Origin: Beroe forskalii
Lineage: Eukaryota; Ctenophora; Nuda; Beroida; Beroidae
Length of the DNA: 64,000 nucleotides
NCBI GenBank assembly: GCA_011033025.1
Contig: WFMF01000056.1
Location: 62,001-126,000, forward strand
Direction: 5' to 3'
The position numbers and the translations under genes are program-made. Numbering within the stretch: position 1 is the first letter of the stretch; each line of letters begins with the position of its first letter. Positions 1-64,000 of the stretch are shown here, one piece after another. The notes beneath the pieces were generated by a model. It ran no database searches. It had not been told where the DNA came from and saw only the letters and a list, made by a program, of their open reading frames with translations.

Positions 1-354
1 AAACCAGCAAAATAGCAAACTTGTTGGGATAATTTAAATCACGTTTCTGGCTCCATGCTAACCCAGGAATGTAAATGATGTTCATTAAACTTGGGTAACT
101 ACAATGTGACCATTCGAAAGCAATCTGGCAACTGACATTAGTTAAGCTAAAATTGATCAGCTATGTTACAATCATTTCAATATTTTTCATCATAAAGTTA
201 TTCAGATATATCAAGTTTTATCAAACAAGCAATATAAAAACCATTATTTAAACCATCTCACATGACTCTGTATGACTTAATATCTGACATAAAGGTTGTA
301 CTACAATGACTAATGCTACACTTACAGACTGAATACCTATTTGGCTAAATTCAC

Positions 355-2462
355 CTACTGTTTCTGCCATCAGGGAAATCTGGGTCTACCATGGGGCAAT
401 TGTTTGCCATTGCTTGATACAGGTGAAAATTGTGAGGGTTCATCTGATTAGGAAATTGTCCCCAGTGTGGCACATAAGGAACTGGTAATGGGTGAATGAT
501 GGGCCCTGGTCCAACAGGACTAATCATCATATTTGAGAGTGGAGTCTGTGGTTCCGATTTAGATGACTTACTAGATTTGATGGAATTTCCTGTTTGGAAC
601 CTCAAGGAAGGATTACCAGGATATCTGTCATACATATGTGGAGCAGATTGTTGCCTCTTTCTTTTCTTGGGACTACAATCTTTTTCTATAGACTGATTAT
701 TTGATTCTTCTGCTTTTTGAGGAGAAGACAAAATTTGTTGCACTTTGGCATCAACTTCTGATGGAGATAGTACACCCTCCCATTTCTCTGTACACTTTGT
801 TTTGACATCTCGATTTACTCTTGGGTCATTCTGAAGAAGAGGAACCCCATAAACTAAATTCCCAGGGGTAAGATACTGAGGTGGAATCATTGAGTTATAC
901 TGAGGGGCAGTTATTTCAGAACCTGCTTGTTTCTTTGATGAATCTGTTTGTTTACCCATGGAAACATGTATTGAATCTGAACTATCATGATCAATGTCAG
1001 GAATATTGCTTAGATTTGTATTGGAACATGTTTTCAATATAGAATCAACAGATGTCAAGTTTGCATCATTTGATGAGAGGGATACATTTTTCACTAAATG
1101 CTTATCACCTTTCTTCACAATTTTTTCTCGTAAGGATACCAAAAGTGTTGGCTTAGATGAACTATCAATTAAAGGCTTAACTTGATCAGTATCAATGACA
1201 ATAGAGGGTTGCTTAGAACATTTGACCAATTGTTTTGGTTTGGTTTTCACTTTATTTCTAATTGTCCTTTCATCTGATGAATCTGTTTTTGGTATGAAAT
1301 GGCTAGGGTGATTAGGGACATTAGAAGCAGGGTCTGTCACCATAACATTCAATGTTTGAGAGTTTGATGTAGTTAAAGAAATCTTACCATGAGCTTGCTT
1401 TGAAATGTGAGCTACTTGTGATGGCTCAGTGAATCCACAGCTTGAGTGGTGGGAAGGTTGATTTTGAACAATCTGAAATCGACTTCCAGGCGGTCTAAAT
1501 TGCTTGGTTTTACTAGGGACAGTTTGACAGCTAGGAATCATCTTACTTCTACATTTTTCTAAGTTAATGCCTGGTACACAATTCACTGGCATCATATTAA
1601 AGACATCTCTTCTCATATGTGCACCATGTGGATGTAAATGTGTTTGAGGTGTGTTTGGACCTTGAGCTATATTGGAATACTGTTCAGGAATGTTACTTGG
1701 TTTTTCATTAGTACTTGAAGCTGGGAGTTTGCTTCTGATTTCACTTCCAATATTTTGTCCATCAACAATTGTATCAATTTTGGTTCCTGTCCTGGATTCA
1801 AACTCAGGACTTGTTGACATCTGCTTACTTATTGATGATTTGAGATGATTAGAGGTATTCTCTAGACTCATGTAGAGATGCTGCAGAATTTGATGGACTG
1901 TATATTTGTTGACTTGGCAAAATATCGATATAGGTGGGAGTTGATTTGGTGAGCACATCTTTATAGGATCATTAGTTGATTTCTTGTTTTGACATTCATC
2001 AGATCTTTTAATGGTCAGTTCACTATTTACATTTTCATCATTTGAGGCTTGTTTGGGGTTTGTGGCACTAGGGTGGCTTAGCAATGGAGGTTTATTACTA
2101 TTACAATCTGTTTTACTAGCATTGACTGTTTTAAGAGTACAAGAGTGAGATACTGGAGGACCCTTAACAGCCTCATTTGATATTTCTGGCCTACTTTTAG
2201 GACATGTATTTGAAATACGTGAACCTTTATTCTGAGCATCTTTGGATTTAACTGAAGCATCAAATGAAAAAAGTGAATCCAAATGGAGTGGACATTGGAG
2301 ACCACATTTACATGTTCCAGGAGAAGTCAGATATTGAAGAATATCATCCTTTGATTTTAGTTCATCATGAGATGGAGTTATATAAACAACAATTTGACTC
2401 TTTATCACTCTTTGCCAGCCACGTGGAATATCAATACATTGCTTCATGAAGTGATCTACTTG
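355..2462 (-). CDS. MBD5/MBD6-like methyl-CpG-binding domain protein, large exon (partial gene)
   Basis: The exon reads open for about 700 codons. Near its start is an MBD of the MBD5/6 type: GWQRVI, then VVYITPS, then YLTSPGTCKCGLQCPLHL and LFSFD, closely following the human MBD5 pattern (GWQRK..., LYVSPS, GTCKCGLECPL, FNFD). The remainder is Ser/Asn/Pro-rich and low in structure, as in MBD5/6, with a basic KKRKRQQ stretch (possible nuclear signal) near the end. MBD5/6 proteins are nuclear and, in vertebrates, associate with the PR-DUB deubiquitinase complex; binding to methylated DNA is weak in that family. The right edge is a splice acceptor (tattttcag, AG at 2463-2464); an in-exon ATG at 2447 lies just before the MBD and could be the start. 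The left edge is a good donor (AGTAG|GTGAAT at 355/354), so the C-terminus lies beyond position 1. Family assignment is firm; start and remaining exons are not seen. Confidence 0.85.
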
Positions 2463-2562
2463 CTGAAAATACAAAAATGATTCATGTACCAAATTGAGTG
2501 AAAATTTACAACTGTTGAAATCTGAAAATATGTAGACATGGAAATAGAAGATTATCAATTAA

Positions 2563-3063
2563 ACAATTTCTATTATATAACAATTGAACATAACTCTTGA
2601 CAGGAATTAAGACGCACGGATTTCCTCTGCGCGATTCAACTTTCTATATACATTCCGTCAAAAGCACACAATTTTGCACGGCTTCATTGAGACCTTTTTC
2701 AATCCAGCTGTCAGCAGACATATGAGTTAAGGACGTCTGCAAAATTTCAGCCATTCTAGACCTCCCCTCATCTGCAAATGTCTGCATTCTCAAAACCCCT
2801 CCCTCCCCCAGGACGTCCACATTTTTCCTAAAACTCTTTTCAGTCATCAATTTTAGGCAAGATATTTCACGATTTTTTAGTCAAGTAGTTGTCAAATCCA
2901 GCAAAATTTCCATTAACTGCAGATGTCCAATTTGGCCAAACACCCCCCCCCCCATGTCTGCAGACGTCCACATTGGCCAGACTTCCCCCCCCCCCCCCCT
3001 CATTGCAGTGTCCTTTATGGATGGTCCCTTAATTGGCATCTCTTTGTACATGTGGTTGTTATT
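2563..3063. other. Non-coding stretch upstream of the MBD exon
   Basis: No gene recognised. It holds two poly-C runs near 2942 and 2985 within related CAGACGTCCACATT-like segments (2810-3000), suggesting a decayed local repeat. It may be intron or upstream sequence of the MBD gene. Confidence 0.4.
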
Positions 3064-3065
3064 TA

Positions 3066-3607
3066 CTGTAAAGCCATTAATTTTCATGCGGCATTAATTT
3101 TCGCACATTTCTTTGGAAAAGAAAATCCGCAAAAATATCAAACATGAAGTTTATTTTCAATTTTAGAATTTTGGAGATAAATTTATATCTGCATATTTCT
3201 TGAGTTGAATTTTAAAAAGCTTCAATTGCCATTATTCCCTCTTAAGTATTCGATAGATTGGATTGTCATCAAGGCATTATTTTTCAACTCAAAGTGCATC
3301 ATTAGAAACATTAAGCCCTCAACTAAGATAGCAGTATCGTTTACGAATGACATGCTGTAATGTCTGACAAACAGAGACACACTTAAGTAAACATAGACGA
3401 ACAAGACACCTCATTACTGGGCTTCTGCCTTTGTGCAATCACCAGCTATCAAGGAGTACAGCACTTAGCAAAAATGATAAATGGCCAAGTACAAGCACTG
3501 GTTTATTTTTAAGGAATTATGGAATGCGTGAAAATTAAAACTGTGAAATTAGTCTGTTTTTAAAGAAACACAAAAAATAGCACCCGCAAAAATATATGGC
3601 TTTACAG
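3066..3607. mobile_element. MITE-like element with CTGTAAAGCCAT terminal inverted repeats
   Basis: The left end reads CTGTAAAGCCATTAATTTTC; the reverse complement of the right end reads CTGTAAAGCCATATATTTTT. The first 12 bases are identical and similarity continues imperfectly inward (GCGG blocks in both arms). Both ends are flanked by TA (3064-3065 and 3608-3609), the target duplication typical of Tc1/mariner-type insertions. At 542 bp with no open frame of note it is a non-autonomous DNA element. Confidence 0.75.
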
Positions 3608-4069
3608 TATATGAATACTGTACACATATCATATTGTTTCAAAACGCTTATGAGTACCCCACCCACTGTGGGTTTTCAACAACAGCACATCGTTACCGTG
3701 GTGTTTCCACATATTAAAGACGGCGTGCACTCAGTGTTAATACAATAATACATCTTGTTTCAGGCAGAATCGTAGCAAGGGAAAAGTTTTTAGAATTGAA
3801 AAGATGAAACATGAGGTAAAACAAGAAATTAAAGCAAGAGTGAAATCTGCGATGGGGAACTGGAATTTATAACTATAAGGATTCCTAAGACTTGGATAAA
3901 ACCTGCGAAAATTATGAAGATGTGATAGACGATTGACAGGTTCCACTGATGTCAATCAGATCATGTCCACCAAACTTTGGGCTTCACGAATGTCCCAGAA
4001 TAACCCTCATAAAAGCACTTACCCAGCCACAACACATACCAAACTTTGTCAGACGATTTCTGACCCGCC

Positions 4070-4640
4070 GTTACTTAACACGTATACCCCTGTTTGCATT
4101 GCCCAGCGCGTACACACACCTTTGTGGCATGGGGTCAGGAAGATCCGTCAAATGTCAATGCAAGCCACGCATCGGCGTGTGTTTGTCAAACTTTGCCTGG
4201 CCACTTCGTGCGTGCCACGACTCAAATTGTCGTGGCGAGCGAAACCAATGTCTTGGTTAGGGCAATACGTTACTTAATTACCATAGCTTTCTTTTGCGCG
4301 CGGCGCGGCGTCGCTTCACTCTTCAAAAAAAGGCTCTAGTAAAAGTTCCTAAGCCCGCATACGGCGCGTCCCTGGGGAAGTGCGCCGCGCAACGGCGCAA
4401 CGCAAAAAGCGATATACGTGTTTTGCAAAAAATATGATATAAGTTGCCCTAACCATGACCCTGGTTACGCGCACGGAGTGCGCGGCGCCCCTGATTAGGC
4501 GAAGCTGAATATATAAGCTGTACTGTGTACTGTTCCCCTAACCAGGGGCGTCGCACCGCGCGCCCAGCGAACACTGTGCACTCGTTGGGGTGCGCGGCGT
4601 ACATGAAAATGTCATTCGCGCGTTACGTCAAGTAATGCTC
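4070..4640. repeat. GC-rich dispersed palindromic repeat cluster
   Basis: CG-rich segments containing cacgtatacccctg, gatatacgtgttt, CCCTAACCAGG-like and GCGCGGCG blocks recur at 9.95-10.4, 13.2-13.6 and 45.1-46.1 kb and at the end of the window. The halves face each other (ACACGTATA...TATACGTGTT), so this looks like a small foldback-type element family. Open frames here are not conserved between copies and are not called. Confidence 0.55.
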
Positions 4641-4944
4641 AAGGAAGGCTCAATTAATTGGAGATTATGTACGTCATCATTCAATGTGAGCCGCGCTACG
4701 CGCGCGCAATTCACATATAACATCGATTTATGTATCGAAAACTGATGATCTGATGAACATATGCACAGCTGTATAAATTGATTTGATCGATGGGTCAAGT
4801 GAAATAACCAAATTAGTCAATCTAAATCTAGTCTGTTATAAACGGCTAAATAACAAGCGAAAAATTGAAATATGGAATATCGGGCGACTCACGGCTGAAT
4901 TTGAAACCGATATGCGATGCAATATTATTTCTAATCTTAAACGA

Positions 4945-5520
4945 CACCATCCAGATTGACGCTATCCAGAGTGACACCGATACACCATCCATATTGACAC
5001 CATTCAGATTGACACCATTCAAATTGACACCATTTAAATTGACACCATTCAAATTGACACCATTCAAATTGACACCATTCAAATTGACACCATTCAAATT
5101 GACGCCATTCAAATTGACACCATTCAAATTGACACCATTCAAATTGACACCATTCAAATTGTTAATTGACACCATTCAGATTGACACCATGTAGATTGAC
5201 ACCATCCAGATTGACACCATCCAGATTGACACCATCCACTTCCAGATTGACACCATCCGGATTGACCCCTCTTAGTCCTCTGCAGATTGACACCATCCAG
5301 ATCGACACCATCCAGATTAACACCATCCAGACTGACACCATTCAGATTGACACAACCCAGATTGACACCATCCAGATTGACACCATCCAGATCGACACCA
5401 TCTAGATAAGCATATTGACTCCTCTCCAGATTGACACCATCCGGATTGACACCTTCCAGATTGACGCCATTCAGATTGACACCATCCAGAGTGCCACCAT
5501 CTAGATCGACACCATCCAGT
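4945..5520. repeat. 15-bp tandem array (TTGACACCATTCAAA type)
   Basis: Unit TTGACACCATTCAAA, grading into TTGACACCATCCAGA copies to the right, about 35 copies. Isolated TTGACACC units continue to about 5900 (for example 5880-5900). Because the unit is a multiple of three it opens frames on both strands (LTPFK repeats), but nothing suggests translation. Confidence 0.9.
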
Positions 5521-5909
5521 TTGACATCCAGTTAGATTCTGCAAACAACAATCAGATTGACACAATGACACCATTCTACATTGATGATGTGAAACTGGAA
5601 CTGACACCAATTTACACACAAAATTGCTGACAACAATGTGAAATTACGCTGATTTTGATACCAGTAATTTCTGATGTCAATCAGCTGGTCTAGATCTAGA
5701 TTGACACCAATACTGACACCGCTTGCATAATGCATATCACTGACACCAGGGTAACATATCGTGGACTCCGGTATGCAATGCTTCTGCCTTCTGACACCGA
5801 TTAACACACCATATTACATAACATGACGTAACACTGGCACCAGTCTGACCGCTAAAACCAGCAAAAATAACCGCAGACACCAATCAGATTGACACCAGAT
5901 TGACACCAA

Positions 5910-8900
5910 ATCAGATTAAGATTTTGCATTATGCTATTTTGATCTGTGCTGACATTAATATATGACATTAGTCTGACCGCTAACATATTACGTACCTACA
6001 CCATGATATATCGATTTAATCGTTGACTCTGAAAGCGGTACCTGGCGACGTTTCTATTGAATAACACTTGACAGTGACACAAATAAAATCATGACACATT
6101 GACACCAATCACGGATCACCATACTTGTTTAAATTTTTAGGGCAGAGTCGAAACATCATTGCAACGTACAACTACAACATAAGTCAATGTAAAGCGAGAG
6201 AAATGAATTAAATTCTACAGAGCCACAACGTACGGAGAGAAGAACATACGTGGCTACTGACTACTGGCCTGGTTCAATTCGTCGCAAAGTTATTTGCGCG
6301 CGTTGAAATCATGAAGCCAAAAGATGATTTTAGCGGCGCCAACGCATTTTGTCAGAATTGATTAAAATATTCTCATTAATATGAATCTTAATTTGAAGCT
6401 TGGCATGACTGCATCATGACCAAAACTCATATACCCAATTGCAGGACAGAGTACTGTCACTTGTCAGCGGCAGCCCATTTGCATGTGCAGTTAACTGCAT
6501 CTGTGGCGCGCGCTCAAAGCTCAAGTTGTTGCAAAAATATCTTGGTCGCGATGTTATTGAAAAATGAGTTCACATTACAAAATATTGTTTTCCGCACGCT
6601 CAGTTTTTTAAGTCTGAATTGTTAGAGCAAAAGAGATCTGCAAAAACACCAACCTTTTTTCAACTCCACGCTCCGTAATCGATCCGTGCCTGGTATTGCT
6701 GCTACGCTCAATTACTCCTCCTCATCCTCTCCGAGGAATATAAAAAATATTTTCCGAACTCCCGAGAATATGACGTGCTGAAAGCGTCAATTATCTTCAT
6801 TAATTCAATATTTCATATTTGGCTGAAAATTTTTGCATCTACTTGTTTGCTGACCCTGAATGTGGTGCTCTGACGCTCCGAGCTCTTAAGTGCACTGCGC
6901 GGCACATTAGCAAATAATGAGTTTAAAAAATCGCGTTGGATAGGACTCTGTGTTCGTCACTATTTCAACGCTCGCGTCGCTTTGTGATTGGTCGAATTAG
7001 GGACAATTCGATGGCGTCATCATCCCTGCTGTCTCCACTCCAATGAGGAACCAGAGAGGATCATGTCATCAAGTGTTCAAACGCAGCATCTGTCAGTGCT
7101 TGCTCTGCTCCTGATCACGTGACTCGCGTGTAGTTTGAGTGTTTTATTAGCTGTTCAGTGCGATCACATTACCAAATCCTCTGCAGTTCAGTAGTTGAAT
7201 AGCTGATAGTCGCATTCATTTTAGGGTTTTTCTTTCTTTGAGACCTGTCGTTCAGTGTTCACCGTTGCTTCTTTTCAGAAGATTATGGCCTATTTTGTTG
7301 CATTGCAGGCAACAATTAATCGAAAACATCCCTATCGCATAAGTATAGATTTCTTAGTTCATGACACCTAATGATACTATTACTATTGACCATTTATCGG
7401 TAGGCTAGGCATGTCACCGTTTCCCTTGATGCTTGATAGCTTCCGAACACATAAGTTAAATGGTTACATACTGATTACTGTTGGATTGACTGAGTAAATT
7501 TAAGTAATTACTTGTGATAGAAATGCTTATTCAGAGCATATGATACAGGGCCCCCGATGAAATATTTGATTCGAATCTCAAACATGTGACTCTTATATTA
7601 TTGGTAGGTACCTATTAAAGGTACCTACCAATAAAATTATACCTATAGAGGCAATGAACTAGGCTATACCTGAGTACCTGAATGAAGTCTTTAATTTCTT
7701 TATAGGAGCAATTATGAATCTCTACGTGAAATTAATGAAGATGAAGATCTCTACACTCCGCTCTACGAGTTACGAGTTATAGCGTACCAGTTTACCAAAG
7801 CCCAAAACCAAACAATATTGGTAGGTACATAATCATAGTCCAGGACCTTTTGGTTCATGAAACTGAAATATAACTTATATAAGTTCCAAGTATTTATACC
7901 CTTTCTTGACATTAATCTCGGACTTCAGGCTAGGGCTTGTAGATCAATATTTCTACCGGAAGGGAAGGGTAAAACGTTCAAACAATTTCAGGAAACCGAG
8001 TCTGGCAACATTTCACCATGAGATGACTGTCTGGTGCTGATTCCCATTGCTGATGAGCTGATGATCCTGGATTCCTGGGGCCTGGATCTCCTGCTGATAA
8101 TGATGACCCACGCATGATAAGTGAGTTAGAGGATAGGTAAATGAAATTGTTTATGTAGGGTAAGGATGTATAGATAGCATGGAACTAAACATTTAAAAGT
8201 TAAAATTCTGTAATTTTCGAGCCTTTGAAAACTTTCTTAAATGGTCGCGTTCGTTTAAGCGCGCTAATATTCGCGCTTAAACGAATTTTTATTTACTTCT
8301 TCATACTTTTATACCTATCGCTTCATTACCACGGTGGCTAAAAGTGAGAGTTGATCATTATCAAAGTTTAGGGAACTTAAATATAATTTCAGAAATTTCT
8401 GAAACAGTAGGTACATATCTTTCTTGCGTTCTTTCGGCCGTTTCTCTGCGTGACTTTCCAATACGCCATCTATTTAAGTTGTTTAGTACATGCTGTTTTG
8501 TTCCCAGCTGTTACAATTCCTAAATTCCGATGCTATAAGCATATTCCTCTGATGCCTATACCTCTCGCCTTGGCCTTATCGCCACATGGTTAGGTATAAG
8601 GTAGCGTCAAAATTTCTCTCATTTAGTTATTTCAGGGAAAGTGAGCCCGCTCATGAGCAGTTGCTACTACACATCACCGCACATATATCCAGTGATTTCC
8701 CGCTATAAAGTTGCTGTCAACTGTAAGTGAAGGTTTATAATATTCGTTTCTCCTTTTTGAGTCAAATGCTCAAATGAACATCGATGTCCATGATCGGCAA
8801 GATTGAAAATTGTGCGATGGTGTTTAAAATAACGTACGGATCACGTGTACCTATACTAAATCGAATATCGATCCATCGGACACAAATACTAGATCAGCTG

Positions 8901-9120
8901 TGATATATACTAATACTGAACTAAGTTTTGTGGTCGTATTTTATCGAATCCATTAAACATGATTATGAAGCATCATTTGAAAATATTGAGGACTGATCTT
9001 GTGACCCCTTAAACACTTTCATCTATTATTTAATTCCTGCATGTCACCCATAGCTACTGTTGGTAAAGCGCCAGGATAGAATTTTCTAATTTTGAATTTT
9101 TGTACCAATACCCATTCGCC
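5910..9120. other. Intergenic or intronic stretch without a recognised gene
   Basis: Mixed sequence with locally GC-rich patches (6280-7130) that could be a promoter region; a CACGTGA E-box lies at about 7113. At 7597-7637 is a short inverted repeat built from GGTACCTA motifs. I see no exon I can defend. Confidence 0.3.
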
Positions 9121-9175
9121 TTCAGGATTTCAGCCGTTGCTCTGGCTCTGCGACACGATCTCTGACAGTGGAAGG

Positions 9176-9445
9176 GCTTAGGGCAGCTTCCCTTCAAGTG
9201 CGAGGCATGCTACTGAAGTGGCGACTGCAGCTGAAGCCAAATGGTTAAGCGAGGATAATCCGAGAAGGAACGCAAAGGCCAAAGCAAAGCTCTCAGAGGT
9301 ACTGCCTGACTCCACTCTACCGCTGCCATTGTTGGAAATCCTGGCGTTATACATCAACATGCTTGCATGTGACAGACTTGACAGTGGTCCAAATGAAAAA
9401 GCATTAACAGACACAAAATTGAAATCTCGAATTCGAACAATGTGA
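9176..9445 (+). CDS. Candidate terminal exon of an unrecognised gene
   Basis: An open frame with an internal ATG at 9218 reads about 90 codons to a TGA at 9443-9445, including EAKWLSEDNP, NAKAKAKLSEVLP and LLEILALYINMLACDRL. It is amphipathic and compositionally protein-like, and AATAAA lies near 9581. A plausible upstream acceptor is ttcag at 9121-9126, but the frame from there is interrupted before 9176. I do not recognise a family. It may be an old transposon remnant instead of a host exon. Confidence 0.3.
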
Positions 9446-9752
9446 TCATATGATTTAATTAGTAATTACTGCGGGAGATAGCCGAGATCAGGCCCACGGG
9501 ATTTCTTCCGTAGGCCCCCCGCTGTTTCAGTGTTTCGTTTTTACGGGAATTATTGATAGTTAGTTGATAGTAATATTACAAATAAATTATATTTTTAACG
9601 TCAGAGTTTGATTCTAATTCTTGTCGATCCATTTTCAATGCTTTAGATCTTTAGCAGAAGCACAGGCTTCATCTGCAAGTCGGTCCATCACTCAATAAAA
9701 TTTATTTCGATAACTCCGGAAATTGGAACTCTAAACGGTGCTACAGTGGTCT

Positions 9753-9807
9753 GGTCACGTGATCTGCCAAGCTCACCTTGGTAAAGATCACGTGATCGTC
9801 ACGTGAC
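9753..9807. promoter_or_regulatory. Cluster of three CACGTG E-boxes
   Basis: Three CACGTG cores occur within 55 bp: GGTCACGTGATC, GATCACGTGATC and GTCACGTGAC. The last matches the CLEAR element (GTCACGTGAC) known to bind TFEB/MITF-type bHLH-zip factors in animals. The sequence is seen directly; a role is inferred, and no start site is identified beside it. Confidence 0.35.
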
Positions 9808-9939
9808 ATATCGTTCTGACCAATCAGAGCGTTCGCAAAACAAGGTCTGCAAAGTTATTTAGCTGACACGATCGCGCATGCAATTTTTACGAAAATCAGC
9901 AAATCACGTACAACTTCTGAGCAGGTGACATCGGATTCA

Positions 9940-10370
9940 CTTGAAATAGTTGCGCTGTGTTAGGGAGAACAAGACCTTTCCAACGGTATATAATTTGTCA
10001 TATGTTGGTTTGGCGCCGAGTAGCGCAAAAATCGCTCCAACGAGTGCACAGTGTTCGCTGGGCGTTGCTAAACACGTATATCCCTGTGTGGCTCGCGCGT
10101 GGGGAACAGGGAAGCGCGCGGCGCGTACACACACACCTATGCGGGCTTAGAAACGCCGCACAGTCATATAAGTGCTCAGCGCGTTAAACGAGGGATTTGG
10201 CGCCATAATTTGTACTATGTTTTTATGATATTGCTAAACACGTGTATCCTTGTTGCGTGGCGTGCTTAGGCCCTAAACAGGACCCTGGTTACGCGCACGA
10301 AAATATATTGTCAGACGTTGTCTGACCCCTTCGCCTTCGGCAACGTCTGACAAAAAATATATGGTTACCA
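9940..10370. repeat. Copy of the GC-rich palindromic repeat family plus a 13-bp-arm hairpin
   Basis: It contains TTGCTAAACACGTATATCC, GCGTACACACACCTATGCGG and, at 10308-10352, a hairpin with arms TTGTCAGACGTTG / CAACGTCTGACAA around TCTGACCCCTTCGCC. The same hairpin arms recur at 42821, 44302 and 45113. Short open frames here are shadows of the repeat. Confidence 0.6.
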
Positions 10371-10876
10371 AACTTTCTCAAGCCGCGCGCGCGAGATGAT
10401 TTGAGAATTAGAAGGCTCAAATCGAGCACTATCAATGCTTAAACCATGATTTAATCATAAACTAAGATGGCCAATTTAGTTCATGTGAAATTGTTATGTG
10501 TTATATTTGTGAACTTTATGAAGTGTATTTATGAAGTGTATTTTTTCGTTGAATGTTTTGCCGCACCTAAATAAATGTTAGGCAATAACTGATTTAGCAA
10601 ATGAAATGATATCCTAATTCCTCCACATTTGATATCATTCTCGACTTCTAGTTTATCTGGTAAATTTGTTTATTAAGTATAATATCATGACATCATGACT
10701 TCATGGATTTGAATTGACTAGTTATATTTCATATCATTACGATTTGAATTAAAAAGAAAACTTTCTTCAAGACATCAATCTGCAAGACTTTTCTCCAACT
10801 CCGTACTTGAACTCCAACATGATCCCTTTAGGTAATGCAATGTAGAGAGCAGCAGGATCCAAATGAAGTCACACCA

Positions 10877-11190
10877 AGATGAGTGGTGTGCAGGCTTCTT
10901 CAGTCGAATACCTACCTCAGCTTTCGGGGTGTTTAAATTGTGAGAGCTTTTTATGAGGTAGGCCCCCCAGCAGTGACCCCCTGGTACCAGGGTATAGCAC
11001 CGTCAAGTGCAGTGGCCACCAGCCTGAATTAAACTGAAACTTGCTCTTTGGTCTTTGTATGTACTCCAAGCATCAAGAAATTAAGTAACACACTTAGCGA
11101 AGAGAAGTAGAGGACTGGTGGATGGATGTTCTGAAGTCCTCAAATACTGCTACTGCTGGTCATCAATCTGGGAATCCCATTGCTACTTGA
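10877..11190 (+). repeat. Direct duplication, copy 1
   Basis: About 310 bp beginning AAGATGAGTGGTGTGCAGG and ending near TGGGAATCCCATTGC is repeated almost unchanged at 11702-12010. The differences are a few substitutions and short indels. There are no terminal repeats, so this is probably a segmental duplication of about 825 bp offset and not a transposon. Confidence 0.85.
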
Positions 11191-11612
11191 TATTGGTTGG
11201 ATTGATTTCCAAATTGCTCTTAGCCGAGTCGTGCCATGGAGGACTAGTCAGTATATTTGGGGTCTACGGTACTGGAGGCTATTTGCTGCAGGCAAAACCT
11301 CTAGAGAATAACTGAAAAAATCACTCAAAAAGTGCTTTTACAAGTCTCTTCTTACAAATTATATGTTTCAAAAGTTGTATTTTTGCAAAATTTCATAATG
11401 CTCATATAATGTTGATGTATGAAATTCATTATTCAAAGGGAAAATTTGCCAAACTTCATGACCGCGACAGCAAGGTATGTGTTCAATGTAACTCTGGCTG
11501 ACTTTTTGTCCAAAATGGGTTGCTCAGCATCCCTTACAATTTGACAGGCATCCCCTGGCCAAAAATCCTAGCTCCCCATTTTGATTTAATTATATTTTTG
11601 TTACTCATATAG

Positions 11613-11708
11613 GAAGAAATGAATGAAAATGAATCCGAGCAAGATGAGAAAGACAAAAGATCTTCAAGGGGGTCGAGTGATGCCAAATCTCAGAATTGGA
11701 CAAGATGA
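11613..11708 (+). CDS. Candidate exon, acidic (unrecognised)
   Basis: It follows an acceptor-like tactcatatag and reads EEMNENESEQDEKDKRSSRG then SSDAKSQNWTR and a stop. The composition looks coding and the frame is open. The second copy of the 310-bp duplication starts at its 3' end. There is no family and no confirmed partner exon. Confidence 0.3.
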   Translation, partial: EEMNENESEQDEKDKRSSRGSSDAKSQNWTR

Positions 11709-12010
11709 GTGGTGTGCAGGCTTCTTCAGTCGAATACCTACCTCAGCTTTCAGGGTGTTTAAATTGCGAGAGCTTTTTATGAGGTAGGCCCCCCAGCAGT
11801 GACCCCCTGGTACCAGGGTATAGCACCGTCATGCAGTGGCTACCAGCCTGAATTAAACTGAAACTTGCTCTTTTGGTCTTTGTATGTACTCCAAGCATCA
11901 AGAAATTAAGTAACACACTTAGCGAAGAGAAGTAGACTGGTGGATGGATGTTATGAAGCCTCAAATACTGCTACTGCTGGTCATCAATCTGGGAATCCCA
12001 TTACTTGATG
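11702..12010 (+). repeat. Direct duplication, copy 2
   Basis: Near-identical to 10877-11190 in the same orientation. The junction with the acidic candidate exon is at its left edge. Confidence 0.85.
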
Positions 12011-12452
12011 AAGAAAAGTAATGTACACAGGTATTAGTGTTTCCGCAAAATTACGCGTATTTTTGCTTGTCAGTCGAAGACAACCTGTGGAAGGGCCAGT
12101 AAGAAGTGCCGGTAAAAACACCAGAGATAAAGTTTCCCTTTACGAATTAAGCTGTTTCCCATCATACTCGAGTTGTGGATAGAAAACACAAAAGCATATC
12201 TCTCTCTTTCTACCAGCTGCAGCCCTTATTAACTTAGTGCTACCTTTGCAACGAGTCTTCTTTGACTGATGAGCACTTTAAGTTGATTCTGTGCGCTACC
12301 AAATTCTTCCCTAAATTTCTGATGCTTGAAAGATTGCTTGTAGGCTCGTGCTTCGTTCCCCAAGATGGAATTCCATCCTAAACAAGTATTTTTCTTTGTA
12401 TTTGTATTTTGGATCGCTGTGTTAATTTTTTCCTAAGCGATGAATTCTTCAG

Positions 12453-12517
12453 GTTGCTTCAGAGCTAAATACAGAGTGGGAGTCGTTGCGTGAGTTGGAA
12501 AATGGCGATGTGCCAAG
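12453..12517 (+). CDS. Candidate internal exon VASELNTEWESLRELENGDVP
   Basis: It is bounded by gaattcttcag (acceptor) and CCAAG|GTAACT (donor). The open phase reads a helix-prone 21-residue segment with two bases left over. It could belong with the acidic exon upstream, but phases do not join them directly. Unrecognised. Confidence 0.3.
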
Positions 12518-13169
12518 GTAACTGGACCCTTCAATCAGATTCTGTAACTGGACACTACCCCACTTCTTATCAGAGTTAAATCTTTTCCCAACTGCAAGTT
12601 CGTAAAGCCGATGTTTCAGACACCAAATTCAGTTGAAATCTTTCCCCAAATCTGGTTATTTTCCACGGTATTTCTAACTTTGTTTTATCTGTTTATGTAT
12701 TGTATCATAATTGTATATAGTATTTATGAGTCACTTAATTATTAAAGATTGAATTTTATTACTTGTCAAACTGAATATCCAAGTTACGCATCCTCACCAA
12801 ATGTTGCTTTATTATTGCGCGCCCAATAAATGCTAAAATTATTGGGTTTGTAAAATTTTGGTGATAGGCGCATCGAAAATACACTGCTGTTAGTCATTTC
12901 CCGCTGCCGCGCGTGTTCAATTCAATTCGTTTATTCACCACCATACCAGAGACATCCTTCACACCACCCCTCAACTTGAACCTTCTCCTCCCCTGCTGGG
13001 GATCATCTGGTCTGCTTGAGAACAGAGATCAGGTAAACAGTGGTGTGCACAGTTATTAAAAACTGATATGGCACCGCCTGATTATGGGCTCAAAATGAAT
13101 CTTATTAAATATTAAAAATCATATATTGCTGTCAAATGGTCTGTCAAATGCTGTCAAATGGTCTGTTTC

Positions 13170-13735
13170 TCTTTAATTAATCAGAGGTTGTCTGGCCCCT
13201 TCGCCATCAGCCATCCTGACACAAACCCTGTCTATCAGCGGTTGTCTGGCCCAATTAAATCAATTTACTATTTAGATTGCCTCCGTCCGACTCAGGGAGT
13301 CGAGGCCGCGCGCCTTTGAGAGAGCCAAGTAACGTTTTCTGACATAGGTGTGCGAAACACTTCCCTGGGGAACGGGGTTCGCCTAACCAGGTGCTAACTT
13401 GTCAGACGTTGTCTTACCCCTTCGCCTTTGGTGGAAATAAATATAATGCAATGGTCAGATTGCCCTAACCAGCCCCCTGGTTTCGCACACGGAGTGCGCG
13501 GCTGGTTAGGGGAATGGTCTTGCTAAACACGTATATATGTGTGGCTCGCGTACACACACCTATGCAGGTGTGCGTACGCGCGCCGCACACAGGGATATAC
13601 GTGTTTAGCAACTGTTGTCTGACCCTCTTGAGAATCAGCGGCGACAGCGGGTCATACATCGTACGACGAAGTCGTAGGATGTTACCCTCGCGCGCGGCGC
13701 AACGTTCCACATTTGGACGTCACTTTGTAACCTCG
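13170..13735. repeat. Cluster of GC-rich dispersed repeats including a palindrome
   Basis: Positions 13520-13611 form a palindrome with arms TTGCTAAACACGTATAT and ATATACGTGTTTAGCAA around a CG-rich core. Around 13664-13730 is an inverted copy of the segment AAAGTGACGTCCAAATGTGG...AACATCCTACGA also present twice at 44.6-44.9 kb. Several CAGACGTTGTCTGACCCC-type pieces occur at 13180-13440. Confidence 0.6.
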
Positions 13736-13809
13736 CCCATCCAGTCAGAAGACGGGCAACGTCCGTCGAAAGACAAAGCAACTGTTGCAGTCATGACACC
13801 GTCCTGATC

Positions 13810-14105
13810 CTCAATTCTACTGGATACAAAGTTTAAAATCAATATTGAATCTAAAAGTAAATAAAATTAATTCAGTAATTGAACTTGAAACAGCAGACAG
13901 TCAAATTGACAATCAAATCATAACCAAAACTCACAGACTGAGACATGAAATCAGCTAAGTTTGAACATCAAACAACATTTTGAATTCAATGAATTCTTGT
14001 TTTTCAGGGTTTGTGGAGACAATTTCCAATTCAGATCAACCTCATAATAGCATTAAATAAAAAATTTATGATAATCTTCTAGATGGGCACGGACGAGCAT
14101 CATCC
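13810..14105. other. Sequence downstream of methionine synthase, no feature seen
   Basis: AT-rich and non-coding. Nothing recognisable beyond simple composition bias. Confidence 0.4.
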
Positions 14106-14111
14106 TTTATT
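14106..14111 (-). terminator. Candidate polyadenylation signal of methionine synthase
   Basis: AATAAA on the minus strand, about 190 bp past the stop codon of the gene. Confidence 0.4.
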
Positions 14112-14299
14112 TTAAAAATCAAAATAAACTCTTCAACTTTCAGGATGTGCGGTATAAGAGGATCGGGGAAACATCCAGCACAAATAATAAAATAAACAAA
14201 AATCCTAAGCGTAAACTGTAAAGCGGTATTTACAGGCGTCAGTGATGATATAAACGAGTTAAAAAGATGATTAAAAAGAGGGGTGCGAGTGAGAGCCCT

Positions 14300-14392
14300 T
14301 TACTCGGAGCTAGGTTCGTATCCAAGGACTGAATCCAGCGCTTGTTCAACGTCTGCCACACTCAAACCTTTCCTAGCAGCATAGTCCTCCAC
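14300..14392 (-). CDS. MTR: Methionine synthase, last coding exon
   Basis: After acceptor taccgtctcag the exon reads VEDYAARKGLSVADVEQALD, then SVLGYEPSSE and TAA. This matches the C-terminal end of cobalamin-dependent methionine synthase (human: VEDYALRKN...VEKW...LGYDTD). Cobalamin-dependent methionine synthase transfers a methyl group from 5-methyltetrahydrofolate to homocysteine in the cytosol; this end belongs to the AdoMet-binding reactivation domain. The phase joins exactly to the exon at 14715-14918 (...VARDQ|VEDY). Confidence 0.93.
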   Translation of the reverse strand: MEDYAARKGLSVADVEQALDSVLGYEPSSE

Positions 14393-14714
14393 CTGAGACG
14401 GTAAAACTCAACCCAATGTACTGAGAAGGGATTTTCAGTTTTAAAATCAAAACGCGTCTTGAAATTCTTCCAGAGAATCAGGCATATTATCCATTAAACA
14501 CTTGACTCACTGACACACACTCCCTAACACAAATTAGGACCTTCTGAGCATGTCCGGGTGGTGTGTGCGCACTGCAGGGACGTTCAGTGAATCACAATAA
14601 TCTATTAGGGTGCAGTGGGACACTGTCTAACTGTAATTTAAAACGCACGCTAGAGCCAGTTATCGATTCATATTTTAAGATATTTTCAGTCAACACCCCA
14701 GTTCCCCAACCCAC

Positions 14715-14918
14715 CTGATCACGTGCCACCTGCCCCAAGTTGAAGTAAGAGGAGTCCGGGTGGGCAATGTAAAGCCCGCAGACACTCGGCGGCGGCTCCA
14801 TAGCATAGGAGTCAGTCAGTGTGGCCCCAATGTTCCCGGCAACATCCAGGAGACTCCAGAGGGAATCTTTGAGGGTGTGGTCAGGAAGAGAGGGGTAGCC
14901 GGGGGCGGGCCTAGTTCC
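14715..14918 (-). CDS. MTR: Methionine synthase, penultimate exon (AdoMet-binding reactivation domain)
   Basis: The 204-bp, 68-codon exon begins GTRPAPGYPSLPDHTL and continues through SLLDVAGNIGATLTDSYAM, SVCGLYIAHPDSSYFNLGQV and ARDQ. It aligns residue for residue in pattern with human and E. coli enzymes (GIRPAPGYP..PDHTEK, LTESLAM, SGLYF, KYFAVG, KDQ). The RPAPGYP loop contacts AdoMet in the E. coli enzyme. The right boundary is acceptor CTCTCTTTCAG|GGAACT, the left boundary is GATCAG|GTGGGT. The first 48 coding bases and the acceptor are also the unit of the adjacent array, so the exact acceptor used cannot be fixed. Exons for the rest of the enzyme would lie to the right, beyond the array and gap; none is recognised. 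Confidence 0.93.
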
Positions 14919-17900
14919 CTGAAAGAGAGGGTGTGGTCAGGAAGAGAGGGGTAGCCGGGGGCGGGCCTAGTTCCCTGAAAGAGAGGGTGTGGTCAGGAAG
15001 AGAGGGGTAGCCGGGGGCGGGCCTAGTTCCCTGAAAGAGAGGGTGTGGTCAGGAAGAGAGGGGAGCCAGGGGCGGGCCTAGTTCCCTGAAAGAGAGGGTG
15101 TGGTCAGGAAGAGAGGGGTAGCCGGGGGCGGGCCTAGTTCCCTGAAAGAGAGGGTGTGGTCAGGAAGAGAGGGGTAGCCGGGGGCGGGCCTAGTTCCCTG
15201 AAAGAGAGGGTGTGGTCAGGAAGAGAGGGGTAGCCGGGGGCGGGCCTAGTTCCCTGAAAGAGAGGGTGTGGTCAGGAAGAGAGGGGTAGCCGGGGCGAGC
15301 CTAGTTCCCTGGAAAGAGGGGCGAGAGGGGTAGCCGGGGCGGGCCTAGTTCCCTGAAAGAGAGGGTGTGGTGGTCAAGAGAGGGGTAGCCGGGGGGCGGG
15401 CCTAGTTCCCTGAAAGAGAGGGTGGTCAGGAAGAGAGGGGTAGCTGGGGCGGGCCTAGTTCCCTGAAAGAGAGGGTGGTCAGGAAGAGAGGGTAGCCGGG
15501 GCGGGCCTAGTTCCCTGAAAGAGAGGGTGGTCAGGAAGAGAGGGGTAGCCGGGGGCGGGCCTAGTTCCCTGAAAGAGAGGGTGTGGTCAGGAAGAGAGGG
15601 GTAGCCGGGGCGGGCCTAGTTCCCTGAAAGAGAGGGTGGTCAGGAAGAGAGGGGTAGCCGGGGGCGGGCCTAGTTCCCTGAAAGAGAGGGTGTGGTCAGG
15701 AAGAGAGGGGTAGCCGGGGGCGGGCCTAGTTCCCTGAAAGAGAGGGTGTGGTCAGGAAGAGAGGGGTAGCCGGGGGCGGGCCTAGTTCCCTGAAAGAGAG
15801 GGTGTGGTCAGGAAGAGAGGGGTAGCCGGGGGCGGGTTTAGTTCCCTGAAAGAGAGGGTGTGGTCAGGAAGAGAGGGGTAGCTGGGGGCGGGCCTAGTTC
15901 CCTGAAAGAGAGGGTGTGGTCAGGAAGAGAGGGGTAGCCGGGGCGGGCCTAGTTCCTGAAAGAGAGGTGTGGTCAGGAAGAGAGGGGTAGCCGGGGGCGG
16001 GCCTAGTTCCCTGAAAGAGAGGGTGTGGTCAGGAAGAGAGGGGTAGCCGGGGGCGGGCCTAGTTCCCTGAAAGAGAGGGTGTGGTCAGGAAGAGAGGGGT
16101 AGCCGGGGGCGGGCCTAGTTCCCTGAAAGAGAGGGTGTGGTCAGGAAGAGAGGGGTAGCCGGGGCGTAGTTTGCCCTGAAAGAGAGGGTCAGAAGAGGGT
16201 AGCCGGGGCAGGAAAGAGGGTGTGGTCGGGGGCGGGGCGAGCCTAGTTCCCTGAAAGAGAGGGTGTGGTCAGGAAGAGAGGGGTAGCCGGGGGCGGGCCT
16301 AGTTCCCTGAAAGAGAGGGTGTGGTCAGGAAGAGAGGGGTAGCCGGGCCTAGTTCCCTGAAAGAGAGGGTGTGGTCAGGAAGAGAGGGGTAGCTGGGGCG
16401 GGCCCTTTCCCCTGAAAGAGAGGGTGTGGTCAGGAAGAGAGGGGTAGCCGGGGGCGGGCCTAGTTCCCCTGAAAGAGAGGGTGTGGTCAGGAAGAGAGGT
16501 AGCCGGGGGGCGGGCCTAGTTCCCTGAAAGAGAGGGTGTGGTCAGGAAGAGGGGGTAGCCGGGGCGGGCCTAAGTTCCCCGAAAGAGAGGGTGTGGTCAG
16601 GAAGAGAGGGGTAGCCGGGGGCGGGCCCTAGTTCCCTGAAAAAGAGGGTGTGGTCAGGAAGAGAGGGTAGCCAGGGCGGGTTCGCTCCCTGAAAGGAGAG
16701 GGTGTGGTCAGGAAGAGGGCAGCCGGGGGGGCGGGCCTAGTTCGAAAGAGAGGGTGGTCAGGAAAAGAGGGGTAGGGGGCGGGCCTGGTTCCCTGAAAGA
16801 GAGGGTGTGGTCAGGAAGAGAGGGTAGCCAGGGGGCAGCCTAGTTCCCCTGAAAGAGAGGGTGTGGTCAGGAAGAGAGGGGTAGCCAGGGGCGGGCCTAG
16901 TTCCCTGAAAGAGAGGTGGTCAGGAAGAGAGGGGGCAGCCGGGGGCAGGCCTAGTTCCCCTGAAAGAGAGGGTGGTCAGGAAGAGAGGGGCAGCCGGGGC
17001 GGGGCCTAGTTCCCTGAAAGAGAGGGTGGGTCAGGAAGAGGGGCAGCCAGGGGCGGGCCTAGTTCCCCGCTGGAAAGAGAGGGTGGTCAGGAAGAGAGGG
17101 GCAGCCGGGGGCGGGCCTAGTTCCCTGAAAGAGAGGTGTGGTCAGGAAGAGAGGGTAGCCGGGGCGGGCCTAGTTCCCTGAAGAGAGGGTGTGTGGTCCA
17201 GGAAGAGAGGGTATCAGGGGCGGAGCCTAGTTCCTATGAAAAGAGGGTGGTCAGGAAGAGGTAGCCGGGGCGGGCCTAGTTCCCCTCGAAAGAGAGGGTG
17301 TGGTCAGGAAGACGGGGCATGAGGCAGGCCTAGTTCCCTGAAAGAGAGGGTGGTCAGGAAGAGGGGTGGGCCGGGGCGGCCTAGTTCCCTGAAAGAGAGG
17401 GTGGTCAGAAGAGAGGGGTAGCCGGGGCGGCCTAGCTCTGGTCAAGGAAGTCAGAAGAGAGGCAGCCAGGGGCGGCCTAGTTCCCCGAAAGAGGGCGTGG
17501 TCAGGAAGAGAGGGGCAGCCAGGGGCGGGCCTAGTTCCCTGAAAGAGAGGGTGTGGTCAGGAAGAGGGGTAGCCGGGGCGGGCCTAGTTCCTGAAAGAGG
17601 GTGTGGTCAGGAAGAGAGGGTAGCCGGGGCGGGCCTAGTTCCCCTGAAAGAGAGGGTGTGGTCAGGAAAGAGAGGGGTAGTAGAGGGGCCGGGGCGGCCT
17701 ATTCCCCGAAAGAGAGGGTGTGGTCAGGAAGAGAGGGTAGCCGGGGGCGGCCTAGTTCCCTGAAAGAGGGGTGTGGTCAGAAAGAGGGCAGCCGGGGGCA
17801 GGAAGAAAGAGGGGTGGTCAGAAGAGAGGGGCAGCCGGGGGCGGGGCCCAGTTCCCCTGAAAGAGGGGGTGTGGTAGGAAGAGAGGGGTAGCCAGGGGCG

Positions 17901-20512
17901 GGCCTGGTTCCTGAAAGAGAGGACGTGGTCAGGAAGAGGGCAGCCGGGCGGGCCCAGTTCCCCTGGGGCAGGCCTAGGGCGGGCCTAATCCCTGAAAGAG
18001 AGGGTGTGGTCAGGAAGAGGGGTAGCCGGGGCGGGCCTAGTTCCCTGAAAGAGAGGTGTGGTCAGGAAGAGAGGGGCAGCCAGGGGCGGGCCTAGTTCCC
18101 TGAAAGAGGGTGTGGGTCAGGAAGAGGGGGTAGCCGGGGGCGGGCCTAGTTCCCTGAAAGAGAGGGGTGTGGTCAGGAAGAGGGGGTAGCCGGGGCGGGC
18201 CTAGTTCCCTGAAAAGAGGGTGTGGTCAGGAAAGAGGGTAGCCGGGGCGGCCCGCCCTATTGGTCAGAAAGGGGTGTGGTCAGGAAGAGAGGGGCAGCCA
18301 GGGGCGGGCCTGGTTCCCTGAAAGAGAGGGTGTGGTCAGGAAGAGAGGGGCAGCTGGGGCGGGCCTAGTTCCCTGAAAGAGGGTGTGGTCAGGAAGAGAG
18401 GGGCCGGGGGGCGGGCCTAGTTCCCTGAAAGAGAGGGTGTGGTCAGGAAGAGGGTAGCCGGGGGTGGGCCTAGTTCCCAGGAAGAGGGCAGGGGGGCGGT
18501 CAGAAGAGAGGGTGGCCAGGGGGGGCAGCCGGGGGCGGTTCCCCCCTGAAAGAGGGGGTGGTCAGGAAGAGAGGGGTGGGCCGGGGGCGGGCCTAGTTCC
18601 CCGAAAGAGGGTGGTCAGGAAGAGGGGGTGGCCAGGGGCGGGCCTAGTTCCCTGAAAGAGAGGGTGTGGTCAGGGAAGAGAGTGGCAGGCAGGCCTAGTT
18701 CCCTGAAAGAGGGTGTGGTCAGAAGAGAGGGGCAGCCAGGGGCAGGGCTAGTTCCCCTGAAAGAGAGGGTGGGTCAGGAAGAGGGGGGTAGCGGGGCGGG
18801 CCTAGTTCCCCTGAAAGAGGGTGTGGTCAGGAAGAGGGGTAGTCGGGGCGGGCCTAGTTCCCTGAAAAGAGGGTGTGGTCAGGAAGAGAGGGGTAGCCGG
18901 GGCGGGCCTAGTTCCCTGAAAGAGAGGTGTGGTCAGGAAGAGAGGGGCCAGGGGCAGGCCTGGTTCCCTGAAAGAGAGGGTGTGGTCAGGAAGAGAGGGC
19001 AGCCATGGGGGGCAGCCTAGTTCCCTGAAAAGAGGGTGTCAGGAAGAAGGTACCCAGGGGCAGCCTAGTTCCCTAAAAAGAGGTTGGTCGGGAAGAGGGG
19101 GGTAGCCAGGGAGCCTAGTTCCCAAAAGAGTGTGGTAAAGGAAGGGGTTAAGGGCGGGCCTGGTTCCTGAAAGAGGGTGAGTCAGGAAGAGGGTGCCAGG
19201 AGAAGCTTTTCCCCGAAAGGGTGTTTTCAGGAAGAGGGACGGGGGACAGTTCTGAAAGAGGTGGTCAGGAAGAAAAATAGCCAGGGGCGGGCCCTGTAAG
19301 GGGTGGTCAAGGAAGAAGGTGAGGGGAAACTATTTCCCTGAAAAAGGGTGGTCAGGAAGAGGGTAGCAGGGCAGACCTGTTCAAAGAAGGGGGTGGGAGA
19401 GAGGAGCCAGACCTGGTTCAAAAGGGTTGGTCGGGAAGAGAGCAGGGCGGGCCAGTTAAAAGAAAGGAGGAGAAGCGGAGCAGGGGGCCCTAGTTCGAAA
19501 GAGGTGTAGCCCAGGAAGAGAGGTGCGGGGGCAGCCTGTTCCTGAAAAGAGGTGGGTCAGAAGGAGGGTAGCCAGGGGCAGACCTAGTTCCCTGAAAAGA
19601 GGTGGTCAGGAAGGGGGGCAGGGCCTAGTTCTGAAAGAGAAGGTAGTCAGGAAGAGAGGGGACCAGGGGCAGACCTAGTTCCTGAAAAAGGGTGGTCAGG
19701 AAGAGGGGTAGCCAGGGCAGACTGGCCCCCTAAAAGGATAGGTCCAGGAAGAGAGGATGCCAGGGGGGCCTGTTCCCTGAAAAGAGAGGTTAATGAATCG
19801 GAGGGGGTAAGAGGGGGGTTTTCCCTGAAAAAAGGGTTTTTGGGGGAAGAGGGCCGGGGGCAGCAGTTAAAAGAGGGTGGAAGGGGGGGGTGGGGGGGAA
19901 AAAGGGGGGGGTGGGAAAAGGGGTGGGGGGGGGAAAGGAAAGGGGGGGGTCGGAAAGGGGGTTTGGGGGGCCTATTCGAAGAGGTTTGGGGGAAAGGGGG
20001 CCGGGGAGGGCCCCTAAAAGGGGGGTTTCGGGAAGGGGGGCCGGGGGGGGTTTCCCAAAAGGGAGGGGGGTGGGGGGGAAAGGAGGGAGGGGGGGCAGGG
20101 GGGGAAAGGAAGGGGGAGAGGGAAACGGCGGGGGGGGGGGGGGGTGGGGCGGGTGGGTTCCCTGGGGGGTGTTGGGAAGAGGGGGTAGAAGGGGGGGCCA
20201 GTTCAAAAAGGGGGTATGGAAGGGGGAAGGGTGGGGGGCCCCCCGCCCAAGGGGAAAAGGGTGGGGGGAGGGGGGAGCCGGGCGCAGCCCGAAAGGGGGG
20301 TGGCGGAAGAGGGCGGGGCGGCCTTTTTAAAGAGGGGTGGGTCAGGAAGGGGGGTGGGGGGAAAAACCTTTTTTAAAAAGGAGGGTGGTCGGGAAGAGGG
20401 GTGCGGGGGGAAAATTCTTTGGGGGGGGAAAGGGAAGGGGGGGGGGCGCCTATTCCCTAAAGGGGGTGGGGAAAGGGAAGGGGTGCCGGGGGGGGGGGGG
20501 GGGGGGGGGCCC
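14871..20512. repeat. 56-bp tandem array derived from the MTR intron/exon junction
   Basis: The unit on the minus strand is CTCTTTCAG (intron end) followed by GGAACTAGGCCCGCCCCC and GGCTACCCCTCTCTTCCTGA, ending ACCACACCCTC. It equals the acceptor plus the codons for GTRPAPGYPSLPDHTL of the exon at 14715-14918. There are roughly 85 to 90 copies. The first copies (to about 16100) are nearly identical; errors and indels increase from about 18460, and after 19790 the sequence degenerates to G-rich homopolymers up to the gap. Long open frames in the G-rich part are artefacts. Confidence 0.95.
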
Positions 20513-20612
20513 NNNNNNNNNNNNNNNNNNNNNNNNNNNNNNNNNNNNNNNNNNNNNNNNNNNNNNNNNNNNNNNNNNNNNNNNNNNNNNNNNNNNNNNN
20601 NNNNNNNNNNNN
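20513..20612. other. Scaffold gap of 100 N
   Basis: Exactly 100 undetermined bases, preceded by low-quality poly-G sequence. The true length is unknown. Confidence 0.99.
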
Positions 20613-20620
20613 TGGCTTAC

Positions 20621-20696
20621 CTTTTGACGAATTTTGCTTGTTCTGGAAGTGTCTTGTACAGATTTTTGTCGTTTAGAGTAAAAGCCGGGGTTAGTT
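20621..20696 (-). CDS. Candidate exon of an unrecognised gene beside the gap
   Basis: The minus strand has acceptor-like ctattctattgtag and donor AAAAG|GTAAGC at 20621/20620. One frame is open and protein-like: LTPAFTLNDKNLYKTLPEQA then KFVKR. It does not resemble the methionine synthase segment expected upstream of the array. Family unknown. A longer version starting at 20710 is possible. Confidence 0.3.
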
Positions 20697-20799
20697 CTAC
20701 AATAGAATAGCTGGCAGTGACGGATATAAATGACAAATATTCTAATTTTCTTTACATTATTCCTATTGTCCTATATATTTCCTTACCAGAGTTTGAGAA

Positions 20800-21215
20800 A
20801 ACTCAGCAGAAAAACCTGCGAATCTAGGAGAGATTTCAGCCGATGAGATGTTTATACTGCCAAATTACTGAATAAATTTGCTTGTTAATACGAAGAAGGC
20901 TTAGGTAGATAGTTAGAGTCAAATCCTGCCAATTAAGGTTTGAAACAGCTATAATGTAGTTACTACTAATCAAATCATGCTTCAGATGAAGACGTCCAAA
21001 TTTAGCAGAGAATCCTGCGAAATTACTGGACATCGCGTTGTTGAGGGCATGCTTTGAGCCAATTTGGCAGGATTAGTGGATAAATAATTACAATCCGTCC
21101 TGCCAAATCGGTGAATTATACTGCGAACAATCCTGCCAATTAGATCACCTGGCACGATAAATTGGCAGGATTCATTCAAATTAGGCGGAATTTAACATTA
21201 AATCGGCAGGGGCAC
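20800..21215. repeat. Cluster of dispersed TCCTGCCAAWT motifs
   Basis: About nine copies of TCCTGCCAAAT/TCCTGCCAATT or close variants occur in both orientations (for example near 20925, 21011, 21098, 21132, 21161 inverted). No gene seen. Probably a decayed element with internal subrepeats. Confidence 0.45.
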
Positions 21216-21219
21216 CTGC

Positions 21220-21800
21220 TGGAAGGGGGCTTTCTTTACGCTTGAGATCGAGCATTACGATCTCCGAAAATTCGATTTGTTTTCCTGCTCTGTGCGGGCT
21301 CGAAAACCAAAATTACAGAAAACCAAATCTAATTACAAAGTGAATTATCCAACGTTAATCTATGATTTTCGCTCTCGAGGGGGATCGGAAAACCCATTGC
21401 CAATGCTCCCCACTGCTCCCCAAAGTATCACTTTCACAGCTTGTCGGTGCTCTCCTGTACTTGCATACTTTTACGTCCTATATTATGACATGATAACATA
21501 TTATTATGCCATTGTGTAATTGTAAACGCCGCAGAAAACAGGCGGTTCAAATGACAACATTTCACTATGATGATGACGACATTTTAACTGCCTATTTTTA
21601 CTGTGCACTATCAGAATCAGAGTTAGAGAATTATAAGCTAACACAGGAATCAGCTTGGAGAGATTGTCTATGCCCGATATAATATTAAGCTGCATAAATT
21701 AGAAAATGGAACGAAAACTGTTGAATAATTTTAGTCCGTTTCAAAAGTTGACCTTTTTTGGTCGTCCCCATATGGTCTTCCGCTCTCAATGATATTGATT
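21220..21800. other. No recognised feature
   Basis: Unique sequence to the left of the 21-bp array. Earlier exons of the ZP gene may lie here or further left, but I cannot identify one. Confidence 0.3.
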
Positions 21801-21811
21801 AGGGACCCTAA

Positions 21812-23145
21812 GTCCCCTATTTCCCATATTAACCCCTATTATCTCCATGATAACCTCTATTTTCGCAATGGTAACCCCTATTATCTCCATGGTAACCCCT
21901 ATTATCTCCATGGTAACCCCTATTATCCCCATGGTAACCCCTATTATCCCCATGGTAATCCCTATTATCTCCATGGTAACCCCTATTATCTCCATGGTAA
22001 CCCCTATTATCCCCATGGTAATCCCTATTATCCCCATGGTAATCCCTATTATCCCCATGGTAATCCCTATTATCTCCATGGTAACCCCTATTATCCCATT
22101 GTGGTAACCCCTCCCCATGGTAACCCCATTATCCTCCCTATTATCCCCCTTGGTAACCCCCTATTATCCCTTGGTAACTTTATCATCCATTGTAACGCCT
22201 TTTATCTCCATTGTAACGCCTTTTATCCCCATGGTAATCCCTATTATCTCCATGGTAACCCCTATTATCCCCATGGTAACCCCTATTTATCCCATGGTAA
22301 CCCCTATTATCCCCTTGGTAACCCCTATCATCTCCATTGTAACGCCTTTTATCCCCATGGTAATCCCTATTATCTCCATGGTAACCCCTATTATCCCCAT
22401 GGTAACCCCTATTTATCCCATGGTAACCCCTATTATCCCCTTGGTAAGCCCTATCATCTCCATTGTAACGCCTTTTATCCCCATGATAATCCCTATTATC
22501 TCCATGGTAACCCCTATTATCCCCATGGTAATCCCTATTATCCCCATGGTAACCCCTATTATCTCCATGGTAACCCCTATTATCCCCATGGTAATCCCTA
22601 TTATCCCCATGGTAACCCCTATTATCTCCATGGTAACCCCTATTATCCCCATGGTAACCTCTATTATCTCCATGGTAACCCCTATTAATCCCATGGTAAC
22701 CACTATTATCTCCATGGTAACCCCTATTAATCCCATGGTAACCACTATTATCTCCATGGTAACCCCTATTATCCCCATGGTAACCCCTATTATCCCCATG
22801 GTAACCCCTATTATCTCCATGGTAACCCCTATTATCCCCATGGTAACCGCTATTATCCCCATGGTAACCCCTATTATCTCCATGGTAACCCCTATTAATC
22901 CCATGGTAACCACTATTATCTCCATGGTAACCCCTATTAATCCCATGGTAACCACTATTATTCTTATGGTAACCACCATTAATCCATGGTAACCACTATT
23001 ATCTCCATGGTAACCCCTAATATTCCCATAGTAACCCCTATAAGTATATCCCTGGATATCCTATTATTTCCATGTTAACCCCTATTATCTCCATGGTTAA
23101 CCCCTTTCATCTCCATTGTAAGTGGTAACCCCTATTATCTCCCTG
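21812..23145. repeat. 21-bp tandem array, block A (ATGGTAACCCCTATTATC type)
   Basis: Unit CCATGGTAACCCCTATTATCT with frequent CCCC/TCC and AAT/ATT variants, about 60 copies. Since 21 is a multiple of three, several frames stay open on both strands; these are not genes. A higher-order block of several units containing ATTGTAACGCC recurs near 22190, 22330 and 22460. Confidence 0.93.
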
Positions 23146-23185
23146 GTAACCAACATTATCACCATGGTTACTCCTAATATCCCAT

Positions 23186-24284
23186 GGTAACCCCTGGTTC
23201 TCTCCCTGGTTCTCTCCCTGGTTCTCTCCCTGGTTCTCTCCCTGGTAACACATGGTTCTTTCCCTGGTAACCCCTGGTTCTCTCCCTGGTAACCCCTGGT
23301 TTTCTCCCTGGTAACACCTGGTTGTCTCCCTGGTAACACCTGGTTCTCTCCCTGGTAACCCCTGGTTCTCTCCCTGGTAACACCTGGTTCTCTCCCTGGT
23401 AACCCCTGGTTCTCTCCCTGGTAACCCTGGTTCTCTCCCTGGTAACCCCTGGTTCTCTCCCTGGTAACCCCTGGTTCTCCCCCTGGTAACCCCTGGTTCT
23501 CTCCCTGGTAACCCCTGGTTCTCTCCCTGGTAACCCCTGGTTCTCTCCCTGGTAACCCCTGGTTCTCTCCCTGGTAACCCCTGGTTCTCTCCCTGGTAAC
23601 CCCTGGTTCTCTCCCTGGTAACCCCTGGTTCTCCCCTGGTAACCCCTGGTTCTCTCCCTGGTAACCCCTGGTTCTCTCCCTGGTAACCCCTGGTTCTCCC
23701 CCTGGTAACACCTGGTTCTCTCCCTGGTAACCCCTGGTTCTCTCCCTGGTAACACCTGGTTCTCTCCCTGGTAACCCCTGGTTCTCTCCCTGGTAACCCC
23801 TGGTTCTCCCCTGGTAACCCCTGGTTCTCTCCCTGGTAACCCCTGGTTCTCCCTGGTAACCCCTGGTTCTCTCCCTGGTAACACCTGGTTCTCTCCCTGG
23901 TAACCCCTGGTTCTCTCCCTGGTAACCACCGGTTCTCTCCCTGGTAACCCCTGGTTCTCCCCCCGGTAACCCTGGTTCTCTCCCTGGTAACCCCTGGTTC
24001 TCTCCCTGGTAACCCCTGGTTCTCTCCCTGGTAACCCCTGGTTCTCTCCCTGGTAACCTGGTTCTCTCCTGGTAACCCCTGGTTTCTCCCTGGTAACCCC
24101 TGGTTCTCTCCCTGGTAACCCTGGTTCTCCCTGGTAACCCCTGGTTCTCTCCCTGGTAACCCCTGGTTCTCCCCCTGGTAACCCCTGGTTCTCTCCCTGG
24201 TAACCCCTGGTTCTCCCCCTGGTAACCCCTGGTTATCTCCCTGGTAACCCCTGGTTCTCCCCCTGGTAACCCCTGGTTCTCCTC
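23186..24284. repeat. 21-bp tandem array, block B (CTGGTAACCCCTGGTTCTC type)
   Basis: Unit CCTGGTAACCCCTGGTTCTCT, about 52 copies. It shares TGGTAACCCCT and period with block A, so the two are related. The right edge merges into the acceptor of the next ZP-gene exon: unit GGTTCTCTCCCTGG versus acceptor GGTTCTCCTCCAG at 24275-24287. It therefore forms the 3' end of an intron. Confidence 0.93.
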
Positions 24285-24287
24285 CAG

Positions 24288-24413
24288 CTACTACGTCCAT
24301 GCACCACCCTCTCAGCACGAGGGAGGAGAGTCTGCCCACGTCAGAAACAACCACCCCGCATTCTATGATGGATCTCTTTCCTTCGTCTCCTCAACAGCGT
24401 ACTCAATACAATG
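24288..24413 (+). CDS. ZP gene exon: Ser/Thr/Pro-rich stalk
   Basis: Acceptor GGTTCTCCTCCAG, donor CAATG|GTTAGT. In the phase that joins the next exon (two bases, then ACT ACG...) it reads TTSMHHPLSTREESLPTSET, TTPHSMMDLFPSSPQQ and RTQYN, a likely O-glycosylated stalk. A second open frame (YYVHAPPSQ...) exists but does not fit the phase of the following exon. Confidence 0.65.
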
Positions 24414-27400
24414 GTTAGTAGCTAGGAACCCGGCAAGGGTACGCCTGTCTCCTTTCTGTTCGGTGATCAGCAGAGTAACAGCACTCTCTTGCTGGCTGAG
24501 TGCTGTTTAACGATTTTTTGACTGTTCTAACAGAATCAATTATTGACTTCATATCAAATTTGGTGGAGCTATAATACTGGTTCATTAATTTTATTCGTTG
24601 ATAGTAAAAGCAGGAACCAACCTGAAACCACCCGAACCCATCTGAAACCACCCGAACCCATCTGAAACCACCCGAACCCACAACCCAACTCTAACCCAGT
24701 TAGGGTTATGGTTAGGGTTAGGGTTAGGGTAGGTTCGGATGGGTCCATTTCATAAGGTCCCTTTCATTAGTTTTGGGGGATTTTAAGAAATTAAACCACA
24801 AGTTGAGGTACGTTACCCGAGTTCGTAGACCTGTTCTAGACAGGAGCTCAAAGAGCTATTGCTTCAACAATTTACAATACTATCTGGAAAAATGAAGTAA
24901 CTGCAAATTTTGTCTTTTGAAGTTTATGAGATATGGGTACCAAAATTTTCAACTCGTTGAGCTCTACAAGATGAGCTAGGACATTTGAATGGGAAATGCT
25001 CCTGAAAAAACTTTTACAGGAAGTAACTGCCATTTTTGAGAACAGTTTATGTTATGAAGGTCATGCTTCTTCCAGATAATGGCTGGATAGCTCGGCAAGC
25101 TTTCTTAATTTCTTGACAGGCGACAGAGTGAGCCTCTACGCTTACCCGACTCCCGAGCTATCAGAGTTGCTCGAGCTACAGCTCCTGTCAGTGCATCTCT
25201 AATATCACGTGCATTAGCAAGGTATAATGTTATTCGAGCAATTGGCCGGGTAATACCTCCAACTATCACCCAGCTATTGCTCGAGCAATAGCTGGGCCAA
25301 GCAAAAAACCTCACTCTAGAAGGCTTGCTCGAGCAATAGCTCCTCAAAGTTCCGTGTCTAGAACTATCCTTGCAGTATCGGTGATGTGCGGGGAAAAGAT
25401 CAATATCCGGATCAGCTACAGTCCAGAAACTAACTTCGTTCCAACCTTTACTGCGCAAGGTATGCGTTGAAACCTTTACTGCGCAAGGTATGTGTTGAAA
25501 ACGACCGGCACCATTTTTCACTAACTCCGGTTTCGTCTCTGTTTTCCAGACTTTGAAAGTCGGGTTCGTGCCCACTTTTACTGCACAAGGTATGAGGAGA
25601 CAAGACAATCTCTGACAATCATATTTCACTTGAAAACAATCTTCAGCTTTGCTGTCTCTTGCTTTTGCCTTTTAGAACTGTACCATTTGCTATGACATTT
25701 GAAGATGCCTGTCCCCAGATCACTCTTGTAAAGCTGACGGTTCCCCGCCCGTCCTCAGCCTGGAATACAACCCCAAGAAGTGCGGCACTAGAAGGGAGAA
25801 GGTCAAGGACGCCAAGTACGCTTTCAAGAACAGGGTTAGTGGCACTACTGTATATCGTCACATTTCATCGGGTCAAAATCCTCTTTCCTTTTTGGACAGA
25901 ATTTTTCTATTGACGAGTTCGATCAAGACCTATTGACTTAATACCATTCTCATTTCTTTATCGCATCCCCTCCACTTCATAATTGAGTATTCGACTCGCT
26001 TCCTATTCGGGGTTCAGGGATGAAACTTATCTCAACTCAAGTCAGCTCGATGCCATCTTACAACCCCTCAGATCTATGTGCGGAGTGCAGACCTCTCGTA
26101 CAGTGAGATAGCAGCAATCGAGTGCCCACCCTCTCGGAGGAGATGGAATACGGTGGTCAGGTAATGTTTCTAATGTTGTAAGCTCTCTTGGTGGTCAGGT
26201 AATGTTTCTAATGTTGTAAGCTCTCTTGGTGGTCAGGTAATGTTTCTAATGTTGTAAGCTCTCTTGGTGGTCAGGTAATGTTTCTAATGTTGTAAGCTCT
26301 CTTGGTGGTCAGGTAATGTTTCTAATGTTGTAAGCTCTCTTGGTGGTCAGGTAATGTTTCTAATGTTGTAAGCTCTCTTGGTGGTCAGGTAATGTTTCTA
26401 ATGTTGTAAGCTCTCTTGGTGGTCAGGTAATGTTTCTAATGTTGTAAGCTCTCTTGGTGGTCAGGTAATGTTTCTAATGTTGTAAGCTCTCTTGGTGGTC
26501 AGGTAATGTTTCTAATGTTGTAAGCTCTCTTGGTGGTCAGGTAATGTTTCTAATGTTGTAAGCTCTCTTGGTGGTCAGGTAATGTTTCTAATGTTGTAAG
26601 CTCTCTTGGTGGTCAGGTAATGTTTCTAATGTTGTAAGCTCTCTTGGTGGTCAGGTAATGTTTCTAATGTTGTAAGCTCTCTTGGTGGTCAGGTAATGTT
26701 TCTAATGTTGTAAGCTCTCTTGGTGGTCAGGTAATGTTTCTAATGTTGTAAGCTCTCTTGGTGGTCAGGTAATGTTTCTAATGTTGTAAGCTCTCTTGGT
26801 GGTCAGGTAATGTTTCTAATGTTGTAAGCTCTCTTGGTGGTCAGGTAATGTTTCTAATGTTGTAAGCTCTCTTGGTGGTCAGGTAATGTTTCTAATGTTG
26901 TAAGCTCTCTTGGTGGTCAGGTAATGTTTCTAATGTTGTAAGCTCTCTTGGTGGTCAGGTAATGTTTCTAATGTTGTAAGCTCTCTTGGTGGTCAGGTAA
27001 TGTTTCTAATGTTGTAAGCTCTCTTGGTGGTCAGGTAATGTTTCTAATGTTGTAAGCTCTCTTGGTGGTCAGGTAATGTTTCTAATGTAAGCTCTCTTGG
27101 TGGTCAGGTAATGTTTCTAATGTTGTAAGCTCTCTTGGTGGTCAGGTAATGTTTCTAATGTTGTAAGCTCTCTTGGTGGTCAGGTAATGTTTCTAATGTT
27201 GTAAGCTCTCTTGGTGGTCAGGTAATGTTTCTAATGTTGTAAGCTCTCTTGGTGGTCAGGTAATGTTTCTAATGTTGTAAGCTCTCTTGGTGGTCAGGTA
27301 ATGTTTTCTAATGTTTAAGCTCTCTTGGTGGTCAGGTAATGTTTCTAATGTTGTAAGCTCTCTTGGTGGTCAGGTAATGTTTCTAATGTTGTAAGCTCTC

Positions 27401-30400
27401 TTGGTGGTCAGGTAATGTTTCTAATGTTGTAAGCTCTCTTGGTGGTCAGGTAATGTTTCTAATGTTGTAAGCTCTCTTGGTGGTCAGGTAATGTTTCTAA
27501 TGTTGTAAGCTCTCTTGGTGGTCAGGTAATGTTTCTAATGTTGTAAGCTCTCTTGGTGGTCAGGTAATGTTTCTAATGTTGTAAGCTCTCTTGGTGGTCA
27601 GGTAATGTTTCTAATGTTGTAAGCTCTCTTGGTGGTCAGGTAATGTTTCTAATGTTGTAAGCTCTCTTGTGGTGAATCAGGTAATGTTTCTAATGTTGTA
27701 AGCTCTCTCTTGGTGGTCAGGTAATGTTTCTAATGTTGTAAGCTCTCTTGGTGGTCAGGTAATGTTTCTAATGTTTGTAAGCTCTCTTGTTGGTCAGGTA
27801 ATGTTTCTAATGTTGTAAGCTCTCTTGGTGGTCAGGTAATGTTTCTAATGTTGTAAGCTCTCTTGGTGGTCAGGTAATGTTTCTAATGTTGTAAGCTCTC
27901 TTGGTGGTCAGGTAATGTTTCTAATGTTTAAGCTCTCTTGGTGGTCAGGTAATGTTTCTAATGTTGTAAGCTCTCTTGGTGGTCAGGTAATGTTTCTAAT
28001 GTTGTAAGCTCTCTTGGTGGTCAGGTAATGTTTCTAATGTTGTAAGCTCTCTTGGTGGTCAGGTAATGTTTCTAATGTTGTAAGCTCTCTTGGTGGTCAG
28101 GTAATGTTTCTAATGTTGTAAGCTCTCTTGGTGGTCAGGTAATGTTTCTAATGTTGTAAGCTCTCTTGGTGGTCAGGTAATGTTTCTAATGTTGTAAGCT
28201 CTCTTGGTGGTCAGGTAATGTTTCTAATGTTGTAAGCTCTCTTGGTGGTCAGGTAATGTTTCTAATGTTGTAAGCTCTCTTGGTGGTCAGGTAATGTTTC
28301 TAATGTTGTGTTTTGGTGGTCAGGTAATCTTTCTAATGTTGTAAGCTCTCTGGTGGTCAGGTAATGTTTCTAATGTTGTAAGCTCTCTCTTGGTGGTCAG
28401 GTAATGTTTCTAATGTTGTAAGCTCTCTTGGTGGTCAGGTAATGTTTCTAATGTTGTAAGCTCTCTTGGTGGTCAGGTAATGTTTCTAATGTTGTAAGCT
28501 CTCTTGGTGGTCAGGTAATGTTTCTAATGTTGTAAGCTCTCTTGGTGGTCAGGTAATGTTTCTAATGTTTCTAATGTTGTAATGTTGTAAGCTCTCTTGG
28601 TGGTCAGGTAATGTTTCTAATGTTGTAAGCTCTCTTGGTGGTCAGGTAATGTTTCTAAATGTTGTAAGCTCTCTTGGTGGTCAGGTAATGTTTCTAATGT
28701 TGTGCGCTCTCTTGGTGGTCAGGTAATGTTTCTAATGTGGTTAATGTTTCTAATGTTGTAAGCTCTCTTGGTGGTCAGGTAATGTTTCTAATGTTGTAAG
28801 CTCTCTTGGTGGTCAGGTAATGTTTCTAATGTTGTAAGCTCTCTTGGTGGTCAGGTAATGTTTCTAATGTTGTAAGCTCTCTTGGTGGTCAGGTAATGTT
28901 TCTAATGTTGTAAGCTCTTGGTGGTCAGGTAATGTTTCTAATGTTGTAAGCTCTCAGGTAATGTTTCTAATGTTGTAAGCTCTCTTGGTGGTCAGGTAAT
29001 GTTTCTAATGTTGTAAGCTCTCTTGGTGGTCAGGTAATGTTTCTAATGTTGTAAGCTCTCTTGGTGGTCAGGTAATGTTTCTAATGTTGTAAGCTCTCTT
29101 GCGTCAGGTAATGTTGTTTAAATGTTGTAAGGTAATGTTTCTAATCTCTTGGTGGTCAGGTAATGTTTCTAATGTTGTAAGCTCTCTTGGTGGTCAGGTA
29201 ATGTTTCTAATGTTGTAAGCTCTCTTGGTGGTCAGGTAATGTTTCTAATGTTGTAAGGTAATGTTTCTTGTCATGGTCAGGTAATGTTTCTAATGTTGTA
29301 AGCTCTCTTGGTGGTCAGGTAATGTTTCTAATGTTGTAAGCTCTCTCTTGGCATTGACCTCAAGGATAACAAGGTGAGATTAACGTACTGCTGAGATCAT
29401 TGACCTCAAGGATAACAAGGTGAGATTAACGTACTGCTGAGATCATTGACCTCAAGGATAACAAGGTGAGATTAACGTACTGCTGAGATCATTGACCTCA
29501 AGGATAACAAGGTGAGATTAACGTACTGCTGAGATCATTGACCTCAAGGATAACAAGGTGAGATTAACGTACTGCTGAGATCATTGACCTCAAGGATAAC
29601 AAGGTGAGATTAACGTACTGCTGAGATCATTGACCTCAAGGATAACAAGGTGAGATTACACGTATTAACGTACTGCTGAGATCATTGACCTCAAGGATAA
29701 CAAGGTGAGATTAACGTACTGCTGAGATCATTGACCTCAAGGATAACAAGGTGAGATTAACGTACTGCTGAGATCATTGACCTCAAGGATAACAAGGTGA
29801 GATTAACGTACTGCTGAGATCATTGACCTCAAGGATAACAAGGTGAGATTAACGTACTGCTGAGATCATTGACCTCAAGGATAACAAGGTGAGATTAACG
29901 TACTGCTGAGATCATTGACCTCAAGGATAACAAGGTGAGATTAACGTACTGCTGAGATCATTGACCTCAAAGATAACAAGGTGAGATTAACGTACTGCTG
30001 AGATCATTGACCTCAAGGATAACAAGGTGAGAGATTAACGTACTGCTGAGATCATTGACCTCAACGTACTCAAGGATAACAAGGTGAGATTAACGTACTG
30101 CTGAGATCATTGACCTCAACAAGGTGAGATTAACGTACTGCTGAGATCTTGATCAAGGATAACAAGGTGAGATTAACGTACTGCTGAGATCATTGACCTC
30201 AAGGATAACAAGGTGAGATTAACGTACTGCTGAGATCATGACCTCAAGATAACAAGGTGAGATTAACGTACTGCTGAGATCATTGACCCTCAAGGATAAC
30301 AAGGTGAGATTAACGTACTGCTGAGATCATTGACCTCAAGGATAACAAGGTGAGATTAACGTACTGCTGAGATCATTGACCTCAAGGATAACAAGGTGAG

Positions 30401-33400
30401 ATTAACGTACTGCTCATTGACCTCAAGATAACATTGAGATTAACAAGGAGATCATTGACAAGGATAACAAGGTGAGATTAACGTACTGCTGAGATCATTG
30501 ACCTCAAGGATAACAAGGTGAGATTAACGTACTGCTGAGATCATTGACCTCAAGGATAACAAGGTGAGATTAACGTACTGCTGAGATCAACCTCAAGGAT
30601 AACAAGGAGAGATTAACGTACTGCTGAGATCATTGATCTCAAGGATAACAAGGTGAGATTAACGTACTGCTGAGATCATTGACCTCAAGGATAACAAGGT
30701 GAGATTAACGTACTGCTGAGATCATTGACCTCAAGGATAACAAGGTGAGATTAACGTACTGCTGAGATCATTGACCTCAAGGATAACAAGGTGAGATTAA
30801 CGTACTGCTGAGATCATTGACTCAAGGATAACAAGGTGAGATTAACGTACTGCTGAGATCATTGACCTCAAGGATAACAAGGTGAGATTAACGTACTGCT
30901 GAGATCATTGACCTCAAGGATAACAAGGTGAGATTAACGTACTGCTGAGATCATTGACCTCAAGGATAACAAGGTGAGATTAACGTACTGCTGAGATCAT
31001 TGACCTCAAGGATAACAAGGTGAGATTAACGTACTGCTGAGATCATTGACCTCAAGGATAACAAGGTGAGATTAACGTACTGCTGAGATCATTGACCTCA
31101 AGGATAACAAGGTGAGATTAACGTACTGCTGAGATCATTGACCTCAAGGATAACAAGGTGAGATTAACGTACTGCTGAGATCATTGACCTCAAGGATAAC
31201 AAGGTGAGATTAACGTACTGAGATCATTGACCTCAAGGATAACAAGGTGAGATTAACGTACTGCTGAGATCATTGACCTCAAGGATAACAAGGTTAACGT
31301 ACTGCTGCTGAGATCATTGACCTCAAGGATAACAAGGTGAGATTAACGTACTGCTGAGATCATTGACCTCAAGGATAACAAGGTGAGATTAACGTACTGC
31401 TGAGATCATTGATCTCAAGGATAACAAGGTGAGATTAACGTACTGCTGAGATCATTGACCTCAAGGATAACAAGGTGAGATTAACGTACTGCTGAGATCA
31501 TTGACCTCAAGGATAACAAGGTGAGATTAACGTACTGCTGGTGATCATTGACCCTCAGGATACAAGCTGAGATCATACTGCTGAGATCATTGACCTCAAG
31601 GATAACAAGGTGAGATTAACGTAGGTGAGATTAACGTACTGCTGAGATCATTGACCTCAAGGATAACAAGGTGAGATTAACGTACTGCTGAGATCATTGA
31701 CCTCAAGGATAACAAGGTGAGATTAACGTACTGCTGAGATCATTGACCTCAAGGATAACAAGGTGAGATTAACGTACTGCTGAGATCATTGACCTCAAGG
31801 ATAACAAGGTGAGATTAACGTAAAACGTACTGCTGAGATCATTGATCTCAAGGAGATTAACGTAACTGCTGAGAGATTAACCTCAACTAACAAGGTGAGA
31901 TTAACGTACTGCTGAGATCATTGACCTCAAGGATAACAAGGTGAGATTAACGTACTGCTGAGATCATTGACCTCAAGGATAACAAGGTGAGATTAACGTA
32001 CTGCTGAGATCATTGACCTCAAGGACAAGGTGAGATTAACTTACTGCTGCTGAGATCATTGATCTACTGCAGGATAATTAAAAGCTGAGTGAGATTAACG
32101 TACTGCTGAGATCATTGACCTCAAGGATAACAAGGTGAGATTAACGTACTGCTGAGATCATTGACCTCAAGGATAACAAGGTGAGATTAACGTACTGCTG
32201 AGATCATTGACCTCAAGGATAACAAGGTGAGATTAACGTACTGCTGAGATCATTGACCTCAAGGATAACAAGGTGAGATTAACGTACTGCTGAGATCATT
32301 GATCTCAAGGATAACAAGGTGAGATTAACGTACTGCTGAGATCATTGACCTCAAGGATAACAAGGTGAGATTAACGTACTGCTGAGATCATTGACCTCAA
32401 GGATAACAAGGTGAGATTAACGTACATGTGTAATGTGTATCACCTCCCTCTCATCCCAGACAGTGTACGTGCAGCTTGAGAGCAAGGTGAAGCACGGTTC
32501 CTTTGTTGTAGAGACGTGTTACGCCACACCCAGCGAGGACAGCAGCTACAACGACCCCTACTACCTGCTCAAAACGGGTATGTTGCAGATTAAATACCCC
32601 TACTGAGATCCCAGCAAAACAGGGTAACGTTCTTGAATGCCCCTACTACCTGCTCAAAAACGGGTACGTTCTTGAATGCCCCTACTACCTGCTCAAAACG
32701 GGTACGTTCTTGAATACCCTACTACCCCTCAAAAACGGCAGCGTTTTCTGAATACCCCTACCTGCTCAAAAACGGGTACGTTCTTGAATGCCCCTACTAC
32801 CTGCTCAAAAACTGTGAGATTGAATACCCCTGCTACCTGCTCAAAAACCTCAAGGGTACGTTCTTGAATACCCCTACTACCTGCTCAAAACTCAGCCTGT
32901 TCCTTGAATACCCCTGACCCCCTGAAAAACGGGCACGTTACCCCCTATCACTCAAAAAAACAGGTACGTTCTTGAATACCCCTACTACCCCCTCAAAAAC
33001 GGGTACGTTCTTGAATACCCCTACTACCCCCTCAAAAACGGGTACGTTCTTGAATACCCCCACTACCCCCTCAAAAACGGGTACGTTCTTGAATACCCCC
33101 TACTACCCCCTCAAAAACGGGTACGTTCTTGAATACCCCCTACTACCTGCTCAAAAACGTTCAGGAACACCCTACTACCCCTCAAAAACGGGTACGTTCT
33201 TGAATACCCCTACTACCTGCTCAAAAACGGGTACGTTCTTGAATACCCCTTCTACCCCCTCAAAAACTGGTACGTTCTTGAATACCCCTACTACCTGCTC
33301 AAAAACGGGTACGTTCTTGAATACCCCTACTACCCCCTCAAAAACGGGTACGTTCTTGAATACCCCACTACCCCCTCAAAACGGGTACGTTCTTGGATAC

Positions 33401-36400
33401 CCCTACTACCCCCTCAAAAACGGGTACGTTCTTGAATACCCCTACTACCCCTCAAAAACGGGTACGTTCTTGAACACCCCTACTACCTGCTCAAAAACGG
33501 GTACGTTCTTGAATACCCCTACTACCTGCTCAAAAACGGGTACGTTCTTGAATACCCCTACTACCCCCTCAAAAACGGGTACGTTCTTGAATACCCCTAC
33601 TACCCCCTCAAAAACGGGTACGTTCTTGAATACCCCTACCACCTGCTCAAAAACGGGTACGTTCTTGAATACCCCTACCACCTGCTCAAAAACGGGTACG
33701 TTCTTGAAACGGGTACGTATACGTTGTTTCGGAAACGCCAGATAGTTATCACGTGATCATATCGGGGAGTTCTGCCATTATAGCATGAGCTGTGTTACAT
33801 TGTCCACGTAGTGGCTAGTAATTCTATTTCTTTGTTGTCTGATCTTCAGATCGATTTGTCATTGTCTGATCTGATACATTATAATAGTCTTCATTGTATG
33901 TCTTCATTGTTTATTTATTTTACAGCTGTAAATTTGTTTTTTTGTAATGTTTTATACCAGAGTTGTCATGAATTATGTGTATGTATAATCTAGGTTCATG
34001 TGTAATCATTAATTCACTGATTATCTGTTGCAGTGAACATGTAACAGCATTTTCATTTTAATTTGCACCTCTGTTACTATTCCAGGTGTCGACTGGACGA
34101 CAGTCTGAACTTTGACGAGTTTAAGCCCGGAGGAAGGGCACGGTTCAGCTTCTCCAGGATGAAATTCGCTGACAATCACTTCTCCGATAAGGTGAATTGG
34201 AACTCTTGTCATTTACTCGGAAATTGTGCTTTGTTACCATGACACCCCCACTGCAGCCTTGTTACCATGACACCCCCACTGCAGCCTTGTTACCATGACA
34301 CCCCCACTGCAGCCTTGTTACCATGACACCCCCACTGCAGCCTTGTGTTACCATGACACCCCCACTGCAGCCTTGTTACCATGACACCCCCACTGCAGCC
34401 TTGTTACCATGACACCCCACTGCAGCCTTGTTACCATGACACCCCCACTGCAGCCTTGTTACCATGATGACACCCCCACTGCAGCCTTGTTACCATGACA
34501 CCCCCACTGCAGCCTTGTTACCATGACACCCCCCCCCACTGCAGCCTTGTTACCATGACACCCCCACTGCAGCCTTGTTACCATGACACCCCCACTGCAG
34601 CCTTGTTACCATGACACCCCCACTGCAGCCTTGTTACCATGACCCCCCACTGCAGCCTTGTTACCATGACACCCCCACTGCAGCCTTGTTACCATGACAC
34701 CCCCACTGCAGCCTTGTTACCATGACACCCCCACTGCAGCCTTGTTACCATGACACCCCCACTGCAGCCTTGTTACCATGACACCCCCACTGCAGCCTTG
34801 TTACCATGACACCCCCACTGCAGCCTTGTTACCATGACACCCCCACTGCAGCCTTGTTACCATGACACCCCCACTGCAGCCTTGTTACCATGACACCCCA
34901 CTGCAGCCTTGTTACCATGACACCCCCACTGCAGCCTTGTTACCATGACACCCCCACTGCAGCCTTGTTACCATGACACTCCCACTGCAGCCTTGTTACC
35001 ATGACACCCCCCACTGCAGCCTTGTTACCATGACACCCCCACTGCAGCCTGGTTACCATGACACCCCCACTGCAGCCTTGTTACCATGACACCCCCACTG
35101 CAGCCTTGTTACCATGACACCCCCACTGCAGCCTTGTTACCATGACCTCCCCACTGCAGCCTTGTTACCATGACACCCCCACTGCAGCCTTGTTACCATG
35201 ACCCCCCACTGCAGCCTTGTTACCATGACACCCCCACTGCAGCCTTGTTACCATGACACCCCCACTGCAGCCTTGTTACCATGACCCCCCACTGCAGCCT
35301 TGTTACCATGACACCCCCACTGCAGCCTTGTTACCATGACACCCCCACTGCAGCCTTGTTACCATGACACCCCCACTGCAGCCTTGTTACCATGACACCC
35401 CCACTGCAGCCTGGTTACCATGACACCCCCACTGCAGCCTTGTTACCATGACACCCCCCACTGCAGCCTGGTTACCATGACACCTCCACTGCAGCCTTGT
35501 TACCATGACACCCCCCTTGTTACTGCAGCCTTGTTACCATGACACCCCCACTGCAGCCTTGTTACCATGACACCCCCACTGCAGCCTTGTTACCATGACA
35601 CCCCCACTGCAGCCTTGTTACCATGACACCCCCACTGCAGCCTTGTTACCATGACACCCCCACTGCAGCCTTGTTACCATGACACCCCCACTGCAGCCTG
35701 GTTACCATGACACCCCCACTGCAGCCTGGTTACCATGACACCCCCACTGCAGCCTTGTTACCATGACACCCCCACTGCAGCCTTGTTACCTTGACACCCC
35801 ACTGCAGCCTTGTTACCATGACACCCCCACTGCAGCCTTGTTACCATGACACCCCCACTGCAGCCTTGTTACCATGACACCCCCACTGCAGCCTGGTACC
35901 ATGACACCCCCACTGCAGCCTGGTTACCATGAGCCCCCACTGCAGCCTTGTTACCATGACACCCCCACTGCAGCCTTGTTACCATGACACCCCCACTGCA
36001 GCCTTGTTACCATGACACCCCACTGCAGCCTTGTTACCATGACACCCCCACTGCAGCCTGGTTACCATGACACCCCACTGCAGCCTTGTTACCATGACAC
36101 CCCACTGCAGCCTTGTTACCATGACACCCCCCCACTGCAGCCTGGTTACCATGACACCCCCACTGCAGCCTTGTTACCATGACACCCCCACTGCAGCCTG
36201 GTTACCATGACACCCCCACTGCAGCCTTGTTACCATGACACCCCCACTGCAGCCTTGACACCCCCCACTGACACCCCACTGCAGCCTTGTTACCATGACA
36301 CCCCCACTGCAGCCTGGTTACCATGACACCCCCTCTCAGGTGTATATCCACTGCAGTGTCATGCTATGCAACCAACAAGACCCCGAGTGCAGGATCACGT

Positions 36401-36978
36401 GTCGGAGTGACAACCAAACCCGGGGCTACGCCAGGATTAACATCTCCGAGGGGCCTTACACCTTCAGCTCCCACGGTGAGTTTAACAAGCGGAAGATAAA
36501 GAAGGTATTCCAAAAACTTTACCTATAACTGTGTGGTTTTCGGCCTGGGCACCTATTATTTTAGAGAGTGGAACATTCGTGGGGTGCCTAACTACCCCGG
36601 AATATAATTGCTGAGGGTGACATCTTACCCCCTCTAGTCTCCGTGTTGGCTGACACCATGACGTCTTCAAAAACTTAAAACCCAACTGGGGCAGCACCAG
36701 AAGCACCCATTATCTTGAAACTTATAGTACACGGAGCGTGGAGGCGACACTCCATGTACTGAAAGTTTCAAGTTGATAGGTGCTTTCGACACCGCCCCAG
36801 GGAAGTTCTAAAAATTCAATTCTGTGAATTAGTCGGCCGAGTTTAAACCTCCTTTTTACCCCCCCCCCCTTTTTGTGATCCTGGTTTGATTTTGTGGGTC
36901 CTTGCAGGTGACTCCATCTTGTCCCCGACTCTCGGGCGGGTGATACTGCTCTTGATACTCTCACATATTGTGAGATGA
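24288..36978 (+). CDS. ZP-domain membrane protein gene, 3' part (gene-level entry)
   Basis: Exons at 24288-24413, 25376-25459, 25550-25589, 25705-25834, 26072-26160, [lost exon, only its 3' end seen in the 46-bp array], 32460-32577, 34086-34191, 36340-36475 and 36908-36978. All phases agree except one base at the end of 32460-32577. The product has a Ser/Thr/Pro-rich stalk, ZP-N (MCGEKINIRISY, CLSPDHSC, NPKKCGTRRE, IYVRS, IECPP), ZP-C (TVYVQLES, VETCYATPS, NGC, RFSFSRMKFA, VYIHCSVMLC) and a hydrophobic C-terminus (LGRVILLLILSHIVR). ZP domains polymerise extracellular coats and matrices; cleavage and partner specificity cannot be judged here. No N-terminal exon or signal peptide is seen. Confidence 0.88.
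24600..24685. repeat. 20-bp repeat, three to four copies, followed by telomere-like sequence
   Basis: GAAACCACCCGAACCCATCT repeats from about 24600. At 24690-24730 follows CTAACCCAG then TTAGGGTTATGGTTAGGG and further TTAGGG units, a short head-to-head interstitial telomere-like run inside the intron. Confidence 0.75.
25376..25459 (+). CDS. ZP gene exon: start of ZP-N
   Basis: Acceptor actatccttgcag, donor GCGCAAG|GTATGC. It reads (V)SVMCGEKINIRISYSPET then NFVPTFTAQ. The Cys-Gly followed by alternating hydrophobic residues is the usual start of a ZP-N module. Phase 1 at both ends fits its neighbours. Confidence 0.75.
25460..25549. repeat. Incipient duplication of exon end plus donor
   Basis: CCTTTACTGCGCAAGGTATG occurs at 25445-25464 and again from 25473 (28-bp offset), and the similar CTTTTACTGCACAAGGTATG ends the next exon at 25574-25593. 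Confidence 0.8.
25550..25589 (+). CDS. ZP gene exon: 40-bp ZP-N segment
   Basis: Acceptor ctctgttttccag, donor CACAAG|GTATGA. Joined G|AC it reads DFESRVRAHFYCT with AG left over, which completes Arg with the next exon (AG|A TGC CTG). The precise phase match on both sides is the main support. Confidence 0.65.
25705..25834 (+). CDS. ZP gene exon: ZP-N core with CGT motif
   Basis: It reads CLSPDHSCKADGSPPVLSLE, YNPKKCGTRREKVKDAKYAF and KNR. The spacing of Cys residues and the CGTRRE motif are typical of ZP-N. The acceptor (catttgaag|A) is weak, but an in-frame stop just upstream forces it; the stronger ttttag at 25671-25675 gives no open frame. Donor AGG|GTTAGT. Confidence 0.8.
26072..26160 (+). 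CDS. ZP gene exon: end of ZP-N
   Basis: Acceptor acaacccctcag, donor GTGGTCAG|GTAATG. It reads IYVRSADLSYSEIAAIECPP then SRRRWNTVV, the usual last strands of ZP-N ending in a Cys-Pro motif. Its final bases and donor form the unit of the following array. Confidence 0.85.
26153..29345 (+). repeat. 38-bp tandem array carrying the donor of the preceding ZP exon
   Basis: Unit GTGGTCAG (exon end) then GTAATGTTTCTAATGTTGTA and AGCTCTCTTG, about 84 copies, very uniform up to about 27650 and more rearranged after. Every unit holds CAG|GTAATG and a second GTAAGC. It starts exactly at the exon/intron boundary at 26160/26161. Confidence 0.97.
29352..32425 (+). repeat. 46-bp tandem array carrying a ZP exon 3' end and donor
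   Basis: Unit ATTGACCTCAAGGATAACAAG then GTGAGATTAACGTACTGCTG and AGATC, about 67 copies. The exon part encodes IDLKDNK, which joins in phase to TVYVQLES of the next exon, so it is the 3' end of a ZP-C exon whose body is absent. The last copy is followed by a 49-nt intron to the acceptor at 32459. ATC before the unit is preceded by CTGCTGAG, so each unit is also flanked by a possible acceptor. Confidence 0.95.
32460..32577 (+). CDS. ZP gene exon: ZP-C segment TVYVQLES...YYLLK
   Basis: Acceptor cctctcatcccag. It reads TVYVQLESKVKHGSFVVETC then YATPSEDSSYNDPYYLLK, a textbook ZP-C stretch (VYVQ, D/ETC.A.PS, then NGC). At its end this copy has four A residues (CTCAAAACGG|GTATG), whereas most array copies have five (CTCAAAAACGG|GTACG). 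Only the five-A version encodes the canonical LLKNGC and keeps frame with the next exon. It is therefore either a one-base assembly error or a sign that a later donor copy is used. Confidence 0.9.
32578..33716 (+). repeat. 39-bp tandem array carrying the ZP exon end and donor
   Basis: Unit CCCCTACTACCTGCTCAAAA then ACGG|GTACGTTCTTGAATA, about 28 copies. The first several (to about 32970) are irregular, later copies uniform; CCTGCTC alternates with CCCCCTC. The unit equals the last 24 bases of the exon plus 15 bases of intron. An open frame through it (TPTTPSKTGTFLN) is a by-product of the unit length. Confidence 0.95.
34086..34191 (+). CDS. ZP gene exon: ZP-C segment CRLDDS...FSDK
   Basis: Acceptor ttactattccag, donor GATAAG|GTGAAT. 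It reads (G)CRLDDSLNFDEFKPG then GRARFSFSRMKFADNHFSDK. ZP-C normally has NGC followed by a variable loop and a RFSF..F.F motif, as here. It begins with a single G completing Gly with the GG of the previous donor copy. Confidence 0.9.
34230..36330 (+). repeat. 28-bp tandem array with acceptor-like units
   Basis: Unit CCTTGTTACCATGACACCCC CACTGCAG, about 75 copies, filling the intron between 34191 and 36340. Each unit ends in a C-rich tract plus CTGCAG. The last copy grades into the acceptor CATGACACCCCCTCTCAG used by the next exon. Later copies vary (TTGTT to TGGTT). Confidence 0.95.
36340..36475 (+). CDS. ZP gene exon: ZP-C end, VYIHCSVMLC
   Basis: Acceptor caccccctctcag, donor TCCCACG|GTGAGT. 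It reads VYIHCSVMLCNQQDPECRIT, CRSDNQTRGYARINISEGPY and TFSSH. VYIHC.V.LC and the following Cys-rich stretch are highly typical of ZP-C. Potential N-glycosylation sites are NQT and NIS. Confidence 0.92.
36908..36978 (+). CDS. ZP gene, last coding exon: hydrophobic C-terminus
   Basis: Acceptor tgtgggtccttgcag. Joined G|GT it reads GDSILSPTLGRVILLLILSH then IVR and TGA. The hydrophobic tail after the ZP module fits a C-terminal membrane segment or GPI signal, which ZP precursors normally have. The exon is short and the assignment rests on phase, acceptor and expected topology. Confidence 0.65.
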
Positions 36979-36979
36979 T

Positions 36980-38400
36980 GAGGACGGTGTGTACATGTGT
37001 ATACTGGGTACTGCTGTACAATGTACAATGTACATCCTTTTGAAGGAGAGAATTCCAACGCGTTACCATGGCAACTTATATCAAATGATGACACTACGAC
37101 TACTACGAGAATATAAAGATAAATGGCAGTGAACTTGTATAACGTCCCCTCAAGATGTATCTTGATCTCAACAACTTATACAACCTGTGTATATAGTATA
37201 CTAAGTTATACAACCTGTGGTTCCCATCAATATGCAAGAAATGCTACACAATTCACCAACTTGTGTATAACCTATACGTGGGAGATTGTTGCAAATGGAT
37301 ATTTTGAACTGATCAGAAGGAGAAAACTCGCATATCTTAGATATAACGATAATTATCACAATGTGATCTGTTTTCACAACTTACATCCCAAAACTTTATT
37401 GTAAATAATAATTTGTGTTACTTGTAAATACATAGTTTGTTGCTATCATGTTGAGTTTGATATGATTGTTGGATGCATTTGAATATGGTATTGATATTTC
37501 GCGCACACAACATAACCTTCAATACTTTAATATATCTGCTTTTTCACCAAAGTTATTTTCAATTTTCTTATATTCATTGTCACATATCTCATTTGATGTT
37601 TAACATTTTGCATTTTGTATTCCATATACCGGTTAGCTAAAAGTTTTCCATGCTGATTTGACTGAATAAACAGAAAAAATAATCGGGGTTCTTCGATATT
37701 TGCATACGAAGGATTGATAAAGACGCGCATTCTACAGCGCTGTTTACTTTTCACAGAATTTCTCTCCAAAGTACACTATTTTAACGTGTTTTTATCGAAC
37801 GATCCATGTACAGACAAATATGGGTGTGAAAACTGATTTCAGAAAATTACCGTCGTGAATTTTTCTGCAACGTTGGTAAACTGAAATCTGCAACATTCTC
37901 AAATTCTATCTTATTTTGTGAAGCCTTATCGATTTCATTGGGAGCACACCGACAGTTACAATTTATTATTGATAAAAAGGATACTTGATTGATTTTGTTT
38001 AATTTTCATTCGAGTGCTTCTTGATAACGAATTATTTTAAATTAGTAAATTATACGAAAGATTTTGTTAAGTTATTTATTTAAAATATTTATACAATTTA
38101 TATTCTATGATGTACGTCCTTTTATTGTTAAATTTTGGTAAAATTTTGGCATTATCTATTCGTAACTCTGATTTAGATTAAATTCTATATAAATGAAATT
38201 AGAAATGATGTACATATAATATTCTTAAACAAGGAGCAGTATAAAACATGAAAAGTAAAATGACGAAACATTACATAAATTTGTTTCTAATTGGTTGTTA
38301 AGTCTGTCTATTTTAAGCCTTGATTTAAGTCTGGCTAGAGACTAGAGATAGGGTTCATGAGTCTATAGCTCTGTAGCTATAACATATCATCCGACTTAAT
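36980..38400. other. Intergenic region between convergent ZP and RIIa genes
   Basis: AT-rich, no coding signal that I can defend. AATAAA occurs at about 37665. It should hold both 3' UTRs. Confidence 0.45.
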
Positions 38401-38573
38401 TTGAGCTTGAAGTAGTTTCTTCCACGTGCATGTGATCTTTGTCTCTCTGGAATCGCCATCCAAAGTCCTTCCATCCCTCCAATTCCTTTGTAATCCACCC
38501 CATCATCCCTACCAGTTCCACTCCATCGCAGGACTTTACCCCTCTGTTCCATATAATCCAGGAAGCATTGTGG

Positions 38574-41500
38574 CTACTCCTCCTTGGCTGCTGCCTCCAT
38601 CTCGCTCCTCTTCTTGATGAGCCTGTCTATCTCGCTCTCTCCCCCCGTCTCCCGCAGAGTCAGCTCCCTCTTCAGGTACATAGCAACCACCTTCAGCACC
38701 TCAGCTTCACTGGGCTGCTGCCGGAGGACTTCCTTAGAGACAGCGTTCAGGATAACGTCCAGACCTGTGGATAAACATGTGGATAGCATGTGGATAGCAT
38801 GTGGATAACATGTAGATAACATGTGGATAGCATGTGGATAACATGTGGATAACATGTGGATAACATGTGGATAACATGTGGATAACATGTGGATAACATG
38901 TAGATAACATGTGGATAACATGTGGATAACATGTGGATAACATGTGGATAACATGTGGATAACATGTGGATAGCATGTGGATAACATGTGGATAACATGT
39001 GGATAACATGTGGATAACATGTAGATAACATGTGATAACATGATAACATGTGATAACATGTGGATAACATGTGGATAACATGTGGATAACATGTAGATAA
39101 CATGTGGATAACATGTGGATAGCATGTAGATAACATGTGGATAACATGTGGATAACATGTGGATAGCATGTGGATAACATGTGGATAACATGTGGATAAC
39201 ATGATGATAACATGTGGATAACATGTGGATAACATGTGGATAACATGTGGATAACATGTAGATAACATGTAGATAACATGTGGATAGCATGTGGATAACA
39301 TGTGGATAGCATGTGGATAACATGTAGATAACATGTGGATAGCATGTGGATAACATGTGGATAACATGTGGATGTGGATAACATGTGGATAGCATGTGGA
39401 TAACATGTGGATAACATGTGGATAACATGTGGATAATATGTGGATAACATGTGGATAACATGTGATAACATGTGGATAACATGTAGATAACATGTGGATA
39501 ACATGTGGATAACATGTGGATAACATGTGGATAACATGTGGATAACATGTGGATAACATGTGGATAACATGTGGATAACATGTGGATAACATGTAGATAA
39601 CATGTGGATAGCATGTGGATAACATGTGGATAACATGTAGATAACATGTGGATAACATGTGGATAACATGTGGATAACATGTGGATAACATGTGGATAAC
39701 ATGTGGATAACATGTGGATAGCATGTAGATAACATGTGGATAACATGTGGATAACATGTGGATAACATGTGGATAACATGTGGATAACATGTGGATAACA
39801 TGTGGATAACATGTGGATAACATGTGGATAACATGTGGATAACATGTGGATAACATGTGGATAACATGTAGATAACATGTGGATAACATGTGGATAACAT
39901 GTGGATAACATGTGGATAACATGTGGATAACATGTGGATAACATGTGGATAACATGTGGATAACATGTGGATAACATGTGGATAACATGTGGATAGTAAC
40001 ATAACATGTGGAACATGTGATAACATGTGGATAACATGTGGATAACATGTGGATAACATGTAGATAACATGTAGATAACATGTGGATAACATGTGGATAA
40101 CATGTGGATAACATGTGGATATGTGTGGATGTGGATAACATGTGGATAACATGTGGATAACATGTGGATAACATAACATGTGGATAACATGTGGATAACA
40201 TGTGGATAACATGGATAACATGTGGATAACATGTGGATAACATGTGGATAACATGTGGATAACATGTGGATAACATGTGGATAAACATGTGGATAACATG
40301 TGATAACATGTGGATAGCATGTGGATAACATGTGGATAACATGTGGATAACATGTGGATAACATGTGGATAACATGTGGATAACATGTGGATAACATGTG
40401 GATAACATGTGGATAACATGTTGATAACATGTGGATAACATGTGGATAACATGTGGATAACATGTGGATAACATGTGGATAACATGTGGATAACATGTGG
40501 ATAACATGATAACATGTGGATAACATGTGGATAACATGTGAGATATAAACATGTGGATAACATGTAACATGATAACATGTGGATAACATAACATGGATAA
40601 CATGTGATAACATGTGGATAACATGTGGATAACATGTGGATAACATGTGGATAACATGTGGATAACATGTGATAACATGTGGATAACATGTGGATATATG
40701 TAGATAACATGTGGATAACATGTGGATAAACATGGGATAACATGTGGATAACATGTGGATAACATGTGGATAACATGTGGATAACATGTGGATAACATGT
40801 GGATAGCATGTGGATAACATGTGGATAACATGTGGATAACATGTGGATAACATGTGGATAACATGTGGATAGCATGTGGATAACATGTGGATAACATGTG
40901 GATAACATGTGGATAGCATGTGGATAACATGTGGATAACATGTGGATAACATGTGGATAACATGTGGATAACATGTAGATAACATGTGGATAACATGTAG
41001 ATAACATGTGGATAACATGTAGATAACATGTGGATAACATGTGGATAACATGTGGATAACATGTGGATAACATGTGGATAACATAACATGTGGATAACAT
41101 AACATGTGGATAACATGTGGATAACATGTGATAACATGTGTGTGGATAACATGTGGATAACATGTGGATAACATGTGGATAGCATGTGGATAACATGTGA
41201 TAACATGTGGATAACATGTGGATAAATATGTGGATAACATGTGATAACATGTGGATAACATGTGGATAACATAATAACATGTAGATAACATGTGGATAAC
41301 ATGTGGATAACATGTGGATAACATGTGGATAAATATGATAACATGTGGATAACATGTGGATAACATGTGATAACATGTGGATAACATGTGGATAACATGT
41401 GGATAACATGTGGATAACATGTGGATAACATGTGGATAACATGTGGATAGCATGTGGATAACATGTGGATAACATGTGGATAACATGTGGATAACATGTG

Positions 41501-42784
41501 GATAACATGTGGATAACATGTGGATAACATGTGGATAACATGTGGATAACATGTGGATAACATGTGGATAACATGTGGATAGCATGTGGATAACATGTGG
41601 ATAACATGTGGATAACATGTGGATAACATATGGATAACATGTGGATAACATGTGGATAACATGTTGATAACATGTGGATAACATGTAGATAACATGTGGA
41701 TAACATGTGGATAACATGTGGATAACATGTGGATAACATGTGGATAACATGTGGATAACATGTGGATAACATGTGGATAACATGTGGATAACATGTGGAT
41801 AGCATGTGGATAGCATGTGGATAACATGTTGATAACATGTAGATAACATGTGGATAACATGTGGATAACATGTGGATAACATGTAGATAACATGTGGATA
41901 ACATGTAGATAACATGTAGATAACATGTAGATAGCATGTGGATAACATGTGGATAACATGTGGATAACATGTGGATAACATGTGGATAGCATGTGGATAG
42001 CATGTGGATAACATGTGGATAACATGTGGATAACATGTGGATAGCATGTGGATAACATGTGGATAACATGTGGATAACATGTGGATAGCATGTGGATAAC
42101 ATGTGGATAACATGTGGATAACATGTGGATAACATGTGGATAACATGTGGATAACATGTGGATAACATGTGGATAACATGTGGATAACATGTGGATAACA
42201 TGTGGATAACATGTGGATAACATGTGGATAACATGTGGATAACATGTGGATAGCATGTGGATAACATGTGGATAACATGTGGATAGCATGTGGATAACAT
42301 GTGGATAACATGTGGATAACATGTGGATAGCATGTGGATAACATGTGGATAGCATGTAAATGATTTGTGGATAGCACGTGGTTAACATCGGAGTCCTGGG
42401 TCAGGGTCTTTTAAGTGGATATAATTTTTAGCATTGTTGAGAAAAATTTGATTGTGTTTACTGACAGAAACGGAAATTCAGAATTCAGATCCAAACCGAT
42501 ATCCTCCAAGGCCAAAGAAGCCGAGCAAAATCTTTGATCGATAGTCACAAAGCATATTTTCAGATACTCCAGGAGTATTCTATTTTATGCCTTCGATGAT
42601 ATCTATTACTTTATTTTAATTGCGGAGGCTATTCCAATTTGGATATTTGTGGAGAGAATAAATTGAGACGTGGTGGGTATCCACTTCAAAATGAAATGAA
42701 ATACTCGTGACGATTTCAAAATCTCTGGAGAAAATCCTCACCTTTTGGAATGGAGACTTGGAAGTAAGCCTTTTCGGGCAGCAT
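38574..42784 (-). CDS. RIIa-like docking/dimerisation domain protein, two exons, 77 residues
   Basis: Exon 1 is 42742-42784, starting at ATG and reading MLPEKAYFQVSIPK with donor CAAAAG|GTGAGG. Exon 2 is 38574-38764, after acceptor TTTATCCACAG, reading (G)LDVILNAVSKEVLRQQPSEA, EVLKVVAMYLKRELTLRE, a GGESEIDRLIKKRSEMEAA helix and stop. The phase (G|GT) is exact. IPKGL...L...KEVLRQQP....V...Y.K.EL matches the RIIa fold family (PKA regulatory subunit, SPA17, ropporin, RIIAD1: IP.GL..LL...REILREQP). These proteins dock amphipathic helices of AKAP-like proteins, often in sperm flagella and cilia. The C-terminal part is a charged helix. The family is likely; the precise orthologue is not claimed. 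The intron is almost wholly the 11-bp array. Confidence 0.72.
38765..42360 (-). repeat. 11-bp tandem array abutting the RIIa-gene acceptor
   Basis: Minus-strand unit CACATGTTATC, about 325 copies with scattered variants (GATAGC, TAGATA on the plus strand) and deletions. It ends exactly in the acceptor: unit TTATCCACATG versus TTTATCCACAG at 38765-38775. The unit has no stop in any minus-strand frame, so three frames of about 1200 codons appear, one running into exon 2. These are not proteins. Confidence 0.97.
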
Positions 42785-43198
42785 GTTTCTACTCAAATTT
42801 AAAATTATTGAGGAAGCTTTTGTCTGACGTTGTCAGACAAGGAAACTAATAACTATGGATTCAGAATTTGTAAATTCAACTGTAGTGGAGTACACTTGAC
42901 TAAATTGACCAATTTACTAATCTTTAAAACAAGCAGCTGTATCCGAACAACAAAGAGAGAAAAGGCTTCAGAATTACAAATATATAAGATCTTATATCAT
43001 GAAATCAAAGCAGAGCACACAAAGCGGCACGTTTACAGATCAGTGGACACCATGAGTCAGCTGAAGCAGCAAGTGGCAAGCATCTGTAAAAACTGTAGTC
43101 GTGCACACAGCACGTCTATTATAGTACACAGATTAAATGTAGCATGCAAGTAGTATACCTCTCATATAGTGGTCATGAGTTGCTACCGGAGGCGCAGG

Positions 43199-43212
43199 GT
43201 TGCCATAGCAAC
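43199..43212. promoter_or_regulatory. RFX X-box upstream of the RIIa-like gene
   Basis: GTTGCCATAGCAAC is a perfect match to the RFX consensus GTNRCC(0-3N)RGYAAC. It lies 415 bp upstream of the RIIa-like start codon. A weaker half-related GTTGCTATGGGTGACAAC follows at about 43222. RFX factors drive ciliary genes in animals, which fits the predicted product. Confidence 0.6.
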
Positions 43213-43598
43213 CTCACAACGGTTGCTATGGGTGACAACGATCAGACCTTTCTACTTAGAGGGTTGAGTAACTTGATCTAAGGGAGTCCATTGAACTTGA
43301 GCTGCAAGTCTTTAGGATGTTTTGAACAGCAAGATGTTCAAGATGGGAACTGTGAAATCCTTGATTCGTCTTGAATTTCATCGAATATATAATATAGTTG
43401 TCCTATATGAGTACAGGGTTGTCATTGACCAACTGTAACTAAGGTAGGTCTATAAAAAATAAGTAATTAATTAAGTAAGTAATTCGTTGAAATTTTCAAC
43501 TCTCCTCCTTAAATGTGAATAATAATTTGGCCCACTACAGACCTTTAATAATCGCTTAACCGTTATTTGAAACATGATCTACTCAATACTCATGCCTT

Positions 43599-44400
43599 TT
43601 CGGACATAATTATCACGGACGTTAATTTCACAGACCTTAAATTTCAGAGACCTTAAATTTATATTCACGCTTATTAAATCAAATTTAGAGCAAAAATTCG
43701 AAATTTTCGGCTCGATTATTTCCATTTTTCCTCGATTTGAATTTTTTAAAGTTGAAGATTTTTCAATCGTAAATTAATGATAAATTTCCATATCGCAGTT
43801 AGTGTTACCACGCATGAAAAATAAGTATAATTTCCTGAAGAATTTTATTATATGTGTCTCTAAAGAGATGAACTATGAAGTGAGAAAATTGGCGTCTGTA
43901 TCCTAGAAATTTTAAGACTAGGAAATACAGTGGACTTAAATTTCACGGACATAAGTAAAAAGTATCACGGACATTAGTATCACGGACATAATTTTCATGG
44001 ACGCTGAGGTGCTCAGCGTGACTCAGTGACTGTAATATCCGTGATAATTACCTTATCGGACATAATTATCACGGACATTACAGTCACGCTGAGCACCTTT
44101 CCGTGAAAATTTTGTCCGTGATTCTGATGTCCGTATTTTCAGGTCCGTGAAAATCAAGTCCAGCAAAATTCCTGACTTCATCTCCTTAAAGTTAAAAAGC
44201 AATTGAACGCACAAATGATAAAAATATTGACATAGAAACGTATTCAAATCGAGGAAGAAAATGCGAAAAATCTAGCCGAAAATTTCGAATGTAAGGCGAA
44301 GGGGTCAGACAACGTCTGACAAGAAATTTGAAATGGCATAATCAAGCGTGAATATTCATTAGTACGTGAAACTAAAGTCCAAAGGTCTAAAGACAAAGTC
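43599..44400. mobile_element. Large imperfect hairpin (foldback) element
   Basis: Long inverted arms: 43697-43745 (CGAAATTTTCGGCTCGATTA...CTCGATTTGAA) pairs with 44242-44289, and the centre 44005-44050 (AGGTGCTCAGCGTGAC...) pairs with 44063-44098. Multiple ATCACGGACATTA-type subrepeats sit in both arms. A TCAGACAACGTCTGACAA hairpin piece is inserted in the right arm near 44300. Non-coding. Confidence 0.75.
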
Positions 44401-44439
44401 CGTTAAACTTAAATTGATAATAAGGCGCATGCATACAAC

Positions 44440-44900
44440 AGCGGTCGATCGAATGGAATTGGTCGATCAATCAAGTTGAAGTTCATTTGATCGACCGACG
44501 AACGTTACGGGCGCCTTATGTCCAATAACAGATAAGGTATGTCCCGGTCCGTAAAGGTTAGCAATTTTCTGTAGAACGTTAATCGACGGGCGATGTCCGT
44601 CCCTTTCTTCTGACTTGTTGTTGGACAAAGTGACGTCCAAATGTGGAACGTTTCGCCGCGCGCGCGAGGGTAGGGTAACATCCTACGAAACGTTAATAAT
44701 TGATGGTTTGGAATTGCAGTTGCACAAGGGATCGTTCACATATTACGTTAAAAAAATCAATTTTTGGCCATTTTCAACCCCTCCCTCAAACGTAATCAAA
44801 TTCAAAGCCCAACCTCGACGGGTGCAAAGTGACGTCCAAATGTGGAACGTTGCGCCGCGCGCGCGAGGGTAGGGTAACATCCTACGAAGCCCTCAAGCCC
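44440..44900. repeat. Inverted GATCGACC segment and a 65-bp direct repeat pair
   Basis: GGTCGATC / GATCGACC inverted motifs occur at 44443-44500. The segment AAAGTGACGTCCAAATGTGG through AACATCCTACGA occurs at about 44625-44688 and again at 44825-44887, and inverted at 13664-13730. A short open frame here is not supported. Confidence 0.65.
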
Positions 44901-45202
44901 AACCCCCCTCTCTAGAGGAGAATATTACGTAATCATGGCTTAACCCCCCCCCACCTTTTTGAGTAGAAAATGAAGAAATTGGACAGTGCAAATACTTTAA
45001 AATTGATTATGTTCAATTTTGGAAAAAATTATGAACATATTGTAAGTTTTAAAAAATGGTGCTGAAAATCAAAAATGGTGCTTTTGAGTTGGTTTTTCTG
45101 AAGGCGAAGGGGTCAGACAACGTCTGACAAGGTTCCCCTAACCAGGGGTGTCGTAACCAGGGGTGCGCGTAACCAGGGTCCAGGTTAGGGCAAGGACGTG
45201 GG

Positions 45203-46624
45203 TACGGTGTACCAGAAGGATAAGTTATTGTACCTTTTTAAAAAAATAGAAATAACTTATCCTTCTGGGACACGTGTATCCCCCCAAAGGATAAGTTATT
45301 TTTTATTTTTAAAAGAAAAAAATAACTTATCCTTCTGGTACACGAGGGTGTCCCAAAAGGATAAGTTATTTTTATTTTTGAAAAGAAAAATAACTTATCC
45401 TTCTGGTATACACGAGTGTGTCCCAGAAGGATAAGTTATTTTCTATTTTTGAAAAGAAAAATAACTTATCCTTCTGGTACGAGTGTGTCCCAGAAGGATA
45501 AGTTATTTTCTATTTTTGAAAAGAAAAAATAACTTATCCTTATGGTACACGAGGTGTCCCAGAAGGATAAGTTATTTTTATTTTTTGAAAAGAAAAATAA
45601 CTTATCCTTCTGGGACACGAGTGTGTCCCAGAAGGATAAGTTATTTTATTTTACAATGTAGGTGTGTATGATATGCACACATCTTTCCTGGGGAAGCATG
45701 AAGCTGCACTGCGCAGGTGAGTCTGGCAGAAGTGTCATACCCGGTGGCAAATTGTCAGGCGTTGCCTGACCCCGGACCCTTGCTAAACATGTATATCCCT
45801 GCCTGGATCGAGCGGCGCGTACACCCTGCACCCATGCGGGCTTAGGAACAGGACTCTGCAAGTTGTGGCGCTAGGGGGTCAGTTCCTAAGCCCACATAGG
45901 TGTGTGTACGCGCCGAGCGCTTCCCTAAGGAAGCACGCCGCGTGAGCCAGACAGGGATATACGTGTTCAGTAAGGGGGTCAGGCAACACCTGCCTGACAA
46001 GTGTGCCACCAGGTATGACACTTCTGCCAGACTCGCCTGCGCAGTGCAGCTTCATGCTTCCCCAAGGAAAGATGTACGCATACACACACCTACATTGTAA
46101 AATAAAAATAACTTATCCTTCTGGGACACACTCGTGTCCCAGAAGGATAAGTTATTTTTCTTTTTCAAAAATAAAAATAACTTATCCTTCTGGGACACAC
46201 TCGTGTACCAGAAGGATAAGTTATTTTTTCTTTTTCAAAAATAGAAAATAATTTATCCTTCTGGGACACACTCGTGTCCCAGAAGGATAAGTTATTTTTC
46301 TTTTTCAAAAATAAAAATAACTTATCCTTCTGGGACACACTCGTGTACCAGAAGGATAAGTTATTTTTTCTTTTTCAAAATAGAAAATAACTTATCCTTT
46401 TTGGGACACACTCGTGTACCAGAAGGATAGTTATTTTTTCTTTTCAAAAATAAAAAATAACTTATCCTTTTGGGACACCCTCGTGTACCAGAAGGATAAG
46501 TTATTTTTTCTTTTTAAAAAATAAAAAATAACTTATCCTTTTGGGACACACTCGTGTCCCAGAAGGATAAGTTATTTCTATTTTTAAAAAAAGGTACAAT
46601 AACTTATCCTTCTGGTACACCGTA
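45203..46624. mobile_element. Foldback element, 1.42 kb, with 5-bp target site duplication
   Basis: The ends are perfect inverted repeats (TACGGTGTACCAGAAGGATA.../...TATCCTTCTGGTACACCGTA). GTGGG flanks both sides (45198-45202 and 46625-46629). Each arm has six to seven copies of a unit made of two palindromes, GGGACACACTCGTGTCCC and AAGGATAAGTTATTTTT... with its inverse, then a unique part of about 220 bp mirrored around about 45880. The inner part includes TTGCTAAACATGTATATCCC, shared with the GC-rich palindromic repeats. No transposase is seen; it is non-autonomous. Confidence 0.85.
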
Positions 46625-46782
46625 GTGGGTTGGATAATTGGATTTCGAAATTTGGATAATCTTCTCCTTCGGTGGTATAAATTGGGTACGTCCCATGTAA
46701 ACGGGAGCCTTCATTATCATCTATGACAATGACGTCACTCAGAAAAATATAATTAAGCGCACCTAGCGCTTTAACTTTAAGC

Positions 46783-46875
46783 ATTAGGGTTAGGGTTCTG
46801 ATTAGGGTCAGGATTTGTTAGGTTCAGGGTTAGGATTAAGGTTAGGGTTTTGGTTAGGGCAATGGTTAGGTTTAG
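46783..46875. repeat. Degenerate TTAGGG-type repeat
   Basis: Repeated TTAGGGTTAGGGTT, GTTAGGATTAAGG and GGTTAGGTTTAGG blocks. An interstitial telomere-like run that has diverged. Confidence 0.7.
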
Positions 46876-46879
46876 GATA

Positions 46880-47820
46880 CAGAAAAATTGACGTTTAGAT
46901 CTGTGACGTCACTCAGAGCCGTTTATATGGGAGAGATACCATAAATTGAACAATTAAGAAAGAGAATGGATCAAGTTTTATGAAAATGATCTCAAATTCT
47001 TGTCAATTTCTCACTGTTGAAGGAACAAAGAAGTAAAACTCATTGATTACAAAATTGCAATTAGCTTCAATTTTATTACCTATCATTATCAATTACCAAT
47101 GTTAACATTTAGTTCAGCTTAACAATCATAACGTGTTAACATCAATTATTGGAATCAAAGTTATCAAATTTGACTTTATATCTCTCTCTTCAACTCTAGT
47201 TCCAACCTGGTAACTTCATTTTAATAAATTATCTGACTTGTTCATATCAACATTTCAAAATCTTAGTCCATCAAATATTCATATAGTACAAACTTCCAAA
47301 TTTAACAAAATACATTTGTTTAACTCAACATATTACTATTTTAGTAAACTATAAAATTAACTTAACTGAATTAACGGATAATATTGATTCCGTAACATAG
47401 CTTACTATGGTTTTAGTTCTTCCGCCTCATAAAATCACATAAAGACTAGCTTATATAACATCAAATTGGAAATTAAATAGTACTGTGTGAGCATCAATTG
47501 TCAAACGCAAGGAAACATTTCCAATAGACAGAGGGTATAAAGCCAACTTTCGTCGTAGTAATAATGGGTGTCTATATGCCTAACCATGGTGAACTCAGTG
47601 TAGATCCTTGCTGTACGGCATGTTAAACAAGGAATCGAAACTGAGGGGCTCCGTACAGGACATTGCTATTGCGACGAATGTGATTATACAGCCAAGATTT
47701 AGATTAAGAGCTGCATTATAGAATGACTAATTGAATAATTCTCAATACTCTCTTCTTGGCTCAGTGAAACGACCACCTTCTGGAATTCAAGCAACCCAGG
47801 AATACTATGACTAGTAAACA
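46880..47820. other. No gene recognised
   Basis: AT-rich non-coding sequence, presumably 3' UTR and intergenic DNA of the tail-anchored protein gene on the minus strand. Confidence 0.4.
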
Positions 47821-47824
47821 TGGG

Positions 47825-48388
47825 TCATATCAAAAGGACGGTGAGACACACGAAGAAGAAGTTGGTGATGGCTAGCAGCTTCATGTTGAATTCCGCCTCC
47901 TTCAGCTTGAAAAGGAGGTTCTGGTTCTCTGTCACCAACTTCCCTATCTTCATGTGGCACGTGTACAGGTCGTCGGACTCGCCCGCCGTCATCTTGCCGG
48001 GCGCCGGCATCGTGTTGCGCGGCCTCATCGCCTCGATACTACGCCGCACGGCCTCGATCGTGGGTCGCACGCTCTCGTAGGAGGGCTGGTCTGGTTCGAA
48101 AGGGGAGGGTTTAGAGGCGGGTTTGAGGATCGATTCAAATGGAGACTGTTTTGCGGTTTCAAAGGGCGATTTAACGGATTGGAATGGCGATTGTGTGGGT
48201 GTGTCGAAGGCGGATCGAAGAGCCTCGAAAGGGTTCGGTTTGTTAAGGCCCAAAGGTTCGAAGGTGGGCGCCGGATCAGGTTTTGACAAGGACGCTCCTT
48301 CGAAGGGCGATTTGACGGTGTCCACGGAGGGTCTGATTAAAGCTTGGAGCGTGGGCTTGGGCGGGTCGGAGGCACCGTCTTTTTTGTT
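47825..48388 (-). CDS. Coiled-coil, SPFE-repeat, tail-anchored membrane protein: last exon
   Basis: After acceptor CCTGACTTCAG it reads NKKDGASDPPKPTLQALIRP, then VDTVKSPFEG and a series of SPFE/SPFQ/NPFE motifs (about seven in 90 residues), a basic region VRPTIEAVRRSIEAMRP, a predicted coiled coil (HMKIGKLVTENQNLLFKLKE) and a terminal hydrophobic segment MKLLAITNFFFVCLTVLLI ending in stop. The order coiled coil then extreme C-terminal membrane segment indicates a tail-anchored protein of the ER or outer mitochondrial membrane. NPF/SPF motifs might recruit EH-domain or adaptor proteins. I do not recognise the family. Confidence 0.75.
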   Translation of the reverse strand, partial: NKKDGASDPPKPTLQALIRPSVDTVKSPFEGASLSKPDPAPTFEPLGLNKPNPFEALRSAFDTPTQSPFQSVKSPFETAKQSPFESILKPASKPSPFEPDQPSYESVRPTIEAVRRSIEAMRPRNTMPAPGKMTAGESDDLYTCHMKIGKLVTENQNLLFKLKEAEFNMKLLAITNFFFVCLTVLLI

Positions 48389-48724
48389 CTGAAGTCAGGG
48401 AAATATCGATAAGAAGCAAGGAAAGTAATACAATTCTTTGAGTTTTCTAATGCCACGCAATACGGTATAAGCAAAATCCTAGCTTCCGATCAAAGTTCTG
48501 GAGCTTTCAGCCCTCTTCCTATATCTTCCTACGAGACTCTATGACATGTAGGCCTTCATTACATACTGCAAAAAAACAAAGGAGAGCAGCATCATATGTT
48601 ATCATGTGTATCATGTTTGAAAAGTGGTCAATGGTTTGAAAAGTGGTCAATTGCGGGCGCCGTGCCTCCTGCGTGCCAGGCAGATCTAATGACCCCGTAC
48701 AAACTGACATGCCGCTAGACAAAC

Positions 48725-48814
48725 CTCGTTCTCCTCCTCTAGCTCCTGCATACTCTTCCATTTGCTGCCGATGTTCACACTCGCCTTCCGCTTCGCATCA
48801 TTCCTCTTCTTGAT
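48725..48814 (-). CDS. Tail-anchored protein gene, internal exon (basic coiled coil)
   Basis: Acceptor GATATTTAG, donor AACGAG|GTTTGT, exactly 30 codons: IKKRNDAKRKASVNIGSKWK then SMQELEEENE. Phase 0 joins to NKKDGAS of the last exon, giving a continuous EEENENKKDG. Confidence 0.7.
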
Positions 48815-49672
48815 CTAAATATCACACGAGGTAAATGTATAGCACCGAGAGAGGTAAAGCTATCAAGTAAAATCTATTGAAACTGAGGAGGTTCATATAT
48901 CCCATTTATATGTTATGTTTTTCATTCATTATCTACAGTACGTGTGGTATATATGTATATATTCGGGGAAAACCGAAACATTTCCTGCGGTCCTTCCTAC
49001 GTCAGTGTCTCTTATTCCGATTAGATTCTGAGATAGTCGGGTAGTGGATCTTATCGTTTAGAAAGCCATTATAATCACTGCAGAGTGCCCTGCGCACGAA
49101 CTAATGTACTACTCCTCCACCAGGCATGGGTACACCAAGATATCTATATAGGCAGTCGGCGATGTCGTCATTATCAGGGATTATAGTGGCGAATTGATCA
49201 CATCAATAAGCACCTTATTTTTGGTGGGCGTCGCAAGACACATTATATGTTCGTTCGTATCTTATAGGACAAGGTTTTTAGGGGTAGAATATGGAGCCGA
49301 GGGTTTCTGATTGGACTCAAGTTTGAAAAACGTGAATAGATCTATGTTGTCAGGGATATATTTTAACGTTGTGTTGTTGACCTTAGTCAGTAAACGAGAT
49401 ATATTTACGTGTAAGTTGGTACTCACTGCATATACAGGTACGTTATCATATGAACGTTTAGAAAGTCTGTAAAAACAGCGCACATCCTGACACTGTACTT
49501 ACAGAGTGCACAAAAAGGCAATTAAGATGAAACTGGCGATTAAGATGACGTCATTCTCATAGCTCAATGTAGTGAGTTCAAGACGTTGAAACCTTTTTTC
49601 GCGCGAGGGGTGCTAGCTATATATTTATATATATACTTACGAGAAATACACAAGACACTTATATTGACTAAC

Positions 49673-49722
49673 GTTTTCCATGACCAAGGTTTGGAGATCT
49701 GGCTTGACCGAGAGAAGCGAGT
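49673..49722 (-). CDS. Tail-anchored protein gene, internal exon
   Basis: Acceptor GGATGTCTTTCAG, donor GAAAAC|GTTAGT. In phase it reads (D)SLLSVKPDLQTLVMEN and joins to IKKRND. It lies about 50 bp from the left edge of the 42-bp array. Confidence 0.55.
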
Positions 49723-49774
49723 CTGAAAGACATCCAGTGAAAATTATATCCTGGGACAGTATCCCCAAAATAGT

Positions 49775-52700
49775 ATCCCACTCACCTACTAGCGAGGGGT
49801 ATAAACCCCTCCACCCGACCCACTCACCTACTAGCGAGGGGTATAAACCCCTCCACCCGACCCACTCACCTACTAGGGAGGGGTATAAACCCCTCCACAC
49901 GACCACTCACCTACTAGCGAGGGGTATAAACCCCTCCACCCGACCCACTCACCTACTAGCGAGGGGTATAAACCCCCCCCTCCCTACCCGACCAAACCCC
50001 ACTCACCCACCCTCCAGCGAGGGGCATAAACCCCTCCACCCGACCCACTCACCTACTAGCGAGGGGTATAAACCCCTCCACCCGACCCACTCTCACCTAC
50101 TAGCGAGGGGGGCATAAACCCCTCCACCCGACCCACTCACCTACCAGCGCGAGGGGTATAAACCCCTCCACCCGACCCACTCACCTACTAGCGAGGGGTA
50201 TAAACCCCTCCACCCGACCCACTCACCTACTAGCGAGGGGTATAAACCCTCCACCCGACCCACTCACCTACTAGCGAGGGGTATAAACCCCTCCACCCGA
50301 CCCACTCACATACTAGCGAGGGGTATAAACCCCTCCACCCGACCCACTCACCTACTAGCGAGGGGTATAAACCCTCCGACCCACTCACCTACTAGCGAGG
50401 GGTATAAACCCCCACCCGACCCACTCACCTACTAGCGGGGGTGCAAACCCCTCCACCCGACCCACTCACCTACTAGCGAGGGGTATAAACCCCTCCACCC
50501 ACCCACTCACCTACTAGCGAGGGGTATAAACCCCTCCACCCGACCCACTCACCTACTAGCGAGGGGTTATAAACCCCTCCACCCGACCCACTTACCTACT
50601 AGCGAGGGGTATAAACCCTCCACCCGACCCACTCACCTACTAGCGAGGGGTATAAACCCTCCACCCGACCCACTCACCTACTAGCGAGGGGTATAAACCC
50701 CTCCACCCGACCCACCTACTAGCGAGGGGTATAAACCCTCCACCCGACCCACTCACCTACTAGCGAGGGGTAAACCCCTCCACCCGACCCACTCACCTAC
50801 TAGCGAGGGGCATAAACCCTCCACCCGACCCCACTCACCTACTAGCGAGGGGTATAAACCCCTCCACCCGACCCACTCACCTACTAGTGAGGGGCCCCAC
50901 AACCCCACCACCCGACCCACTCACCTACTAGTGAGGGGTATAAACCCCTCCACCCGACCCACTCACCTACTAGCGAGGGGACATAAACCCCCTCCACCCA
51001 CTCACCTACTAGCGAGGGGTATAAACCCCCTCCACCCGACCCACTCACCTACTAGCGAGGGGTATAAACCCCTCCACCCACTCACCTACTATTACTAGCG
51101 AGGGGTATAAACCCCTCCACCCACTCACCTACTAGCGAGGGGTATAAACCCCTCCACCCGACCCACTCACCTACTAGCGAGGGGTATAAACCCCTCCACC
51201 CGACCCACTCACCTACTAGCGAGGGGTATAAACCCCTCCACCCGACCCACTCACCTACTAGCGAGGGGTATAAACCCCTCCACCCGACCCACTCACCTAC
51301 TAGCGAGGGGTATAAACCCCTCCACCCGACCCCTAGCGAGGGGTACTACCCTCACCTACCTAGCGAGGGGTATAAACCCCACCCGACCCACTCACCTACT
51401 AGCGAGGGGCATAAACCCCTCCACCCGACCCACTCACCTACTAGCGAGGGGTATAAACCCCTCCACCCACCCCACCCACCCGACCTACTAGCGAGGGGTA
51501 TAAACCCCCTCCACCCGACCCACTCACCTACTAGCGAGGGGTATAAACCCCTCCACCCGACCCACTCACCTACTAGCGAGGGGTATAAACCCCTCCACCC
51601 GACCCACACTTACTTACTAGCGAGGGGTATAAACCCTCCACCCGACCCACTCACCTACTAGCGAGGGGCATAAACCCCTCCACCCGACCCACTCACCTAC
51701 TAGCGAGGCATAAACCCCTCCACCCGACCCACTCACCTACTAGCGAGGGGTATAAACCCCTCCACCCGACCCACTCACCTACTAGCGAGGGGTATAAACC
51801 CCTCCACCCGACCACTCACCTACTAGCGAGGGGTATAAACCCCTCCACCCGACCCACTCACCTACTAGCGAGGGGTATAAACCCCTCCACCCACTCACCT
51901 ACTAGCGAGGGGTATAAACCCCTCCACCCGACCCACTCACCTACTAGCGAGGGGTATAAACCCCTCCACCCGACCCACTCACCTACTAGTGAGGTATAAA
52001 CCCTCCACCCGACCCACTCACCTACTAGCGGGGGTATAAACCCCTCCACCCGACCCACTCACCTACTAGCGAGGGGTATAAACCCTCCACCCGACCCACT
52101 CACCTACTAGCGAGGGGCATAAACCCCTCCACCCGACCCACTCTACTAGCGAGGGGTATAAAAACCTCCACCGGACCCACTCACCTACTAGTGAGGGGTA
52201 AACCCCTCCACCCAACCCACTCACCTACTAGCGGGGGGTATAAACCCTCCACCCGACCCACTCACCTACTAGCGAGGGGGTATAAACCCTCCACCCGACC
52301 ACTCTACCTACTAGCGAGGGGTATAAACCCCCCACCCCCGACCCACTCACCTACTAGCGAGGGGCATAAACCCCCTCCACCCACCCGACCCAGGCTAAAC
52401 CCCCACCCCTCACCTACTAGCGAGGGGCATAAACCCCCACCCGACCCACTCACCTACTAGCGAGGGGTATAAACCCTCCACCCGACCCACTACACCTACT
52501 AGCGAGGGGTCACCTACTAGCGAAACCCCCTCCACCCGACCACTCACCTACTAGCGAGGGGCATAAACCCCCCACCCGACCCACTCACCTACTAGCGAGG
52601 GCATAAACCCCTCCACCCACTCACACCACTGAGGGGTATAAACCCCTCCACCCGACCCACTCACCTACTAGCGAGGGGTATAAACCCCTCCACCCGACCC

Positions 52701-55475
52701 ACTCACCTACTAGCGAGGGGTATAAAAACCCTCCACCCGACCCACTCACCTACTAGCGAGGGGGTATAAACCCCTCCACCCGACCAACTCACCTACTAGC
52801 GAGGGGTATAAACCCCCTCCACCCACCCACCTACTAGTGAGGGGTATAAACCCCTCCACCCGACCCACTCACCTACTAGTGAGGGGTATAAACCCCTCCA
52901 CCCGACCCACTCACCTACTAGCAGGGGGTATAAACCCCTCCACCCGACCCACTCACCTACTAGCGAGGGGTATAAACCCCCTCCACCCGACCCACTCACC
53001 TACTAGCGAGGGGTATAAACCCCTCCACCCACTCACCTACTAGAGGGGTATAAACCCTCCACCCAACCCACTCACCTACTAGCGAGGGGCATAAAACCCC
53101 TCCATCCACCCACTCACCTACTAGCGAGGGGTATAAACCCCTCCACCCGACCCACTCACCTACTAGCGAGGGGTATAAACCCCTCCACCCACTCACCTAC
53201 TAGCGAGGGGTATAAACCCCTCCACCCAACCCACTCACCTACTAGTGAGGGGGTATAAACCCTCCACCCGACCCCACTCACCTACTAGCGGGGGTATAAA
53301 CCCTCCACCCGACCCACTCACCTACTAGCGGGGGTATAAACCCCCTCACCCGACCCCACTCACCTACTAGCGAGGGGTATAAACCCCTCCACCCGACCAT
53401 AAACCCCCTCCACCACTCACCTACTAGCGAGGGGTATAAACCCCTCCACCCGACCACTCACCTACTAGCGAGGGGTATAAACCCCTCCACCCGACCCACT
53501 CACCTACCTAGTGAGGGGCATAAACCCCTCCACCCGACCCACTCACCTACTAGCGAGGGGTATAAACCCCTCCACCCGACCCACTCACCTACTAGCGAGG
53601 GGTATAAACCCCTCCACCCGACCCACTCACCTACTAGTGAGGGGGTATAAACCCCTCCACCCGACCCACTCACCTACTAGCGAGGGGTATAAACCCCTCC
53701 ACCCGACCCACTCACCTACTAGCGAGGGGTATAAACCCCTCCACCCGACCCACTCACCTACTAGCGGGGGTATAAACCCCTCCACCCGACCCACTCACCT
53801 ACTAGCGAGGGGTATAAACCCCTCCACCCGACCCACTCACCTACTAGCGAGGGGTATAAACCCTCCACCCGACCCACTCACCTACTAGCGAGGGGTATAA
53901 ACCCTCCACCCGACCCACTCACCTACTAGCGAGGGGTATAAACCCCTCCACCCGACCCACTCACCTACTAGCGAGGGGTATAAACCCCTCCACCCGACCC
54001 ACTCACCTACTAGCGAGGGGGTATAAACCCCTCCACCCGACCCACTCACCTACTAGCGAGGGGTATAAACCCCTCCACCCGACCCACTCACCTACTAGCG
54101 AGGGGTATAAACCCCTCCACCCGACCCACTCACCTACTAGCAGGGGTATAAACCCCTCCACCCGACCCACTCACCTACTAGCCACCCGAACCCCTCCACC
54201 CGACCCACTCACCTACTAGCGAGGGGTATAAACCCCTCCACCCGACCCACTCACCTACTAGCGAGGGGTATAAACCCCTCCACCCGACCCACTCACCTAC
54301 TAGCGAGGGGTATAAACCCCTCCACCCGACCCACTCACCTACTAGCGAGGGGTATAAACCCCTCCACCCGACCCACTCACCTACTAGCGAGGGGTATAAA
54401 CCCCTCCACCCGACCCACTCACCTACTAGCGAGGGGTATAAACCCCCTCCACCCGACCCACTCACCTACTAGCGAGGGGTATAAACCCCTCCACCCGACC
54501 CACTCACCTACTAGCGAGGGGTATAAACCCCTCCACCCGACCCACTCACCTACTAGTGAGGGGTATAAACCCCTCCACCCGACCCACTCACCTACTAGCG
54601 AGGGGTATAAACCCCTCCACCCGACCCACTCACCTACTAGCGAGGGGTATAAACCCCTCCACCCGACCCACTCACCTACTAGCGAGGGGTATAAACCCCT
54701 CCACCCGACCCACTCACCTACTAGTGAGGGGTATAAACCCTCCACCCGACCCACTCACCTACTAGTGAGGGGTATAAACCCCTCCACCCGACCCACTCAC
54801 CTACTAGTGAGGGGTATAAACCCCTCCACCCGACCCACTCACCTACTAGTGAGGGGTATAAACCCCTCCACCCGACCCACTCACCTACTAGCGAGGGGTA
54901 TAAACCCCTCCACCCGACCCACTCACCTACTAGTGAGGGGGTATAAACCCTCCACCCGACCCACTCACCTACTAGCGAGGGGTATAAACCCCTCCACCCG
55001 ACCCACTCACCTACTAGCGAGGGGTATAAACCCCTCCACCCGACCCACTCACCTACTAGCGAGGGGGTATAAACCCCTCCACCCGACCCACTCACCTACT
55101 AGCGAGGGGTATAAACCCCTCCACCCGACCCACTCACCTACTAGCGAGGGGTATTCACCCTAGCAGGGGGTAAACCCCTCCACCCGACCCACTCACCTAC
55201 TAGCGAGGGGTATAAACCCTCCACCCGACCCACTCACCTACTAGCGAGGGGTATAAACCCCTCCACCCGACCCACTCACCTACTAGCGAGGGGTATAAAC
55301 CCCTCCACCCGACCACCTACTGCTTCAGGGGTATAAACCCTCCACCCGACCCACTCACCTACTAGCGGGGGTATAAACCCCCCACCCGACCCACTCACCT
55401 ACTAGCGAGGGGTAAAACCCCTCCACCCAATTACCTACCTCAGGGAGGGGTATAAGGGGTCACCTACTAGCGGGG
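49775..55475 (-). repeat. 42-bp tandem array with an AG|GTGAGT donor in every unit
   Basis: Minus-strand unit GGGTGGAGGGGTTTATACCC then CTCGCTAGTAG|GTGAGTGG and GTC, about 130 copies, with many small deletions in 50900-53500 and uniform stretches at 53900-55140. Each copy has a near-consensus splice donor on the strand of the host gene. The unit is 14 codons long, so frames such as GLYPSLVGEWVGWR stay open; not a gene. Confidence 0.97.
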
Positions 55476-55484
55476 GGTTTTAAG

Positions 55485-55835
55485 TATAAGGGGAAAGTAA
55501 AGGGTAAAATATAAGCTCGTAGTAAAGGGTGAGTAATCAGGTAAAGTATAAGGGGGTAAAGTATAAGGGGTAAAGTGAAGGGATAAATCATTGGGGTTTA
55601 CGTAAAGGGGTAAAAATTGGGTTAAAGTACGGGGGTAAAGTATAAGGGTGTAAAGTATAAGGGGTAAAGTATAAGGGGTTAAAGTATAAGGGGGTAAAGT
55701 ATAAGGGGTAAAGTATAAGGGGTAAAGTATAAGGGGGTAAAGTATAAGGGGTTAAAGTATAAGGGGGTAAAGTATAAGGGGTTAAAGTATAAGGGGGTAA
55801 AGTATAAGGGGGTAAAGTATAAGGGGGTAAAATAT
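55485..55835. repeat. 18-19-bp tandem array GTAAAGTATAAGGGG
   Basis: About 19 units of GGGGTAAAGTATAAGG-type sequence directly following the 42-bp array; the first part is irregular. Confidence 0.9.
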
Positions 55836-55956
55836 TACGGAATAAATACAGGTGGTGGTACCTGTGATTATGATTCTGAAATTTCTATGCTGGCGTTTTT
55901 ACGTTTGTGACGTAACAATAAGATTCGGTAATCTTTCACTCACAGTGCTCGACTAG

Positions 55957-56370
55957 CTTATTGGCCTTTATTTAGCCGGCCTTTTTTTAACCGGCCCTAT
56001 GGACAAAAATTTAATCATTTTTGAACCGTTTTAACCGGCCCCTTGGACAAAAATGTTTCTGGAGGTTGCCAGATCAAGCATTTTTTGCATTGAAATGAGC
56101 ACTAAAACCCTTTTATACTTGATAAATTGCATCAAAAGACCCAAATCCCGGTCTGATATTATGATTTAGCGTCGTTATCGTGTTATGTAATGACGTTTCA
56201 GTAAATTTTACACTATATAAGCCAATTCATAAAAGTTTTATTTGACCTAAATTAACTGGCCTTTAATTTGACCGGCCCCACTTTAACCGGCCTTTTTTTC
56301 ACCGGCCCTTTGGACAAAAATTTCAAAGTCGTTTTTGTCCTTAAGGGCCGGTTAAATAAAGGCCAATAAG
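55957..56370. mobile_element. MITE-like element with CTTATTGGCCTTTATTTA terminal inverted repeats
   Basis: The left end CTTATTGGCCTTTATTTAGC is the inverse of the right end TTAAATAAAGGCCAATAAG. Internally, ACCGGCCC...TGGACAAAAAT recurs about five times in both orientations. About 414 bp, non-coding. The target duplication is unclear. Confidence 0.7.
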
Positions 56371-57081
56371 GTATCTCTGTGGATAGGAGTTGGTGAACAG
56401 ATTGTTTTATTTCTACTTGTGACACTGACGTAACAGTATAATCACGTGCGTACAGTGTACAAGGACTTTTCGGAATGGTTATTTCAGAACGATTATCATT
56501 TTTTAATGTGGCGACTCCTGTGTTTGGTAAATCAACGTTTTTTGACAGATATGGCGTTTGGTTTCACTTTTTAATGAAAATTTTCTAAATTTGTGAACCA
56601 TTTCGCGCAATTTTTCAACGGCGAGGGCTTGTCGATTTCCATGCAAATTCTGTCTATTTTGGTGGCATAGATCCGCCAACAACTTATAATAAATTTCAAC
56701 TTGATTCGAATTAATGTTGAAGTGAAATCAATTTCAATTCGAAAAATTTTTCAATAAGTTCTAAAATTAAAATTTAAATCAAAATCGATTCGAAATCAAT
56801 ATCAATTCGAAATTCGTATTGAATTGTTGGCGGATATATGCCATAGCATATATCCGCCAACTAGTTAAAATCAATTCAATTCGAAAAAAAATTGTTGTTT
56901 TAAAATCAAAATCAAAATCGATTCGAAATCAATATCGATTTAAAATTTGTTTTGAAATCGTTTTTGAAAAAAGCGTCCGCAATATTGCGTTCCTGCAAGT
57001 TCATACAATGGGGTACCAAGGGGGCGTCATGGGGGAATCAACATAGGTGTGGGTTCTCCTGGTCTACCTTCTCATACTTAC

Positions 57082-57108
57082 CAAGGATGAACTGGGGACA
57101 GCACTCTA
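57082..57108 (-). CDS. Candidate 27-bp microexon of the tail-anchored protein gene
   Basis: Acceptor CCAGGGTGTCAG, donor CATCCTTG|GTAAGT (perfect consensus). In phase it reads ECCPQFIL with one base left, which completes Asp with the exon at 49722 (G|AC). Support is the strong donor and phase only; it would make the intron between them about 7.4 kb. Confidence 0.4.
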
Positions 57109-57109
57109 C

Positions 57110-57500
57110 TGACACCCTGGCTGACACCTAGTGACACCCTGGCTGACACCTGGTGACACCCTGGTGACCCTTGGCTGACACCTGGCTGACACCTGGTGAC
57201 ACCCTGGTGACACCCTGGTGACCCTTGGCTGACACCCTGGTGACCCTTGGCTGACACCCTGTTGACCCTTGGCTGACCCCTGAACCCTGGTGACACCCTG
57301 GTGACCCTTGGCTGACACCCTGGTGACCCTTGGCTGACACCCTGGTGACCCTTGGCTGACACCCTGGTGACACCCTGGTGACCCTTGGCTGACACCCTGG
57401 TGACACCCTGGTGACCCTTGGCTGACACCCTGGTGACCCTTGGCTGACACCCTGGTGACCCTTGGCTGACACCCTGACACCCTGGTGACCCTGGCTGACA
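57110..57500 (-). repeat. 22-23-bp array repeating an acceptor-like sequence
   Basis: Minus-strand unit CCAGGGTGTCAG plus CCAAGGGTCA, about 17 irregular copies. CCAGGGTGTCAG is identical to the acceptor of the 57082-57108 candidate exon. Confidence 0.85.
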
Positions 57501-57954
57501 CCTCCCTCCCTTCTGTCATCATTTGGAAAACCGCTCCCTTTAGGCTGATGATGTAATACATGATAGCTCACTAAGACTCTTAAGTCTCATTAGATTTCAT
57601 CTGACTTTCATAAAGGCTAAGACCCTTTGTTGTTCTATGGCCATCCTAGGTTAGTAAAGGAGGGCAAGCCAAGAGACGCCTATTTTGGTACCCCTATGAC
57701 GCCCACTTCGCCACTTTTGTTAATTGTATGAACTTGCAGAAACCAACGAGCATTTATGTTGCAATACTGTGGACGCTGTTTTCAAAAATGATTTCAAAAC
57801 GAATTTCGTATCAATATTGATTTCGATTTTGATTTTAAAACAACTTGAAAAATTTTTCGAATTGAAATTGATTTCACTTCAACATTGATTCGAAGTCAAG
57901 TTGAAATTTAATTTAAGTTGTTGGCGGATCTGTGCGACCATAGCCTAGAATACG

Positions 57955-59320
57955 TAAACAGGCCCAAAAATACGAATAGAAATGTCATCTCGGGCCTGGA
58001 TCAGCACTATAGAATATACTGCCTATAAACATTTATCTACTGAGTCTTTTTTCAACTAAAACGCAAACACACAACGAATAGAAAATGGAACAGAAAATGG
58101 AAAAATAGAAATACTAGCTATTTCCATTCCTTATGAGTCTCTGCTCCTCAACAGAAACACACAAAAACGTGAGTGTACGAAATGAAAAAGATGCTGAAAA
58201 ATACCGAAGCATATAATAAAATGATCATTTATATTATATAGATAGACCGAGCTTAAACAACAATAGACGCTCGGGATTGACGTCATTAGCTGGAAAGAAT
58301 CTATAATATTGGTGGCGCTAAGACGTGTATTATTTTATCTGGCACGCTATTATTATACGGCTGGCGTTGGAAGTATGTTTCAATAAACGCAGGATATATT
58401 CCCTCCCATCTGAGAAGGTATATAAATATGTCATGCGCTTGGAGCTCATTTTAAATGTTTAAAGATCGTCTGGGAATTCGTGCCATTCTGTTGTTGATAC
58501 GCCAATAATAATAGATGTTGCTCACGATCTATCCTATATATGAACCAAATATACCCTTTTTGTGATTTGAGCGTTATCTTGCTTGCCTCCCGAAGAAAAT
58601 ACAGTCCTAAATCAATGGCAATATCAATATAATATAATGTCATTGGGCTTCGTCAAAATAAGATATATCACAAACTCTGTAATATAACATGCTGGTTTCG
58701 AATATCTCGTGTGTGAAGGCGATGCTTCTTGCAGGAATGCTGTTCTTCCTAAATTAATTTCTAACTCCTTAAAACAAAAACATGGGAAAAACAAAACATG
58801 TGTCATATCATGACCCATATTTTCGAAATACTAGCTACTCTGTGTTCAGAGAACTAAATGACTCTCGAAAGACAAATAACCCTGAGAGACAAACTATGTA
58901 ACATTTTTCACTTATTCCAGGGATTCAAAGAGCTGTAGTCCAGCCTAGATACCACTTACAATGTCAATATATATACTACATACCAATGCACAACGGCATA
59001 GACCAAGGCCAAAGATGAGAAAGGCTCATACGATGGGAAAGCATTGTCTTACGATCGAGGTATGAAATATCCGGTCTTTGCTTATTAATCTCTATAATTA
59101 TCTGGTTTCAATAGAATTTCTGGTGTACTGATACGAGTATCCAAGGTATAATTTCATACATCGTATAACAAAGTTTGTTATCTTATAACCATAGTATCAC
59201 CGGCCCCACCTAGCAACAAATGTGACCACCAAATCTCGTCGTGTGCTGCCTAGCACCGCATTCATGTTTTCTTGAATACTTTAATTCATGCTGTGAGCTA
59301 ACAACATTGATTTTGCCTTT
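57955..59320. other. No gene recognised
   Basis: Unique AT-rich sequence. Short open frames on the minus strand (58446-58818) lack splice or family support. Confidence 0.35.
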
Positions 59321-59325
59321 TGCTT

Positions 59326-60800
59326 GAAATTTGGAATTGAAATAAACAAGCAATTTGGAATTGAAATTAACAAGAAATTTGGAATTGAAATAACCATGAA
59401 AAATTGGAATTGAAATTACCAAGAAATTTGGAATTGAAATAACCAAACAATTTGGAATTAAAATTACCAAGAAATTTGGAATTGAAATTACCATGAAATT
59501 TGGAATTGAAATTACCATGAAATTTGGAATTGAAATTACCAAGAAATTTGGAATTGAAATTAACCATGAAATTTGGAATTGAAATTACCATGAAATTTGA
59601 AATTGAAATTACCAAGAAATTTGGAATTGAAATTACCATGAAATTTGGAATTGAAATTACCAAGAAATTTGGAATTGAAATTACCATGAAATTTGGAATT
59701 GAAATAACCATGAAATTTGGAATTGAAATTACCATGAAATTTGGAATTGAAATTACCAAGAAATTTGGAATTGAAATTACCATGAAATTTGGAATTGAAA
59801 TAACCATGAAATTTGGAATTGAAATTTGGAATTGAAATTACCATGAAATTTGGAATTGAAATTACCAAGAAATTTGGAATTGAAATTACCATGAAATTTG
59901 GAATTGAAATTACCAAGAAATTTGGAATTGAAATAACCAAGAAATTTGGAATTGAAATTACCAAGAAATTTGGAATTGAAATAAATTTGAATTGAAATTT
60001 GGAATTGAAATAACCATGAAAAATTGGAATTGAAATTACCAAGAAATTTGGAATTGAAATAACCAATAAATTTGGATTTTGGAATTGAAATAACCAATAA
60101 ATTTGGAATTGAAATTTGAAATTGAAATTGAAATTTGAAATTTCCGTTAAATTTGGAATTGAAATTAAATTGGAAGAAATTTGAAATTTGGAATTAAATT
60201 GGATATGAAATTTGGAATTGAAATAACCAAGAAATTTGGAATTGAAATTACCAAAAATTTGGAATTGAAATTACCAAGAAATTTGGAATTGAAATTACCA
60301 AAAATTTGGAATTGAAATAACAAGAAATTTGGAATTGAAAAATTTGGAATTGAAATTACCAATTTTGGAATTGAAATTACCAAGAAATTTGGAAATTGAA
60401 ATAACCAAGCAATTTGGAATTGAAATTACCAAGAAATTTGAAATTGAAATTACCATGAAATTTGGAATGGAAACCAAAATTTGGAAAAAACCATGAAATT
60501 TAGGTGAAATTACAGCAAAATTTGGAATTGAAATAACCAAGAAATTTGGAATTAAAATTACCATGAAATTTGAAATCGAAATAACCATGAAATTTGGAAT
60601 TGAAGTTACCATGAAATTTGGAATTGAAATTACCAGCAAATTTGGAATTGAAATTACCATGAAATTTGGAATGGAAACCAAGAAATTTGGGATGGAAATA
60701 ACCAAGCAATTTGGAATTAAAATTACTGCAAGAAATTTGGAATTGAAATAAACAAGCAATTTGGAATTGAAATTAACAAGAAATTTGGAATTGAAATAAC
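59326..60800. repeat. 24-bp tandem array AAATTTGGAATTGAAATTACCATG
   Basis: About 58 copies. The second half of the unit alternates between TACCATG, TACCAAG and AACCATG. Multiple-of-three length opens frames both ways; not coding. Confidence 0.95.
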
Positions 60801-62477
60801 CATGAAAAATTGGAATTTAAATTTTCCAAAAATTTTGGAAATTTTAAACCAATAAAAATTAAAATTTTAAAATTAAAATTTTAAAATTTTTTCCCAAATT
60901 TGGGGGAATTTGAAATAACCATGAAATTTATTTAAAATTAAATAAAATTTGGAATTTTAAAAACCCCAAAAATTTAAAATTAAAATTTATCAGAAATTCA
61001 ATTGAAGTCCAAGTTTTTTAAATTTAAATTACCAAAAATAAAATGAAATTCCCTTTTAAAAATTTTGGAAAATTGAAAACAAAAAAAATTTTGGAATTGA
61101 AATAACCCTTTGGGGAATTAAAATTAACCAAGAAATTTGTTTAAAAAACCCTTAATTTTAATTAAAGATTCAAAAAATTTTTGGGAATTGGAAAAAATTT
61201 TAAAATTAAAATTAAAATTTTGGGAAATTAAAATTTAAATAAAATTTGGGGAAATAAAATTTTGGGAAAAAAATTTTGAAAAAAATTTTGAATTAAATTT
61301 GAAATTAAATTTTGAAATTTAAAATTTAAAATTAAAAATTTAAAACATTTAAAATTTGGAATTAAATTAAAAATTTAAAAAAAACCAAAATTTTGGGAAA
61401 TTTAAAAAACCAAAAAATTTAAAATTTGAAATAAAATTTTAAATTTAAAATAACCAAAAAATTTGGAAAAAAATTTAAAAAATTTTTGGGAATTAAAAAC
61501 CAGTTTGGGGAAATTTTGTTTGGAATTAAAATTTAAAAAATTTTGAATTAAAATTTCCCTGGAAAAATTCCATAAAATTTTGGGGAAAATCAAAAAATTT
61601 TAAAGGGAAATTTTTGGAATTAAAAGAATAAAATTTTTAAAATTTTAAAATTGAAATTAAGAAATTGAAAGGAAGGGAAAAAATTAAAATTGAAAACGGG
61701 AATTTAAACCAAAAATTTATTTAATCCCCAAAGGTTAAACCCCCTTTCAAAAAGACCAAAAAAGAAAAAAATTCCCAAAAAAGGAAAAAACCCAAAAAAT
61801 TTTGGTTTTAATAAATCCTTTTTGGGGACCCCCTCACAAGTTTCCCCTAAAATAAACCCTTCATATCTTACCCCTTTTGTTAGTCCCTGAGCAGTGTTTC
61901 CGAAAGACCCCTATGAATGTTTTTTAAAAACCTTTCATATCTTTTTCCCTTCAAGATCCTGAAATGACCCTTTAAGACCCTGATGAATGATTTTTTTTTA
62001 AAAAAACCCTTCATTTTTATACCCTTGGGTTAGACCCTTTGAATGACCCTCTGTTTTCCCCGATGAAGATTTTTTAAAAACCCTTAAAATTTTTCCCTTG
62101 TTAATCCCTAAATAACCCTTGTAAAAGACCCCGATGAATGTTTTTTTAAAATTTCATTTTTAAAACCAGAACCCCTAGAAATTTCCCTTTTAAGACCCCG
62201 GATGAATTTTTTTTAATAAACCTTTCATATCTTAAAATCCTTGTTTGGGAATCCCTGGTTAAAGGGGATCCCTGATAACATTTTTAATAAATTTCATTTT
62301 TAACCCTTTTTAAGTCCTTGCAGAACCCTTAAAGACCCTGATAATGTTTTTTAAAAACCCCAATTTTACCCCTTCAGATTTTTTGAAAAAAAAAAGATCC
62401 TAAAAGACCCCTTTTAATATTCCCTTTAAAAAACCCTTCATTCCTTATATTTTTCAGACCCCTTGGGCGGGATCCCA
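60801..62477. other. Low-quality continuation into AT homopolymers before the gap
   Basis: The 24-bp unit dissolves into AAATTTT/TTTGGGG runs and, from about 61800, a poorly resolved repeat containing GACCCTGATGAATG and AACCCTTCATATC. The same pattern of decay is seen left of the first gap, so this is a consensus-quality problem. A possible second array of about 70 bp underlies 61800-62460. Confidence 0.7.
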
Positions 62478-62577
62478 NNNNNNNNNNNNNNNNNNNNNNN
62501 NNNNNNNNNNNNNNNNNNNNNNNNNNNNNNNNNNNNNNNNNNNNNNNNNNNNNNNNNNNNNNNNNNNNNNNNNNNNN
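62478..62577. other. Scaffold gap of 100 N
   Basis: Exactly 100 undetermined bases. Confidence 0.99.
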
Positions 62578-63085
62578 GGAGCCGGGCCCACAGAGTCTCC
62601 TGCAGCAAGCATAATTAAATGGAGTAGATAGAGCTGGCCCACAGAGTCTCCTGCAGCAGCATAATTAAATGGAGTAGATAGAGCCGGGCCCACACGCAGA
62701 GTCAACTGCAGCAAGCATAATCAAATGAGGACAGAGCCCAGGCCCACAGAGTCCTTCACAGCAAGCATAATCAAATGGAGTAGATAGAGCCAGGCACACA
62801 GGAGTCAACTACAGCAAGCATAATCAAATGGAGTAGATAGAGCCGGGCACACAGAGTCAAGCAAGCAAGCATAATCAAATGGAGCAGATAGAGGCCGGGC
62901 ACACTGAGTCTCCTGCAGCAAGTATAATCAAATGGAGTAATTAGAGCCGGGCTCACAGAGTCTCCTGCAGCAGAAGCATAATCAAATGGGGGTAGATAGA
63001 GCCGGGCCAACAGAGTCTCCTGCAGCAGCATATAATAAAATGGAGTAGATATAGCCGGGCCCACAGAGTCACATCTCACAAGCAA
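62578..63085. repeat. 52-bp tandem array, about nine copies
   Basis: Unit GAGCCGGGCCCACAGAGTCT then CCTGCAGCAAGCATAATCAA and ATGGAGTAGATA. On the minus strand each unit has ATTATGCTTGCTGCAG|GAGAC, an acceptor-like sequence, but no neighbouring exon is visible. Confidence 0.9.
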
Positions 63086-63576
63086 ATATCAATTAGCATA
63101 ATCAAAACGGTTAGAAAGTAGAAAGAGCCGATGGCCACGCAAAACAAATAATTTAATGAAGTAATGAGTAGCAACGAACTGCGTAAAAACATCAACTGTT
63201 TATGGAAAGCCGGACATGGACACATTCCTCACTCTAGTGCTCAGCAGATAGTTTATTCCATATATGGGTATCACCTGACAATTATTTCAAGGAACGCCTG
63301 TTAAACCTGACCTACGTCATCACTTTATCCAACGCGATTTGAGGATCTCAAAATATGGTCATCTCTGCTAGAGTGACTCTCAACCTAGAGCGCGGCGTAC
63401 GACGCGCGCACTCAAACAATTAATGCCCAAATATGGTTGAATCACTTAATAGGGGCGTAAAATATGCGCCCCGAGCTGAGGAGCGAATCCTGCCATTGTT
63501 GCGTGGCCCTGTTTGTGACTTTTCTACGAAAAGCGCGCGCAAGCGCGAACAAACAGGGACACGTAACATGTGGTAA

Positions 63577-64000
63577 TCTGGTACACGAGTGTGTCCCAGA
63601 AGGATAAGTTATTTTCTATTTTTGAAAAAGAAAAAATAACTTATCCTTATGGTACACGAGTGTGTCCCAGAAGGATAAGTTATTTTTATTTTTGAAAAAG
63701 AAAAATAACTTATCCTTCTGGGACACGAGTGTGTCCCAGAAGGATAAGTTATTTTTATTTTACAATGTAGGTGTGTATGATATGCACACATCTTTCCTTG
63801 GGGAAGCATGAAGCTGCACTGCGCAGGTGAGTCTGGCAGAAGTGTCATACCCGGTGGCAAATTGTCAGGCGTTGCCTGACCCCGGACCCTTGCTAAACAT
63901 GTATATCCCTGCCTGGATCGAGCGGCGCGTACACCCTGCACCCATGCGGGCTTAGGAACAGGACTCTGCAAGTTGTGGCGCTAGGGGGTCAGTTCCTTGC
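63577..64000. mobile_element. Second copy of the 1.42-kb foldback element, cut by the window edge
   Basis: It begins in the palindromic arm units (GGTACACGAGTGTGTCCCAG) and continues through ACAATGTAGGTGTGTATGAT to GGGGTCAGTTCCTT, matching 45655-45880. Over about 225 bp of the inner arm I see one single-base indel against the first copy. It has fewer arm units than the first copy. Confidence 0.85.

Follow-up and report, generated by a model that had tools for sequence, protein, structure and literature searches.

Several genes of the ctenophore Beroe forskalii carry tandem arrays in which the repeat unit itself spans an exon/intron boundary. These arrays are probably "mirages," that is, minisatellites whose founding tandem duplication straddled such a boundary. 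Units of this kind measure 56, 68, 42, and 40 bp in MTR, 68, 52, 39, and 38 bp in SLC6 genes, and 46 and 39 bp in a ZP-domain gene. Both boundary types were hit, with donors affected in the ZP and SLC6 genes and acceptors in the MTR, SLC6, and CCT genes. The window from which the analysis was developed is a 64,000-nucleotide stretch of the 216-Mb genome (C647:62001-126000), and all window coordinates are counted from its start. TRF recovered each of the nine arrays named in a first-pass annotation of this DNA (9/9), bearing out their existence. That annotation also held that the unit includes the splice signal in at least three unrelated genes. Exon sequence and junction could be confirmed within the unit for three arrays (56 bp in MTR, 46 bp and 39 bp in the ZP gene), but of the others the 38-bp array is donor-like only and the 22-, 28-, and 11-bp arrays abut acceptors.

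The MTR junction lies on the minus strand of the window. The penultimate exon (GTRPAPGYPSLPDHTLKDSLW...VARDQ; positions 14715 to 14918, edges read by eye) matched PF02965 (E value, 6.1e−28) as well as the E. coli and other MetH/MTR chains in the PDB. Its genome match was C647:76712-76924, and the best-scored candidates included 23 PF02965 matches, all on C647. The last exon (VEDYAARKGLSVADVEQALDSVLGYEPSSE stop; 14301 to 14392, minus strand) was read by eye and is identical to the end of the other copy of the gene. The 5′ end of the penultimate exon sits within the first unit of the 56-bp array (14871 to 19200; TRF and motif count). This unit, ctctctttcag|GGAACTAGG... (complete unit, ctctctttcag|GGAACTAGGCCCGCCCCCGGCTACCCCTCTCTTCCTGACCACACC), joins 11 bp of polypyrimidine tract and acceptor to 45 bp of exon start, the latter encoding GTRPAPGYPSLPDHT, a conserved activation-domain motif. 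The presence of conserved coding sequence in the unit identifies the MTR exon as the source of the array. The unit had been described as an acceptor plus 16 codons; the acceptor and exon start were correct, but 45 bp correspond to 15 codons. Acceptor motifs with at most one substitution numbered 65 within 14871 to 19200 (47 exact) and 70 when counted up to an N gap at 20513 to 20612, into which the array continues in decayed form (19201 to 20512, minus strand; read and motif count).

A second, nearly complete MTR gene with 26 introns lies approximately 29 kb to the left on C647, on the opposite strand. The two copies are 89 to 90% alike and in inverted order; since other pairs of second copies are mostly 87 to 97% alike (shorter pieces down to 76%), the MTR copies can be taken as haplotypes or recent duplicates. 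Inverted second copies ∼30 to 40 kb apart on one contig were observed at C647:46940-53459 versus window 14992-12057 and at C558:175419-178055 versus 214250-216894, and reflect either genuine inversions or a head-to-head joining of haplotypes during assembly. The penultimate-exon junction of the left gene carries 2.2 copies of the 56-bp unit, versus about 70 in the window copy. Here the 10-bp sequence CCACACCCTC occurs in the intron before the acceptor and again in the exon 56 bp on, the arrangement that slippage at such a short repeat would predict, and it is a likely slippage point. In this left gene, 5 of 19 arrays extend past an acceptor: 68 bp × 46, 42 bp × 13, 56 bp × 2, 40 bp × 2, and 25 bp × 2, the last overlapping its exon by just 5 bp. 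The protein assembled from the left gene is 75% identical to that of Mnemiopsis leidyi (full length; one gene) and 54 to 57% identical to those of other named animals among the best 120 of 8000 rows, the best Branchiostoma row reaching 57%.

Two introns of the left MTR gene, 9 and 22 (C647:34343-35038 and 42354-45658), raise the alternative that some introns are new, having originated within an exon through duplication or break repair, with the array as part of the newborn intron. They carry direct repeats of 15 and 14 bp, respectively, in register and exactly at the splice boundaries. Neither has a seamless GT donor, the best joins being GC-AG, although intron 9 also permits GT-AG with two extra residues and intron 22, judged by eye, does so only with more. 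They hold the two largest acceptor-crossing arrays of the gene (∼13 and ∼46 copies, respectively), and by protein comparison Mnemiopsis MTR has no extra residues at either place. In the accessible portion of a report on new introns in Daphnia, direct repeats of 4 to 12 bp were likewise found at both intron ends, with internal repeats in 55 of 90 (PMC4202315); the B. forskalii repeats are 14 to 15 bp, and the arrays are large. Judged by their sequence, introns 9 and 22 look like introns gained by duplication or break repair. The sign is missing from the other 24 MTR introns, whose boundaries share at most 7 bp, leaving duplicated sequence at both splice boundaries to 2 of the 26, and newborn introns are a possible rather than a probable contribution to the arrays.

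Arrays spanning donors were found in the ZP gene, on the plus strand of the window. The predicted exons IDLKDNK, TVYVQ..YYLLKNG, CRLDD..SDK, and VYIHC.. gave a single ZP-C domain across the predicted splices (E value, 3.2e−19, obtained with a protein typed with one inferred A). The unit of the 46-bp array (29352 to 32425; TRF and motif count) reads IDLKDNK|gtgaga, with 61 copies of AAGGTGAG, and that of the 39-bp array (32554 to 33708; TRF and motif count) reads DPYYLLKNG|gtacgt, with 21 copies of CGGGTACGT. The two units contain the ends of the first two ZP exons plus their donors, the second of these exons (TVYVQLESKV...DPYYLLK(N/T)G) occupying 32460 to 32577. As assembled, the exon-adjacent copy at the 39-bp array has four A's and a broken frame, and five A's alone keep the frame. 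Five A's were present in 19 of the 39-bp copies in the searched region and four in 3, and the four-A copy beside the array is either a consensus error or a frameshift. The next exons, CRLDDSLNFDEF...SDK (34086 to 34191) and VYIHCSVMLCNQQDPEC...FSSH (36340 to 36475, 3′ edge read by eye), flank a 28-bp array (34231 to 36333; TRF) that stops 6 bp short of the second of them, which is confirmed.

The first-pass annotation had assigned donors with exon ends to three ZP arrays (38, 46, and 39 bp), which stands for the 46- and 39-bp arrays, but the 38-bp array (26152 to 29346, plus strand; TRF and motif count) is donor-like only. It holds 82 copies of CAG|GTAATG on a candidate exon side; the preceding exon found no homology support, and there is no AG directly before the next exon. 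The proposed acceptor-side arrays (21 and 28 bp) do abut acceptors, but their units hold no junction-spanning exon sequence. The 21/22-bp array (21814 to 24281, plus strand; TRF) ends 6 bp before a possible exon at 24288, for which no protein relative was found, and its unit has no AG. A genome search for a second copy of the ZP gene returned four matches, of which three were the gene in the window and the fourth, on C268, was weak at 25% identity; a search for a protein relative of the ZP product found none.

Elsewhere in the window, an 11-bp array (38766 to 42388, minus strand; TRF) abuts the acceptor of an RIIa-like exon, as annotated, but the RIIa gene is unconfirmed, with an exon match below the cut-off (E value, 0.085). 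A 42-bp array (49777 to 55428, minus strand; TRF and donor score), attributed to a tail-anchor gene, has the strong donor-like site AG|GTGAGT in its unit, but no exon was found for it and the tail-anchor open reading frame (ORF) had no Pfam match. TRF also reported a 22-bp array at 57110, for which no exon was found either. In the stretch L017 (positions 2663 to 2764), a 29-bp array of 3.5 copies with the strong donor-like site AAG|GTATGC in its unit closes an open frame; lying beside trypsin and LDL-receptor exons, it is a possible further junction case. Pfam matched 3 of 10 ORFs from random stretches, too few for the junction count given below to be extended to them. Near-palindromic hairpin arrays with units of 69 to 71 bp (window 45207-45652, 46099-46620, and 63577-63761; also L014:204-710) adjoin a repeated, mobile-element-like segment, and a dispersed 15-bp array family, GACACCATCCAGATT, occurs at window 4943-5526 and at L014:1077-1688 and 8708-9313. 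A long open frame at window 351-2558 (minus strand) presumably belongs to an MBD5/6-like gene (MBD E value, 0.004, below the cut-off).

Junction arrays recurred outside the window in the other MTR copy, in SLC6 genes, and in a CCT gene. The SLC6 genes, whose exons match PF00209, were selected for their protein family at a stage when nothing was known of their arrays. They carry acceptor arrays of 68 bp × 5, 52 bp × 5, and 39 bp × 2 and a donor array of 38 bp × 6 (L033:195-433); one SLC6 junction has five unit copies in the first gene copy and two, as read from the sequence, in the second. CCT genes were sampled from C558 (one of two copies), C447, and C184, and in one of them the acceptor is present four times, with little exon sequence in the unit. 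A CCT-family intron differs between L041 (C447:577551-581800) and L042 (C184:224651-225350) by an insertion of ∼3.5 kb that has inverted ends and looks like a DNA transposon.

Junction crossings were counted in 70 introns with 37 arrays outside the window (MTR, L031 to L036, L041, and L043), and compared with a null model in which each array is one founder unit placed at random in array-collapsed introns, with crossing allowed. L037 to L040, which are fragments or second copies, were excluded, as was L042, the other copy of L041. SLC6 and CCT exon edges were the edges of profile matches, with those of L033 adjusted by reading the sequence. Nine of the 37 arrays crossed a junction versus 4.2 expected (P = 0.016), an excess over random placement that was smaller in a first version using TRF's larger periods (9 versus 5.4; P = 0.06). 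Without the MTR junction of the first-pass annotation, the count was 8/36 versus 3.95 (P = 0.034); MTR alone gave 5/19 versus 2.6 (P = 0.11) and the non-MTR genes 4/18 versus 1.55 (P = 0.056). Arrays of at least three copies crossed in 4/17 cases versus 2.1 expected (P = 0.15) and those of at least 150 bp in 4/9 versus 1.3 (P = 0.03). Two of the nine crossings overlap the exon by 5 and 8 bp only. The same script found no further arrays wholly within an exon.

An annotation-free comparison covered 55 arrays from the window and 14 fetched stretches. Donor-like units (score 7) made up 7/55 versus 7.1% of controls, with donors above controls at all five thresholds, and acceptor-like units (score 8) made up 3/55 versus 5.2%. 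Arrays inside the window account for five of the seven donor-like and two of the three acceptor-like units; for the arrays from elsewhere, counts made by eye (2/34 donor-like and 1/34 acceptor-like) gave no excess over controls. Arrays were found throughout introns and in random stretches. The idea that most arrays are junction born was rejected, given no excess of splice-like units in the 34 arrays outside the window. The claim that the arrays were born from junctions is thus weakly supported, by crossings at about twice the random-founder expectation but with no such excess of splice-like units. Tandem duplications occur widely, and copies that span a junction are tolerated and may be favored to a modest degree (about twofold); this modest excess hinges on a simple founder model.

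Whether junctions do more than tolerate duplication bears on a different explanation, in which junctions, and acceptors in particular, actively promote it, for example through the polypyrimidine tract, R-loops, or breaks during splicing. With an exon overlap of at least 15 bp, crossings numbered 7/37 versus 2.0 expected (P = 0.003), or 6/36 versus 1.8 without the junction annotated earlier (P = 0.007). All crossings in the test set were at acceptors (9:0; P = 0.004), and the ratio remained 9:1 (P = 0.02) after addition of the SLC6 donor array, which lies outside the counted introns. Adding the three ZP donor arrays as well reduced it to 9:4 (P = 0.27), and this argues against promotion, as do the small sample, the post hoc choice of split and threshold, and the absence of a splice-like unit excess in the 34 sampled arrays outside the window. 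Active promotion is therefore entertained here only tentatively. A third explanation, that the arrays are artefacts produced when noisy long reads were assembled, draws on the decayed consensus before both N gaps and on the inverted second copies on the same contigs. It also counts against the mirage reading that the long MTR array runs out into decayed sequence and then an N gap, and that the two MTR copies may be paralogues in inverted orientation or haplotypes placed wrongly. At window 19200-20512 and 60840-62477 the sequence ahead of each N gap degenerates into low-complexity stretches rich in G or A, probably because the consensus failed where contigs end within an array. An artefactual origin is nevertheless very improbable, as dozens of copies keep conserved coding motifs, one architecture recurs across several genes and contigs, and short array forms lie in clean sequence.

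The likely history of these arrays is as follows. The genome produces short tandem duplications at many places, and those within an exon would in most cases disrupt the protein and fail to persist. A duplication straddling a junction would instead keep a complete exon at the outer edge of the array, so that splicing could ignore the additional copies, and these could then grow by unequal exchange or slippage into a longer intron. Under exon definition, the exon-proximal copy would most likely be the one spliced, with errors removed, because it alone yields the normal short exon. Few unit lengths are divisible by three (42 and twice 39 bp, versus 68 twice, 56, 40, 25, 52, 38 twice, 46, and 31 bp), so splicing at an inner copy would in most cases disrupt the reading frame. 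The earlier suggestion that any copy can serve as the splice site is thus doubtful on sequence grounds. Its companion claims, that founder duplications crossed junctions, retained the splice signal, and let the intron absorb the growth, are supported and recur in MTR, SLC6, and CCT. We infer the copy that is spliced, the mechanism of expansion, and its neutrality. It is conceivable, though we would not expect it, that splice sites, above all acceptors, are a main birthplace of minisatellites in this ctenophore lineage. Introns would then grow, and some be born, by serial boundary duplication, with many genes holding tens of equivalent acceptors from which exon definition picks the last.

Arrays at splice sites have precedents. 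Human IFI6 (6-16) has a minisatellite of donor sites at an exon edge, like the donor-carrying arrays described here, although it concerns one gene and a 12-bp unit; no report of it was recognized among the literature matches listed. Intron gain by tandem duplication has reportedly occurred in potato RdRp. Introners (mobile intron families) look unlikely as a source, judging from the junction arrays seen in MTR and SLC6 genes, whose units differ from one another. Serial amplification at junctions had been thought undescribed, which is wrong, since the mirages of lancelets are of the same kind (PMC3087553, PMC3902484). In the accessible sections of those reports, the lancelet unit consists of an intron end plus exon start or an exon end plus donor, the same make-up and both boundary types seen in B. 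forskalii. Copy number differs between lancelet haplotypes (6 versus 3 in BflGb6); the region copies that differ here (MTR, 2 versus about 70; SLC6, 2 versus 5) may be either alleles or paralogues. Lancelet mirages are reported to give regular mRNA despite their repeated splice signals, with somatic instability in Adh3, and the authors considered that their own data suggest regular splicing and proposed that mirages seed new introns (PMC3087553, PMC3902484).

Judging from the same sections, lancelet mirages concern a chordate host and few genes, whereas those of this ctenophore are more frequent and extreme, with arrays that reach about 70 copies, one gene that has five crossings (∼2 copies in three of these), and crossings by 9/37 arrays in 70 introns of conserved genes, all read from DNA. 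In the Rogers model, as outlined in PMC3087553, introns are gained by tandem duplication of AGGT sites; there, as here, a splice-bearing duplication creates or extends an intron, but most arrays described here seem to extend existing introns, and only MTR introns 9 and 22 are candidates for gain. No junction arrays in ctenophores were found among the matches listed from the open literature, which excludes preprints and most subscription journals. The Hormiphora genome paper attributes 13% of the genome to repeats by TRF, and the word minisatellite does not appear in its main text. New here are the phylum, the scale, and the two MTR introns, whose boundary repeats of 14 to 15 bp look like traces of birth by such duplication.

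With near-identical splice sites in tandem, nature has set up an experiment that bears on the choice the spliceosome makes between equal sites, and on how introns lengthen or originate. A warning follows as well, for in genomes of this kind array junctions may be where gene models and assemblies break down. Mirages outside chordates, in several genes at once, would make a lancelet curiosity a more general and testable route of intron evolution.
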